Shown in pieces: positions 1 to 64,000 of a stretch of DNA of 64,000 nt (positions are counted from its first letter, which is position 1; the number at the start of each line of letters is the position of its first letter). A program made the translations under genes and the position numbers. This stretch comes from Siderastrea radians (Eukaryota; Cnidaria; Anthozoa; Scleractinia; Rhizangiidae): assembly GCA_964017195.1 (NCBI GenBank), contig OZ024891.1, forward strand, positions 5,712,994 through 5,776,993, read 5' to 3'. A model generated the notes under the pieces. It was not told the origin of the DNA and made no database searches. It was given only the letters and a program-made list of their open reading frames with translations.

Positions 1-3000
1 GTGGTTTAAATCATATTGCAAGGTATTGCCGAACCAAGTTCAACAATCAGCAGGGAAACGGCCGCAGGCTGCCCCCGCGGGACAGGGAGTAGCCTTACCC
101 AAAGAGCAAAAGTCCCATCACTGTGCTAATTGCCTGAAGTTTGCATCGTACACGGAGTTACGACGATGTTCATCGTGCCAGTCAGTTCTTTATTGTTCAG
201 TGGACTGCCAGAAGAATCACCGGCCTAGACACAAGGTCCTGTGTAGGGCTATCAAGGAACTTTCAGAGAGGACACAAAATACCGAAAAGGGCTTAGGAGA
301 TGCTCAAGATATGGGTGTGTTCAGTAGTCACATGACCCCAAAGCAACAAGATTACGTAGCAAAGCTGGTGGGTAGAAAGTGTTCTGTGCAGTGCTACCTT
401 AATGATAAACTGATGGAAGTATTATGGGATACCGGCGCACAAGTGTCTCTAATCTCTGAGGATGTTTTGAAAAGTCAGCTGCCATCTGTTCAAGTAAGAG
501 ACATTTGTCAGTTGCTCGATACACAAGGCAGTATTAGTTTGCAAGCAGCGAATGGGACAGATATCCCTTACAGTGGATGGGCAGAAATTGATTTGGAATT
601 AGTAGCCGATACTGAAACTAAGATTAAAGTGCCATTCTTAGTGACCAAGGAGAATATTGATCAACCCCTGATTGGTTTCAACGTTATAGAGTTAATCGTC
701 AAAGAGGATCATGGGAAAAGAGACGATAAATTAGTGGAGAAATTGGAGAATTCCTTTATACACTGTGAGAGAAAGAACATACCGGCCTTGGTCAACTTCA
801 TTCGAAGTAGTGATTGTGATGAACTATGTGTCGTAAAGTCAACGAAGACCACGTGCATTATCCCTGCGGGACAAACGGTTCCGGTGCCGTGTCGTGCAAA
901 TACTGGTCCAATTCAGCGTAAAACGCCTGTTCTCTTTGAACCAGATGAGCTAGCGCAGTGGCCTCCAGGTCTAGAAGTACACGAGGGGTTGACTGTAGTA
1001 AAAGAAGGTAATTCAACCATCCTAAATGTAACCGTCACCAATGACTCGGACCATGACATAGTACTGCCTGGGAGAGTGACTCTAGGACGGCTTCAACAAG
1101 TTCGTTCTGTGACCCCTGTTGCAGTGAAGCTTAAAGATCCAGTGGAAGAATCTTATGAGCAAGAGAATCCATGTGAGGAGAATTCAGTACCCAAACAAAG
1201 TGGGAGCATCAGCTGTGAAATGCCTGAGGTGGACTTGAGTGGGCTGACTATCAAACAACGAGAACAAGCTGAACAGCTACTGCGTGAAGAAGCAGATGCA
1301 TTCGCTAGGAACGACAATGACATTGGATGTATCCCAGAACTACAGATGGACATCAACTTAACGGATAGTCAACCAGTTCAAAAGAACTACCTTGCAGTAC
1401 CACGCCCATTATACCCAGAGGTTAAGGCGTACATCGAGGACCTACTTAACCGAGGTTTCATCAGGAAATCTAAGTCACCATTTTCAAGCAGTGTTGTCTG
1501 TGTGCGAAAGAAAGATGGCGGAATGAGACTGTGCATAGATTACAGAGAACTGAACAAGAAAACCATACCAGACCGCCACCCCATCCCTCGAATTCAAGAG
1601 GCTTTGGACAGCTTGGGAGGTAAATCTTGGTTTAGTGTATTGGACCAGGGGAAAGCGTACCACCAAGGATTTATTAGACAGCAAAGCCAACCACTAACTG
1701 CTTTCATAACCCCATGGGGTTTATATGAATGGGTTAGAGTCCCCTTCGGCTTGATGAACGCACCAGCCAATTTCCAACGATTTATGGAAAACTGTCTTGG
1801 AGAGCTTCGCGATGAGATTTGTATCCCGTACCTGGATGATGTGATAGTGTTTTCACAGTCTTTTGACGAGCACATTGAACATCTCCGCAAAGTCTTGCGA
1901 CGTTTGAAGAATCATGGAGTGAAATTGAAAGCGAAAAAGTGTAAATTGTTCAAGCCTGAAGTGTCCTTCCTCGGCAGAATCATCTCGAGAGATGGATACC
2001 GAATGGATCCTAAAGCTACGAATGCAGTGACAACTCTAAAAGGCGTGAAACCAAAGACAGTCGGAGAAGTGAGAAGAATCATGGGTTTGCTTGGTGTATA
2101 CCGTCGTCATATTCCGAACTTTGCTCAGACAGCGAAGCCCATCTATGATCTTTTGACGCGTAGCTCATCAATTCATGAGGGACGCACAGTGACTAGTCGT
2201 AATATCAGCAAATCCAGTGGACAGTTACCATCTTCAGCATCAGTAAACTGGGAGCCTAAGCACCAGACAGCTTTAAATACTTTGATAGATCAAGTTACCA
2301 CTCCACCTCTATTGGCATATCCAGAATACAGTTCACCATTCATCGTGCACACGGATGCTTCTCAAGAAGGCTTAGGCGCTGTCCTTTACCAGACACAAAA
2401 CGGCATTATGCGAGTCATTGCCTTTGCATCAAGGACCCTCACCCCATCGGAACGCAAGTATCATCTGCACTCTGGTAAATTGGAATTCTTAGCATTGAAA
2501 TGGGCAGTCACGGAACAGTTCCGAGACTACCTTTACTATGCACCGGAGTTCGTCGTCTACACGGACAATAACCCCCTGACATATGTTTTAACAACCGCAA
2601 AGCTGAATGCTACCGGACTGAGGTGGGTTGGAGAGCTTGCTGAATTTAACTTTGAGATACGGTATAGACCTGGGAAGTCAAACACAGATGCTGACAGCCT
2701 GTCAAGGCTTCCCGCTGATTTCAAGGTATATATGGACAGCTGCAGTGAAATAATCTCTCCAGAAAGCCTGCAAGCTTCTATCTCAGCAGTTAATGCCTTA
2801 GCCAATGGAGACTCAATCTGGTTGACGTCTTTGACGGACAAGGAAGAGGAACTCCCGCAAGATGATGTTTTGTTTCCTCCCACCTGCAATCAAGTAAGAG
2901 TAATTGATCTAGTGAAGGGTCAACAGGAAGATCCTAGTATTGGTCGAGTGTTAAAGTTCATCAAAGCCACACGGAAACCCACAGTGACACAGAAACGCCG

Positions 3001-4846
3001 TGAACCGCCGCCAGTCCGCAAGTACTTAAATGACTGGCACAAGCTTCACATTGACAAAAAGAGTGGCATTCTCTACCGTAACCAGCAAGTGGTTCTACCA
3101 CAAAAATTTCGGCGAACTGTGTACCGTGAACTCCATGAGGAAATGGGCCACCTCGGTGTAGAGCGGGTATTAGCCTTAGCCCGTGAAAGGTTTTATTGGC
3201 CGTACATGAGGAAAGACATAGAGCACTTCATTCACCACACATGTAAATGCTTGAAGCAACGACCACCTAGCCTCCACACAAGAGAGCCTCTTCAGCCCAT
3301 TGTCACGACAGCTCCACTGCAGATGCTTTCAATTGACTTTGTTCATTTAGAACGGAGCTCCGGGGGCTACGAATACATCTTGGTTTTGGTAGACCATTTC
3401 ACCAAATACGCTCAGGCTTATCCAACACGGAATAAAACTGCAGTCACAGCCGCAGATAAGATCTTTAATGACTTTATTCCACGCTTCGGATTTCCGGAAA
3501 AACTGCACCATGACATGGGGGGAGAGTTTGAAAACCGTCTGTTCAAGCGATTAGAGGAACTATCTGGAGTGACGCATTCACGTACTACCCCTTATCATCC
3601 TCAAGGGAATGGTTTGGTTGAGAGGATGAATCGTACGCTTCTTTGTATGTTGCGGACCCTCCCTGACACCCACAAGTCGAACTGGAAAGACCACGTGAAT
3701 AAGTTGGTGCATGCGTATAATTGCACAGTCCATGAGTCCACCGGATTTTCGCCCTTCCACCTGCTATTCGGAAGAAGCCCTCGTCTACCGATTGATCTCA
3801 TCTTCGACTTGCCAGCAAAACCGGGGTCCACATCACACACGGAGTACGCGTCCAAATGGAAGAGCGCAATGCAAGAGGCCTATTCACTCGCCTCAAAGGC
3901 AGCCAGAGAAAGTGCTTCACGTGGAAAGAAACACTATGACAAACGAGTACGGTCTTCGGTTTTACAAGCAGGCGATCGTGTCCTAGTCCGCAACCTGACC
4001 CCAAGAGGTGGACCTGCAAAACTAAAGAACTTTTGGGAAGACGAAATTCATGTCGTAGTGGCACGTAAAGGAGAGGGCAGCCCAGTATATGAGGTGCGAC
4101 CAGAATCTTCAAAAGGACGCAGTCGTACTTTACACCGTAATCTTCTCCTACCTTGCGATTACCTTCCCTCCAAACCTTGGGAAGAACTCCCTCAAATCAA
4201 GAGGTATCGACCACCCACGCCACACCCCCGTGCAAATGACGAACTACTGGAACAGAACAGGGACAGCGACGAAAGTGACAGTGATGATGAATTACCAACA
4301 TTTACTTGCCACAGTCAATCTCTACCTACAACCGCTGGGAACAACCCACCTCAGGATTTAGCAACGACTACAGGTGAACCGACAAATCAAGAGGAGCAGT
4401 CCCCAGGCAGCAATATTGACCTAGTCAATGACTCGACAGAGGGGGAGAGCCACCCTGATCCAGCACCTACTGTACAGGCTGAAGAAGACGTGCATGGAAA
4501 TTTTGGACAACCAGGTGAAACTCAAGCTAGTGGCAACCAAAATCGTCCCCACCGTGTGACGCAAGCTCCAAAACGGCTGACCTACCCAACTGTAGGGAAC
4601 CCAACTTACGTGAGACCAGTTGAAGTACAACCAGCTGCGGGTGTTAACCAATTCGATATGACAACACCAGTACATACTCGTGCATTCGAGCCTGTAGTCA
4701 ACCCATACAACATATCACCGCCAGCGATGTTTTGGACACCCCCAGGTTTGGCACCAGTGATGTTCTCAACTATGGCACCAGGCATGTGCTTTCAAGGATT
4801 ACCGTTACAGCATTGGGGAGCACCCAGCCAGTTACCTCTATATTGA
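1..4846 (+). CDS. Ty3/gypsy retrotransposon polyprotein, 5' end outside the window
   Basis: This is the polyprotein of a Ty3/gypsy LTR retrotransposon. The frame is open to the first base of the window, and the first listed start is a TTG at 26, so the true N-terminus (probably gag) lies to the left. Counting from 26, there is a MYND-type zinc finger at residues 33-73 (CxxC, CxxC, C, C, H, C), an aspartic protease with D-T-G-A near 135, and reverse transcriptase with Y-L-D-D at 602-605. RNase H follows (H-T-D near 775), then an HHCC integrase zinc finger at about 1036-1080 and a D-D-E integrase core (about 1102, 1162, 1198). The C-terminus is a proline-rich tail. There is no internal stop, so the element is probably young. 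A MYND finger where a CCHC gag knuckle is usual is the odd point. Domain identities are sure; activity is inferred. Confidence 0.95.
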
Positions 4847-5166
4847 CAGTCTTGATTTCATTACTTATAAGCATGTTTGTTTCGCAGAAAATAAGCTAGT
4901 TTTCAAGTGTGTATTTCGAGAGTTCAGCATTCTGAACCGTTTTAGAAACTACTTAAGCTAGTTTTCACAATACAGATTGAAGGGCATGTAATAGTAAATT
5001 AGGGCCAGAGAACTCTTGATATTTAGTGGCACCCTTGAAGATGGGCCTGATCACCCCACTTCAGGACTCCGATGAACAAGGAATCCAGATGGAGGAGCCA
5101 CGGACCAAGGACATTCTGTATTGCTTTTATGTCAGGGATGACACATTTCTTTAAGAAGGGAGGAGA
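4847..5166 (+). mobile_element. Retrotransposon 3' untranslated region with polypurine tract
   Basis: This non-coding stretch lies between the polyprotein stop and the 3' LTR. It ends in a purine-only run at about 5153-5166 that directly abuts the LTR, as expected for the primer of plus-strand DNA synthesis. I see no other gene in it. Confidence 0.75.
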
Positions 5167-5381
5167 TGTAAGGAACGGAAATTGTACTTGTTATATTAAA
5201 ATCGATGCGAAGGACTAGACCGAAATTAAGGTGACGTAATGTTGTCACGTGAATTGTACGCGAGTAGTTTTCCGCCATGTTGATGTGTATTCTAGCTTGC
5301 TTCGAAGCAACAATACAGTGAAATACAGCTTGGAATCACAAGGCCATTCTTGTTGGTCGTGTTTTCCGTGTTACACTTACA
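5167..5381 (+). mobile_element. 3' LTR of the Ty3/gypsy element
   Basis: The 215-bp sequence begins TGTAAG and ends CTTACA. These are perfect inverted 6-bp termini with the canonical TG...CA ends, and the left end follows the polypurine tract. The 5' LTR and left target-site duplication are outside the window. The bases just after 5381 (CCCTA) are the candidate target duplication. The LTR ends 27 bases beyond the CSTPP1 stop codon, in opposite orientation to that gene. Confidence 0.85.
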
Positions 5382-5408
5382 CCCTACAGGGCTGCACGCA
5401 AATCAGTT

Positions 5409-8400
5409 TCAAAGTGCTTTCTTGACAGCATTAGCCATTCCACTTTTAGGTCTGCCTGATTTGGGCCTTGGTGCTGGGCTGTTAAGGAAATCAATCACAG
5501 CGTTAAATTGTTAATGCGACTATTACGTTAATAGCACAAAAACCACAAAAAAGTATGATCACGACACCACAGCATCTACCTGCTTAGCTCCTGATCTGTC
5601 TCTTCCATAATGGCAGATTTGTCTGGCAAGGTAGCTGTTACATGCATAACAAACAAACAAACAAACAAACAAAAAATGATAAACAATAAGAACTGATCAG
5701 CTACCAAACTGACTGGTTGATAGATCACAAAAATGAAAATAAAGCAAACATAATTATTTAAGAATAAACAATCACAGTTCAGAGCACATCCCAAGCTTAC
5801 CAATACTTTCATTGGCTCCAGGATGTTTTGCCAAGCCAATGAGAAAGCCATAGAAAGTTACTCTTTCAACGGATGATAAGAGATCTTTGATCACCTCAAT
5901 AGGGGGACAACTGCAAGAAGGTCAAACATTCAATTGACTTTTGATTTTCATGGAATTGATCCATGGACTCAAACATTAAAACTATGTACAACATGTTTGT
6001 TAGCTAGCTACCTTGTACAGCACAATAAACAGCAACACAAAAAAGTACTGCTCCATATAGATTTAACGGTTGAGACACACAAAGGGACTTGTTACAGGGC
6101 CAACTAGACCCTGGTGTTTACAATTTAAGGGAACTGATAAAGTCTCTGGTTTCTAATTATTTTATTTCATTTCCTGTTCATTGGGACTTGATGCACAAAC
6201 AGTACAAACAAGCTAAGGGAACAAGCAAAATTGGGGTAACAAGTCCCCAGGACATGGGGATAGTGCAAACTAGTTTGCATTTAAGGGAGAAGTCACAATG
6301 ACCAAACAAATACTTTGGTCCCTCAACTCAAAATTTTGGCAAAAATGGTTAATTCGCTCCAAGGAACCTGTCCCCTGGAGTCTTTCCTGTGGTGTGCCAA
6401 CCTTTATATATGAAGGATGACACAACGTGAAATTTCATCCACAGAATCACAAGTTGTATTAAAACCACAATCCCACAACGTTTGCTGGTAAGTCAAAAGT
6501 GAATTCAAGGGTGGATGGAAAAAAATAACCCGACATACATGTACCTGAAAACGCCATTGCTAGTATGTATGATTTGTAGGACAGCTTCCAAGAAGGAATG
6601 AACATCTACACCATCCCCAGAATTGGCCTGGGATGCTTCATGTGTAGCATTAGGAGGAGGTTGTGACTTAGGTTGTGCTGGCCTCGACAGTGTGGGTACA
6701 GCCACCACAATTTGACCAGGTCTGTACGTGCCCGACAGCAGGGCTTGGTAGGTACTGTGCAACTTCTCTATAAACTCTGTAAAGAAATTTGACAAGAATC
6801 TACACAATGAGGAGGGCTGCAACGATACATTTTGGCCACAATATGAAACATATCTGAATACAAGGGCCACGATACAATACACGATACGATACATTACTGT
6901 GCACGACAAAACTAGTCAGCAACAACTTACACTACTTTTAAATACTTTATTTCCATAATAATAAATTTAACACAGTAATGACACAACATCAAATCGTCTT
7001 ACAAGGGCTAAAATGTAGAGCTTGGGTAACAAAATATAAAAAACAGCGATTTCCCAAATTCGTTGATTTAGTATATTTCATTGTATCGTAATATCTGATA
7101 TCTTATTTAAATATCGATACTCGTAGTGTTAGAAAAATATCATGGTTCACCGATGCATCAGTGTATGGTTGCAGCCCTAACAACAAGACTCCCAATTATC
7201 TCAAAAACTCTACTAGGTATCACAGGTGTCTCAGTGTCCATCAGATTTGCCACTTGTAGTTTGTACCACTTAGTCTTATCACAGTCTGCTAGCACTTGAG
7301 GAGTTCTTTGATAATGAATTTTCTAGTAAAAAAACCCCACAATTTCTTTTTAACAGCAAAAGTAGAGATATGATCCTCACAAGGAAGAGATAAAAAAAGA
7401 TTGCCAACATGGAAAACATCCCCTTTCTGCCTCCTTCTCCTCCTCTCAAGGAAAGTAGGCATCCAGTACAAGATGGATCGGTTTTCACAGGATTGCTACT
7501 GGTTTGGAAATTTGTTTTCCCATTCAGCCAAACAGCAGAAACACTGCTGTACAATATAATGGCATCCCACAGGACTAACGTTAATCATGCTGTCAGGACT
7601 GTGTGTCAATAAGCTTAAAAGAACTCAAGGCTGCACAGCTTAACAAGAAAAGTAAAGTGCAAAACCCAATATAATGAACCTCTACATAACAAAGACCCGG
7701 TAGAATGAACGATATGTTTTAACCCAGTAATAGTAATTATGATGTAACAAAGTCCCATTACAACGAACACATTTCACCAGTCTCTTTGTACTTTGTCATA
7801 TCATACACGCCTATATCTGCTACATGCATCTTTTAGACATTTTCACTTTTTATTGCAAGTGATCTTTATTATCTGGTTGCTGGTCATAATCACTAGTTGC
7901 TAGTTATAAATGACAGCACTTGTCTAATACTGTTCAAGGTTTTTACTAGGCCAAAACATGTGGGAGAGGTGCAAATTGCTCACCAGAGAAAACCTTGCTT
8001 ACCCTCATAAAAGAACTGTGTCTGGAAAGCATAAAGGAAATCAGGAAATGACATAAGACAGTCAATAGCATCTTCCATCAAAATGATCCTGAAAATGTAA
8101 ACAGTCATTTATAATAAAAATATCATGGTTTTGAGACTAATTTCAAAGGAGTTGCAAGTTCACTCCAAGATCAATATTGACATGCTCCATGCCTTAATAC
8201 CAGCCAACTGAAGAGAAGAGGTTTCACGTTGGAAATTATGCTGAGGACACTTTGCTCTAACTGATGTGTACAGGATTACAAAGTCATGTAATATTAAATA
8301 AAGACCAGACTGGTCACAATACACTGTATGCATTCCATGCAATATGCATGTCTGATCATGTGCATTATGCTGGATGCAACAGGTTTGAACCCCTTTTTCC

Positions 8401-11400
8401 TAGGTTGTCTTCATTCATTCTTTTGATGGCCTGCTTCTTCTGACAATAACACTACATGTATTTTAACATCATCACAAAACATGTAATGTTACTATTATTT
8501 CTTCAAGGTTAGGTTAAATTGCAATTTGAAAACTATATGCTAGAATGCCACTCCTACTTATGAATGAAATTTCTATGAATTTTTCTCACCTAGCAGTCTT
8601 CTGAACAGGCTCAAGTGGAAAATCAGGACACAGAAGACAAATCAGGGAATGATATTCCTTTGCAGATAACAAGTCTGCAGAAAATGATGAGAAATTTATG
8701 TATTAGGTGACAGTTTTCTGTTTAGGGTAACAGGTAGAGCTCTACAAAGCAATGTTTCACAGACAAGACTATTGACAAAAAAATAATTTTTTTGTCAATA
8801 GTCTTTTAATTATTAAAACTTTTATCGATATACATTATTTCCATTTTTGATTATTTCTACAGTGGGCAAAAATGCAAAAAAAAAGTATGCCTTAAGCTGG
8901 AAAAAATGCAAAAAAAAGTATGGCTTCAGAAAGAAGCCTTCACTTTCAAAACCTCTCATGGACAATAAATTTTACAGACATACTGACCCATTTTACTTTG
9001 TTTTATACTGTACCTCCATTCCTTCCAATATGTCTGAAACATTTCCAGAACACTCGAATGAAAGATGCAGTGTTGTGGGGTGTCTTTCTGATATAACTGT
9101 ATTCCCTAAAGAGTGTGTGGTTTCCTTGTACAACACTTCTGAAGCTGTAAAAAGAGGATGCAATAGTTAAACATTGTATCAGACCGCTGACTTGTAGTTG
9201 TCAGCTAACCTTATTAGTTACTGTAAGGCAGACAACTCTAGACAGACAGTTTTAGGTGGTCACACAGAGTAACTCCATTACATCTGCCCAATGTTCCATG
9301 CAATGTGGGCTCCAGAAAATATCCATATCCCCACCACAGAGGGCTCATTGGAGATTCGGAGGGGGAGCGGGTTCTTAAAGGCCAAATTTTTTAAAGAATT
9401 ATATGAGCCAAAACTGGAATTTCCAGAGGGCCTGGGGGTTCAAACCAAAAAAACCCTCTGTGGGGGGAGTGTGGACATTTTCTAGAACAACACAATGCTT
9501 CTCACAATTGCATCATGAGGCAACTTGCACAGGTCAAGACCTTTTATGAAATAAAACCAGTATTTCGTTAGACAGTGGTTCCTGGTGCCCATTAATGCAT
9601 TTGGGTAGAAATTAAGAACTGACATGGAGTAATTTACTCCAGGTCATCTCTTAATTTTAGCCCAAATGTTAGTTCCCTGTCGAAGGATGTAACAAGACAA
9701 AATGCAGAGGCCAGGTCGATCAACTCCCTTTTCAATCTCCCGATATATAGAAATTCCATTACACCTCCATTCCAGTGAAGGAGTGCACAATAACCAAAAA
9801 CATCATAAGCTTACTAGTCACTTAGGAACCGTGCTGGGACAACTCTTGGGTTCTCTTCCTTATGCTCCAACAGCTGAGCAACTGCATCCTGCAAACAACA
9901 AATTGAGGAGCTCAATTTACTCTTTATCAGTATCTGTAACATCTGATGTACATCCAGGTCAGCATTCATGCCTAATGCATGCTCCTTGTAGTTAATAAAA
10001 GTGTTTTCTACAATATAACTGGGGGTCAGAACAAGGCAAGGTGAATGGTTGGAGGGTAAGGAGAGGTTTGGAGGGAATGCCAATTTTCTATTTTCTATGG
10101 AAGTGTGTCACACAAATATCAAGTTTTCCTCATCATATGTATCTTACTCCTAGATCCCTTTCTCAAATAGTGTTAGGGATGTTCCCCCCCCCCCAATAAG
10201 GATAGCCAGTTTTTGATTCAGTGGGATTCGGATTAATTTCCACCCATCTGGGGAACAAGATTGTGGGCTGCCAAATTTAGAAAGCCTTTTTTTTTTCAAA
10301 GGTGCCACCAAAATTTGAACCCTTTTAATTTTGGGCCAACAAAAAATTAAGGAGTCAGATTCCCACCATCATTGGGGGGAATGGAATGTCCTCTGTTGTT
10401 AAATCCCTACCTTCCCCTATTTCAGTGGAGTTACCAAATACAGCAAGTTTACATCTGATTCCCTTGTATCCAAAATCTATATTGTCCTAGTCATTCCACC
10501 AAACGTTTTTACCTAAAACCCAACAAACTTTTTTTTGGCACCGTTATGCACTGGTCAACTCGAAACTTCAACATCCTCCCCCCCCCCCCCCCCCCCGGGG
10601 CATACGCCGGGCATTTGACTATGCATTGTGCCTGGGGAGGGGGAATTTGAACAATGCGTTGGTCAAGGGTAGAGAATTTGAACTGGATTTATCTCTTGTT
10701 CTGACGTAATATGCCCGTGAGTTTTTTCGGTTTTTACAGGGTTTGATGGATTTACAAGATAGAATTTTGCCTTTGTTAGTGAATAACTCTTTCAAAAGGG
10801 TCTTTAAAAGAAGTTTGAAGGTGCCATTACGGCATATTGCTCCCTGAAAGGCGTGTAAAGCGTTTGATTGAAGACGAAATTTGTCTTTGAGGAGATGTAG
10901 TTCGGTACTAATTGGTGAGCGAGTTTTTTCGGTTTTTGCAGGGTTTGATGGATTTACAAGATAGAATTTTGCCTTTGTTAGTGAATAACTCTTTCAAAAG
11001 GGTCTTTAAAAGAAGTTTGAAGGTGTCATTACGGCATATTGCTCCCTGAAAGGCGTGTAAAGCGTTTGATTGGAGACGAAATTTGTCTTTGAGGAGATGT
11101 AGTTTGGTACTAATTGGTGAGGCATTTGAACGGCTTTTTTGCCCCGAGAGGAGGGAATTTGAACAAGCCAAGTTCAAATGTCAAGGGGGTTGCCTGGGGG
11201 GGATGTTGAACTTTCGAATTGATTGGCGCATTGGGCTATTCCATTTAATATCTGCACCCCCCTGGGTTGAGGACTGACCTTTCCCTCTTACCCCTAAAGA
11301 ATTCCATTAAAACGTGTTATCCCCTGAAGCCTTCCTTAAGAAATGGGTTTACTCCTGAAGAATTTCACAAAAAAAGCATTTACCCCTGAAGAATTCCATG

Positions 11401-11820
11401 AAATCTCTGTTTACCCCTGAAGAATTCCACTTGTAATATGGGTTTTACCCCTAAAGAATTCCCCAGCTTCTAGCCTTAACACCTGAAGAATTCCACTGTT
11501 CCTCAACCGGCGGGTGCGGATATTAAATGGCATAGCCCATTACCTGTCAACCTGTCAAGAACTGACAAAATCTCACCTGAAGATATGTCAAAACATGATA
11601 CTTTGCTGAAAGAGAAGAAAATGCCTTAAGTGAGACAGACATCGCCCTACTTTACGAGTACAGTATATTTAGTTAACTTAAATCCTTAAGAGATTAGCTG
11701 AGACATTTAAGTCGATGCAGTAGTTGAGACAGGCTCAGTAGTAAAGCGAGGTGGACAAAGATAAAGCCTACCCAAATATTGCTCGGCTGTCAAAGCAAAC
11801 CTATCGCTTTCTCCAGACAT
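5409..11820 (-). CDS. CSTPP1: CSTPP1 (C11orf49) orthologue, 10 exons
   Basis: CSTPP1 regulates the tubulin polyglutamylase complex at centriolar satellites in vertebrates. The coding exons (minus strand, 5' to 3') are 11772-11820, 11577-11605, 9815-9888, 9014-9144, 8590-8674, 8003-8088, 6545-6776, 5801-5910, 5580-5634 and 5409-5478. All junctions are AG/GT, the phases agree throughout, and the total of 921 nt gives 306 aa, against about 331 in human. The match to the human protein is clear in TPHN, GDLL..KEYH, LLCPDFPLE, DAIDCLMSFPDFL, CPP.EVIKD and TLPDKS. The second coding exon is a 29-nt microexon encoding the KYHVLTYLQ segment. The start ATG at 11820 gives an N-terminus like that of the human protein. 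A hAT-like MITE sits in the intron at 6777-8002 and other MITEs sit in the intron at 9889-11576. The exon structure was derived by eye. Confidence 0.92.
6812..7179. mobile_element. hAT-like MITE in a CSTPP1 intron
   Basis: The ends are inverted: AGGGCTGCAACGATACAT on the left and the complement of AGGGCTGCAACCATACAC on the right. The flanks 6804-6811 (acaatgag) and 7180-7187 (acaacaag) look like an 8-bp target duplication with two differences, which fits hAT elements. The interior (about 370 bp) is AT-rich with no coding potential. Confidence 0.75.
8768..8806. repeat. Short perfect hairpin
   Basis: Arms of about 16 bases (ACTATTGACAAAAAAA and its complement) are separated by three bases, within a CSTPP1 intron. 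This is probably a palindromic remnant; no function is inferred. Confidence 0.6.
9308..9487. mobile_element. Small inverted-repeat element (MITE)
   Basis: The left end (CCAGAAAATATCCATATCCC) and the complement of the right end (CTAGAAAATGTCCACACTCC) form imperfect inverted repeats of about 35 bp ending in CCACAGAGGG. The element is about 180 bp and lies in a CSTPP1 intron. It has no coding content. Confidence 0.6.
10557..11220. mobile_element. MITE containing a 202-bp tandem duplication
   Basis: The ends AACTCGAAACTTCAACATCC (10557-10576) and the near complement at 11201-11220 form inverted repeats, followed inward by a run of about 19 C. Inside, a 202-bp unit occurs twice head to tail (10719-10920 and 10921-11122) with only a few differences, so the internal duplication is recent. 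The element is in the first long CSTPP1 intron. Confidence 0.65.
11232..11539. mobile_element. MITE with internal ~36-bp minisatellite
   Basis: Inverted ends of about 40 bp start TGGGCTATTCCATTTAATAT and extend to GGTTGAGGA. They enclose six or seven degenerate repeats of about 36 bp, each containing a TTACCCCTGAAGAATTCC-like core (11283-11505). It lies immediately next to the MITE at 10557-11220. Confidence 0.7.
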
Positions 11821-12006
11821 TTTATAGCAACACCTCTCCCAGATTCAGGCAAACTCTCTGTTATATTTTCCGCGTCATAATAAAAGATGCAAGTCAACGT
11901 TTTGTTGTCTGTTCTCAAGTCGGTTCGCCATGTTGGGGTTCCTGTACTACAGAGCAGCGGACTCTACCAGGAATAACACGCTCACTGTGAGTGGCGGCAA
12001 TTCAAG
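11821..12006. promoter_or_regulatory. Head-to-head intergenic region, probable bidirectional promoter
   Basis: Only 186 bases separate the start codons of CSTPP1 (minus) and PIH1D1 (plus), so both 5' untranslated regions and core promoters must lie here or overlap the opposite gene. No convincing TATA box is seen at a suitable distance from either ATG. That both genes are controlled from this segment is inferred from spacing alone. Confidence 0.6.
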
Positions 12007-15000
12007 ATGGCGGACGACTCAGCGAACTTCGACGAGGAAGAATTTTACAAGAAATTGCTACTAGAAGAAACCAAAAAGCTAGAAAATTTGACTCCTGATA
12101 GACACGAGTTTGTTCCTAAGCCTGGGTATGTTATTAAGTTGCGGAGCAGTAAAGATGAGAAGGTGTTTATCAATGTTTGCACTTCGGACAAAATTCCTGC
12201 ACCGAAAGAAGTTAGCGATCAGGAGCTGGTAGACATTTTGCAATCCGTGGATCCTACGCAGTACCGTGTTCCTATGAGCCTTGGGGAACCTCATGTTGAA
12301 CTGGACAATCGAGGCCAAGGTGTAGTATATAGTATACTAGAAATACGTGACTCGCAGTGCACCGCAAATTTGAGCCATGGGGGTGGGGAAGGGATAGAAT
12401 TTCTGGTTTTACTGAACACCAAGTAGAAAGCAAGGTTTTTTGTGGGAGGAGGTGTGGATGAGTGGCCACAATGGTTCCTCTGTCTTGTGCCCAGGTGCCG
12501 GTTTAGAGCAGGCAAACAGGGAGTGTGGGGTATCATGGGAAGGATGCAACATGTAGAGTGCGTCTACCGGCTGCAGTGCACCTATCCCACAATGCCACAT
12601 GCACCACCATATAATAAGGAGGGTCGCCTGGGGTTGAGGCACATGGTCTCAATAAATTGGGAGTTTAGACATTCTTGTTCCCAGTCCCTTCTATGCAACT
12701 TGCTTCACATTCCCTGTCATCCTAAAATCAAATGCAAGGGAACTGGATACAAGTTTCCGAGTTTTTTGAGCTAACTGCTATATGCAACTGAATACAAAAA
12801 TATCTTCAACCCCCCCCACACACCCCTCTTCATTGTGACATAAGGAAAATTGGTCTCTAAAGAGGATGTATAGTATTGTGTTGTCCTGTTTTCCAGGAAA
12901 ATATGTAGTGATGTTTCTGTTTATTCTGGTTGGGTGAGAGTAGGTTTATCAGATATGCTGTTCATATTCAAACTTGGAACCTCATGGATGTTATCTCCAA
13001 AATTAACCCAGATGTTTCCTTAAGATGCTATTGTACAGTTTTTGATGCTGTGCAGAAACATGGCAGAAACTAACAACTAAATGTTGGTAAAGTTGTTTTT
13101 ACCCCAAAATTGCAATGGGACTAATACAGAATAGTGGCATGTAAAGCACAGAGTTTCATATTGATGTGGTAGTACATTTATTCATTTCCCCAACATACAA
13201 TAATAGTAATATATCTGGCATTGTCACAATAAAATAATTCATTTACCCTTGAAGACCCAGTGGCCAGAATCTCCCTGCAATTGTCAGCGGCGCGATTTGG
13301 TATTGTTGCTAGGCAACTGCAGACACCATCGCGATATATATATATAGGCAGCCCGAGATTCGACCGCCCTAAGCGAGCGATCCGCGTGCGATACACATGC
13401 AAATAAGTGGCCCTGTATTCTTTAGTTTAGCCAGAATTCCAAGGTCAACTCATTTCCTTAACCCATTGACTCCTGAGGAAATTTACGCGCGACCACCCCC
13501 AATTTCCTGGACATTTTGCAGCATTCAGTCGAAATAAACGACTTGAAAAAATTAACACAATGCGCAGTAGATAAAGACAAATTCTCAGCTTTTGTTGTTA
13601 CGTTTTATTTCCCCATGGATAGTTAGTGAGTTATTTTTTAATTACAAGGATTTGTCAGGATCGAAAATATATTTTCAAATTTAGCTCCAAAACAAGATTT
13701 TAGGAATTTTTTCAACCGCGCGCCATTTGCAGTCAATATCGCAAAGACAGTAAACTTTGCAGTTATCATTCTCATGAGAAAAGCCGTGTCCATTCCCGAT
13801 ATATTGCACAATTATTATTCATCAGAACTTTTAGTCCAACCACTTTTTCAACACCAAAGGGAAAATAGAGAAGTTTAACTTAGTAGAAGATCTGCCAAAC
13901 GCTCAGAAATGCAGGCCCTTGGTACAAAAACCAAACACGTGCACTCAGAGTCACGTATTCCTATGCCGTTCCTTTACCGTTCAAAATACTCCCACCGGGA
14001 ATCACAGCATAATTCCACAAAATTTTTAAACAGATTCCATTCATTTGACATTACAAAGAAAGCCATTTTTCATTTATTTCTATAGCAGCGAAATTTTAAC
14101 ATGAAACGAAGAAAAATTTGAGACGATCACTGCCACAAAAGGATCAGGTTTCAGGGTCAAAATGGAAGCTTATGCAAATAACTGTTGGCATGTTTAGATC
14201 TATTTTCGTTGTGAGAATTGAACAAATATGCTTGTAGAAATAAAAAGAATCTTCAGGAAAGAAAATTTTATGCAAACTGAAGAAAAAAGTCACGAATTGA
14301 AGAGGGAAAGCATGCTTTAAAACACAGATGGCGCAACAGAAATAAGCGCGTCTGCGCGTCTGCTTTCGATTCGTACACAAAAAGTACAGCGCAAGAAGCA
14401 CAGTCATTTCTGATCTGATGGTTAAATTTAATAGTTTGCTGAACCAGTGAGTTAAACAGCACATCATAGGAAATAAAATTTACACTGAAAGAGGTTCATT
14501 ACCTGGTCTAATTGTTCAAAGGAAAGATTCACAAGTCTTGATTTCTGCTCGCATTTGACTCCACGCGGTCTTCAAGTCTTGTCGAATCGGCTAAACTTTT
14601 CATCGCTTTGTACTAGGAAACTATCCACTTCAAAGCGTCCTAATCATTCACTGATCTAAAGCAAAATTTTTGCCTTTCAGTTTGAGTCTCAGAGAGGTTT
14701 TTTTTCCCGTATAGAGCGAAAAAGAACCGTAAATTGCACTACCTCTCCGTGCGTAAACAACATGCTGCGCCACATTTCTTCATCGCAAATCGAGGGACGA
14801 AAAAAAGTCTTTCTAGTACCCCGAAAGAGCTCCAAAAATATGCGCAAAAGACATATTCTGATTGGTTTATTTGTCCCCTTCAACAATAGAACAATAGGGG
14901 AACCAAAATCCTTAAGCAGGGGAGGGTAGAGGCTTTTTCAAACACGTGGTTTTACCGGGGCGGTTTCGGGCGCTTCAGGGAATTCAGGGGTTGTCACGCA

Positions 15001-18000
15001 CGGGCGGTTTCGGGCGCTTCAGGTGTCAATGGGTTAATGAAATCATATATGTGAACTGCAGAAGAAATTATGATAATGACCATCGCAGTTAAAGATATCA
15101 ACTTGAGCAGTGGATAAAAGAACATCCTGAAAAAATTCAGGCTTGAATGGAATTTGAACCCATGACTTCTACAATATTGCTTAAGTTGATTCTTTAAACT
15201 GCGATGGTCATCATCATTTCATCATTTCATCCACAGTTCACATTAATTTACCCAGTTTATGTTTTAGTTCATTCCCATTTGTTCACCTTTTATAAGATGA
15301 CTATGAATTCACAAATGCACAGCTCCCAGTTGGCGTGATAGCTCAACTGATTAGAGCGCTGCACCAGGATCGCAGAGTTCATGGGTTCGAATCCCATTTA
15401 AGTCTGACTTTTTCATGATCTTCTTTTACCTTTAACTGCAGTGGTTGTTGTCATTTCATCCATAACATTGGATTCTCAAATACCAGTATTTACTAGTAAG
15501 CTAAAGATGTTGAAATTGCAGTACAAGGTGGTGCTTAGCTGATGACTGAAGGCTTGGTGGGAGGTACTTTTTCCTTTGTGTGGTGTTCCTTGGTCCTGCT
15601 CTTTACCAAATTTCACTATATATGTTACAGGTTGCACTGCCTATGATGTGGTCATAAATCCAGGATTTTACAGCAAGATACAAAAAAGTGAACTGTTCAA
15701 CAGCTTCTTCCTCACCATTGTCTTTGAGGGATTAGAAAGTAAATATGACATTGAACTTGAAAGGAAATGGACTATACTCAAGAACAAAAAATCCATGGGT
15801 ACACTTCATCCCCACTGCATACGGAGCAAAAGCAAACCTGTTATAATGGAGATGGAAGATGACTCTGAATCATCTTGTGGAGAAGGTAGGAGAACTTTGT
15901 ACATGTTAGAGATCGTGAAGTGCGCTGGACATTTGTTTTTTGTTTTTTTTGTTTTTTTTGTCTTTTTTTTTCACCCTTATCTTACCACTAATCTGTAAGG
16001 TCATGCTATCTGTACTCAACCTTGCATTCTTTCTTCCCATTTGTCCATCTGTCCTTGTCCAACTTTACCTTCCTGGTACATGTATAACTACATTTTTATA
16101 TTTTTGATTATTATATAGACAACCGATATTATTATTATCAATGTATAAAAACAACTGACATTTCGACAAGCAAAGCAGAAGTCATCATCTGATGATGGCT
16201 TTCACTCAGGCTGTCGAAAGATCAGTCAATTTCACCACAAACAGTTCTTCTCAGGACTACACTCACCAGAACGATCATTCTTTACCGACTTACAACTAGG
16301 GATTGTCTACACTGTGTTTCTGATTACTTCACTTGCTTGTAGCCTCATCAAGAGCACCAAAGATAGAAGAAGTTGATTCTAAATCAAAGGTTACCACCCC
16401 CAAGTACAAAATAATAAGGGAGCCTCCAGAGGGGAGACCAGAGTTTCTTGTCATAGAAATTGCCCTTCATGGAGTTGTGAGTATCAAAGATTATTATTAT
16501 TATTATTATTATAATTTCCACGCAAGATTAAATAGGCAATATATATGTAAATGTAATAAATAAAGAAAATTAATAAATCAACTTTTTTATTGAGTGAGAG
16601 TGGCACCAAACATATCTTGCTTAGGTTTGGTTTATTATTACTTCTTTGGGGTTTTTCTACCTTGGGAAACTATTGTTCTGAGGTTTCCTTCAATGTGAAA
16701 GTAATTTTGTTAGATCAGAAAAATGAATGAAAATACCGTGACATAGCTCCTTTAAGGACGGTGCCTCCTTTTGTTACTGCACATACCGTATTTACTCGAT
16801 TAAATGCTGCACTCGAATAAACGCTGCAGATGGAAGCAAAATTACCAATAAACACAGCTCTGGAAGAAAAGCGCCCCCAATCAGAAGAATGCGGTGTTTA
16901 TTCAAGGATTATTAGAAAAAGTAATGGTACATCTTCCTACAGTACAGCTCTTGGACTCAGATCACAAAGGGGACAGTAACATTGAAATTCTCTGAACATT
17001 GTACATATCACAAGCCAGACAATTACAATTCTGTCTCAGCAAAAAAGCGAGACACTGGCACTGTTTTACATAATATTTACAAATGATTTACCGTAAGTGT
17101 TGTCAGTTCTTTAAGAAATATGATTTTGAAATAAACACCGCCCTCGAATAAATGCTGCATCAGAAACGCTAAAAATTTAATAAACACTGCAGCATTTAAT
17201 CAAGTGAATATGGTACGTTCTGCACATCTCAGGACTGGTTCCAGATACTTGGGTCTCTTAAAGTCAGTGCCTTCTAATACAACGGTACTTTTGCGTGGTT
17301 TATGTCTATGTGGGAAAAGTAGATCTTAGCAAGGGCTGTTTGAATTGAAAATATGTGGACATTGGGGATAACCACAAATTTTTCTTAGATAATTGAGCCT
17401 AAATTTGGAGAGAAAATGTCAGCACTGTTCTGTATTGTAAAGCTTTTTAGAATTATGGTAATTTTGCTTAGTTATCTCCAAAAAATGCGTGGCTACCAAA
17501 ATTTTTGTTTTTGGATTCCAGTAACCCTTACTAAGATCTCCTTTTTCCCATAATCATATTCTGTGCAGTATCCTTGTGGTAGGATTTATTCCCAGCTGCT
17601 TAAATTGTGATTACAACTGTTGAGTATTCAACACTGCTGAGTCCTCCTGGTGCAAGTTGCCTTTTCCTTGTTATTGGACTAGTATTTTATACTTTTTAGT
17701 ATACCAAGAATGCTCACTGTTTGGTTTTATGAATTTGAAATCATAAGTTAAAATTTTATACTTGTTTGTTTTATGCAGAAATCTGCAAAGGGCACAACAC
17801 TGGATGTTGGGGAAGACAGGCTAGTTCTTCATGTGAATCCTTCAAAGTATCACCTTGATCTAGACTTACCATTTGATGTGGACAATCAAACTTGTGGGGC
17901 ACAATACAACAGAAAAACTAAGGTAGGAACCCGGAGTTTTGTTTTGTGTTACACAAAATAAGCAAGGGTGAGGCAAAATTAAACTCAGAAGGCTCATTAG

Positions 18001-20355
18001 CAAGCTGGCCTGGATGACTATGTTTAAAGCTACACCAAGTCTGTATGTTATAAAAATGTCTACCAGTTTACAACGTGGTTAAGTTCTCTAATGGCTGGCC
18101 AATCTTGACAGCAGCGGGCACTTACCTTTACCCTAGTATAATTATGGCTCTATTACTACTCTCCATTAAAAGAAAATATTAGAATTGTTCAATATTGCAG
18201 GTTTTCAGACAATCTTTAATGCCTTAGGGTTTGTGCAAATTTTCCAGGTGTCGCCTTTCAAATGCTTGGTATATACATATATTATAGCCATGTGAAATCC
18301 TTGTACACCCCTGTACTGATGTCATTTTCAGATAAGATGCAGATTGTTGTCAGTAGGTATTACTCCTCAACACTTAATGTGACAAATAAACTCCTAACCT
18401 ATTAGGGGTTTCTTTGGTAATGCACTCCCACCTATAAGGGGATTCTTTCAAAATGCACTCCTTACCTATGAGGGGATTCTTTTGTAATGCACTCCTTCCC
18501 TATGAGGGGATTCTTTCATAATGCACTCCTTCCCTATGAGGGCATTCTTTCATAATGCACTCCTTCCCTATGAGGGGATTCTTTCATAATGCAGTCCTTA
18601 CCTATGAGGGCATTCTTTCATAATGCACTCCTTCCCTATGAGGGGATTCTTTTGTAATACACTCCTTCCCTATGAGGGGATTCTTTTGTAATGCACTCCT
18701 TACCTATGAGGGCATTCTTTCATAATGCACTCCTTACCTATGAGGGCATTCTTTCATAATGCACTCCTTCCCTATGAGGGGATTCTTTTGTAATACACTC
18801 CTTCCCTATGAGGGGATTCTTTCATAATGCACTCCTTCCCTATGAGGGGATTCTTTCATAATGCACTCCTTCCCTATGAGGGCATTCTTTCATAATGCAC
18901 TCCTTCCCTATGAGGGGATTCTTTTGTAATGCAGTCCTTACCTATGAGGGCATTCTTTCATAATGCACTCCTTCCCTATGAGGGGATTCTTTTGTAATGC
19001 ACTCCTTACCTATGAGGGCATTCTTTCATAATGCACTCCTTCCCTATGAGGGGATTCTTTTGTAATGCACTCCTTCCCTATGAGGGGATTCTTTCGCAAT
19101 GCACTCCTTCCCTATGAGGGCATTCTTTCATAATGCAGTCCTTCCCTATGAGGGCATTCTTTCATAATGCACTCCTTCCCTATGAGGGGATTCTTTCGCA
19201 ATGCACTCCTTCCCTATGAGGGCATTCTTTCATAATGCAGTCCTTCCCTATGAGGGCATTCTTTCATAATGCACTCCTTCCCTATGAGGGGATTCTTTCG
19301 CAATGCACTCCTTCCCTATGAGGGCTTTCTTTCATAATGCACTCCTTCCCTATGAGGGGATTCTTTCGCAATGCACTCCTTCCCTATGAGGGCATTCTTT
19401 CATAATGCACTCCTTCCCTATGAGGGCATTCTTTCGCAATGCACTCCTTCCCTATGAGGGCTTTCTTTCATAATGCACTCCTTCCCTATGAGGGCTTTCT
19501 TTCATAATGCACTCCTTCCCTATGAGGGCTTTCTTTCATAATGCACTCCTTCCCTATGAGGGCTTTCTTTCATAATGCACTCCTTCCCTATGAGGGGATT
19601 CTTTCATAATGCAGTCCTTCCCTATGAGGGCATTCTTTTGTAATGCACTCCTTCCCTATGAGGGCATTCTTTCATAATGCAGTCCTTCCCTATGAGGGCA
19701 TTCTTTCATAATGCACTCCTTCCCTATGAGGGGATTCTTTCGCAATGCACTCCTTCCCTATGAGGGCATTCTTTCATAATGCAGTCCTTCCCTATGAGGG
19801 CATTCTTTCATAATGCACTCCTTCCCTATGAGGGGATTCTTTCGCAATGCACTCCTTCCCTATGAGGGCTTTCTTTCATAATGCACTCCTTCCCTATGAG
19901 GGGATTCTTTCGCAATGCACTCCTTCCCTATGAGGGCATTCTTTCATAATGCACTCCTTCCCTATGAGGGCATTCTTTCGCAATGCACTCCTTCCCTATG
20001 AGGGCTTTCTTTCATAATGCACTCCTTCCCTATGAGGGCTTTCTTTCATAATGCACTCCTTCCCTATGAGGGCTTTCTTTCATAATGCACTCCTTCCCTA
20101 TGAGGGCTTTCTTTCATAATGCACTCCTTCCCTATGAGGGGATTCTTTCATAATGCAGTCCTTCCCTATGAGGGCATTCTTTTGTAATGCACTCCTTCCC
20201 TATGAGGGCATTCTTTTGTAATACACTCTTTAGCTATGAGGGCTTTCTTTCATAATGCAGTCCTTACCTATGAGGGGATTCTTTGGTAAACATTATTTTT
20301 ATTTTCCTATCACCAGATTCTGACAATCACTTTGCCTGTTCTCAACAGCAGCTGA
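12007..20355 (+). CDS. PIH1D1: PIH1D1 orthologue (R2TP complex subunit), 5 exons
   Basis: PIH1D1 is the PIH subunit of the R2TP co-chaperone complex (RUVBL1/2, RPAP3, HSP90), which helps assemble PIKK kinases, RNA polymerase II and snoRNPs. The exons are 12007-12319, 15631-15885, 16343-16476, 17779-17922 and 20317-20355, with AG/GT junctions and consistent phases. The 885 nt encode 294 aa, against 290 in human. The N-terminal PIH domain is shown by PGYVIK, KVFINVC, PMSLGEPHVELD, a TAYDVVINPGFY segment and EGLESKY. The CS-like C-terminal domain is shown by TLDVGEDRLVL, YHLDLDLPF and the final LTITLPVLNSS. The last exon has 39 coding bases. The long first intron holds a piggyBac-like MITE and a SINE pair; the fourth holds the minisatellite. 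A candidate ATTAAA poly(A) signal is at 20456-20461. Confidence 0.94.
13462..15033. mobile_element. Non-autonomous piggyBac-like element
   Basis: TTAA flanks both ends (13458-13461 and 15034-15037). The termini CCCATTGACTCCTGA and the complement CCCATTGACACCTGA are inverted. A GGGCGGTTTCGGGCGCTTCAG motif is directly repeated near the right end. TTAA target duplication is the hallmark of piggyBac. About 1.57 kb lie between the ends, with no recognisable transposase frame, so it is a deletion derivative or MITE. It lies in the first intron of PIH1D1. Confidence 0.72.
15050..15470. repeat. Inverted pair of tRNA-derived SINE copies
   Basis: At 15332-15404 a tRNA-like sequence carries A-box (TAGCTCAACTGATTAGAGC) and B-box (GGGTTCGAATCCC) pol III promoter motifs. 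A degenerate minus-strand copy lies near 15140-15200. The same family recurs at 35.8-36.6 kb. It is a SINE head and not a tRNA gene: the anticodon loop lacks the T33 of a real tRNA, and family-specific tail sequence follows. Confidence 0.7.
16160..16260 (+). repeat. Possible Penelope-like / hammerhead-like fragment
   Basis: The segment contains CTGATGATGGC, then CTGTCGAAAG, a pattern reminiscent of hammerhead cores that flank Penelope-like elements. The expected stem between CTGATGA and GAAA is not convincing here, so this is a weak call. Confidence 0.25.
16784..17218. mobile_element. MITE with TACCGTATTTACTCG-type ends
   Basis: The left end TACCGTATTTACTCGATTAA and the complement of the right end (TACCATATTCACTTGATTAA, then ATGCTGCA) are inverted over about 28 bp. 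Candidate 8-bp target duplications are actgcaca (16776-16783) and tctgcaca (17219-17226). Subterminal CGAATAAAYGCTGC motifs recur. It lies in the third intron of PIH1D1. Confidence 0.65.
18394..20290. repeat. 34-bp minisatellite with 16-mer higher-order repeat
   Basis: About 56 head-to-tail copies of a 34-bp unit containing TCCTTCCCTATGAGGG fill most of the last PIH1D1 intron and end about 26 bases before the final exon. Units differ mainly at three positions (GGGG/GGGC; TTTCAT/TTTTGT/TTTCGC; CAC/CAG). The pattern of variants repeats with a 544-bp period (16 units): about 19097-19640 matches 19641-20184. Edge units, especially at 18394-18480, are more diverged. CCCTATGAGGG is itself a small inverted repeat. 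Confidence 0.97.
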
Positions 20356-20492
20356 TACAGAGGTCCACAATTTATATTGTTAGTTAGAAATATTTATTTT
20401 TAGTATTTGCATGTAAGTGTTGTGCACCGTAATGTTGCCACTTGTCAAATCGTTCATTAAAGATTTTATTCAGCTTTTTCAAAGACCTACCT

Positions 20493-20730
20493 GGACCCGG
20501 TTGTTTGAAAGCCAGTTAACAGTAACTTGGGATTAAAATTTAACCAAGGTTCTTATTTCTCTTAATTCAAAAGAGTTTTCACACCAAATTACAAGTGATT
20601 GTTTAAAACCAACCAAAGTCAAGATGCAGGGCAAAAAAGATTTACAGCAATCTGTATTGTTTGGCTATCGTTTGGCTAAAATTGACACTAACCCTGGGTT
20701 AACTTAACCCCATTTCAAACAACCGGGCCC
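20493..20730. mobile_element. MITE with GGCCCGGTTGTTTGAAA-type ends
   Basis: The ends are inverted: GGACCCGGTTGTTTGAAA on the left and the complement of GGGCCCGGTTGTTTGAAA on the right. Subterminal GTTAAC and CTTGGGATTAA motifs also mirror each other. The element is about 240 bp and lies just downstream of PIH1D1. Confidence 0.7.
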
Positions 20731-20912
20731 TGATGGCTTCCAACTGGCCAATCTGCTTGAAATGTAGGAGCCACTGACTGATAGGTAGCAGGGAGGGAGA
20801 CTGCTTCCCCTTGTGCATCCAAGGGTTAATAATTTTGAGTGTTGATAAATAGTGGTGAAGTTTAGCAAGAGGACAAGTGAGAAAAGAGGATGACAAAATG
20901 TCCTTCCATGAC

Positions 20913-21146
20913 CCAATCTCATACCCAGAGTCCTCAGGCTTCTTGGTCAGCAGGCGGCACCAGAAGAGACTCTGGGATAATGCAATTGTTACCGCAGGAA
21001 TCCTGTGGTTAACGGTTCTTAGTTTTGTTACAGTGAACAGCCCAGGACAGCCAATCAAAAAAATCACATTTTTTTCCATTACCCCAGAGTCTCTCCTGGC
21101 ACCGCCTGCTGACCAAGAAGCCCGAGGACTCTGGGTACGAGATTGT
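20913..21146. mobile_element. Foldback MITE with ~65-bp arms
   Basis: The left arm (from CCAATCTCATACCCAGAGTC) and the right arm are nearly perfect inverted repeats of about 65 bp containing GGCTTCTTGGTCAGCAGGCG. The spacer is about 100 bp. Overlapping open frames here exist only because of the arms. Confidence 0.75.
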
Positions 21147-23564
21147 CCATCCCTGACAGCTGATCACGTACATGTTTTGAGATGATCTTTAACATAAACT
21201 GCCATCCTCTTGTTGTTTATGACATGTACTGAGAAGACGCAAGGTACAATTAGTTGTAACCTTGGTCACAGGTGGATATTTTGCCACCCTCTTCCTTGGT
21301 TGTCCTATTGCACAAGTTCATTATTTTTGCAGGCAGGCAGCACACAGGCTCACAACAGCATAGCCATACAATTATTGTGTGACTAGTCTGAATAATTTAC
21401 CAACATTAAGATTTCCCTAAAGGAATGAGCGTAACTGCCAAGTCATATTGTCAATTACTGACCCAAGTAGTTATCTAATGACAGCCCATTAGGTAGTTGC
21501 CTTAGTTAAAGTTTTGTCAGGGCTCCTTTCTTGTCTACTAATTTTGAGAATTTGCATATATTAAGTACTGGTTACTGGTAACAAGAAAAGAAAACTGTGT
21601 CCACCAGCAAATTTTTGCCAATGAACTAGGAACTTGTCATTTTTTAAATCAACTATCAGGAATGAAGCTAATTACTTGTAAAATAGCTACAAAGAATTGT
21701 TAAGACTGAACCAAAAAAGTCAACTGAAGTTTTTTATAGAAAAAATATTTATTACCTTTTCTCCTTCACAAAAAACTTGTAGATTTGTACAAAATATCTT
21801 AACTTTTTAAATGCATTTTGTAAATAATATGACTTGTGCTGATGTCAAGATTCTGTGACATAAATGTCATCTTAAAATAATTATTTATTTACACTTTTGA
21901 ATGGGCAAAAGAACAATTGATAATGAATACATTAATTATGGCACCACTCTCTGTGTAAAAAGCTGATGTAATCCCAAGCTAAAAATTACTTGGTGTTCGA
22001 GATCCCAAGCTAAGAATAATGTCTGGCTTTAGTGATTCTTTGTGATCTGATCTTATTGGCTACATACATGATAATATAATGAACACCAGATGATGTGGTT
22101 GCCAAAATAATTACAAGTGTTTACCTGGTTGTTTGTACAGTCCACGTTCACACTGCCAGCAAACTTTTTGAAAAGTGACATGCCTGGAGCAACATACTGG
22201 TACACCAGTGACCATGACATGCGTGCTTATACCTAAATTACAGTAGAATCTTAATTATTTGAACCCCCCACAAATCTAAGTTCTTGTGAACTTGAACAGC
22301 AAAAGTAGCTTTCTCTGCTTTTACTCTTAATTTAAACCCTGATAATTCAAGCTGTATTTTTTTTACAAGTGCTTGCTCTGAGTGTTTGTTTAATCAGGAT
22401 TCTACTCAATGAAGCATACTGCAAAAATCACACAGACTGAGAAACCAAAAAAAAAACATTTCAATTCTAGCAAGAAGTGTGGCATATTACCAAAGGTAAC
22501 TCCTTTTTTTGAGCTTACTAGAACAAAAAAAAACCAGTGGCATATTGGTTGAGAAAATAGCTCAAGGTTTTGTCAACCAATCAGACAAAACAAACTAGCA
22601 CAAAAATACCCCCTTACTATTTTGACACTCAGTTGAAATCCTCACTTAACCTGGATTAGTATGCAAAGCTGCTTTTGAACAACAAAGAACTCCAGTTATT
22701 TCAAATAATTATGATTTCATACCCAAAGACCCACAAAATTTTAACTTAAAAAATGATGGTTGACATATGTATTGGATCTCAACTGAGGAATACTATGATA
22801 CACATGCCTGTTGCATAATTCCTTATCCTAGCAAGGGGCCGGGAACTGAGATGTGGTAAGGCCAGTTTACAGTTGCAATTTTTTGTGCAATTTTTGTCGC
22901 ACTTTTCAATGCAGTTTTTGTCACACTTGGGCTCATAATAAAAATTGTACGTGTAAACTAGTGGTAATTTTTTTAGTGCAATTTAATCACCAAGGTTTTG
23001 AATATGTTTGAAACTTGATGCAACTTGGAGGCGATTTTTGGGAAATTGCAGGAAATATCACACTCAAATTGCACTATTTTCCACTTGCAACAAACGTTGC
23101 ATTAGAGAGCATGACAAGAGTCTCATCAAAAATTGCATGTGTGAACACACTGTTGCTGCATTGCTGCCGTCGCTGAAGAATAAACCAAACCGCATTTCAT
23201 GAAACAAGCATTAGGGCCTGAAAAGCTGTGAAAGGCAAGCCACATTATGCTATTGTTCTTGTGTTTCTGACTGTCTTAGTGACAGAGCAGTTTAGAATCC
23301 AGACTAGCAATAAACATGGGACTCTCACAGTTTCTGAAAAGTCTGGATATTTATAACCATTCATGAGGGATTACAGATTGTAATAACAAAACTAGGACCA
23401 CAAGTTGTGATACCACAAACCACACACACACCTGTCAATTGCGTGTGATCTCATACTGTAAAAGAACATACCACGGCCATTGCAAAGTAATACATCATCC
23501 TAATGCAAAAGTTTCGAGTCAAAATGTGTCAGGCAGTGCCACCTTAACTCTTTCAAAATTGTTT
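21147..23564. other. Intergenic DNA, no gene recognised
   Basis: AT-rich sequence between PIH1D1 and the first cysteine-rich gene. A degenerate inverted-repeat element lies at about 22243-22411 (CAGTAGAATCTTAATTATTT at one end, its near complement at the other). A repeat-like stretch rich in GCAATTTTTG lies at about 22860-23180. No open frame shows protein-like composition. Confidence 0.5.
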
Positions 23565-24476
23565 CTATGCAACCTCAGCTAACGCACCCCTGTTCTGTTC
23601 ACTTTGAAGTGCCTCTTCATATGACGGAGGGAGTTCAAAAGACAGGGTGTAATATGGAGGTGGTGAAGAAGACTGCTCCTCCAGTTGGGAGGACTGAGGG
23701 AATTCGGACTGAGTGTCACCGGGAGTAGTTGATTCCGTAGGGTATTCAGGGGGAGGTACGAAGAATCCCCCTTCACGGTTATTAATGTCTTCAGTACTGA
23801 ATGCTGTATTTTCTACGGCAGATGTGCTGTGGTGAGTTGATCGTCTCCTACTTTGTCTAGATCTCCTTCTTTGTCTAGATCTCCTCCGTTGTCGCTCAAC
23901 GTATCGCTGTCTGCTGTACCTACTTTCTCTTACAAAACAACAGCACAGTATCAGCAGAAATACAGACCCAGTCAAAATGGCGGCGGATAGAAATCCTGCC
24001 TTCGTAAGTAGGACATCTGAACCCTTTTTACATTTTCCTTCTTTGCATTGCTCTCCACTTCGGCAGTCTCTCCAGCTTATACACGGCGATACAGGTAGAG
24101 TAGATGTTGTTGGTTTTGTTGTCGTGAAGACTGCACACCGAAAAATATCTTTACACTTTCCCTCGCAACATCTCAAGTTTTGCTTGGTGGTAAAATTATT
24201 ATAGCAATCTTTATCTGAATAACATGTTTCTGTTCCATAGTTTTTCATTATACACTTCGAATGTTCGCATTTTTTCCCTGCAGGACAATGGCTATCGATG
24301 ATACACGAATGCGAATTACATCTTTGTTTCGTGCTGCAAGTAAAGTCTCTCGTACAGCAAATCTCCCCTGGGTATCTACAATCCGTGTCCTTTGAACAAC
24401 GCGAACTTGCAAACTCAATAAATGACAGACCAGAGATAAGAAGAATGGCCCAAAATCGGCGATATCCTTTCATCAT
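23565..24476 (-). CDS. Gene A: Cys-rich single-pass membrane protein, three PPxY motifs
   Basis: Single-exon 303-aa protein. A signal peptide covers residues 1-25. The ectodomain (27-149) has about 22 cysteines in repeated C-x(4-5)-C-x(5-6)-C blocks. A Thr/Pro-rich stalk follows (117-130), then a membrane span (163-182) rich in cysteine at its inner end. The cytoplasmic tail begins with an arginine/serine-rich stretch (184-213) built of RQRRRS-like repeats, and ends with three PPxY motifs: PPEY 242-245, PPYY 273-276 and PPSY 283-286. PPxY motifs bind WW domains; a receptor or adaptor for a NEDD4-type ligase is inferred. It is the most divergent cluster member, with more cysteines and a different linker, and may be the founder or an outgroup. 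The start was chosen because the first ATG pair directly precedes the signal peptide. No named family is recognised. Confidence 0.85.
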   Translation of the reverse strand: MMKGYRRFWAILLISGLSFIEFASSRCSKDTDCRYPGEICCTRDFTCSTKQRCNSHSCIIDSHCPAGKKCEHSKCIMKNYGTETCYSDKDCYNNFTTKQNLRCCEGKCKDIFRCAVFTTTKPTTSTLPVSPCISWRDCRSGEQCKEGKCKKGSDVLLTKAGFLSAAILTGSVFLLILCCCFVRESRYSRQRYVERQRRRSRQRRRSRQSRRRSTHHSTSAVENTAFSTEDINNREGGFFVPPPEYPTESTTPGDTQSEFPQSSQLEEQSSSPPPYYTLSFELPPSYEEALQSEQNRGALAEVA

Positions 24477-26821
24477 TGTAAAACTGATCGAAGCTCGTCC
24501 GTGATTCTGTCAGCACAATGGAAGTGAACTGCGAAAAAATTTTATACACGCAAGGTTCGAATTACAACCCTTGACATGACACGAAATCTATTGTTTGTTG
24601 AGCGGCAATTAAATGACCCGAGAAAAGTGCGTCAGTAAAATCCACTGAATTGGGATAACGGAGAAATTCGTCAAAATATACATTCGCGCTCGGGAAACCG
24701 GATAGAGCCTCGAATGTCTATTAACGTTGTCATTCTCACCTATTCGACTATTGTCTAATTAAAAAGTCAACAGGACAGAATAATAGACACGCGATCTTGT
24801 TGGCGGATTGTACAGGAGAATGGGTCCGAGACGCAGTTCTGAAATTATTGATTTTATTCAAAGGGACATTGAAGTCAAAGATCGAAGAAACATTGGCGAC
24901 GTTTTCATAAAATGTCATTCCGTACCATTTTAAAACGCACTCTAATATGTAATGCGGCGCCATTTTCTCTGCGTGGCCAGCGCGCGAAACATCTTTGTTC
25001 CAAATCAAACTTGTTTACGAAGTTACTCTCTATTAGTCTCCATTAGCAAGAGTTTAGAAAAACTTCAATATTTAAAGATAGCACTGCCACAATCATATCT
25101 TCGTATGCTGGTGGAAATTACCGGAAATTAAAATTAAAAGCATAATTTTGCTCGTCACACACCACTTGTTGACACGCGAGCAAGGTATTTATTGTAATTG
25201 AATATTTCAATGGATGTCAGAAGGTGATCCTTTGCTGTTTACAAAACACAATCGTCTCCAAGAAGTTGAAAAATCATTTTCGCCACCTCGTGTTCTGAAA
25301 CCAGATTTTTCACGCTGATTTTAATTTTGACCTTTGCAGTAGACTTCACGAGGAGGAAAACAAAAGCCCTAGGAAATATTATTTTAAACCTACACGTTAG
25401 AAGGATACGAGAAAAGCTTGTAAACAGTAAAGCGCAGGAAATATTTATATTTGAGTGGCTTCACCCTCAGCAAGTTGAGTATCTTTCACCTTTACCCTGA
25501 GATAAAAGAATTCGAACCTCTTCAACAGTGAGGGTATGAGGGAGGGGTGGGGGGGGGGGCAAAGAATCGCCAGTTTCCAACCTCTGTTACAGACCAAAGA
25601 CATTAAGCTGAACTAGAACAATTCTTTGTCCCCTCCCACCCCCTAAAACTCTCACTGTTGAAGAACTTTGAATTCTTTTATTTCGGGGTAAAGCTTAAAA
25701 ATAATGAAATTCTTTAATTCTTTACAGGTATCATTAAAAATAATAAAAACCACATTTGTAATTGATTTTTTTCAGGATTAACAAACTTTTATAGGGATTC
25801 TTAAGGGGTACTTGCAATTGGTTGGAGTGGTGCAGATTTCAGTAGCAATAGACTGATTTCAAAAATGTACGGAAACGTTGCCTGTATCAATGGTTTGCCT
25901 TTGCTAGCTAGGAAGTGGAGAAAGAAACATAAGGAAAAACGACAAAGCACATCAAGTATTGCAACAGACCAGTGGGTTCTTTTCCATATGAACAGGGGAC
26001 TGTCATGAGACATTAACAGAAGAGGTTCCTGGAAATTATAAAGCCCCAAGTGACTTCTGATGAACTGCTAAATTCCCCTTGCAATTTTCCTTATGTATGT
26101 ATGTAAATCAAAGGGAGAATTTGATATTAGATCAGTAGTCACTTACAGCCTTGTATTCCACGCACCCCTTCAACAATCCCAGCGCATGGACAAAAAAGAA
26201 GACTTAATCCCAGTGCTTTAGATTGAAAGCCAGCCATTCCTGATGCTACTTTTTATAATCAAACTTGTGGCAAAGGTATTACACTTATCACATTACGAAA
26301 TGAAGATGTCTAATCAATAGATAATGCCACCACAAATGTTTCTTTTAATTGAAAGGCACTGTTTTTAGATGTTTCTTGATCCCCCTAGAAATGTACATGG
26401 AAAATATTGGATCACAGTGTATTTGAAGTCTTATACTAATTGTACAAAATTCTTTGTTGTGTAGGAAAACTTCTCTCTCTCCAAGTAAAATTCAGATTTA
26501 CTTACCAGAAAAAAGGATTACTGGTTACAGGCTCGTATGAGAAAAAAAAAACAAATATGTATCATGTTCCAAGTTACAAGGAAATGAAAATAATGTATAC
26601 CTACTTTAAAACCAAAGGGTTTTGTTTTATAAAAAATATATGAATATATGTTACATTACTTTTAAACCTCTATTTGCATACTTTGGGTTGAAATATATAC
26701 ATTTTATCAGTTCTAATATTTACAACCATGTTGTCAATGACTCTGCGCCATCCCTGCTAAATAATATACTAGTACTCCCAAATTTACACAACTTCTTGTT
26801 TCCCTCAGAGCCTCACTATTA
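24477..26821. other. Intergenic DNA, no gene recognised
   Basis: Upstream flank of gene A and AT-rich spacer. A G-rich run is near 25550 and an inverted pair of about 25 bp around AAGAATTCRAA occurs at about 25500-25690. No convincing coding frame is seen on either strand. Confidence 0.4.
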
Positions 26822-27753
26822 CAGTTGAACCTCCAGCAGGCCGCCCAAAATGTTAAGCCTATATGGTCACTTATGGGAGATGGTTGATCATAAGAGGCCA
26901 GACCAGAGAGAGTCTCAGGGGCCGATTACATGAGGAGGGCTGGGCCGCTTAGCAGGGCTGGCTCGGTTTGCCAGGATCTCGGCACGTCTGTGAAACACAC
27001 TAAAAATCAACTTCGCGATTACATGAAATTTCAGCCCTGCTAGCTGGGATGAAAATTTACCATGTAATCGCGATTGCCGGGCCAACACTTTCTCGTCACT
27101 AAATTTTACTTCAGAGCAAAATGGTTCACCAGAAGATCGATATTTCTCTTTCTATATAACACATGAAGGTTCATCAGACCATAAAGCTATGTAAAACTGA
27201 AAATGAGATGCCAAAATAATGGATTAGCGAGAATAAAAACACTTGATTCATTCTCTTCGATGTAGCCATTTTTTCACACGACAGCTTCTAAATTTAGCCA
27301 CAGGCAGGCTGGCCCGCCTCATGTAATACCGGGCTGAGTAGTCATCTCGGCAGACAGAGCCAGCCCGGCTCATGTAATCGGCACCTTAGTTTAGCTAGTT
27401 TCAGAGTGTGAGAGTTTCAGAGGTATATAATCCACGCACAGACAGACATATACCCAAAATGAAGTGTAAAATCTCTATTATAATATTCAGAAATAATTGA
27501 AAGTTCGATGTGCTCACCTTTAGAGGAGACCAGGTGTCACAAGTATATATAGCCAGTGCCACTCTATACAATTTGCACGCTGTAAGGCGGGATCACATGT
27601 TCAATGTGGTGGCTCACACAAGGTGGTCGCTTATGAAAGGTTTGAATTATCTTGATTTGACTGAGAACATTTTGGTATTTTGGAAAAGTGGTCACCCACC
27701 CAGGAGGTGGTCATGTACAAGAGGTGGCCATACTGGGAGGTTCAACTGTATCA
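26822..27753. mobile_element. Tc1/mariner-type MITE with nested insertion
   Basis: The outer ends are CAGTTGAACCTCCAGCAGGCC and the complement of GGCCATACTGGGAGGTTCAACTG, each next to TA, consistent with TA target duplication of Tc1/mariner elements. The element is interrupted by a second MITE at 26919-27390, so it is the older of the two. Confidence 0.6.
26919..27390. mobile_element. MITE with GGCCGATTACATGAG ends, nested
   Basis: The left end GGGGCCGATTACATGAGGAGG and the complement of the right end (GTGCCGATTACATGAGCCGG) are inverted repeats. The subterminal GGGCTGGCTCGG is mirrored too. A related copy is at about 49420-49710. It lies inside the element at 26822-27753. Confidence 0.7.
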
Positions 27754-28000
27754 GTCATGCAAGCTTAAGTGCAAGTAAAGAGACTATACGGAAACCGAAG
27801 ACACCCCTTTAGCCAAAGCAAGACCTTTAAACCTCTGGGTCAGAGGAGAACAGAGAAACACATTCACCCCACTATCACATAAACTGGCTAAACTAAATGT
27901 TAAAGGATTAAGTACCCGCTCTCATTACAAGTGTTCTACTCAAAATGACAAAATTATTGCTGCTATAACGTCCCGTTCCAAAGTTCCTTCCATGTTTGGG

Positions 28001-28759
28001 TCACGCTCTATACTGTGGGACTTCAGCATTTCTGACGGCCTCATCATAACTCGGTGGAGGCTGTTCTGGTAAGTCCTCGTTGCCATTTTGTCTGTTATCA
28101 AATGCCAGCGAGTTATACGGCGGAGGGGCACCCGGGGGTAGTGGAGTTTCGTCTTCAACTTCGACCACAGTTGTGTTGGTTGCAGTTCCGGGTTGCATTT
28201 CATGTCCATTTCCTCTAACCGCAGCGACACCTGTAGGTGGCGCAGGTACATTGCCATTCCGTGCGGCGAGCACCGGCGGTTTTCTAGCTCTCTTGCACAA
28301 GTGGTACAAACACGAAATTATAGTCGCTATAATCACGAATACTACTATTCCCACGACCCTACCTCCGCTCCAAGAAAACCCTCCCCCGCTTCCACCTTTG
28401 ACCACGCAATATCCATCTTCACAAGTCTCGTGTTCTTGGCAATCGCTGGACCAAGAACAGTAGTAGTCTCTAGGTTCGTAGGTGGGAGGTTCGACAGGAT
28501 CCCAGGTAGGAAAGTTGATCGTATAAACAGGCCGTAGGGTGGATCTTCGAATATAGCAGGACCCTCCGCTACATGTCTCCCAAGACTTGCAATCGGTGTC
28601 GCTGAAACACAAGCAACGGCTCTGGGAATCTTGAGCACACCTTCCTGTCGCACAACATTTGCGGCTTGTACACTGAGAATCCCACTCGCATGATTGCGAT
28701 TGGACACTACTAGTGTAGCAAATCAAGGCCAATCTCAACGAAAGCGACCAAATATGCAT
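28001..28759 (-). CDS. Gene B: Cys-rich single-pass PPxY membrane protein
   Basis: Single-exon 252-aa protein. The signal peptide is 1-22 (starts MHIWSLSL). Cysteine module 1 covers 24-68, with a CC pair at 45-46 and a C-L-C triplet. A Pro/Tyr-rich linker includes FPTWDP. Module 2 covers 101-118 with four cysteines in the pattern C-x3-SDC-x5-TC-x3-GYC. The membrane span is about 134-154. The tail has PPVLAARNG, VVEVEDE, PPPY at 212-215 and PPSY at 235-238 within PPSYDEAV. It is the first gene of the five-gene cassette B-C-D-E-F and the counterpart of G and L. A conserved block lies 111-137 bases upstream (28870-28896). The family is unrecognised; WW-domain binding by the tail is inferred from PPxY. 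Confidence 0.86.
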   Translation of the reverse strand: MHIWSLSLRLALICYTSSVQSQSCEWDSQCTSRKCCATGRCAQDSQSRCLCFSDTDCKSWETCSGGSCYIRRSTLRPVYTINFPTWDPVEPPTYEPRDYYCSWSSDCQEHETCEDGYCVVKGGSGGGFSWSGGRVVGIVVFVIIATIISCLYHLCKRARKPPVLAARNGNVPAPPTGVAAVRGNGHEMQPGTATNTTVVEVEDETPLPPGAPPPYNSLAFDNRQNGNEDLPEQPPPSYDEAVRNAEVPQYRA

Positions 28760-28869
28760 TCAACTCTGTAGTGACTCCTAAAGGGGACCAAATATGATGA
28801 AACCCTACTCACAACACGACGCAGTAAAAGACCAATTGAACAAAGAACACTCGACTTCGTGTAAGCTGT

Positions 28870-28896
28870 CCAATTCATCCGTTTGTTCTTACGTCA
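28870..28896 (-). promoter_or_regulatory. Conserved upstream block of gene B
   Basis: Read in gene direction, this has TGACGTAAG, then ACGGATGAATTGG: a CRE-like TGACGT half-site followed by an inverted CCAAT. Similar blocks lie at a similar distance upstream of D, E, F, G and H. A regulatory role is inferred from this conservation. Confidence 0.4.
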
Positions 28897-28897
28897 T

Positions 28898-30097
28898 GGT
28901 TGCCATAGGAACGATGGCAGAATTGGAGCATTACAAAATGTTCTTTTTCTGGTTCATTTCGTATTTCGTGATGTTTCCAAAACAGAAACGTATATCCGGG
29001 TCTTACGCACTGCATGCAACATGTACGATCTGATTATTTTATTTTGTCCATTTATATCAAGCGAAGCTGAGCAAAACTGCTCATTGATCACTCAAATAAA
29101 AAAAGAAACCGTGTTACCTGGATAAATTATGCTGGTAATGATTTACTATGCCTGCCAAAAGAAAGTCGTTGTTAAGCTCAAAATTCTGCTTGTTTGTAGT
29201 GAATTATGCTCGTATTATGCTCGGTAAAATACCAGCGTCATTCCCTTTGGTTAGTCACGTTTCGATAAAATCGCTGGATCCTTGTCACTCTCTGACTTTG
29301 GACCGCCTAACTGCATGGGAGAAGGGATGTGAATAAAATAAGAGCATTTCTCTTTCTCTTCCTCTATTTGATGCCTGATACTTGAAATGAATATTAAATT
29401 TTCTAACAGGGTATGGATTGTCACTCGATGAGTCTAAGATATGGTAAGGACTTCTTGGTGTCTAGACTAGCATAGGATTGTAAAATGCAGCCGAACATGG
29501 TCAGCAATGGGATAGGAGTCCCAAAAGTGCATCCCACCCAAAAATTACAGAGTACCCCCCCCCCCTCCACTCAGGAAACGCACCGTTTCAGACGGGTGAT
29601 TCGTCTGAACGGATTATCCGTCTCTGATATCAATTGACCCACAAAAAGTAACATAAAACGTAGTAAAAACAACGAACAAAAAGCCGGAAGAGTTTCGTGC
29701 CCTTTATCAATTACTGAAAAAAAAGAGCATTTGTCTAAGTTAGCCGAAGAAGATTCTTACATATTTGGTGCATGTCTACTCAGAAATGAGGCTATTTAAG
29801 TTCTTAGATACAGTTCTCTTGTTTTTATGAGGAAAAGTACTTGGTGCTCATCACCAGAGAAGGTGACAGGAGGTTCTTCATTGAATCGACTAGATTAACC
29901 GTTCATCACTACATACCACTATTTTTTTGTGTGTGCTCTCGGGACAAAAGGGAGGGGGGGCACTCGGAGAAAAGGGACTGGTAGGTGCAAGTAAATCCAA
30001 GAAACTATCCATGTGCTAAAAGTAAATAACGTTAAGTCAGGGGACTACAGCAAACTAGTTGGTAAAACGAAGAACAAAAACTGAGCCAACAATACTC
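28898..30097. other. Intergenic DNA, no gene recognised
   Basis: Upstream flank of gene B; about 28900-29000 resembles the flank of gene G at 45130-45210. The rest is AT-rich with a run of C near 29555. No coding frame can be supported. Confidence 0.4.
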
Positions 30098-30583
30098 AGG
30101 GTTGTCCCTAACAACCGGCAGCCGGCAGAATTAACCGGCTACTTGGGTCGTATATAAGTGCCGGCTACTTTCGTGATATATATGTATTTTTAAAGACAAA
30201 TTATTTGTTCCTTTACTGGCGCAGATATATGAAAATGAAACTTATTTCCCATTGCAGTTTATTGACTTAAAAATAATCTGCTTGGCACAGAGATTATTAG
30301 CTCATTATGTTGAGTTCTGGGAATTACATGTAGAAAAAGCCACTGAAGGCATGAGTTTATACAAATAAAATTGAAAAGTTATGATTACTTTTGGAACTGA
30401 CATTATTGGAAATTTGTGCTCAGAATCAAGGAAATTCCATTTCTGGGGGCTTAAAATGTAAAAATTTCCTGAGGGGGGGCATGCCCCCAGACCCCCTAGA
30501 AGGGATCACCTTCGGCGCTCGATAATCACTATCCGGATACTTAGAAATTTTTGTCAGCTACTTGAAAAGCTGTGGACAACCCT
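30098..30583. mobile_element. MITE with CAGGGTTGTCC ends
   Basis: Termini CAGGGTTGTCC and GGACAACCCTG are inverted. The 6-bp flanks AATACT are identical on both sides, a clean target-site duplication. The interior has repeated ACCGGCTACTT motifs and a G-rich segment. No transposase frame is seen. Confidence 0.7.
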
Positions 30584-30765
30584 GAATACTAAGCAAAATT
30601 TTCAACCTTCCCCCTCCCCCCCCTCCAGAAAAAAGAAACAAGGAAACAAGGAAACAAAATCTCACATTTCACTGATTCCCTCCGCCACCCCCCTCCCCCC
30701 CCAAAAAAAAACACCTTTGCCCCGTTCCGTCGTTCAAAAAGTGGCAGAAGCTGTCGCCTACACTG

Positions 30766-31019
30766 TGGGGCGGGACAGGGGGGTGGGAGACCGGGAGGAA
30801 AGGGGGCGGGAGGTGTACGGGAGGCGGGACAAGAGGGGGCGGGAAGCGGGATTCCCAAGGTAGCGGGAAGCGGGAGAAAAAGGGAAAAATTACACAACAT
30901 TGCGCAATATTTCGCAATCGAATAAATGCAAAGGGGCGGGAGCCAAAAAATACAGGGCGGGAACCGGGATTAAAGGGTACGGGAAGCAGGAGGTTTAAAC
31001 CCCCCTGTCCCCCCCCCCA
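30766..31019. mobile_element. GC-rich hAT-like MITE, copy 1
   Basis: The 254-bp element has inverted G-rich ends (TGGGGCGGGACAGGGGGG and its near complement). Perfect 8-bp target duplications CTACACTG lie at 30758-30765 and 31020-31027, as for hAT elements. The interior is built of short GCGGGAAGCGGGA-like repeats plus ATTGCGCAATATTTCGCAAT. A second copy disrupts gene F at 42153-42387. Confidence 0.85.
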
Positions 31020-31365
31020 CTACACTGAGGGCATTTATGGGGACGGGGACAAGGCGGTGACGGACGCCGCTCCTTTCCACGGCCCCCACGCAATTTGATT
31101 TAGCGTTCGCTCTTAGGCCAGGCTAGAAGAAGAGGGGAAAAATACTCACATGAATCAGAAGGAGGACTGGAGCATGAACATTCGGAGGAGAGGCTTCAAA
31201 GTTAACCAGCTTTCCACACTCAGGCCTCTCCACCGTATGCTTTGTGTTATTATTCCGATCCTTATAAACAAAAATACTGCAGCTTCAAGGGTAGCTGTAG
31301 CTCATGCGACGGTTCTAAGAACGTTATTCGTTGTATAGCCTGTGAACAGGCTCCTTAGTGGACAT

Positions 31366-31527
31366 TAGTCCTGTTACCAGGTGCACCTCACCCCACCCTA
31401 CCAAAGGGGATAAACCCTGTCAGGAGCCCATCACCCTGTGTGGTGCTCGATACGCATCCAACACCACAAAGGTTTTAGCCCTATTGGTAGGGTGGGGTGA
31501 GGTGCACACTGGTAACAGGACTATAGT
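31366..31527. mobile_element. Short MITE with ~48-bp inverted ends
   Basis: TAGTCCTGTTACCAGGTGCA and the following CCTCACCCCACCCTACCAA are mirrored at the right end with one small indel. The element is about 160 bp. Confidence 0.65.
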
Positions 31528-33287
31528 ACGCACTTAAAGGGAGCAAAAACCTCGGTGAGCCCTTACTCGTACAGTTCGCTCCGCTGACCAATTTTGGACG
31601 CACCTATTTTACAACTAAGCAGCTTGTCTACAGGCGATTAAGTTCGCTGCAGTGATGAACTCTTTAGGAGCAACCTGAGTGAATAGAAAGCTTATTAGCC
31701 GGTGACAGAAAAGGTAAAAGCTGTTGATTTAGACTAATTTTAACCGGCGAATTTTTAGCCAATCTTCTGCGGGCAGGCGAATTGCGAGCATCAACTTCTC
31801 CTCCCTAAATTTGTCGGCTCGCCGCCATATTGTTGAGCCTTCACTCATTAACTATCAGTATTACATAACTTTAAAAAGTGTTTATCTTCTTACTGTGAGC
31901 AAGGTTGCAAAGATGTTATTTAACGATGTATTCGTTTCTGATTCGGTTGCAAAATGATTGAGCAAAAACCCAATAAGGCATCAACTTGTTTCTCTCTTGC
32001 TGATTTTTTTTTTTTTCGTTCAGATTGATGTTCAGCTGTTGCGATTTTACCCATTTTGATTTCGTTTTTAAAGTCTGTTCAGTGCTTTTCGGTGCCAATA
32101 CCCTAGAAAATTACCAAATCAAGTCGGTTGCTTTTCCGGATTCTTAGTCGCTAAATTTAAACATCGCTCCAAAATGTTGGGTACTCGCTCGACAAAAGGC
32201 GGAAGGATCGGGACTCTGTTCGGGGGATAAGCTTCTTTAATGCAGCAACTTTAAGCTTCTACAACTTCTCTACTGATTCCAATCAACTACTGACTACAAT
32301 GAAGCAGCTTCTTTTATGCTGTGCTGTAAACATGTTTGCGACCCTAACTTAAGGGAGACCAGATGGTGCCAGAAGAAGATAAAGTTGAAAGAATTCAAAA
32401 AAAGAACTGCTGAGACCAAGGAACCATTTGACAAAAGGAACACAGATTAAGTTCGGTCAATCCAGTACGAGAAAACTTAAGTGTTTGCGAAGAAATTGCC
32501 CTTCAACTCAATGTTCAAGGAGGCCTTGGCAAAGCTTACAGGAAATCGCAAACCTGTCTACAGCACGCCCTTAGTTACGTAGACAAACTGGAAACTTTTA
32601 GGAGGGAAGGCATTGCAGTAAGATCAATAATTAAACTACCAAACTTATTTCAAGTCTAGCAAAAACAACTAAATCAATACCCTAAAATTAGCTTCACAAC
32701 AAAAAAATCAAAATACTGCACCCTATTGCTCAAGGTCAAACACAGTATTTTCCTTTACATGCAGGATTATTGAAGTTTCCAAATCGTATCATAATTGTAA
32801 CAAAAAACTAGTATTTATACTAGTCTTCACAAAGATGATGTGATCTAAGGCAGGTTATTTAAGCAAATTTTAGACGAGGTTTAACAAAACCGCAGGCTAA
32901 ATCGATTTCAATCTGGCCAACCCTAATGATGGAGGCGTTCTTCACCAAAATTAGCTACAGGCAGGCATGCATGTAGTACAGGCTACATGTACAAGAACAT
33001 TTGTCTCCTTTAAATAACCCATTTACAAACACATGTCGAGGCCCATAAGTTGCCTTAAGCCACCGTCTAACTTAGACTTCGTTTAAATAATCAGCTCTAA
33101 GGCTTTACACTATTATAGATGAACAGGTGATAACAGGAGCCATAATCGGGGACTCCGTCCCCGATTGTGGTTCCTGGTGATAAACATGTTTACTTGACTC
33201 TTATAACCGTACGTATTGATTGCTGTGAGCTTTTCTATGTTATTTAACCACTGTACTGAAACATTAACAAGTCCTGTTTTCACATCA
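31528..33287. other. Intergenic DNA, no gene recognised
   Basis: AT-rich spacer between the TE-rich segment and pseudogene C. A small hairpin lies at about 33135-33180 (ATCGGGGAC and its complement around a short loop). No protein-like frame is seen. Confidence 0.4.
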
Positions 33288-34209
33288 TTAAACTATTCCG
33301 GAAATTCTGATAGCTTCATCGAAACTCGGTAGAGGCTGTTCTGGTAAATCATCGTTTCCATTTGGTCTGCTCTCAAACTCCAGCGAGTTGTACGGAGGAG
33401 GGGCATCCTGGAGTAATAAAGTGTTGTCTTCAACTTCGATCACAGTTGTGTTAGTAGCAGAAGATTCCGACTGCTCTTCGTGTTCATTCACTTCAGATCC
33501 AGATGGCGCGTCTCCCGTCGAGGGAGCGGTATTTTCATCCATTGAGAGTTCTCTGCGTACCTGTTCAGCTTGCTGGTGTCGTGATGATGCTATTCCGCCA
33601 GCTCTTTCAGCTCTTCTGGCTTCCATTATTCTAGCTATCTCAGCTCTTCTAGCTTCCGCAGCTCTTTCAGTAGCTCTCTAAGCTCTTCTAGCGGCTCTCT
33701 GTAGCCAAGCAAAACGTGCACCGCCCGCTAATAAACAAGCAAATACTGACACCGACACCAGCACAGCTATGTCATAATGTTTTTCCTCAAAACTATTTCC
33801 CTTAGCCTCCTTCTGAACACAGTTCCCGTCCTGGCATGTAGAGCTTCCTCGGCAATCGCTGTCCCATACGCAGTAGTAGTTTTTAGGGCTGTGCCTGAAT
33901 CTTTGACTGGGTAAAACGCTTCCAAGGGCGAGAGGTGGATGTTGAAGGCTTGACGGTGAATAATGGACGTTTACGGCAGGAATGACCTACACAGTCCTCG
34001 TACCAATAGTCACAGAAGGAGTCATCCTTACACCAGCAACCCTGGCGATAATATGTAGGGTATGTTATACAAGTACCGGTTCCTTTGCAACATTTCTTGG
34101 CCCCGCCGTCACACTGGGGATCTCGGTAGCAACGGATTTTCGCCTGCACGCTAACAGTGCAGCAAATAAAGGCCAATTGCAAACTCAACGAAAGCGACGA
34201 AAAATACAT
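33288..34209 (-). pseudogene. Gene C: Cys-rich PPxY membrane protein, disrupted
   Basis: The family architecture is complete but split over frames. From 34209, a signal peptide (MYFSSLSL) is followed by cysteine module 1 with a KKCCKG pair. Reading then shifts at about 33890-33900 to a second frame with module 2 (CVWDSDCRGSSTC) and a membrane span ending near RFAWLQ. An in-frame TAG at 33678-33680 interrupts an Ala/Arg/Glu-rich juxtamembrane repeat (ARRAE units), after which the tail is open. The first tail motif PPPY is kept; the second is degraded to PLPSF. The frame also has an ATG at 34227. It is the counterpart of fragment I. One frameshift and one stop argue for a pseudogene, although sequence error cannot be excluded. 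Confidence 0.75.
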
Positions 34210-35104
34210 CGAAGTTATCTCTTCCAAAAGAAAGAAACATATGATTATGTTTCGGAGACGCCGTGGATATATGAAGAGAACTTATCAACAAAGAACATTT
34301 AACTTCCTCTAGCTTGCGTCCGCGACATTGAAAGCGTGATTCTTACAACAATAGTGGAACATGACGTAACATCCTTTTGCGCACTGCAATACGTGAGCAT
34401 GAAATTTATATAGGAGTTTTCATTTTGTGGAATGATCATAGTTATCATAATTTTTTGAGGGGATGGAGGAGACTCGTATTGTATTTCTTGGTTTGACAAA
34501 ACTTTTTCTTGTGTTACCGGTAAATCGATGTCAAAAGTGAAGATTTAAAGTTGAGTATTTGCTTGTCAACCAAATCGGTACATAGTTTCGAAGAAGACGC
34601 GTATTCTTTTCTGTAGTTACGCAAACGTCTTTATCCGGCATTTAATACTATCTGTAGTGAAATATTATCTTTGCGGAAGATATTTTCACGTACCTTCCTA
34701 AACGTAACGCCCGCGATATGTGAACAGGTATAAGGCCAGTATGCTGGAACGATTTCGTTTACGGAAGAAAGCGAAATTTTTCAAGCTATTGCAAGGTATG
34801 TTACTCTCGGCGATGTTTTCTTGCCCTAAGTTTGTGTAGTCAATTTTAATTTATTTGTTGCGACCTAAAAGTTGCACGAAACGTTGTCTGCTGGAATTAC
34901 CATACTTTTTCCCCTTTATTTATGCAATAAAAACTGTAAATTAGCGGGATTAGTATAAAAGGTTCCTTCTGAGAGCGAATCTGTAACGAGTTGTTCTTCC
35001 CAATTAAGATACAATCAGTCTGAGTACGATGACTTGAACGGGACGACAGCCGGCACCCGGCAGTCTGCCTTTATGGGCAGGATTTTGATAAGCTGATCAA
35101 AGAC

Positions 35105-35270
35105 TGACTCGTCCGCAGTCGTCTTCATGTTGCGCGACGCGTGCGACACGGGAGCGCGAGGTGTGATAGCAAGGGGTGATGGGAAGGGGCTTTCTCACTA
35201 CCCATCACACCTCGCGCTCCCGTGCCGCACGCGTCACGCAACATGAAGACGACTGGGGACGAGTCAGGAT
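35105..35270. repeat. Long inverted repeat
   Basis: Arms of about 60 bp are nearly complementary (GTCGTCTTCATGTTGCG on the left, CGCAACATGAAGACGAC on the right, also CGGGAGCGCGAGGTGTGAT) around a spacer of roughly 25 bp. GC content is high compared with the surroundings. The block is absent from duplication copy 2. Confidence 0.7.
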
Positions 35271-35659
35271 CAAAGGAACGTTTGAGCACCATGGAGCGTC
35301 TACTGAAAAGCAATAGCTTCGGGTTCTATCTCATCAGTATTACGGGACCTAACACATATCAACATTACTATTCCCGTCACATTCAGTTCCGCATTCAGAC
35401 GCCTACCAGTGACAGTATCGTCACCAAGTTGAGGTCACTAGAAAACTCAAAAACGAAAATGCCCACACACGCATCAAATATTTAAACATGTTCGATTAGA
35501 AACAGACAATAACAAAACTCTAATGCAGCTAGCGTGTAGTTTACGTTGTTTATTTACTTTATTTTGTTTTGAGAAATAAAATAAATAAATAAAGTGAGAA
35601 ACTAATAAATAAATTAAGAAAATTAATAATAAATAAATTGAGAAACTGGACTGACTGAG

Positions 35660-36610
35660 CTGTTGTTATCTGAAATTATGAATATATGAAATTCATATAT
35701 TTGAACTGCGGAATGAAGAAATAAATGTAAAGAAGATCCTCGCAGTTATTAACGCAACTTATGCAGTTGTGAAAAGAAAGCCTGAAAAAATCAGGCTTGC
35801 CGGGATTCGAACCCTGACCTCTGCGATACCGGTGCAGCGCTCTAACCAATTGAGCTAACAAGCCAACTGGGAGCTGGTCATTAAATTGGTTCGTAATATA
35901 CCCGGGAAAGATGAAGATGAAATTATAAATATATGAAATTCATATATTTGAACTGCGGAATGAAGAAATAAATGTAAAGAAGATCCTCGCAGTTATTAAC
36001 GCAACTTATGCAGTTGCAAAAAGAAAGCCTGAAAAAATCAGGCTTGCCGGGATTCGAACTCTGACCTCTGCGATACCGGTGCAGCGCTCTAACCAATTGA
36101 GCTGACAAGCCAACTGGGACTCGGTCATTAAATTGGTTCGTAATATACCCGGGAAAGATGAAGATTATTCATAATTTCATCTTCATCTTTCCCGGGTATA
36201 TTACGAACCAATTTAATGACCGAGTCCCAGTCGGCTTGTTAGCTCAATTGGTTAGAGCGCTGCACCGGTATCGCAGAGGTCAGGGTTCGAATCCCGGCAA
36301 ACCTGATTTTTTCAGGCTTTCTTTTCGCAACTGCATAAGTTGCGTCTGCGAGGATCTTCTTTACATTTATTTCTTCATTCCGCAGTTCAAATATATGAAT
36401 TTCATATATTCATAATTTCATCTTCATCTTTCCCGGCTATATTACGAACCAATTTAATGACCAGCTCCCAGTTGGCTTGTTAGCTCAATTGGTTGGAGCG
36501 CTGCACCGGTATCGCAGAGATCAGGGTTCGAATCCCGGCAAGCCTGATTTTTTCAGGCTTTCTTTTCGCAACTACATAAGTTGCGTTAATAACTGCGAGG
36601 ATCTTCTCTA
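35660..36610. repeat. tRNA-derived SINE array, two minus and two plus copies
   Basis: Four copies of a ~240-bp SINE stand as a palindrome: tRNA-like heads at 35793-35864 (-), 36040-36111 (-), 36233-36304 (+) and 36474-36545 (+), with the symmetry centre near 36172. Each head has an A box (TTAGCTCAATTGGTTAGAGC) and a B box (GGGTTCGAATCCCGG), and folds like a tRNA with anticodon position GGT (Thr-like). The base before the anticodon is C where real tRNAs have T. A shared 5' leader (CTTTCCCGGGTATATTACGA) and a tail ending in ATATATGAATTTCATATAT flank each head. The array is missing from duplication copy 2. Confidence 0.85.
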
Positions 36611-37734
36611 CATGTATTTCTGTTGTTATCTGTCGGGCAGAATATTAATCGTGATGACCGCATCGTACTAACATACTGTTTTCTGCTTTGGCTGGGCATT
36701 ATACACTTGACACTATAGTTTATACTGCTTACACTGAGCAATATTTTTTCTAGGCCGTTTATTGAAAGAGGAGTTTCATTTTCCCTCTCAGATAAATTTT
36801 TTTCCTTACTCTCTCTCTCTCTAGGGACGTCTGCCGCATGGAGCGGACTACGTGCTTTGCTCAGCACAATTCTGGTTTTCTTTCACTCTGCATGCGTTTT
36901 GTAAGTCAATAAGTCGAAAAAAGCGTTCCCGCGATCATTAAAAGCGACACCGAAGGCGCTCCAATTTTGTGAAATGTGGTCTTCGGTTACAGTTAATAAT
37001 AAGCCATGGGTAGATTCAATCTACCCTTAGCCTAATTTGCACAAATTTTTTTGGTGGCCTGAGTTTGTTATGTGTATCGTTCTGTATCAAATTCATTTGT
37101 TTGTATTTGCGTCATAGTTGCAGTGCATAGAATTAAAGCAATTTGAATAAATTTCTAAATCAGGCTTAACTTAAGAAGCAACGCAAAGCACTGGGCGATT
37201 TTATACCCTCACCGCGTGAAATTCATCGCTGGTGATGGCGCCGGTGATGACTGACACCAAGCTCTGCATTCGTTGCTATTGGAGCTCGTGGCGTACTCAC
37301 CATATAGCTAGTACCTGAGTGTTTACTCTTTCCTCGTTGTCTGCGAAAAGTCAGAAGCCGCGCGAAGAGTAGGGTGTCTTGTTCGGTGTAAGAAAGTGGA
37401 ATCCAGGCCTAAATCAAAACCAGCTGGAAACGTATAGTGAATAGGAAGAGTTTCCATATATTATACAAACAAGCATGCTGATACACCAAAATCTCAATAT
37501 CCGAAAAGGAAAACCAATGTGAACGTTCACAAATTAACGTTTTTGAAATTGACTGAGCCGATTTCTTCCTCTAAGCGGAATAAAAATTCAAGAGATTTTG
37601 TTGATTTTAATTAAGCTGTAAATAGGACCCGAGACAGAAGTTTTCATTTGATCTTTTTATACAACCGGGTCTGCGGTCTGCAGCGTCCATTTACTCTTTA
37701 ATTTGTTTGCAATGTGCGTTTTCATTCAGTGACG
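36611..37734. other. Intergenic DNA downstream of gene D
   Basis: No gene is seen. From about 37090 onward it matches 46790-47420 as part of the segmental duplication. It includes the GGTCTGCGGTCTGCAGCGTCC-like motif found downstream of D, E, F, H, J and K. Confidence 0.5.
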
Positions 37735-38448
37735 TTATGCAGTCATTGCAGAATCCCTGACGGCCTCTTCGTAGCTTGGTGGGAGCTGTTCTGGTAAATC
37801 ATTATCACAATTCTGTTCATCCTCCCTTCCTAGGGAGTTGTATGGCGGAGGGTCATCCAGAGTTAGTGGAAAATCGGTTTCCATTTCGATCACAGCAAAG
37901 TCGGCAGCAGCAACTTCCGACTGCGTTTCGTCCAAGGATGAAAGTGAAATGTCGTGAACTTCATTCGTACATGATCCCAACTGCACTTGCTCCAAGGGTC
38001 GTGACCGGCTATGATTCTTCATTATACACAAAACGATTAACTGAACAATTAAAATACGAGCAGCGCCTATTACTATCGGCAAATACACCCAGTCGCCGTG
38101 AGAAGAATCATATGCGCACTGTCCTTCTTGACAAGACTCGTCCCCTTTGCAATCACTGTCCGAAAGACAGTGGCGGTGATCATACGTTAAAGGTTCAGGG
38201 GTGGTGAATGTAGGCCGCGTTTTTCTGTAACCGCAAAATCGTTTTGAGTTATCATGAGAGTAACACGTTTCTCCATCCCTGCAATCGCTGTTATCATAAC
38301 AAGGGCAAAATTTTTCCATTGCACACGTCTGTGTCGCAGCACAACATTTCCCGCTATCGCATTGATGATCCCAGAGGCATGCCTGCGATTGGATGCTGCC
38401 AGTGCAGCACATCAAGGCCAAAGTCAAAGGAAACAGCCAAACATGCAT
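37735..38448 (-). CDS. Gene D: Cys-rich single-pass PPxY membrane protein
   Basis: Single-exon 237-aa protein. Signal peptide 1-22 (MHVWLFPL). Module 1 covers 24-72 with CLWDHQCDSGKCC, then CPCYDNSDC and a CYSHDNSKRFC end. A TTPEPLTYD linker leads to module 2 (94-111, CLSDSDCKGDESCQEGQC). The membrane span is about 120-143 and contains an arginine at 131 that the paralogue J lacks. The tail carries an acidic IEMETD stretch, PPPY at 200-203 and PPSY at 223-226 (PPSYEEAV). It is the paralogue of J, 9.7 kb away, with most residues identical. A TATA-like TTTATACA lies about 80 bases upstream of the ATG. Function is unknown; PPxY motifs suggest WW-domain partners. Confidence 0.87.
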   Translation of the reverse strand: MHVWLFPLTLALMCCTGSIQSQACLWDHQCDSGKCCAATQTCAMEKFCPCYDNSDCRDGETCYSHDNSKRFCGYRKTRPTFTTPEPLTYDHRHCLSDSDCKGDESCQEGQCAYDSSHGDWVYLPIVIGAARILIVQLIVLCIMKNHSRSRPLEQVQLGSCTNEVHDISLSSLDETQSEVAAADFAVIEMETDFPLTLDDPPPYNSLGREDEQNCDNDLPEQLPPSYEEAVRDSAMTA

Positions 38449-38517
38449 TAAACTCTAAAACGTCTACAAAAAAAGACCTAAACAAATATGTTTTCGTCTT
38501 GATGCAGAACGTCGTGG

Positions 38518-38565
38518 TAATGTATAAACACTTATATTCTAGTTCGTCCGCTTGTGTCTACGGCA
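38518..38565 (-). promoter_or_regulatory. Putative promoter of gene D
   Basis: In gene direction, a GTAGACACAAGCGGACGAACT block is followed by GTGTTTATACATTACC, a TATA-like motif about 80 bases before the ATG. The same order occurs before gene J and, with variation, before E and F. A short 5' leader with no intron is inferred. Confidence 0.4.
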
Positions 38566-39087
38566 TCGCTCACGCAGAAAACCGCACGTTGAATTAGAAT
38601 ATTTTTACGAAATGTACTTGAAGCATAAAATTTATACACGGATTTTACTTTGCGGAATGGCGAGTTTTGCGGCATTTCGACCAATTTTGAACTACTCCTC
38701 ATAGTCCTTTAACTACGTCAAGGTACGAAGCATTTCATCAAAACATTGATCTCAACTTTTGGTTGGTCTGAGCTTAGTCCTATGGTGCTAACAACGTACA
38801 TGGCGGACCTTGTCACGCGCGATAACGTCATGTCCCCCACTTAACTATGATTTTTAAACTCATAACGCTTTTTCGATTCGCCTTTCTGAAACATCAGTGT
38901 TGCATGCCAATCTCAGAACGTTTGCAGGAACACGTTTTATTCAAATGCAACTTTGCCATATAAATCAGCGATTGTAAGTAGGTTACATATCTAATTAGCC
39001 TGAATAAGACGTTTTGCATGGTCCGCGGTCTGCAGCGTCCATTTATTCCTCAGCTGGGTTTGCAATGTGTATTTTCATTCAGTGAAT

Positions 39088-39627
39088 CTATGTAGTCATT
39101 GAAGGGTGCCTGACGACCTCTTCGTAGCTTGGTAGGAGATATTCTGGTAAATCATTTTGACAATTCTGTTCCCCTTCCGTTCCTAGGGAGTTGTATGGCG
39201 GAGGGCCATCCGGTGGCAGAGGAGAATCGGTTTCCACTTCGATCCGAGAAAAGTCGGCAGCAACAGATTCCGACTGTACTTCGTCTAAGCATCGAAATGA
39301 GATCCCGCGCACTTCATTCGAAGTAGAGTCGCAGTCCAAGGGTCGTGACTGTCGTGGAATTGCACCTGCTTCCGATTGAGTTTGCTCGCTGGGTGGTGCA
39401 CAGCAATATTTTCTAAAACAACAGGTCATTAACCCAGCAATTATGAAGATAAAAAACGCTACAAGAAAGGCCACTGGGCTGATAGAAGCATCCTTATCGC
39501 GTACGCATTGTCCCTCACTGTTACAAAACTCTCCTTGTTTGCAGTAATGATCCCTGCATGACTGCGATTGGACGCTGCCAGTGCAGCAAATCAAGGCCAA
39601 ACAAAACGAAAACAACCAAATATACAT
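39088..39627 (-). CDS. Gene E: PPxY membrane protein with minimal Cys ectodomain
   Basis: Single-exon 179-aa protein. Signal peptide 1-22 (MYIWLFSF). The ectodomain is only about 27 residues, with four cysteines (24, 29, 35, 41) in the module 2 pattern; module 1 is absent. Membrane span about 50-70, followed by a cysteine cluster (CCFRKYCC) at the inner face that could be palmitoylated. The tail is as long as in other members, with PPPY at 142-145. The second motif is LPSY (165-168), so the first proline of PPxY is lost. Paralogue of pseudogene K. The short ectodomain looks like a deletion derivative of a D-like gene; that is inference. Confidence 0.82.
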   Translation of the reverse strand: MYIWLFSFCLALICCTGSVQSQSCRDHYCKQGEFCNSEGQCVRDKDASISPVAFLVAFFIFIIAGLMTCCFRKYCCAPPSEQTQSEAGAIPRQSRPLDCDSTSNEVRGISFRCLDEVQSESVAADFSRIEVETDSPLPPDGPPPYNSLGTEGEQNCQNDLPEYLLPSYEEVVRHPSMTT

Positions 39628-39732
39628 AAAACTCTAGAACGTCTACAAAAAAGAAAATAACTCTGAATATGACGTTTAACTTGATGCAAAACGCCGTAGT
39701 ATTATATAAACACTAAACTTCCAGTAACTTCT

Positions 39733-39759
39733 CCAATTCGTCCTTTTGCATCTTCGTCA
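39733..39759 (-). promoter_or_regulatory. Conserved upstream block of gene E
   Basis: Plus-strand CTCCAATTCGTCCTTTTGCA then TCTTCGTCA matches the block upstream of B, F, G and H. In gene direction it reads TGACGA then GGACGAATTGG. A TATA-like TTTATATAATAC follows about 20-35 bases downstream of it. Confidence 0.35.
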
Positions 39760-41802
39760 CCACTCACGCGGTTTACTTTGCGGAATAACAAGTTCTGTGG
39801 CATTTGGAAGCATTTGGAACCACACTTCTCGTAGCTTTTTTAACTACGTCAGTTTACAAACGATAAAATACAATCAATTATTACTGCCCTTTGTAGGACT
39901 GCATCCTATAAATGAGGCTTAAAAACTCGATTTTTCGACTAAAGATATTTCGCTCGCTATCTATTTGTTTGTTTTTGTTTGTAACAGTGAGCAGTACCCA
40001 GGCCCCTCTGAGTTGTAGCGTGGTCGCGTGGCCTGAAGGAATGTGCTGATGTGTCGGCTTGTCGTGTTTGCAGGTGAGCTCAAGCACGAGTCCGAGTAAG
40101 CAGTCCGCATGCACGCGGAAATGGAATGAGCGTAAGCGTATGTGGTTTTAAGTAAGATATAATAATATTCTTATGGATTCAACTGATCGTGTGGTTGGTC
40201 TTGTTATTTGTCAATTTGCCGACTTGCGTGACTAGTTAAGTTCTTCCCTTTTTAGGAAAATACGTCCGGCGTCAAATTAAGTGCTGATCTTGGCCTTCAA
40301 GACAAATAAATATATAAATAGATATAGGATCTCACATCGCGGGTGCTGACAAAGGAATGAGCACTCTCATTCCAAAAGGGTCAAAAAGTTGTCAGACATT
40401 TTGCCAACTAAATTTCCTCAGCTCAGTTCAATACTGATAGTTAGCCATTGTACTTGTCTTGTCGACAACGGTATTACTTTCAATTTATCAGTTTTTAACG
40501 ACAACCTTTGACCTTCTTACAGCCATTGAAAACACTTTTGTATTTGGATCAAGTTCGGCGGTTTTTTGACATTTTGGAGAAAATCAAGAAATCCAACTGT
40601 GGCGGATCCATGGACAGAGAAATGTTATTTTAAATTTCTCTTGTGACGTCATGAAGGCCACGGTCATTCAGTGCTGGCGAGTTCAACTCTCCCTCCTGAC
40701 TAATACCCCACTTATGCTTTTATTTGGTATCAGCATCTTTGGGGCCTCATGGCTGGTGGAACATCTCGCCTCTGTCTGGGCAATGGAATGAGACTGAAAC
40801 AAATTGAAAACTGCATTCAGCAAACCACAGAACCCCACGGACTCCACGCGAGTTCTTTGACCCCTTTATCCTCTCTTGCTGATACCTAAACGTTCGCAAA
40901 TTATTGTCTTTGAAATTTACTAAGCTATTTCTTCCTCTATGTAAGATACAAAATTTACCCTGTTTTGTTTTTTTGTTTTGTTTTGTTTTTTTGTTTGTTT
41001 GTTTGTTTGTTTTAACAGGTTTTCAACAGATTCTTATTTGAAAATAACAGGCAAGAAAAGCTACACGTGGACTACACGACTTCGCTCAAGGACTGGAGAC
41101 ACTCGCGCAATGGGGAAATTTATTTTCTTGTTGACTATCCCCTAATGACTATGAGGGCCTGTTCACAGGTTAATTTTAAAGTCCTCTTGCCATTAATAAC
41201 AGCTATCACCGCGAACTACGACTTAAAATGTAGAACTCGAGTTGGTTACTTCATGAGGGGAGGCATTTGGCCACGCAGCGTTTCATCCAAACATTTGGCT
41301 CACCTTGTTGTTGGTCATGTTCCCATGTTACAAATGTACAGTTGACCCCATCATGCTCGATTACGTCATATCCCCCATTTCATTTTCAAGATTATGATCA
41401 TTAATAGCGGTAATTTACAGGTTCGTGATGTCAATTTTAAACTTGATAATTCCTTTCCCCTTAAGGTTGCCGCTGAACACGTTGCATCAGGCAAACTTCA
41501 CAAAGTTTGGGGACACCGGCACTTTCCTATCAAATGCAAAAATAAACAATTATGAGTCGACTTGATGACGTATATATAAGGTGCCTTGGTAAAAAGGTTT
41601 GTTTCTTTATTCATTTGGTCTGCAGTCTGCGGTCTGCAGTGTACATTTAGGTGAAGGTCAAACGTCGAATTCTACATGTGCCGAACCTAATGCAAATGAG
41701 CAAAGCTTATTTGTATTAGTTTCGGCATTCGTGTTAAGTTCGACATTTGGCCTTGGTCTTTCTCTTCAGCTGGTTTGCAAAGTGTGTTTTTATTCAGTGA
41801 AA
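39760..41802. other. Intergenic DNA, mostly unique to copy 1
   Basis: About 39.8-41.0 kb has no counterpart in duplication copy 2. It contains a run of TTTG repeats near 40970-41010. The part from about 41030 matches 49730-50290, with a shared CTACACGTGGACTACACG motif. No gene is supported. Confidence 0.45.
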
Positions 41803-42837
41803 CTATGCAGTCATTGCAGAATCCCTGACAGCCTCCTCGTAGCTTGGTGGGAGATGTTCTGGTAAATCATCATGACAATTCTGTCCCCCCCCCCCCAACC
41901 CCGTTCCTAGAGAGTTGTATGGCGGAGGGTCATCCGGGGGTAGCAAAGAATCACAGGTTTCCACTTCGATAACGGTGGCGTTGCCACCAACAGATCCCTA
42001 CTGCCTTTCGCCTAAGAATGAAGATGGGATCTCCCCGATTTCATTCGTAGTAGATTCATAATCCAAGGGTCGTGATTGTTGTGGACGTGCGCGTGCTCCC
42101 GACTGCTCTTGCTCCAAGCGTGGTAAATGTTTTGCAAAACAACGCATTAATGTCGGGGGGGGGGGGACAGGGGGGTTTAAACCTCCCGCTTCCCGTACTT
42201 TTCAATCCTGGTTGCCGCCCTGCATTTGTTGTCTCCCGCCTCTTTGCATTTTTTCGATTGCATAATATTGCGCAATGTTGCGTAATTTTTCCCTTTTTCT
42301 CCTGCTTCCCGCCCCATCGTCTCCCGCCTCCCGTACACCTCCCGCCCCCTTTTCTCCCGGTCTCCCTCCCCCCTGTCCCCTCCCCCACATTAATACACAA
42401 GCAATTAAAGAAGAAGAAACGATTACTGCTCCGGGTACACACACCCAGAGGGTTATAGAAGAATCATCTTCATTATATGCGCATTGCCCGTCTTGACAAG
42501 GTTCTTCTTCTTCGCACTCACTATCCGAGAGACAGTAGCGGTTATGGTCTATGGTGACCCTGGGGTGATTATAACTTGAGGGTTTAGGGGTGGTGATTGT
42601 AGGCTGCAGACTTTTGAGGTCGCAAAATGCTCTTGAAATGTCATGATAGTAACACGCCTCTCCATCCTTGCAATCGCTGCTGTTATAACATGGGAAAACC
42701 TTTTCCGTTGCACACGTCCATGTCGCAACACAACATCTCCCGCTATCACACTCATAATTCATTTCGCATGGCTGCGACTGGGTGCAACCAGTGCAGCAAA
42801 TTAAGATCAAACTCGACGAAAACAACCAAATATGCAT
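41803..42837 (-). pseudogene. Gene F: PPxY membrane protein, tail split by a MITE
   Basis: The N-terminal part is intact: signal peptide (MHIWLFSS), module 1 (CEMNYECDSGRCC, then CYNSSDC), module 2 (CLSDSECEEEEPC) and a membrane span ending in IACVLM. A 235-bp MITE (42153-42387) is inserted exactly there. It replaces the tail with a Gly/Arg-rich extension, so the open frame (42202-42837) would make 211 aa without PPxY. Beyond the MITE the original tail continues in frame but has a TAG at 41998-42000, then PPPYNSL, a run of G coding for glycines, and PPSYEEAV to the stop at 41803. The TAG is shared with pseudogene H. A truncated tail-less protein could still be made; that is speculative. Confidence 0.82.
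42153..42387. mobile_element. GC-rich hAT-like MITE inserted in gene F, copy 2
   Basis: The 235-bp element has G-run inverted ends containing GGGGACAGGGGGG, like the element at 30766-31019. It has the same ATTGCGCAATGTTGCG core and CTCCCGCCTCCCG repeats. The flanking 8-bp target duplications are CATTAATG (42145-42152) and CATTAATA (42388-42395). The empty site is preserved in paralogue H at about 50780 as a single CATTAATA. Confidence 0.9.
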
Positions 42838-42943
42838 TAAACTCTAGGAAATGTACAAAAAGGAACAAAACAATGAATATGGTGTCTTCTTGATGCAGAA
42901 TGCCGCCGGTAATGTACGAACACTCCACTTCCTGGTAACCTCT

Positions 42944-42971
42944 CCAATTCGTCCGTTTCAGGTCTACGTCA
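42944..42971 (-). promoter_or_regulatory. Conserved upstream block of gene F
   Basis: In gene direction: TGACGTAGACC, then AAACGGACGAATTGG, about 107-134 bases before the ATG. The same block precedes H (about 52030-52056) and G (about 45099-45124). It holds a CRE-like TGACGT and an inverted CCAAT. Confidence 0.42.
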
Positions 42972-43690
42972 TTGTTCACATGGAAACCGTGCTTCAAAAT
43001 TGGAAAATTACAAAACTTATTTGAAGTATGAAATTAAATGGGAAGACAAATTTGCTTTTCCCAGACGAAAAATTTCCGGAGAAAACGGGATCTTTTTAAA
43101 GGTAGGTGCGTTCCATTGATCATTTCAGTACCAGTTCCAGTCAAACTAGCTCCAGATTCTCTGTAAATTGGAGTGAACTGCGCAAATAGTACATGCTAAT
43201 ATCGAACGGAATTTCCCATTCGGGAGGTTTTGCTCACCATTTACACAAACCGTACACCAACCGGTTTCCCCCTGTAAATGGTAAACAACCATGGACTACC
43301 TCTCAAGAGGTTCCGTTTATTTTACAAATGTTCCGGTCGGGCAAATATACCATTTACATTCAAACGAAATTTCCGAATTTTTTGTGTTAATGGTAAACCC
43401 TCGATGTGTTGCTTGTCATGGTTGCCGGTGAGCTCAAGCCCGACTTCCAGAAACGTTGTTAGACGTTTTGCGTACTTCATTTCCTTACTGAATTGGTGTC
43501 TTATTGGCTATAGTATGACTTCAAAGCATGGTCGCAAAAAACTTGGGAAAAAATCACAAGCAACGCGAGTGACTCCGAAATTGTTTTAGCTTCAGTTGTT
43601 GGCAATTCCACTAGGCTAAATTATCTCCCCATCTCTGTGCTTTCATACTTGATAAAATGTACGTTGTAGTTTCATTAACTATTGAGCATT
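42972..43690. other. Intergenic DNA of duplication copy 1
   Basis: It matches 52060-52790 closely and contains no supported gene. Confidence 0.5.
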
Positions 43691-43917
43691 TGACAATAAA
43701 AACTATCGGTGAAAATTCACGACGTTTCGACCGCTCTTCGGTCATTATCAAGCGAAATGTTGAGAATATGAATTTGCATAGATATATAAAGTGACAAAGT
43801 GGCAAAAATATGCCACTTTATATATCTATGCAAATTCATATTCTCAACATTTGGCTTGATAATGACCGAAGAGCGGTCGAAACGTCGTGAATTTTTACCG
43901 TTAGTTTTTATTGTCAA
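43691..43917. mobile_element. Palindromic element, Penelope-like / hammerhead-like
   Basis: Two arms of about 103 bp (43691-43793 and 43814-43917) are almost perfect inverted repeats around a 20-base spacer. Each arm carries TTGATAATGACC, a short loop and GGTCGAAACGTCG. This is arranged like a hammerhead core (CUGAUGA, stem II, GAAAC) with two core changes, as in decayed Penelope-like elements. The insertion duplicates about 10 bases (TATTGAGCAT) and is missing at the matching site in copy 2 (about 52770). The palindrome is directly visible; the Penelope link is inference. Confidence 0.6.
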
Positions 43918-44333
43918 TTGTTTTAAAAAACCCTTACCTATATTGAGCATGTGCATTCAAAAGCACTGGCTTAAATTTAATAATTTGACCTCATCCTGTA
44001 GCCCATTTGGTACGAACTGTCACTGCAGGCACATTTCACGGTGAACTGAGAAGGTACCAATGCGGAATTAAAAACTTTTATTGACGAAAGTTCTATTTTA
44101 GTCAAAAGACATATTTTTGAATTCAAATGTAATTATAACGTAAATCAGTATTTTCTCAAGTGGTCCATGACTTCACGCACACGTTCTCATAAATTAATGC
44201 GCAGATTCTGAGGGTCATAAAGGTCAGTGACCATTGTAAGTTCTTCTTTAGTTTTACTTTGGTTTTTATTCCAACGTAAGTTGAACAAATGAAGAATATG
44301 TGTGAGTTGTACATTACTAAAAGAGGCATTGAT

Positions 44334-44978
44334 TCAGATTATCATTTCAAAATTCATGACTGCCTCGTCATAACTCGGTGGAGCAGGCTGTTCTGGTAAA
44401 TCTTCGTTTCCATTTTGTCTGCTCTCAAATGCCAGCGAGTTATACGGCGGAGGGTAATCCGGGGGTAATGGGGTTTCGTCTTCAACTTCGACCACAGTTG
44501 TGTTGGTTGCAACAGTTTCGGGTTGCATTTCATTGTTTGCTTCAACGGCAGCGACACCTGTCGGTGGCGCAGGTAAACTGCCATTCCGTGTGGCGAGCAC
44601 CGGCGGTTTGCTAGCTTTCTTGCAGAGAGTGTATAAGCAACAAACCATAATCCCTATAACGAAAGATAGTGTTATTCCCAAGGGCTTTGCTATACTCTTC
44701 CAAGAAGTTTCCCCACTTGCACCGTTGTATCCCGGGTTGTATACGCATTCTCCGCCTTCGCAAGTCTCGTCATCTCGGCAACCGCTGCTGGAAACGCAGA
44801 ATTTGGGTATTTTAAATGTGGGAACGTCGTAAGGATCAATATTCCAAGAAGGGGGAGTGTAAGGATCCCACGTAGGTATATTGAACGTATAAAATGTCGG
44901 TGGGGTGAATCCTCCTGACTGGACACTACTTGTGCAACAAATCAAGGCCAAACTCAACGAAAGCGGCCAACTATGCAT
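44334..44978 (-). CDS. Gene G: PPxY membrane protein with one Cys module
   Basis: Single-exon 214-aa protein. Signal peptide 1-21 (MHSWPLSL). Module 1 is missing: the mature chain starts directly with the aromatic/Pro-rich linker (TFYTFNIPTWDPY, 29-40). Module 2 follows (61-78, CVSSSGCRDDETCEGGEC). The membrane span is about 99-118. The tail is nearly identical to that of B and L (KPPVLA.RNG, PAPPTGVAAVE, VVEVEDETPLPP), with PPPY at 176-179 and PPSY at 200-203. It is the first gene of the second cassette and the counterpart of B; loss of module 1 relative to B is shared with L. The upstream flank resembles that of B. Confidence 0.86.
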   Translation of the reverse strand: MHSWPLSLSLALICCTSSVQSGGFTPPTFYTFNIPTWDPYTPPSWNIDPYDVPTFKIPKFCVSSSGCRDDETCEGGECVYNPGYNGASGETSWKSIAKPLGITLSFVIGIMVCCLYTLCKKASKPPVLATRNGSLPAPPTGVAAVEANNEMQPETVATNTTVVEVEDETPLPPDYPPPYNSLAFESRQNGNEDLPEQPAPPSYDEAVMNFEMII

Positions 44979-45098
44979 TCAACTCTGTAGCGACTCCGAC
45001 TGAATAACAGAAATATGGTAAAACCTTCCTCACAACTCGTAGTGAAAGACCAATCAACAACAACTGAACAAAGAAGACTCGACTTCATGTGCGGCTGT

Positions 45099-45124
45099 CC
45101 GATTCGTCCGTTTTTGTCTACGTA
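45099..45124 (-). promoter_or_regulatory. Conserved upstream block of gene G
   Basis: In gene direction TACGTAGACAAAAACGGACG, then AATCGG, matching the blocks before B, F and H at the same distance (about 120-147 bases before the ATG). Confidence 0.4.
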
Positions 45125-45159
45125 ATAGTTGCCATAGGAACAGAGCTTAAATTGGAGCA

Positions 45160-45399
45160 TTACAACATGTTCTTTTTCCAGTAACATCTAGTAATGTTTA
45201 CAAAACAGAAAACGTAAATCTTTGCCATCCGTGGAATGCGGGATTCGAATTTCGCAAGGCTTCCTTTGCAACATTTCTCGGCCCCGCCGTGACACTGGGA
45301 GCAACAGGTTTTCGCCTGCACGCTAACAGTACAGCAAATAAAACCCAATTGCAAACTCAACGAAAGCGACGAAAAATGCATCGAAGTTATCTCTTCCAA
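45160..45399 (-). pseudogene. Gene I: N-terminal fragment of a C-like gene
   Basis: Signal peptide and the first cysteines (KCCKG) match gene C closely, including the leader MEEITS and the upstream flank to about 46090. Homology stops at about 45262, where the frame runs into unrelated sequence that resembles the gene G/B upstream flank, then ends. This is the junction of the segmental duplication, so the rest of the gene was lost at the breakpoint. Confidence 0.8.
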
Positions 45400-46090
45400 A
45401 AGAAAGAAACATATGATTATGCTTCGGAGACGCTGTGGATATATGAAGAGAACTTATCAACAAAGAACATTTAACTTCCTCTAACTTGCGTCTGCGACAC
45501 TGAAAGCGTGATTCTTACAACAATAGTGGAACATGACGTAACATCCTTTTGCGCACTGCAATACGTGAGCATGAAATTTATATAGGAGTTTTCATTTTGT
45601 GGAATGATCATAGTTATCATAATTTTTTGAGGGGATGGAGGAGACTCGTATTGTATTTCTTGGTTTGACAAAACTTTTTCTTGTGTTACCGGTAAATCGA
45701 TGTCAAAAGTCAAGATTTAAAATTGAATATTTGCTTGTCAACCAAAATCTGTTCATAGTTTCGAAGAAGACACGTATTCTTTTCTGTAGTTACGCAAACG
45801 TCTTTATCCGGCATTTAGTAATGTCTGTAGTGGAATATTATCTTTGCGGAGAATATTTTCACGCACCTTCCTAAACGTAACGCCGACGATATGTGAACAG
45901 GTATGAGGCCTCATTGCAATTTTTTTTAAATTATACTTCATATACTGGAACGATTTCGTTTACGGACTTGAGAAAGCGAGATTTTTCAAGCTATTGCAAG
46001 GTATGTTACTCTCGGCGATTTTTTCTTGTCCTTAGTTTGTGTAGTCAATTCTAATTTATATGTTGCGAGCTTAAAAGTTGCTGCACGAAA

Positions 46091-47421
46091 CATTGTCTCC
46101 TGCATGGAATTTTTTGCCGTGAAGTGGAAAGTGTCCGAGATTTCTTCGAAGAGCCTGATTGTCGACTGAATATACTTGAGAGCCGTTGACTGAAGTTATT
46201 ATCCTCGCCGAAATAAAAGTTAGTTTTAAATTTTGTTTGGTTTTATTACTTAACTCTGCCGCTCAAGAGTGACATCATGGCTTCGTCGGGTCTCGGATTA
46301 ATTGTACGGTCGGAGTAACGAAGAACTGAATGACCGAGAATGCTAGTGTTCAACTTCAAGCCGTGACACAGTTGTATGAGCGTCAGCAACAGCGTCAGAT
46401 TCTATCTTATCAGTATTCATTAATCAATTACGTTTCAGGTGGGACCTAGCGCATATCAACATTACTATTCCCGACACATTCAGTTCCGCATTCAGGCGCC
46501 TACCATTGACAATATCATCACCAAGTTAAGGTGACTAGAAAACTCAAAAACGAAAATGTCCACACATGCATCAAATATTTAAACATGTTCAATTAGGAAC
46601 AGACAATAACAAAACTCTTAATGCAGCTAGCGTGTAGGTTTCGTTATTTATTTACTTTATTTTGTTTTAAGAAATAAATAAATTAATTGAGAAACTCGGC
46701 TAATAAATAAATTGAGAAAATTAACAATAAATAAATTGAGAAACTGGACTGTATGACTGGAACACTCCACTTTCTGTATCGTTTGCATTTCATTCGTTTG
46801 TATTTACGTCATAGTTGCAGTGCATGGAATTAACGCAATTTGAATAAATTTCTACATCAGGCTTAACTTTAAAAGAAGCAACGCAAAGCACTGGGCGATT
46901 CTATACCCTCACCGCGTGAAATTCATCGCCGGTGATTGCGCCGGTGATGACTGACACCAAGAAGAGAGGACTGGAGAACTCTGCATTCGTTGCTATTGGA
47001 TCTCGCAATGTGTGATCGTGGCGTACACACCAAGTCCATATAGCTAGTACCCTGGTGTTTACTTTTGCCTCGTTGTCTGCGAAAAGTCAGAAGCCGCGCG
47101 AAGAGTGAGGTGTGTTGTTCGGTGTGAGAAAGTGGAATCCAGGCCTAAATCAAAACGAGCTGGATGCTGATACACCAAAATCTCAATATCCGAAACAGAA
47201 AACCAATCTGAACGTTCGCTAATTAACGTTTTTGAGATTGACTGAGCCGATTTCTTCCCAAAGCGGAATAAAAATTTAAAAATTTTGTTGATTTTAGTTA
47301 GGCTGTGAACAGGCTTGTAGAGGAAGAAGTTTTGATTTCATCTATTTATTTGGTCTGCGGTCTGCAGCGTCCATTTACTCTTCAGCTGGTTTGCAATGTG
47401 TGCTTTACTAATTCAGTGACA
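46091..47421. other. Intergenic DNA of duplication copy 2
   Basis: It matches parts of 34860-37734. About 46410-46760 matches 35310-35655, and the SINE array present there is absent here. No gene is supported. Confidence 0.45.
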
Positions 47422-48138
47422 CTATGCGGTCATTGCAGAATCCCTGACGGCCTCATCGTAGCTTGGTGGGAGATGTTCCGGTAAAACATTATGACAGTTC
47501 TGTTCGTCCTCCGTTCCTAGGGAATTGTATGGCGGAGGGTCAGCCGGGGGGAGTGGACGATCAGTTTCCATTTCGATCACAGTAAAGTCGGCAGCATCAA
47601 CTTCCGACTGCGTTTCGTCCAAGGATGAAAATGTAAGCTCGTGAACTTCATTCGTGTGAGACCCCGACTGCAGTTGCTCCAAGGGTCGTGACTGGCTATG
47701 ATTCTTCATTAACAGACACAAAACGATTAACTGAACAATTACAAGAAGAGCAGCGCCTATTACTATCGGCAAATACACCCAGTCGCCGTGAGAAGAATCA
47801 TATGCGCACTTTCCTTCTTGACAAGCCTCGTCTCCTTTGCAATCACTGTCCGAAAGACAGAAGCGGTGATTATACGTTAAAGGTTCAGGGGTGGTGAATG
47901 TAGGCCGCGTTTTTTTGTAGCCGCAAAATCCTTTTGAGTTATCATTAGAATAACACGCTTCTCCAACCTTGCAATCGCTGTTGTCATAACAAGGGCAAAG
48001 GTTTTCCATTGCACACGTCTGTGTCGCAGCACAACATTTCCTGCTATCACACTGATGATCCCAGAGGCATGGCTGCGATTGGATGCTGCCAGTGCAGCAC
48101 GTCAAGGCCAAAGCCAAAGGAAACAGCCAAACATGCAT
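47422..48138 (-). CDS. Gene J: Cys-rich single-pass PPxY membrane protein
   Basis: Single-exon 238-aa protein, close paralogue of D. Signal peptide 1-22 (MHVWLFPL). Module 1 covers 24-72 (CLWDHQCDSRKCC, CPCYDNSDC), module 2 covers 94-111 (CLSDSDCKGDEACQEGKC). The membrane span is about 120-144 with no charged residue, unlike D. The tail has IEMETDRPLPP, PPPY at 201-204 and PPSY at 224-227. It is the only member of the second cassette, besides G, that is fully open. Differences from D are mostly single residues, and reading frame and all cysteines are kept, so both copies appear functional. Confidence 0.88.
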   Translation of the reverse strand: MHVWLFPLALALTCCTGSIQSQPCLWDHQCDSRKCCAATQTCAMENLCPCYDNSDCKVGEACYSNDNSKGFCGYKKTRPTFTTPEPLTYNHRFCLSDSDCKGDEACQEGKCAYDSSHGDWVYLPIVIGAALLVIVQLIVLCLLMKNHSQSRPLEQLQSGSHTNEVHELTFSSLDETQSEVDAADFTVIEMETDRPLPPADPPPYNSLGTEDEQNCHNVLPEHLPPSYDEAVRDSAMTA

Positions 48139-48765
48139 TAAACTCTAAAACGTCTACAAGAAAGACCTAAACAAATATGATTTCGTCTTGATGCAGAACG
48201 CCGTGGTAATGTATAAACACTTAGTTCGTCCTCTTGTGTCTACGGCATCGCTCACGCAGAAAACCGCACGTTCATTTGGAATATTACGAAATGTACTTGA
48301 AGCATAAAATTCATACAGGGATTTTACTTTGCGGAATGGCGAGTTTTGCGGCATTTCGACCAATTTAGAACTACTCCTCATAGTCCTTTAACTACGTCAG
48401 GGTACGAAGAATTTCATCAAAACATTGATCTGAACTTTTTGTTGGTCTCGGAGCTTAGTCCTATGGTGCTAACAACGTACATGGCGGACCTTGTCACGCG
48501 CGATAACGTCATGTCCCCCACTTAGCTATGATTTTTAAACTCAATAACGCTTTTTTGATTCGCCTTTCTGAAACATCAGTGTTGCATGCTAATCTCAGAA
48601 CGTTTGTAGGAACACGTTTCATTCAAATGCAACTTTGCCATATAAATGATTGTAAGTAGGTTACATATCTAAGTAGCCTGAGTAAGACGTTTAGCATGGT
48701 CCGCGGTCTGCAGCGTCCATTTATTCCTCAGCTGGGTTTGCAATGTGTATTTTCATTCAGTGAAT

Positions 48766-49304
48766 CTATGTAGTCATTGAAGGGTGCCTGACGACCTCTT
48801 CGTCGCTTGGTGGGAGATATTCTGGTAAATCATTTTGACAATTCTGTTCCCCTTCCGTTCCTAGGGAGTTGTATGGCGGAGGGCCATCCGGTGGCAGAGG
48901 AGAATCGGTTTCCACTTCGATCCGAGAAACGTCAGCAGCAACAGATTCCGACTGTACTTCGTCTAAGCATCGAAATGAGGTCCCGCGCATTTCATTCGAA
49001 GTAGAGTCGCAGTCCAAGGGTCGTGACTGTCGTGGAATTGCACCTGTTCCCCATTGAGTTTGCTCGCTGGGTGGTGCACAGCAATATTTTCTAAAACAAC
49101 AGGTGATTAACCCAGCAATTATGAAGAAAAAAACTCTGAAAGAAAGGCCACTGGGCTGATAGAAGCATCCTTAGAGCGTACACATTGTCCCTCACGGTTA
49201 CATAACTCTCCTTATTTGCAGTAACGATCCCTGCATGACTGCGATTGGACGCTGCCAGTGCAGCAAATCAAGGCTAAACAAAACGAAAACAACCCAATAT
49301 ACAT
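48766..49304 (-). pseudogene. Gene K: degraded paralogue of gene E
   Basis: From the ATG at 49304 the signal peptide matches E (W4 replaced by G). A TAA at 49212-49214 stops the frame in the ectodomain. Indels in the membrane span (near 49125) shift the frame. The tail is open from 49017 with PPPYNSL, but the second motif reads PPSD, so its tyrosine is lost. The length of 539 nt is not divisible by three. Confidence 0.85.
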
Positions 49305-49419
49305 AAAACTCTAGAACGTCTACAAAAAAAAAAGAAAACTCTGAATATGATGTTTTCCTTAATGCCGAACACCGTGGTAATATATAAACACTAAAATTCC
49401 AGTGACTTCTCCAATTTGT

Positions 49420-49710
49420 CACTAAATTTCGCTTCCGAGCAAAATGGCTCACCAGAAGATCGATATTTCTCTTTCTACATAACATATAAAGGTTTATCAG
49501 ACCATAAAGCTACGTAAAACTGAAAATAATATATACACCAAAATGGATTAGAGAAAGTAAAAACACTCGATACATGCTCTTTGATGTAGCCATCTTTTCA
49601 CACGACAGCTTCTAAATTTAGCCGCAGGCGGGCTGGCCCGCCTCGTGTAAAACCGGGCTGAGCATTCATCTCGGTAAACCGAGCCAGCCCGGCTCATGTA
49701 ATCGGCCCCT
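49420..49710. mobile_element. Partial MITE related to 26919-27390
   Basis: It shares AAATGGCTCACCAGAAGATC and the right end GCCAGCCCGGCTCATGTAAT with the element at 26919-27390. The left terminus is missing. It is absent at the matching place in copy 1. Confidence 0.65.
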
Positions 49711-51060
49711 TATTTGGGAACCAGGCAAGAAAACTACACGTGGACTACACTACGACTTCGCTCGAGGAATGGGGAGACTCGCGGACTGGGGAGATCTAGT
49801 TTCTTGTCAGTCAGAGTATCCCCCAGTGACCATGAGGTCCTGTTCACAGGTTGATTTCAAAATCACTTTTTCCATTACTAACTGCTGTCCCCCCAAACTA
49901 AGACTTAAAATGTAGACCTCGAGTTGGCTACTTCCGTGCGCTTAGCCATGCAGCGTTTTCTCAAAACGTTAATCTTACCTTCTTGTTGGTCACGTTCCCA
50001 TGCTCCAAACGTACAGTTGACCTCGTATCGTGCACGATTAGGTCATATCTCCCATTTTATTTTCAAGATTATGATACTTAATACTGGTAATTTACAGGTC
50101 CTTGATATAAATTTTAAATTCAATGCTTTTCCCCCTAAGGTTGCTGCTGAACACGTTACGTGCCAAATTTTACGGCACTTTCCTATTACATGCAATTAAA
50201 AAATAAATAATTATGAGTGGGTGACGCATATATAACTTGCCTTAGTAAAAACTTTTGGTTTGTTTATTCATTTGGTCTGCGGTCTGCGGTGTACAATTAG
50301 GCCAAGGTCAAACGTCAAATTCTACATGTGGGGAACCTAATGCAAATAAGCATTAATCTCGGCACGTGAAAAAGTACGACATTTGGCCTTAGTCTTACTC
50401 TTCACCTGGTTTGCAAAGCGGTGTGTTTTTATTCAGTGAAACTATGCAGTCATTGCAGAATCCCTGACGGCCTCTTCGTAGCTTGGTGAGAGCTGTTCTG
50501 GTAAATCATTATCACAATTCTGCCCCCCCCCCCTCCGTTCCTAGAGAGTTGTATGGCGGAGGGTCATCCGGGGGTAGCAAAGAATCACAGGTTTCCACTT
50601 CGATAACGGTGACGTTGCCAGCAACAGATCCCTACTGCCTTTCCCCCAAGAATGCGGATGGGATCTCACCGACTTCATTCGTAGTAGATTCATAGCCCAA
50701 GGATCGTGACTATTGTGGACGTGTGCGTGCTCCCGACTGCTCTTGCTCCAAGCGTGGTAAATGTTTTTCAAAACAATGCATTAATACACAAGCAATTAAA
50801 GAAGAAGAAACGATTACTGCTCCTGGTACATACACCCAGAGGCTTATAGAAGAATCATCTTCATTATATGCGCATTGTCCGTCTTGACAAGATTCTACTT
50901 CTTCGCACTCACTATCCGAGAGACAGTAGCGGTTATAGTCTCTGGTGACCTTGGGGTGATTATAACGTGAGGGTTTAGAGTTGGTGATTGTAGGCTGCAG
51001 ACTTTTGAGGTCGCAAAATGCTCTTGAAATATTGTGATAATAACACGCCTGTCCATCCTT

Positions 51061-51477
51061 CAGGGGCACCCAAAGAGAAAATTTTAGCAAAATACTTGAA
51101 TATCATTTCCTTCTTTCTTACATTGTTTCAGAGCTTTTTAAAGGAATATTTGTGTAGGCTAACACAGATTGATCTGTTCGGATTTCTTAGCTCAAAATTT
51201 AGGCTGCAGAAAATTTTAGGAAACAGAATCCCATCAGCCGAATTTCCGAGCTGCTGATGGCTCTCCGAAAATGCTAGCTGACCTTATTTTGTACTCTAAA
51301 CGACATATTTGTCCCTCCGAAAACAATAGGAACTAATAAGTCATCTTGTTACGAAAGTACGACGTGATGTTTCGCCGAAGAAATCTCTAGCTTTCACTGC
51401 AGTTAAATCCGAAAATCTCAGGCTAGTCTAGGCCTTCCGAACAGATATTCCCCAAAACTAACCGTTGGGTGCCCCTG
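51061..51477. mobile_element. MITE in gene H, CAGGGGCACCC ends
   Basis: The 417-bp element has ends CAGGGGCACCCAA and its complement (TTGGGTGCCCCTG). It is flanked by identical 6-bp ATCCTT (51055-51060 and 51478-51483). The empty site is seen once in F (TCCATCCTTGCAATCG). No coding frame is seen. The ends are hAT-like, although 6 bp is short for that group. Confidence 0.9.
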
Positions 51478-51555
51478 ATCCTTGCAATCGCTGTTGTGAT
51501 AACATGGGCAAACCTTTTCCGTTGCACACGTCCATGTCGCAACACAGCATCTCCC

Positions 51556-51820
51556 CAGGGTGGTAACGAGGTATGTTTTTACAATGCTGATCCAATTTTT
51601 GTACGCAAATTTCTAATCCTTGATTCCAAAAGCGTGACCAATTTTGGTCCCTGATCCTACAAATATGGTACAGCCTGATCCCTGATCCCTAAAATAACTG
51701 CTGATCCCAATCCCATGGTCTCTGATCCCTGATCCCAGGGCTGTGATTCCAGATCCCACCCTTCTGATCCCTGATCCCACCCCTTTGATCCCCGATCCCA
51801 TATACCTCGTTACGACCCTG
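51556..51820. mobile_element. MITE in gene H, CAGGGTGGTAACGAGG ends
   Basis: The 265-bp element has imperfect inverted ends (CAGGGTGGTAACGAGGTAT and the complement of ATACCTCGTTACGACCCTG). It is flanked by 7-bp ATCTCCC on both sides (51549-51555, 51821-51827); F shows the single empty site. The interior has repeats of TGATCCCTGATCCCA. Confidence 0.88.
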
Positions 51821-51923
51821 ATCTCCCGCTATCACACTCATAATCCATTTCGCATGGCTGCGACTGGATGCTACCAGTGCAGCAAATTAAGATCAAACTC
51901 GAGGAAAACAACCAAATATGCAT

Positions 51924-53183
51924 TAAACTCTAGGAAGTCTACAAAAAGGAACAAAACACTGAATATGGTGTCTTCTCGATGCAGAATGCCGCCGGTAATG
52001 TACGAACACTCCACTTACCAGTAACCTCTTCAATTCGTCCGTTTCAGGTCTACGTCATCTTTCACATGGAAACCGTGCTTCAAAATTGGAAAATTACGAA
52101 ACTTATTTGAAGTATGAAATTAAATGGGAAGACAAATTTCTGTTTCCCAGACGAACAATTTCCGGAGAAAACGGAATCTTTTTAAAAGTAGGTGCGTTCC
52201 ATTGATCATTTCAGTACCAGTTCCAGTCAAACTAGCTCCAGATTCTCTTTAAATTAGAGTGAACTGCGCAAATGGCACATGCTAATATCGAACGGAATTT
52301 GCCATTCGGGAGGTTTTGCTCACCATTTGCACAAACCGTAGACCAACCGGTTTCCCCCTATAAATGGTAAACAACCTTGGACTACCTCTCATGCAAGAGG
52401 TTCCGTTTATTTGACAAATTTTTCGGTCGGGCAAATATACCATTTAGATTCAAACGAAATTTCCGGATTTTTGTGTTAATGGTAAATCCTTGATGTGTTG
52501 CTTGTCATGGTTGCCGGTGAGCTCAAGCACGACTTCCAGAAAAGTTGTTAGACGTTTTGCGTACTTCATTTCCTTACTGAGTTCGGTGTCTTATTGGCTA
52601 TAGTATGACTTCAAAGCATAGTCGCAAAAAACTCGGGAAAAAATCACGAGCAATGCGAGTGACTCCGAAATTGTTTCAGCTTCAGTTGTTGGCAGTTCCA
52701 CTTGGCTAAATTATCTTCCCATCTCTGTGCTTTTATAGTTGATAAAATGTACGTTGTAGTTTCATTAACTATTGAGCATTTGTATTCTAAAGCACTAGCA
52801 TAATTAATAATTTAACCCCATCCTATAGAGCCCATTTGGTACGAAGTGTCACTGCAGGCACATTTCACGGGGTACTAGCAAAGTACTAATGCGGAACTGA
52901 GTAAAAAATGACGGAAGTTCAGTACCTTAGTCAAAAAACAAAATTAAATTTTCAATTCAAATCTAGAATTTTCGAAACACCTGTAACGTAAATCAGTGTT
53001 TTCTCAAGTGGTCCATGACTTCGCGCACACTTTTGCATAAATTCGTGCACAGATCTTGAGGGTCACAAAGTTGACCTTTGTAAGCTCTTCTTTAGTTTTA
53101 CTTTGGTTTTTATTTATATTCCAACGTAAGATGAACAAATGAAGAATGTGTATGAGTTGTAAATTAACAAAAGAGGCGTCGAT
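51924..53183. other. Intergenic DNA of duplication copy 2
   Basis: It matches 42838-44333 without the palindrome. It includes the conserved upstream block of H (about 52030-52056). No gene is supported. Confidence 0.5.
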
Positions 53184-53837
53184 TTAGATCATCGTTTCAA
53201 AATTCCTGACTGCCTCGTCATAACTTGGTGGGGTATTTTCTGGTAAATCCTCGTTTCCATTTTGTCTGCTCTCAAATGCCAGCGAGTTGTACGGTGGAGG
53301 GGAATCTGGGGGTAATGAGGTTTCGTCTTCAACTTCGATCACAGTTGTGTTGGTTGTAACAGTTCCAGGTTGCATTTCATGTTCATTTGCTTCAACCGCA
53401 GCGAGACCTGTCGGTGGCGCGGGTAAGTCGCCATTCCGTGCGGCGAGCACCGGCGGGTTTCTAGTTCCCTTGCACAGATGGTAAAAGCACCAAATTATAA
53501 TCCCAACAACAAACAGAAAGATGACCAAGGATACTGTTATTCCCCCGATGTGGCCTATGCTCCTCCAAGAAGTTTCCCCACTGCCACCTTTGTATCCCGG
53601 GTTGTATACGCATTCTCCGTCTTCGCAAGCCTCGTCATCTCGGCAACCGCTGCTCGTAACGCAGAACCTGGGTACTTTAAATGTGGGAACATCGTAAGGA
53701 TCAATATTCCAAGAAGTGTAAGGATCTCAAGTAGGTATATTGAACGTATAAAATGTCGGTCGGGTGAATCCTCCCGACTGGACACAACCAGTCCAGCAAA
53801 TCAAGGCCAAACTCAACGAAAGCGACCAAACATGCAT
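53184..53837 (-). pseudogene. Gene L: paralogue of G with one nonsense codon
   Basis: From the ATG at 53837 the frame is 654 nt (217 codons plus stop) and complete except for one TGA. This replaces the tryptophan of the IPTWDP linker conserved in B and G (TGG to TGA, near 53730). Signal peptide MHVWSLSL, module 2 (CVTSSGCRDDEACEDGEC), a membrane span around ITVSLVIFLFVVGIIIWC, and a tail with PPPYNSLAF and PPSYDEAV are all kept. It begins a third cassette. It could be a very recent pseudogene, a polymorphic null or a sequence error. Confidence 0.75.
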
Positions 53838-53870
53838 CCAACTCTCTACGTAGCAACCCCGAAAATAAAA

Positions 53871-54826
53871 GAAATATGATGAAACCTTCCTCACAACATG
53901 TTGTAGCCTGCGTAGCAAGCCCGTTTCCGTGGGTTTTCCGCCCGTTGGAGACATTTTTCTCTTTTTGGCCGCCGCGCAAATATCGGGGCGAGCGCAAAAA
54001 CGTGCGAGAAAAATCCCGGTATACAAACGAAAGACATTTTTCAGTCCAGTGCCGGATAGTTTTAAGCGTTCATAACTGGGACGGGCTTTCATGTATTAAA
54101 TCTTCCATTCGTAGTTAACAGATATGATATTTCGTACATTTAACTGGCATTCTCCGAGGAGAGGTTTCGCCTCCTTCTACGGTCTCCGTTTTACACTAAC
54201 CGCACTTCACCTTGTATGGTCACGCAATGAAGAGGCAAACATTACTTGAACCAAGAGCTGGGATTCCAAAGCTCCAAATTCGTATAGGCTACAAGCAGTC
54301 TCCCTTTGCGCTCTAAAGGGATAATCGGAGCACACACTACACTAGCACCTCGTCACGCGCTCGTCACGTTTCAGCGCGGCAGGGGATTTTCGTGATCACT
54401 GGTGTGTTCAGTCTTTCCTAGACTACACCCTGAGCGGAAAGAGAGACTGCTCGTTGACTACGAATCTGATTTCATCTGCAAAACATACAGGCAACGGAAT
54501 GAACCTTCATACCCTATGCATACCACGGCACTTAAAGGCTACCAAACGGTTGAATATATTTTGTACGTAAGTTAAGCTCAAAAGTTGAACTTTTAGCCCT
54601 TGGATTATACATTACCGAGAGAAACACCCGTCATTTAAAGTTTTTACTTCCCCGTTTACTTCTCATGCACTTTTCCTTTCTTCTTGTAAAAATAGGGAGC
54701 TTAAGCAACTACAACGGCAACGCCAAGGAAAACATCAATTTAATAAACCACAACAACTCATGTGAAGACAAACTGGTCTCAGCTTCGCGGTTCAAAGCCA
54801 CACAAAAAAGTTCAGTTTTCAGTGGC
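53871..54826. other. Intergenic DNA after the duplication
   Basis: The similarity to copy 1 ends near 53890, and the GCCTGCGTAGCAAGCCCGTT sequence that follows looks repeat-derived. No gene is supported. Confidence 0.4.
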
Positions 54827-56162
54827 TCCGGTGTCCTAGCCGATTTTGTCCCCCCTGGATTTTGTCCCCCCGGACCAAATCCGCTAGCGGATATTGTCCC
54901 CCGGACAATATCCGCTAGCCGAAATTGACCCCCGGGAGACAATATTCGCTAGCGGATTTTGTCCCCCCTTCGCGAATTTTGTCCCCCCGTCAAAAGTGAT
55001 CATACTTCGCTATCGTACTCCTGGAGTCGTAAACGAATAAAAGAAAAGACGATTAAATGTGAATACGAATATTTCATGAACATTGAAAAGACGAAATAGA
55101 CAAGGTAAGTCTCGGTGTTTACCAAACACCGCATTGGAAAAGCTATGTTTTTCTCAACACGGCCCGAAGCAACGTTTTCCAATCGAAAATCAAGTGTCAT
55201 TTTTGTTGATCCTAGTTTTCTCGACTTTTACTCTAGACAATAGCTTTGTCGCGTATGCAGACCACCAGACAATAAACGCGTTAAATTGTAAAATAGGAAC
55301 AGAACGGAGATCACGATTTTCTAAGATCAAGTACCGTTAGTTTATCTATATTAAGCCGTAAAATAGGAACAGAACGGAATTCACGATTTTCTAAGATTAA
55401 CTACCGTTAGTTTATTTTTATTAAGCGGTAAAATAAGAATAGAACGGAGATCACGATTTTCTAAGATTAAGTACCGTTAGTTTATCTATATTAAGCCGTA
55501 AAATAAGGATAGAACGGAGATCACTTAAGCCGTAAAATAATAATACAACGGAGTTCGCGTTTTTCTAAGAGTTTGGGTTACCGTTAGTTGCAACTGTTTT
55601 TGTTCATATTAAGGCGTAATTAAAAGTAAGAATTTAGAATTTGTTTCATGTCGACGTTGCTTAAGACTGAGAGAGTAATTTTTGAAAAAATCATTTTAGA
55701 GCGATTATTAAAGCCGCAACTCAAACAAGCTTAAGATTAACGTTTTCGATTCATTGCTAACAGGAACCGTAGTTAGACGCTGTGTTTAGTCAGGTCTTTT
55801 GTTTACGACAAGCTTTGCAATGAATTATAGTAAATTTCTGAAATAACTTAGAGACCAGCATAGAACGCAAAATTGCATCGCTATTATAAGAAGTGACTAT
55901 ATTTACTATAATAAATATGGCAGAATTATAACACGTTTTGTGTTGTCATTCGAGGGAACGTTGCAAAAAAGTTTGCAAATGGAAAGTTTACTGAGTAAGA
56001 GGGAAACAAAGCTTAAATAACAATTGTTGAGGGGGGGACAAATTCGGCGAAGGGGGGACAATATCGGCTAGCGGATATTGTCCGGGGGGACAATATCCGC
56101 TAGCGGATTTGGTCCGGGGGGACAAAATCGGCGGGGGGACAAAATCCGCTGTGACACCGGTC
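54827..56162. mobile_element. Large MITE with ~140-bp structured inverted ends
   Basis: The ends contain GATTTTGTCCCCCC and CCGCTAGCGGATATTGTCC blocks. They are mirrored at about 54827-54990 and 56030-56162 (starts CCGGTGTC, ends GACACCGG). Each end contains smaller palindromes such as CGCTAGCGGA, so it can fold on itself. The interior holds about four or five tandem copies of a 70-80 bp unit (55285-55600, with AACGGAGATCACGATTTTCT). No transposase. Confidence 0.85.
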
Positions 56163-56710
56163 GCAACCTAAAACTACATGACGTCACTGATTTAAAATAA
56201 CTTATCACGGCAACGTCTGTCAATCGCACTACGTGCAGACAGTTGTTTGTACAGATAAAATAAATAATCATTTTAATACACAATTTTAAATACAATGAAC
56301 ATTTCATGAGAAGGCATTTACATTCATTTGCATGCATGTCATTATACTGCTAATACTGTCTCAATCGACGAATGTTTCATTGGCCGGAAACGTATTTTAC
56401 TGTTTTTGTGGCAAAAGACGTTCCTTCGATGCCCGGATTATTTTTGACAGAGCTTGGCTTTTATTGTTTCAAGCACAAATTATCAGCACTATAAGGCGAT
56501 CTTGAATTTTTAAAACATCTGTAAATCAATATTTATATATGCCAGTGGTCCATGACTCGACGCACACTTTCGTATAAATTAGTGCACAGATTTATAAGAT
56601 CTTTAGTTTTACTTTTGTTTTTATTTGAATATATATTAAATAGAAATTCCAAGGTGCGACGGTTATTTAACGCATGTGAGCTGTTCGTCATGAGCAAAAG
56701 AGGCGTTGAT
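56163..56710. other. Downstream flank of gene M
   Basis: AT-rich; the last 200 bases resemble the flanks downstream of G and L (GGTCCATGACT, AGAGGCGTTGATTTAGATCA). No gene is seen. Confidence 0.45.
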
Positions 56711-57727
56711 TTAGATCATCGTTTCAAAATTCCTGACTGCCTCGTCATAACATGGAGGAGGCTCTTCTGGTAAATCCTCATTTACATTTTCTTGTCTCTC
56801 AAACTCAAGCGTGTTGCATGCCAAAGGAGCATCTGGGAGGCACGAAGAATTGTCTCCAACTTCTACCACAGATATAAAAGACCCTGATTGCACCTCATGT
56901 TCATTTGCACCAGCTGTCCTGTCTCCTATCTGATCTGTATTTTCATTTCGTTTCCCAGTCAATGGCAGTAAGACTCCGTTTGTATTTTGTCGTTTCTCGA
57001 ACTGTAGCGAGCTGTAAGGCGGAGGACCACCGGGAGGCAATGGGGAATCATCTTCAACTTCAACCACAGCAGTTTCTGATTGCATTCCATGTCCATTCGC
57101 CGCTCCAGATGTCGCGACTTCTCCCAGGATTGTACCTGCTATCACATGCCGTTGTGCAATTTGCTGGTGCCACGATTTTGTAATGGTTTTCATACACGAT
57201 CTGATGCCGATGCAACAAAATATTATTAAATGTATAACTACTGCCGCGGCTATCAAACCTGGGCGTATTACCCTTTGTGTGGTTGGAGATGCATCATAAT
57301 TTTCGGCCCTCTTCTGAACACATTTTCCGTCTCGGCAGGTTGAATTTGCTCGACAATCACTGTCCCAGACACAATCCTTGTTGTGAGGTTTAAACGAAAA
57401 CTTCTTATTCGTAAACGGTTTCCATACAAAAGGTTTGTCATTCTTCCTGCTAAGTGGATTTGTGGTGTAAGGATGTTCAGTAGATGACTGGAGTTCATCC
57501 GCATAGCAGAAACCTGGCATTTCCCCCCCTCTATAGCTACATTTCTCTCCAAAATTGCACTCAAAGTCACTTTTACACGGGCAATCCCTTCTGGTAGTGC
57601 ACGTCTTTGTCGCCATGCAGCATATTTCATCCCAGTCACTATCACACTGATAGTCCCAGCTGCATAATTCTGAATGTGCAATGACAATGCAGCTGATCAC
57701 CGCCAAAAAAACCCACCAAATACGCAT
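56711..57727 (-). CDS. Gene M: PPxY membrane protein with duplicated tail module
   Basis: Single-exon 338-aa protein, the longest member. Signal peptide 1-19 (MRIWWVFL). Module 1 covers 22-74 (CSWDYQCDSDWDEICC, CPCKSDFEC, GEKCSYRGGEMPGFC). A long basic/aromatic linker (86-116) leads to module 2 (119-136, CVWDSDCRANSTCRDGKC). Membrane span about 157-175. The tail carries the family unit twice: VVEVEDDSPLPP with PPPY (235-238), then VVEVGDNSSCLP where the PPPY is decayed to PLACN, followed by the terminal PPCY (324-327, PPCYDEAV). M, N, O and P share an upstream or tail type distinct from A-L. The tail duplication is seen directly; its effect is unknown. Confidence 0.87.
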   Translation of the reverse strand: MRIWWVFLAVISCIVIAHSELCSWDYQCDSDWDEICCMATKTCTTRRDCPCKSDFECNFGEKCSYRGGEMPGFCYADELQSSTEHPYTTNPLSRKNDKPFVWKPFTNKKFSFKPHNKDCVWDSDCRANSTCRDGKCVQKRAENYDASPTTQRVIRPGLIAAAVVIHLIIFCCIGIRSCMKTITKSWHQQIAQRHVIAGTILGEVATSGAANGHGMQSETAVVEVEDDSPLPPGGPPPYSSLQFEKRQNTNGVLLPLTGKRNENTDQIGDRTAGANEHEVQSGSFISVVEVGDNSSCLPDAPLACNTLEFERQENVNEDLPEEPPPCYDEAVRNFETMI

Positions 57728-57839
57728 TCAACTTTGTATCGACTTCGATTAGGAAAACAAGAGCCGCAGATAACTGCCGCGACGTAGCACGTCGACATTC
57801 AGTAGAAGTTTTGATTGAATTCTTCCTCTACAAAGAAGT

Positions 57840-57895
57840 TCACCTCAACAATTCGTGCGCGAACTCGTGTTTACATCGCGGCTGGGACACAGTCT
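57840..57895 (-). promoter_or_regulatory. Conserved upstream block of gene M
   Basis: Plus-strand AATTCGTGCGCGAACTCGTG followed by TTTACATC recurs upstream of N (about 59635-59670) but not of A-L, so M and N share a subfamily-specific upstream element about 110-170 bases before the ATG. Confidence 0.38.
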
Positions 57896-58764
57896 CCTAC
57901 GCAGCCATTAGGCTCCATTACGCACCGTCGGCCTGACGTCAGCACTGACAACGGCTGCATAGGCCGACTGGCACGAACAGGGATCATTTATGATCGACGA
58001 TTATCCGAGGTTTCATTGGTTTTAGATGAACAACTGCTGATACAGTATGCTCTAGTGATTTTTGTTTTCTCTGCATTGTACAAAAAGTTAAAATTCTATG
58101 CCGTTTTTGCTGTAGTTTTCGTTTTTGTAAATAAACCTGTCCTCATTTGTGTCATGCATTTTCCCAACATTTTCTCTCACCTTGACTCTGTTCAGTAACG
58201 CACTAAACATTGTAACGCTGACTCAAACGTTTTAAAATTTCTGACATTTTGCAGTTTACTGGATTCTAAACAGTGTCTGAATCTCGTCTCCTTATGCAAA
58301 GGCAAGGCAAACTCCAGATTTCGTAGCTTTATTTCTATTAAAATATTAATGCGTAACAATAGATCGAAACATGCTACTAAATGGCACGTTCGATCTACTG
58401 ATACGCAGTTTACGATATCTTAGTTCAAGGTCATTAGTCACTCAGAGAAGTGTATTTCTCAGCGTATACCATTTTCAATGCGTTTCTGACGGAATGCTCA
58501 TTTGAAAATTTAGTCATTCTCCGTTGATTCCCTTGCCTTTATATCGGCATCAGTTTGCGTTACAAACTTCCAATGCCTCAATAAGCACGAGAATTTACGC
58601 CTGAGTTACCCCTGATTGACTTCACGCACACTTCAGCAATTAATTCCATACTGCATACATATTACGTACTCCTTCAGAGTCACACGCCGTGTTCGCCGTT
58701 TTTATGTCGACCATTTTCATATTCGATCACTGCTAAGTAAATGTTAAGTGAGAAAAAGAAAACT
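57896..58764. other. Intergenic DNA between genes M and N
   Basis: AT-rich sequence. Parts (about 58280-58530) resemble 60010-60180, so the M-N and N-O spacers are duplicates. No gene is supported. Confidence 0.45.
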
Positions 58765-59534
58765 CTACGCTTGTGAGTTGAACACAAAGAAAACTGGAAA
58801 AGGCCGCGTTGATTCAGACCGTGACCGCAGAGTCTGACTGACTGCCTCGTCATAGCTTGGTGGAAGCTGTTCTGTTAAATCCTGGTTTCCATTCTCCTGT
58901 CTCTCGAATACAAGCGTGTTGTATGGCGGGGGAGTTTCTGGGGGAACCGGTAAATTTCCCTCGACTTCTACCACAACGGTTCCCGATTGCATTTCATGTG
59001 CATTCTCTCCAAAACTAGTAATTTCTGTCTGTGTTAGAGGCTCTCTGATCGCTTGCACAGTAAGATGAGTTCTTCTGGTTCTTCTTCTAGCTTTCTTGCG
59101 CATGACTGAGCACACAACATAAATTAGCGCCAACAGTACAACGAACGATATGACTGTCCCTAAGGCTATGCGATTGACATAATGAACGCATTTTCCGTCT
59201 CTGCAGGTTAAGCCTCCTCGGCAGTCGCTGTCGTATACACAGTAGTTTTTCTCAGGGCTTAATGTAGGGTGTTCAGTTGATGATGGTACCTCAGCCTTGT
59301 AGCAGTAGCCTGCCGCTTCTCCTCCGCTACTGAATTACACTTTCCCCCTTCATTGCAAACAAGGTCGCTTCTACACGGGCAATTCCATCTAAAAGCACAA
59401 GAGTTTAGCGATAAGCAGCATATTTGACCCCCGTAACAGTCACTATTCCAGCCACATGATTCGGAATGGGCAATACCATAGCAGCTGATCACAGGCAGAA
59501 TCAACGAAATCACCCTATCTACCCAAATATGCAT
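58765..59534 (-). pseudogene. Gene N: M-like PPxY gene with one frameshift
   Basis: From 59534: signal peptide (MHIWVDRV), module 1 (CGWNSDCYGGQICC, CPCRSDLVC, GGKC). The frame then shifts by one base near 59330, inside the GGEAAGYCY segment that matches GGEMPGFCY of M. The other frame continues with SSTEHP, module 2 (CVYDSDCRGGLTCRDGKC), a membrane span around VISFVVLLALIYVVC, and a tail with PPPYNTLVF and PPSYDEAV to the stop at 58765. Apart from the single-base shift everything is intact, so sequence error or a very young pseudogene are both possible. Confidence 0.75.
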
Positions 59535-60525
59535 TAAATTCTGTAGAGACTTCGATTAGGAACAAAATAAAATATATAATCGTCTCGACGCAGCACCTCG
59601 TTTGTGTAAGTTTTAAAACTTAAAAACAGTTCGGCGAATTCGTGCGAGAACTCGTGTTTACATCATCATAGCTGGCATGAAAAATGATGGTTAAAACTGC
59701 AACATTACGTCACTTCCCCCAGCGCGTGATATTAGCAGTGTTTACAGTTATGCTTAAATTCTATTTCGCCGATCGGTGGTTTCCGTTAATGATATTTTCT
59801 TAACTTTAAACTGTTTTTAACATTCAAATTATCACGCTGACAATCTGCAGAATTCAGCAAAACGTTCTTTCTGCGCATCGTAAAAAAGCAAACATTTCGT
59901 GCTGAACAGTGCCCGTAAAACGCCCGGATGAGCCAGTATTCGCCAAAAATTCGCATTTCTTCCATCTTAACAAAGTAGAGCGTAAAATTTCCGCGACGTT
60001 AATTTCTAACAGTTTGTCTGAATCCCGTTCTCATAACACAGGCCAGGCAAAGTGCAGATTTCGTAGCTTATCTATTGATACACCGTGTAAGATATCTTAA
60101 TTCAAGTTCCTTAGTCGCCCTCAGAAGCGTATTTCTCAACGTATACCATTTTCAATGCGTTTCTGACAGAATGCTGATTTTAAAATTTTACATTCTTTGC
60201 CTTTAATTCACGTTAATTTCAAATAAGCACAAGCGTTTTATAATTTCTTATAATAGGGTAGCAATATTTACGCCTGATGATGAGCTAGTGGCCCCTGACT
60301 GAATAAACGCTGCAAATTTCAGCAGTGATGTATAATACATATCACTGAGTTCATTACGTACTCCTTGAGGGTGCCCATAGTTCGCTTTTTCATGTCGACT
60401 TTTGAGTTCTTCTTTTCTTTTCTTGTTTGTTCGCTATGAAGTAAAAATTCCTAATTTAGCTGAGAAAATGAAAACTCTACGCTTGTGAGTTGAACATTAA
60501 GGAAACTGGAAAAGGCCGCGTTGAT
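59535..60525. other. Intergenic DNA between genes N and O
   Basis: It contains the N upstream block (about 59635-59670) and a spacer duplicated from the M-N interval. No gene is supported. Confidence 0.45.
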
Positions 60526-60880
60526 TCAGACAGTAAAAGCAGCGTAACTGACAGCCTCGTTATAACTTGGTGGAGGCTGTTCTGGTAAATCCTCGTTATC
60601 ATTCTCCTGTCTCTCGAATACAAGGGTGTTGTACGGCGGAGGAACATCTGGAGGTACCACGACAGTTCCCGATTGCATTTCATGCACATTCGGCGCTCCA
60701 GAAGTGGCAATTTCTGTCTGTGGATGCCCTCTGAGCGCTTGCTCAGCTGGCTGATGTAGTGATGTTTTTCTGGTTTTCTTGCATATGAAGTACGCAAACA
60801 ACGCCATAACGAACGACACAACTACTACTATGATTAAGATACCCCCAAACCCTTTTTTGCCCTTCTTTACAATATAAACG
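60526..60880 (-). pseudogene. Gene O: tail and membrane span only
   Basis: An open frame holds a membrane span (GGILIIVVVVSFVMALFAYF) and a complete tail very like that of N: HEMQSGTVVV, PPPYNTLVF, PPPSYNEAV. It lacks the signal peptide and both cysteine modules. Homology stops at about 60880, close to a 56-bp palindrome and an AT repeat, so the 5' half was probably removed by a rearrangement there. Confidence 0.78.
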
Positions 60881-60948
60881 AATAAACAAGAAATAAAATT
60901 GCTTCACTTATCCTAAGAGTGCTCAATGCAGAAATATGCAGAGCAAAA

Positions 60949-61064
60949 TACAAATAAAGAAAGAAATTGTTACTAGTTACTCGAGTTTCACGCTCAAGGC
61001 GATCATCAGACTGATCGCCTTGAGCGTGAAACTCGAGTAACTAGTAACAATTTCTTTCTTTATT

Positions 61065-61068
<4 letters not shown>
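60949..61068. repeat. Perfect 56-bp-arm palindrome
   Basis: The arms 60949-61004 and 61013-61068 are perfect complements around ATCAGACT. On the minus strand the centre reads CTGATGATCGCC, then GCGTGAAACTCGAGT, which resembles a hammerhead core with a short stem. This may be a joined pair of Penelope-like element ends. Confidence 0.75.

Positions 61069-61100
<32 letters not shown>
61068..61100. repeat. AT dinucleotide microsatellite
   Basis: A run of about 16 AT units directly follows the palindrome. Confidence 0.9.
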
Positions 61101-61104
<4 letters not shown>

Positions 61105-61527
61105 TTTGCGGTTAGAGTTTTCTTTTGGAAGGAAATGGTGAAAATTTAAGGGAATGTAAAAGGAACGGTCATAAGCCATTTCCATGCCAAGGAAACATTG
61201 TTTCCCACTCGTTTGCGGGCCCAAGAAACTTCCGCAACAATGTTTCCTCGTTTGCGGGGGCCTCTACAATCAAATTATGATACAGAGAATCTGCAGAATA
61301 TAACTGATCTTTCTTTTCGCGCATCGTAAAAAGCAAACATTTCCGCATGCCATGCAGTCAGGCTCAGGCTGGTAAAGGCCTCGTTGAGCCAAAAACCGGT
61401 TTTGGTAATGTGATCCTGTTATAGGAATACACAAGGTAGAGATTTTTGTGCCCGTTTATATATACGAACGTTTACCGTTTTGGCTGTTGTTATTGTGTCT
61501 GGTGGCCGGTTGTGTTTTGTTAGTTAG

Positions 61528-62262
61528 TTACGTAACTGTTTCAGAATTCCTCACCACTTCGTCCTAACTTGGTGGACGCCGTTCCCGTACAAAATATTCG
61601 TTTCCATTTTCCTGTCCGGCATGGAATGCAAGCGTGCTGTTTGGCGGTGGAGAACCCAGGGACAATGGCGAACTGTCTTGAGCTTCCACCACAGCAGCAG
61701 ACCCCTATTGCATGTCACGTAGATATTCGCCAGATGACACCACTTTCGTCGGGGATGTCAGTCTCCATACACAGGCAAGATCACTGGCTCTGTGAGCATT
61801 GCCAGTTGATTGGCTGGTCTGCCGATCACAAGCGATGATATTTCTTTATAACCAACACATATACGGTATAGAATGTAAAAACAAACAACACAAAAAACAG
61901 AGAAAATAATTATCCACAAAATCGACATGTTCTCTTGCCGTCTTCGCAAGTTTTTCTTCTCCGTGGAAACGTTCCTGAGGGAAAGCTAATCCAGGCGGAG
62001 CTCAAGCTTAATGACGTCGTTAAGAGCTCAGTGGTTCGCCAGAATCCACCTGAATAGCTGTTGAATTCTCCCTGCAAACCGTGTCGGTTTAAGACAAGCA
62101 TTCCGGATTCAACTAGCAAGTCCGTTATCGTTGGCTAGCATATTTTTTATTTATTTATTTTATGTGACGATGAGATCCCATGCAGTGGCAGAAAAAACAT
62201 AGGGAAAAACAAGTACAGCCGATATACAAGCCAATTTTGCCAGAAAGCGACCAAATATGCAT
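61528..62262 (-). pseudogene. Gene P: strongly decayed PPxY membrane protein gene
   Basis: Recognisable pieces in order: signal-peptide start MHIWSLSGKIG (ATG at 62262), a cysteine remnant (RKTCEDGKRTC, near 61920-61950), a membrane span (ILWIIIFSVFCVVCFYILY, near 61860-61920) and the tail. The tail keeps VVEAQDSSPLS and GQENGNE. PPPY has become PPPN, and PPSYDEAV has become PPS-stop-DEVV. Several frame changes separate the pieces. It is the oldest-looking and last member of the array. Confidence 0.78.
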
Positions 62263-64000
62263 TGAACGTCCCGTCTTCAGAAATGATTGGAACGGAATTT
62301 CCTCAGTAAAACATAATACAACCGACGAAGCGCCACTTGGATCCTGTTGATTGTCTCCTTGCATTTTGCCAAAATTTTCCGAATCGTTTTCAGTTCGAAA
62401 CTTGCAATTCATTGGTAAAGGAAAGAGAAAACTCGGGTGTTGGCGCAAAAGAGAACAAAATGGATATTGAGCTACCTTTCAGTTGACACACGTGGAGACA
62501 CACGTGGACAATTCACTTTGTGACGAGGAAACTGAAGCTTGTTGAGTTGCAGATACTTTTGACTTTGTTTCAATAGTAGCAACTTGTTGTTTTGTTTTCA
62601 AAAGAAATTTAAATAGAGTGCAACACTAGTTTGAGTCTACAGTGGCACAAACTTAATGTTTCTGTCGGTGCGAGCAGCAGAAACGTAAAATTTGCGCAAA
62701 TGAAGCGGACGTTCCAACTACTTGCAACCGGAAAAGTGAAGTTCCTCTGAAGGAAGGACCAACGTGAGTCAGATCAAAACACACATGTAACACAACGCCG
62801 GTTGAGGTTGTTTATACACTGCGCATGTGTTCCTTTTAAAACGATTAGAGAATTAAAAATGTACTCCTGAATATACTGACACCACGAGAACGTTTAAAAC
62901 TTAGTTGTAGGCGGCGCGCAGGAAGAGCCAAAACTCGCGCGTGGGCTTCGCTCATTGAGATGGTTGGGTACGTGCGAAGTGTCAGTGAGTACGTGTGTTG
63001 TGAAAATTTAATCAACCACATTTCTTGTTTTTCTACTCGTTTAATAATATAGCTTCATCCAAGGTTTTTCGAGTTCTTTATTAAATTGCGAGTGTAATTA
63101 CGGCAAGCCATAAACCGTGTGAAGACAATTTCTCTTTTTTCTCACCGAGAAAAGACCTCAGAGTCCAACAAAATACGCATAAAAGTTTCAACAACATTTT
63201 GTCCACAATGATAAAATTCATCAAGTAATTAAAACATCACCTTAGAGGGAACAGTTGTAAACAAACACTATTTACTTATCGAAAAGCAATATGGTCCTCT
63301 CAACCTCTTTTAGTTCGCGGCTTCGTTGATAAACGTCGATTTCCGAAATAAGCAGACAACGCGATTTCTAAATTTAAAAGTGGCAGCATGGACATTACAC
63401 AAAACTTCGAGAGTGACTCGCCAAGGCATTGTTCGAGAGAGAAATGAATTAAGTATCGAGTAAATTTAAATAGCGTGTTTCTTTCACGGACATATAAATT
63501 TGAATGTTGTATGCCGAGTGGTTCTTCATCGAAGGCGAGAAGGTTAGAATGCCAACTGAACGGCGATCTGCAGGTTGACATATGTACCAAGGAGTCGTGC
63601 ATACTTCCCTACTAAGGCTTCGATCAAGGATTTACAATAACTCCTCGGGCGAAAGGTTGCTTTTTCGAGCTTGGAACTTCCCTCGTTCGAAACAAGCTTC
63701 TTCGCAACAAAGACGCCTTTGGATGTGAAAGCGAGGTCATTTGGTTCCATGAAAGCGAGTCTTATGCCCCTGCAAAAATCTTCGGGGGGGGGGGGGCTAA
63801 ATTGGTGTCCGTCCATCCACCATCCATCCACTACAGAGAAAATCTCGATTTCACTCCGGCCGGGATTAGGGTTGCGTTCTCCTATCGTCGAACGCAATAA
63901 CCTGAAAGGTAAATAAAACTAAGGGTACAAATAACCATATTATGCGAGTGAATTATAAATATGAAATAGCTTAAAATATAAAATTCTAATTTTTTACATT
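62263..64000. other. Right end, no gene recognised
   Basis: AT-rich DNA with a run of about 13 G near 63784-63797. Overlapping open frames at 63300-63916 on both strands have no recognised domain and look like a repeat family. Nothing else is supported. Confidence 0.4.

Follow-up and report, generated by a model that had tools for sequence, protein, structure and literature searches.

Single-pass membrane proteins that combine a cysteine-rich ectodomain with PY motifs in the tail and bind NEDD4 ligases are, in the accounts drawn on here, a kind already known. WBP1L, with three [L/P]PXY motifs, is a regulator of CXCR4 and a binding partner of several ligases of the NEDD4 family (PMC6991692), and most Shisa-like proteins are described as having six cysteines in the pattern C*C*CC*CC (PMC5578492). 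Commissureless (Comm) is a single-pass substrate adaptor of Nedd4, described in the same source as having an ectodomain without cysteine; the tail motif reads GLPSYDEAL in Comm and GLPSYEQAV in PRRG4, both resembling PPPSYDEAV of the array reported here, and fungal Rcr1 binds Rsp5 via cytoplasmic PY motifs (PMC5578492). In ENaC subunits the extended PY motif has the form PPxYxxL and is bound by the Nedd4 family (PMC2582799).

Literature searches brought up no fitting description of such a family in cnidarians among the papers listed. To our knowledge, WBP1L, Shisa, PRRG4 and Commissureless, the PY-tail adaptors already known, are encoded by single genes or small families.

Results

The stretch of DNA analysed, 64,000 nucleotides long and called the window below, was searched by tblastn with the seven intact proteins as queries, which gave 16 clusters of matches at 23568-61761, all on the minus strand. 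Because a single interrupted copy accounts for the clusters at 50445-51060 and 51478-51926, these 16 sites correspond to 15 copies, of which seven are intact (A to G, each running from ATG to stop with no internal stop) and eight are broken. An earlier sequence-only reading had proposed about 16 intronless genes at 23565..62262, seven intact and nine broken, all on the minus strand. The strand and the seven intact genes are borne out, while the total and the number of broken copies need correction. The absence of introns holds for the coding frames of the seven intact copies, whose 5' untranslated regions may contain an intron, and the array is present where it had been placed but does not end at 62262, because further copies and related genes continue on the same strand for about 57 kb beyond the window. 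All 22 matches to B in a search of the genome fall in this one locus. The features are as follows.

23565..24473, minus strand: A, intact, 302 aa; member of the conserved lineage at the end of the array, with 20 ectodomain cysteines and three PPxY
28001..28759, minus strand: B, intact, 252 aa; a 10-Cys module, a PT-rich stalk and a 4-Cys unit, then one membrane helix and a tail with PPPYNSL and PPPSYDEAV
28760..28920, minus strand: segment upstream of B, alignable with other middle genes; GTTCCTATGGCAAC, which we take to be RFX-like, then TGACGTAA and GAATTGG
33291..34173, minus strand: broken copy with a frame change and an internal stop
37073..39742, no strand: left copy of a duplicated block, partner at 46775-49420, 89% identical
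37735..38448, minus strand: C, intact, 237 aa; sister of F
39088..39627, minus strand: D, intact, 179 aa; ectodomain cut down to one 4-Cys unit; one PPxY, LPEY and LPSY
41806..42840, minus strand: broken copy with an internal stop and an unrelated insert separating membrane span from tail
44334..44978, minus strand: E, intact, 214 aa; without module 1, a single 4-Cys unit remaining
47422..48138, minus strand: F, intact, 238 aa; block-duplicate of C
48769..49304, minus strand: broken block-duplicate of D with a frame change and an internal stop
50445..51926, minus strand: copy broken into four pieces, a block-duplicate of the one at 41806..42840
53187..53840, minus strand: broken block-duplicate of E with a single internal stop
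56711..57727, minus strand: G, intact, 338 aa; tail segment duplicated, with the first PY box degenerate in its second copy and two PPxY remaining
58771..59534, minus strand: broken copy with a frame change; the frame is open in H73, its block-duplicate beyond the window
60529..60903, minus strand: copy with matches to membrane span and tail only
61534..61761, minus strand: broken tail remnant with two stops

The architecture read from the letters, namely a signal peptide, cysteine modules and one membrane span, agrees with structure models of B and A, in which an N-terminal helix, cysteine units and one long helix, placed after the ectodomain in A, are predicted at low model confidence (pTM 0.26 for B and 0.18 for A); signal peptide and span were judged from model and sequence together. 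A Foldseek search gave no significant structural match, the best E being 0.41. In B, C, F and G the cysteines follow the order C-C-CC-C-C-C-C-C-C, after which come four more, and no further CC precedes the span; D and E have four ectodomain cysteines each, without CC. The ectodomain of A has 20 cysteines with two CC pairs, 18 of them invariant and two nearly invariant in 29 sequences.

The region 23565-62262 holds 30 PPxY on the minus strand and three on the plus strand, overlapping matches counted, whereas 60 first-order Markov sequences averaged 2.3 per strand and never exceeded six; two of the 30 (25114 and 25545) lie outside the family copies and one lies in the stalk of B. Two or three PPxY had been expected in every tail, which is right for A, B, C, E, F and G and wrong for D, where one PPxY is joined by LPEY and LPSY. 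The first tail motif has the extended form PPxYxxL, and the second stands in the context PPSYDEAV. At least two PPxY occur in 86 of 91 relatives, and PPxYxx[LVI] in 88 of 91. The five with fewer than two PPxY are the ectodomain-only fragments P0060 and P0063, the named Porites relative P0039, whose altered tail end is without PPxY, and P0040 and P0056, which are X-type (X being a neighbour outside the window) with one PPxY. In an alignment of 40 sequences the majority residue accounts, on average, for a fraction of 0.77 in the first PY box and 0.86 in the second, more than in any ectodomain block (cysteine module 1, 0.52; 4-Cys unit, 0.66; stalk, 0.39). The tail is thus the most conserved part, as had been claimed, and this block conservation supports the view that these are diversified surface proteins of a single family, sharing a conserved PY tail; the ectodomains do vary, module 1 being lost in D and E and stalk and module 1 being least conserved.

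The named relatives of the family are from the stony corals Oculina, Desmophyllum and Porites. A has 28 relatives at 35-97% identity, and A and X each fall within a clade of orthologues from many relatives. The middle genes group by genome: their labels change seven times, compared with 12.8 on average after shuffling, and none of 500 shuffles was as low. The B type is homologous to the X, A and Y types (Y being another array neighbour), with hhalign probabilities of 99.0, 99.9 and 98.9, respectively. The middle genes multiplied through duplications of multi-gene blocks: besides the block listed above, pieces within 41033-45036 match 49709-53897 with their order kept. Common descent, a constant tail, a varying ectodomain and block duplication characterize the array, and the timing of the expansion would have been lineage-specific. 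Many of the relatives, such as P0013 with its 124 members, lie on short contigs with multiple member sequences, which are possibly transcripts.

Among six paralogue pairs, four of which include a broken copy, dN/dS was 0.57-0.69 in five and 1.33 in the sixth (D and the 48.8-kb copy). The constraint is weak, because the 5-95% bootstrap range excludes 1 in only two of the six. No positive selection was seen in these pairs, the ratio being below 1 in five and the range including 1 in the D/48.8-kb pair.

A Pfam search, which the sequence-only reading had proposed together with the view that no named family has this architecture, was run, and none of the seven window proteins scored above any cut-off. 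That view is partly wrong, the kind of architecture being that of Shisa-like/STMC6 proteins, CYYR1, WBP1L, PRRG4 and Commissureless. With the Shisa-like/STMC6 superfamily (WBP1, WBP1L, VOPP1, CYYR1 and Shisa) the array has in common a predicted signal peptide, a short cysteine-rich ectodomain, one span and a PY tail, and the nearest members of that superfamily are WBP1/WBP1L/VOPP1 (Pfam WBP-1, PF11669); the C*C*CC*CC pattern, however, does not occur in the window members. The neighbour Y passes WBP-1 barely (28.4 vs 28.1 bits, 0.3 above the cut-off), whereas all seven window proteins fail the cut-off of 28.1, D with 12.2 bits and the other six not being among the matches listed. Likewise, X barely passes DUF7107 (PF23416; 25.1 vs 24.6 bits), and against that cut-off of 24.6 B reached 15.8, G 15.4, F 14.1 and C 13.7 bits, A, D and E not being among the matches listed. 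DUF7107 was matched at E<=0.01 by 15 of the 20 sequences of alignment A4 and by 10 of the 40 of alignment A2, where the best value was 2.2e-7 and one sequence matched Dickkopf_N (4.3e-5). The cysteine spacing of the ectodomain units resembles that of DUF7107, Dumpy DPY and Dickkopf N-terminal units, a likeness at the domain level only.

An LPSY-type PY box in a membrane-anchored tail, as in Commissureless and PRRG4, is found here as the PPSYDEAV type and, in D, as LPSYEEVV. Comm differs from the window members, which have cysteine units, in its lack of ectodomain cysteines, and Y matched Pfam Comm weakly (E 0.01, below the cut-off). PRRG proteins have a Gla domain, for which no match was listed in the Pfam scan of the seven window proteins. 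B matched Pfam RCR over span and tail below the cut-off of 27.8 (19.4 bits, E 0.0018), the other six not being listed; fungal RCR proteins (Rcr1/Rcr2), unlike the array, are not known to have a Cys-module ectodomain. LDLRAD4 and PMEPA1 are membrane-anchored PPxY adaptors of NEDD4 ligases, as we propose for the array, with an LDL-receptor class A module in place of its cysteine units, and no match to that module was listed for any of the seven in Pfam.

Discussion

The reading that we favor, with somewhat better than even confidence in its two parts jointly, is that the locus, in a stony-coral-like genome, encodes a tandem family of type I single-pass membrane proteins evolving by birth and death and that its members most likely are PY-tail trafficking adaptors working like WBP1L, Shisa-type proteins, PRRG4 or Commissureless. 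We infer WW/NEDD4 binding, the adaptor role and the existence of partners. The ectodomain is made of small disulfide units, the 10-Cys module and the separate 4-Cys unit, on a Pro/Thr stalk, and it, the membrane span or both would bind a partner membrane protein, while the paired PY motifs would bind a HECT ligase of the NEDD4 family through its WW domains. The ensuing ubiquitination might route the partner or the adaptor, or both of them, to endosomes and lysosomes, and a new ectodomain on the constant tail could lead to the removal of a different surface protein. HECT exons are present in the genome; a crude WW pattern had no match in the 30 kb scanned around a HECT gene, of the NEDD4 type or another.

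The same tail might instead control the endocytosis and turnover of the proteins themselves, as in ENaC, if they were receptors or adhesion proteins whose diversified ectodomains bind external ligands, microbes or neighboring cells for example. This is conceivable but doubtful: the stalk and module 1 are the most variable parts, modules were lost in D and E, and the stalk repeat is expanded in the 75.7- and 86-kb copies beyond the window, yet the ectodomains are small, two intact members keep a single 4-Cys unit, and the mature ectodomain of C/F, the one pair split by domain, has a dN/dS of 0.57, which gives no sign of positive selection. PPxY motifs are described as serving several WW classes, so the tail might act with YAP/TAZ, MAGI or WWOX, or might use a NEDD4 ligase to bring in ESCRT, leading to vesicle release and not to degradation. 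We hold this to be quite improbable; PPxYxxL and the double PY motif are like those of known NEDD4 partners. That most of the middle array is a side effect of segmental duplication and now in decay, with only A, X and Y of importance, would suit the broken state of eight of the 15 window copies and the weak constraint between paralogues. It is nevertheless unlikely, in that many other sequences, those of Oculina and Desmophyllum among them, contain relatives of the middle type in which both PY boxes are present.

If PY-tail adaptors have indeed been multiplied and diversified in one locus, this would be a natural experiment on the evolution of ubiquitin-ligase targeting, and for coral biology the array would offer a defined set of uncharacterized surface proteins whose tail is directly testable. 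Only tentatively do we extend the adaptor reading to corals at large, where a fast-evolving, lineage-specific repertoire might join one constant NEDD4-recruiting tail to many disposable ectodomains, each lineage rewiring the removal of its receptors (for example, those of immunity or symbiont recognition), with A and X as conserved flanks and a common stock with the WBP1-like neighbor Y.

Upstream of the ATG, up to about 150 bp can be aligned by eye in most of 14 middle copies compared, a segment not visibly shared by A and X. A retrogene origin of the middle genes was considered and rejected because this segment is alignable and blocks of several genes were duplicated together, and for the same reasons the copying took place at the DNA level. 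In the stretch from -200 to -60, GTTNCCATGGNAAC with at most two mismatches was found in five of 16 copies, exact TGACGTNA in two and exact GAATTGG in five. The sharing of these motifs is not independent evidence, because the copies share descent; they may form a candidate RFX/CRE/CCAAT-like promoter module upstream of the copies.

Extent and growth of the array

The array of minus-strand genes is real and is larger than the span of 23565-62262 assigned to it by the sequence-only reading, because related genes extend at least about 57 kb past the window, where the Cys-rich genes Z and Y lie beyond the divergent gene X. Searching the window (C5 5712994-5776993, 64 kb, no N; assembly of 805 Mb in 439 contigs) with the seven intact proteins (A-G) by tblastn gave 16 match clusters at 23568-61761, all on the minus strand, and 0 of 242 matches in the window and the next 70 kb fell on the plus strand, in agreement with the claim that all members share one strand. 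Two clusters are pieces of one interrupted copy, and the earlier figure of about 16 genes, seven intact and nine broken, thus becomes 15 copies, with the seven intact members retained and eight broken. The description of the genes as intronless stands for the coding frames alone. PPxY motifs in 23565-62262, overlaps counted, number 30 on the minus strand (two of them outside family copies) and three on the plus strand, whereas 60 Markov sequences averaged 2.3 per strand and never exceeded 6.

A whole-genome search with B placed every one of its 22 matches (E≤0.001, all 34 candidates scored) on the minus strand of C5 5740997-5802751. Searched likewise, A matched itself and, weakly, G (E 2.5e-4), and X matched itself alone, so that no other strong copy of either came up in the genome. 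Further family copies occur in the 40 kb beyond the window, among them H73, J89, and X. The genes named beyond the window are as follows, in coordinates continued past its end unless a genome piece (L034) is given.

73682-74425, minus: H73, family copy with an open frame
89600-90361, minus: J89, family copy with an open frame
L034:8857-9660, minus: X, divergent family gene
109359-110126 (L038; C5 about 5.822 Mb), array strand: Z, single-frame, Cys-rich, apparently single-pass by eye, without PPxY, acidic tail end
120796-121482 (L039; C5 about 5.834 Mb), array strand: Y, single-frame, Cys-rich, apparently single-pass, two PPxY

The family has grown by duplication of DNA carrying several genes. 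The block 37073-39742 has a partner at 46775-49420, 89% identical and offset by 9702, and the order of the genes next to them is repeated too, with offsets of 8.7-9.1 kb; 58139-60871 likewise matches 73097-76138 in two pieces, and 61093-62753 matches 86925-88560. Nei-Gojobori dN/dS values for six pairs, in which some copies are named by kb position, were 0.64 (C/F), 0.57 (E/53 kb), 0.69 (H73/58 kb), 0.61 (75/60 kb), 0.65 (B/E), and 1.33 (D/48.8 kb), and the bootstrap 5-95% range excluded 1 only in E/53 kb and B/E.

Protein architecture and tail conservation

B carries a 10-Cys module (Cys 24, 30, 35, 36, 41, 49, 51, 57, 63, and 68) and a 4-Cys unit (Cys 101, 107, 113, and 118) separated by a Pro/Thr stalk, and across 40 sequences these cysteines are invariant or nearly so, Cys 35 excepted. 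In the AlphaFold2 model of B, built from 40 sequences (mean pLDDT 68.7, pTM 0.26), blocks in the Cys units reach pLDDT 76-90, residues 132-157 form a helix, and the tail is mostly of low confidence with a short helix at 238-245; the model of A, at lower confidence (57.9, pTM 0.18), shows one long helix and four units of two strands each. Module 1 is lost in D and E, which bears out the earlier remark that the ectodomains vary in module number. The 75.7-kb and 86-kb copies contain tandem repeats coding for the stalk (window-continued 75.8-76.6 and 85.7-86.6 kb), built of ~25-residue units (STEQPYTWNP..THKPFTWKPSSLLS).

The tail had been called the most conserved part, and the 40-sequence B-type alignment agrees: conservation is highest at the two PY boxes, the PPxY-bearing tail blocks (0.77 and 0.86), against 0.39 in the stalk, 0.52 in module 1, and 0.62-0.68 in the membrane span, 4-Cys unit, and signal. 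At least two PPxY motifs are present in 86 of 91 relatives, which were found by homology with help from tail words; because they were collected by homology, PPxY was not a selection criterion. By type, as assigned by us from the searches, the counts are 40/43 (B-type), 18/20 (X-type), and 28/28 (A-type), and PPxYxx[LVI] is found in 88/91. X-type relatives become abruptly dissimilar past the residues EEQV, which suggests that X-type genes may have a splice site there.

Relatives and phylogeny

With B as query, 37 proteins were found, and those carrying a species name come from Oculina patagonica and Desmophyllum pertusum. A profile search yielded 36 proteins: 10 had already been found with B and 26 were new, including one named (Porites harrisoni), some fragments, and 18 X-type relatives spanning 87-100% of X. 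With A as query, there were 28, one of them Oculina ACROYT_G036476. This A-type gene and the B-type ACROYT_G036469 and G036470 are on contigs of equal size (33484490), and that size and the gene numbering, in place of a map, suggest that the two types are neighbors in Oculina as well. Profile comparison by hhalign gave 99.0 (E 2.6e-18) for B-type against X-type, 99.9 (E 2.3e-31) against A-type, and 98.9 (E 1.5e-17) against Y-type; judged by these profiles, B-type is homologous to all three.

A tree was made from 50 of the 91 relatives and 14 genes or pieces from the S. radians genome, its midpoint root serving for drawing only and its long branches being D, J89, P0091, P0032, and P0012. X falls within a starred clade of X-type relatives, and A within one of A-type relatives. 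The middle genes, which lie between A and X in the array, occupy two positions. One set (B, C, D, E, F, and the 53-kb copy) lies near P0002-P0006, and P0008 is almost a copy of E; the other set (G, J89, 58/H73, and 60/75) is placed weakly (85/61) beside the A clade. The genes of this genome require seven label changes, five of them forced by starred branches, compared with a mean of 12.8 for shuffled labels (0 of 500 as low as 7). They are thus clustered, yet do not form a single clade. The family may be “lineage-specific.”

Relation to known families

None of the seven window proteins, all scanned, passed a Pfam cut-off. The sequence-only reading knew of no named family with this exact combination; the functional kind, PY-tail membrane proteins linked to the Nedd4 family, is already known. 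X exceeds the DUF7107 cut-off by 0.5 bits; Y, which also matches Comm weakly, exceeds that of WBP-1 by 0.3 bits; and PRIMA1 (proline-rich membrane anchor) is matched by 4 of 20 sequences in the X-type alignment at E≤0.01 (best 7.6e-5). In the literature, the extended PPxYxxL motif of ENaC binds the Nedd4 family (PMC2582799), Comm serves as an adaptor for Nedd4 substrates in a PY-dependent way, CXCR4 signaling is limited by WBP1L, a binder of NEDD4-family ligases (PMC6991692), and Shisa-like proteins, mostly C*C*CC*CC, function in trafficking (PMC5578492). The window genes are not filed under STMC6/Shisa-like because their Cys pattern departs from the STMC6 description, but their products probably act in the manner of that class. 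Tandem duplication is described as common in two coral genomes (PMC10236652), and dark gene families arising by duplication are described in stony corals (PMC13044578); the cited portions of these two articles make no mention of the array's family.

Other features in and near the array

The segment upstream of B (28760-28920) is common to other middle genes at equivalent positions. It contains, in order, an RFX X-box-like site, a CRE-like site, and ATTGG, all three of which are kept in few copies; this order resembles X-X2-Y in the promoters of MHC class II genes. A PIH1-domain gene lies beside the array in two pieces.

11977-12426, plus: PIH1-domain gene, piece (Pfam E 6.7e-17)
15546-15998, plus: PIH1-domain gene, piece (Pfam E 1.6e-14)

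The translated stretches 30676-31098 and 42056-42463 are similar by eye, and because the latter overlaps the interruption site of the 41.8-kb copy, a mobile repeat may have broken that copy. A dispersed repeat includes 40097-40300, the interval 40000-41000 having at least 54 matches, itself included (40 of 98 candidates scored). Within the gene array, self-comparison reveals a tandem array at window-continued 77774-82248 (L032) with units of ~152 bp that are 93-97% identical. On the minus strand at window-continued 92587-94203, a long open frame of 539 aa resembles, by eye, a segment of a retrotransposon reverse transcriptase.
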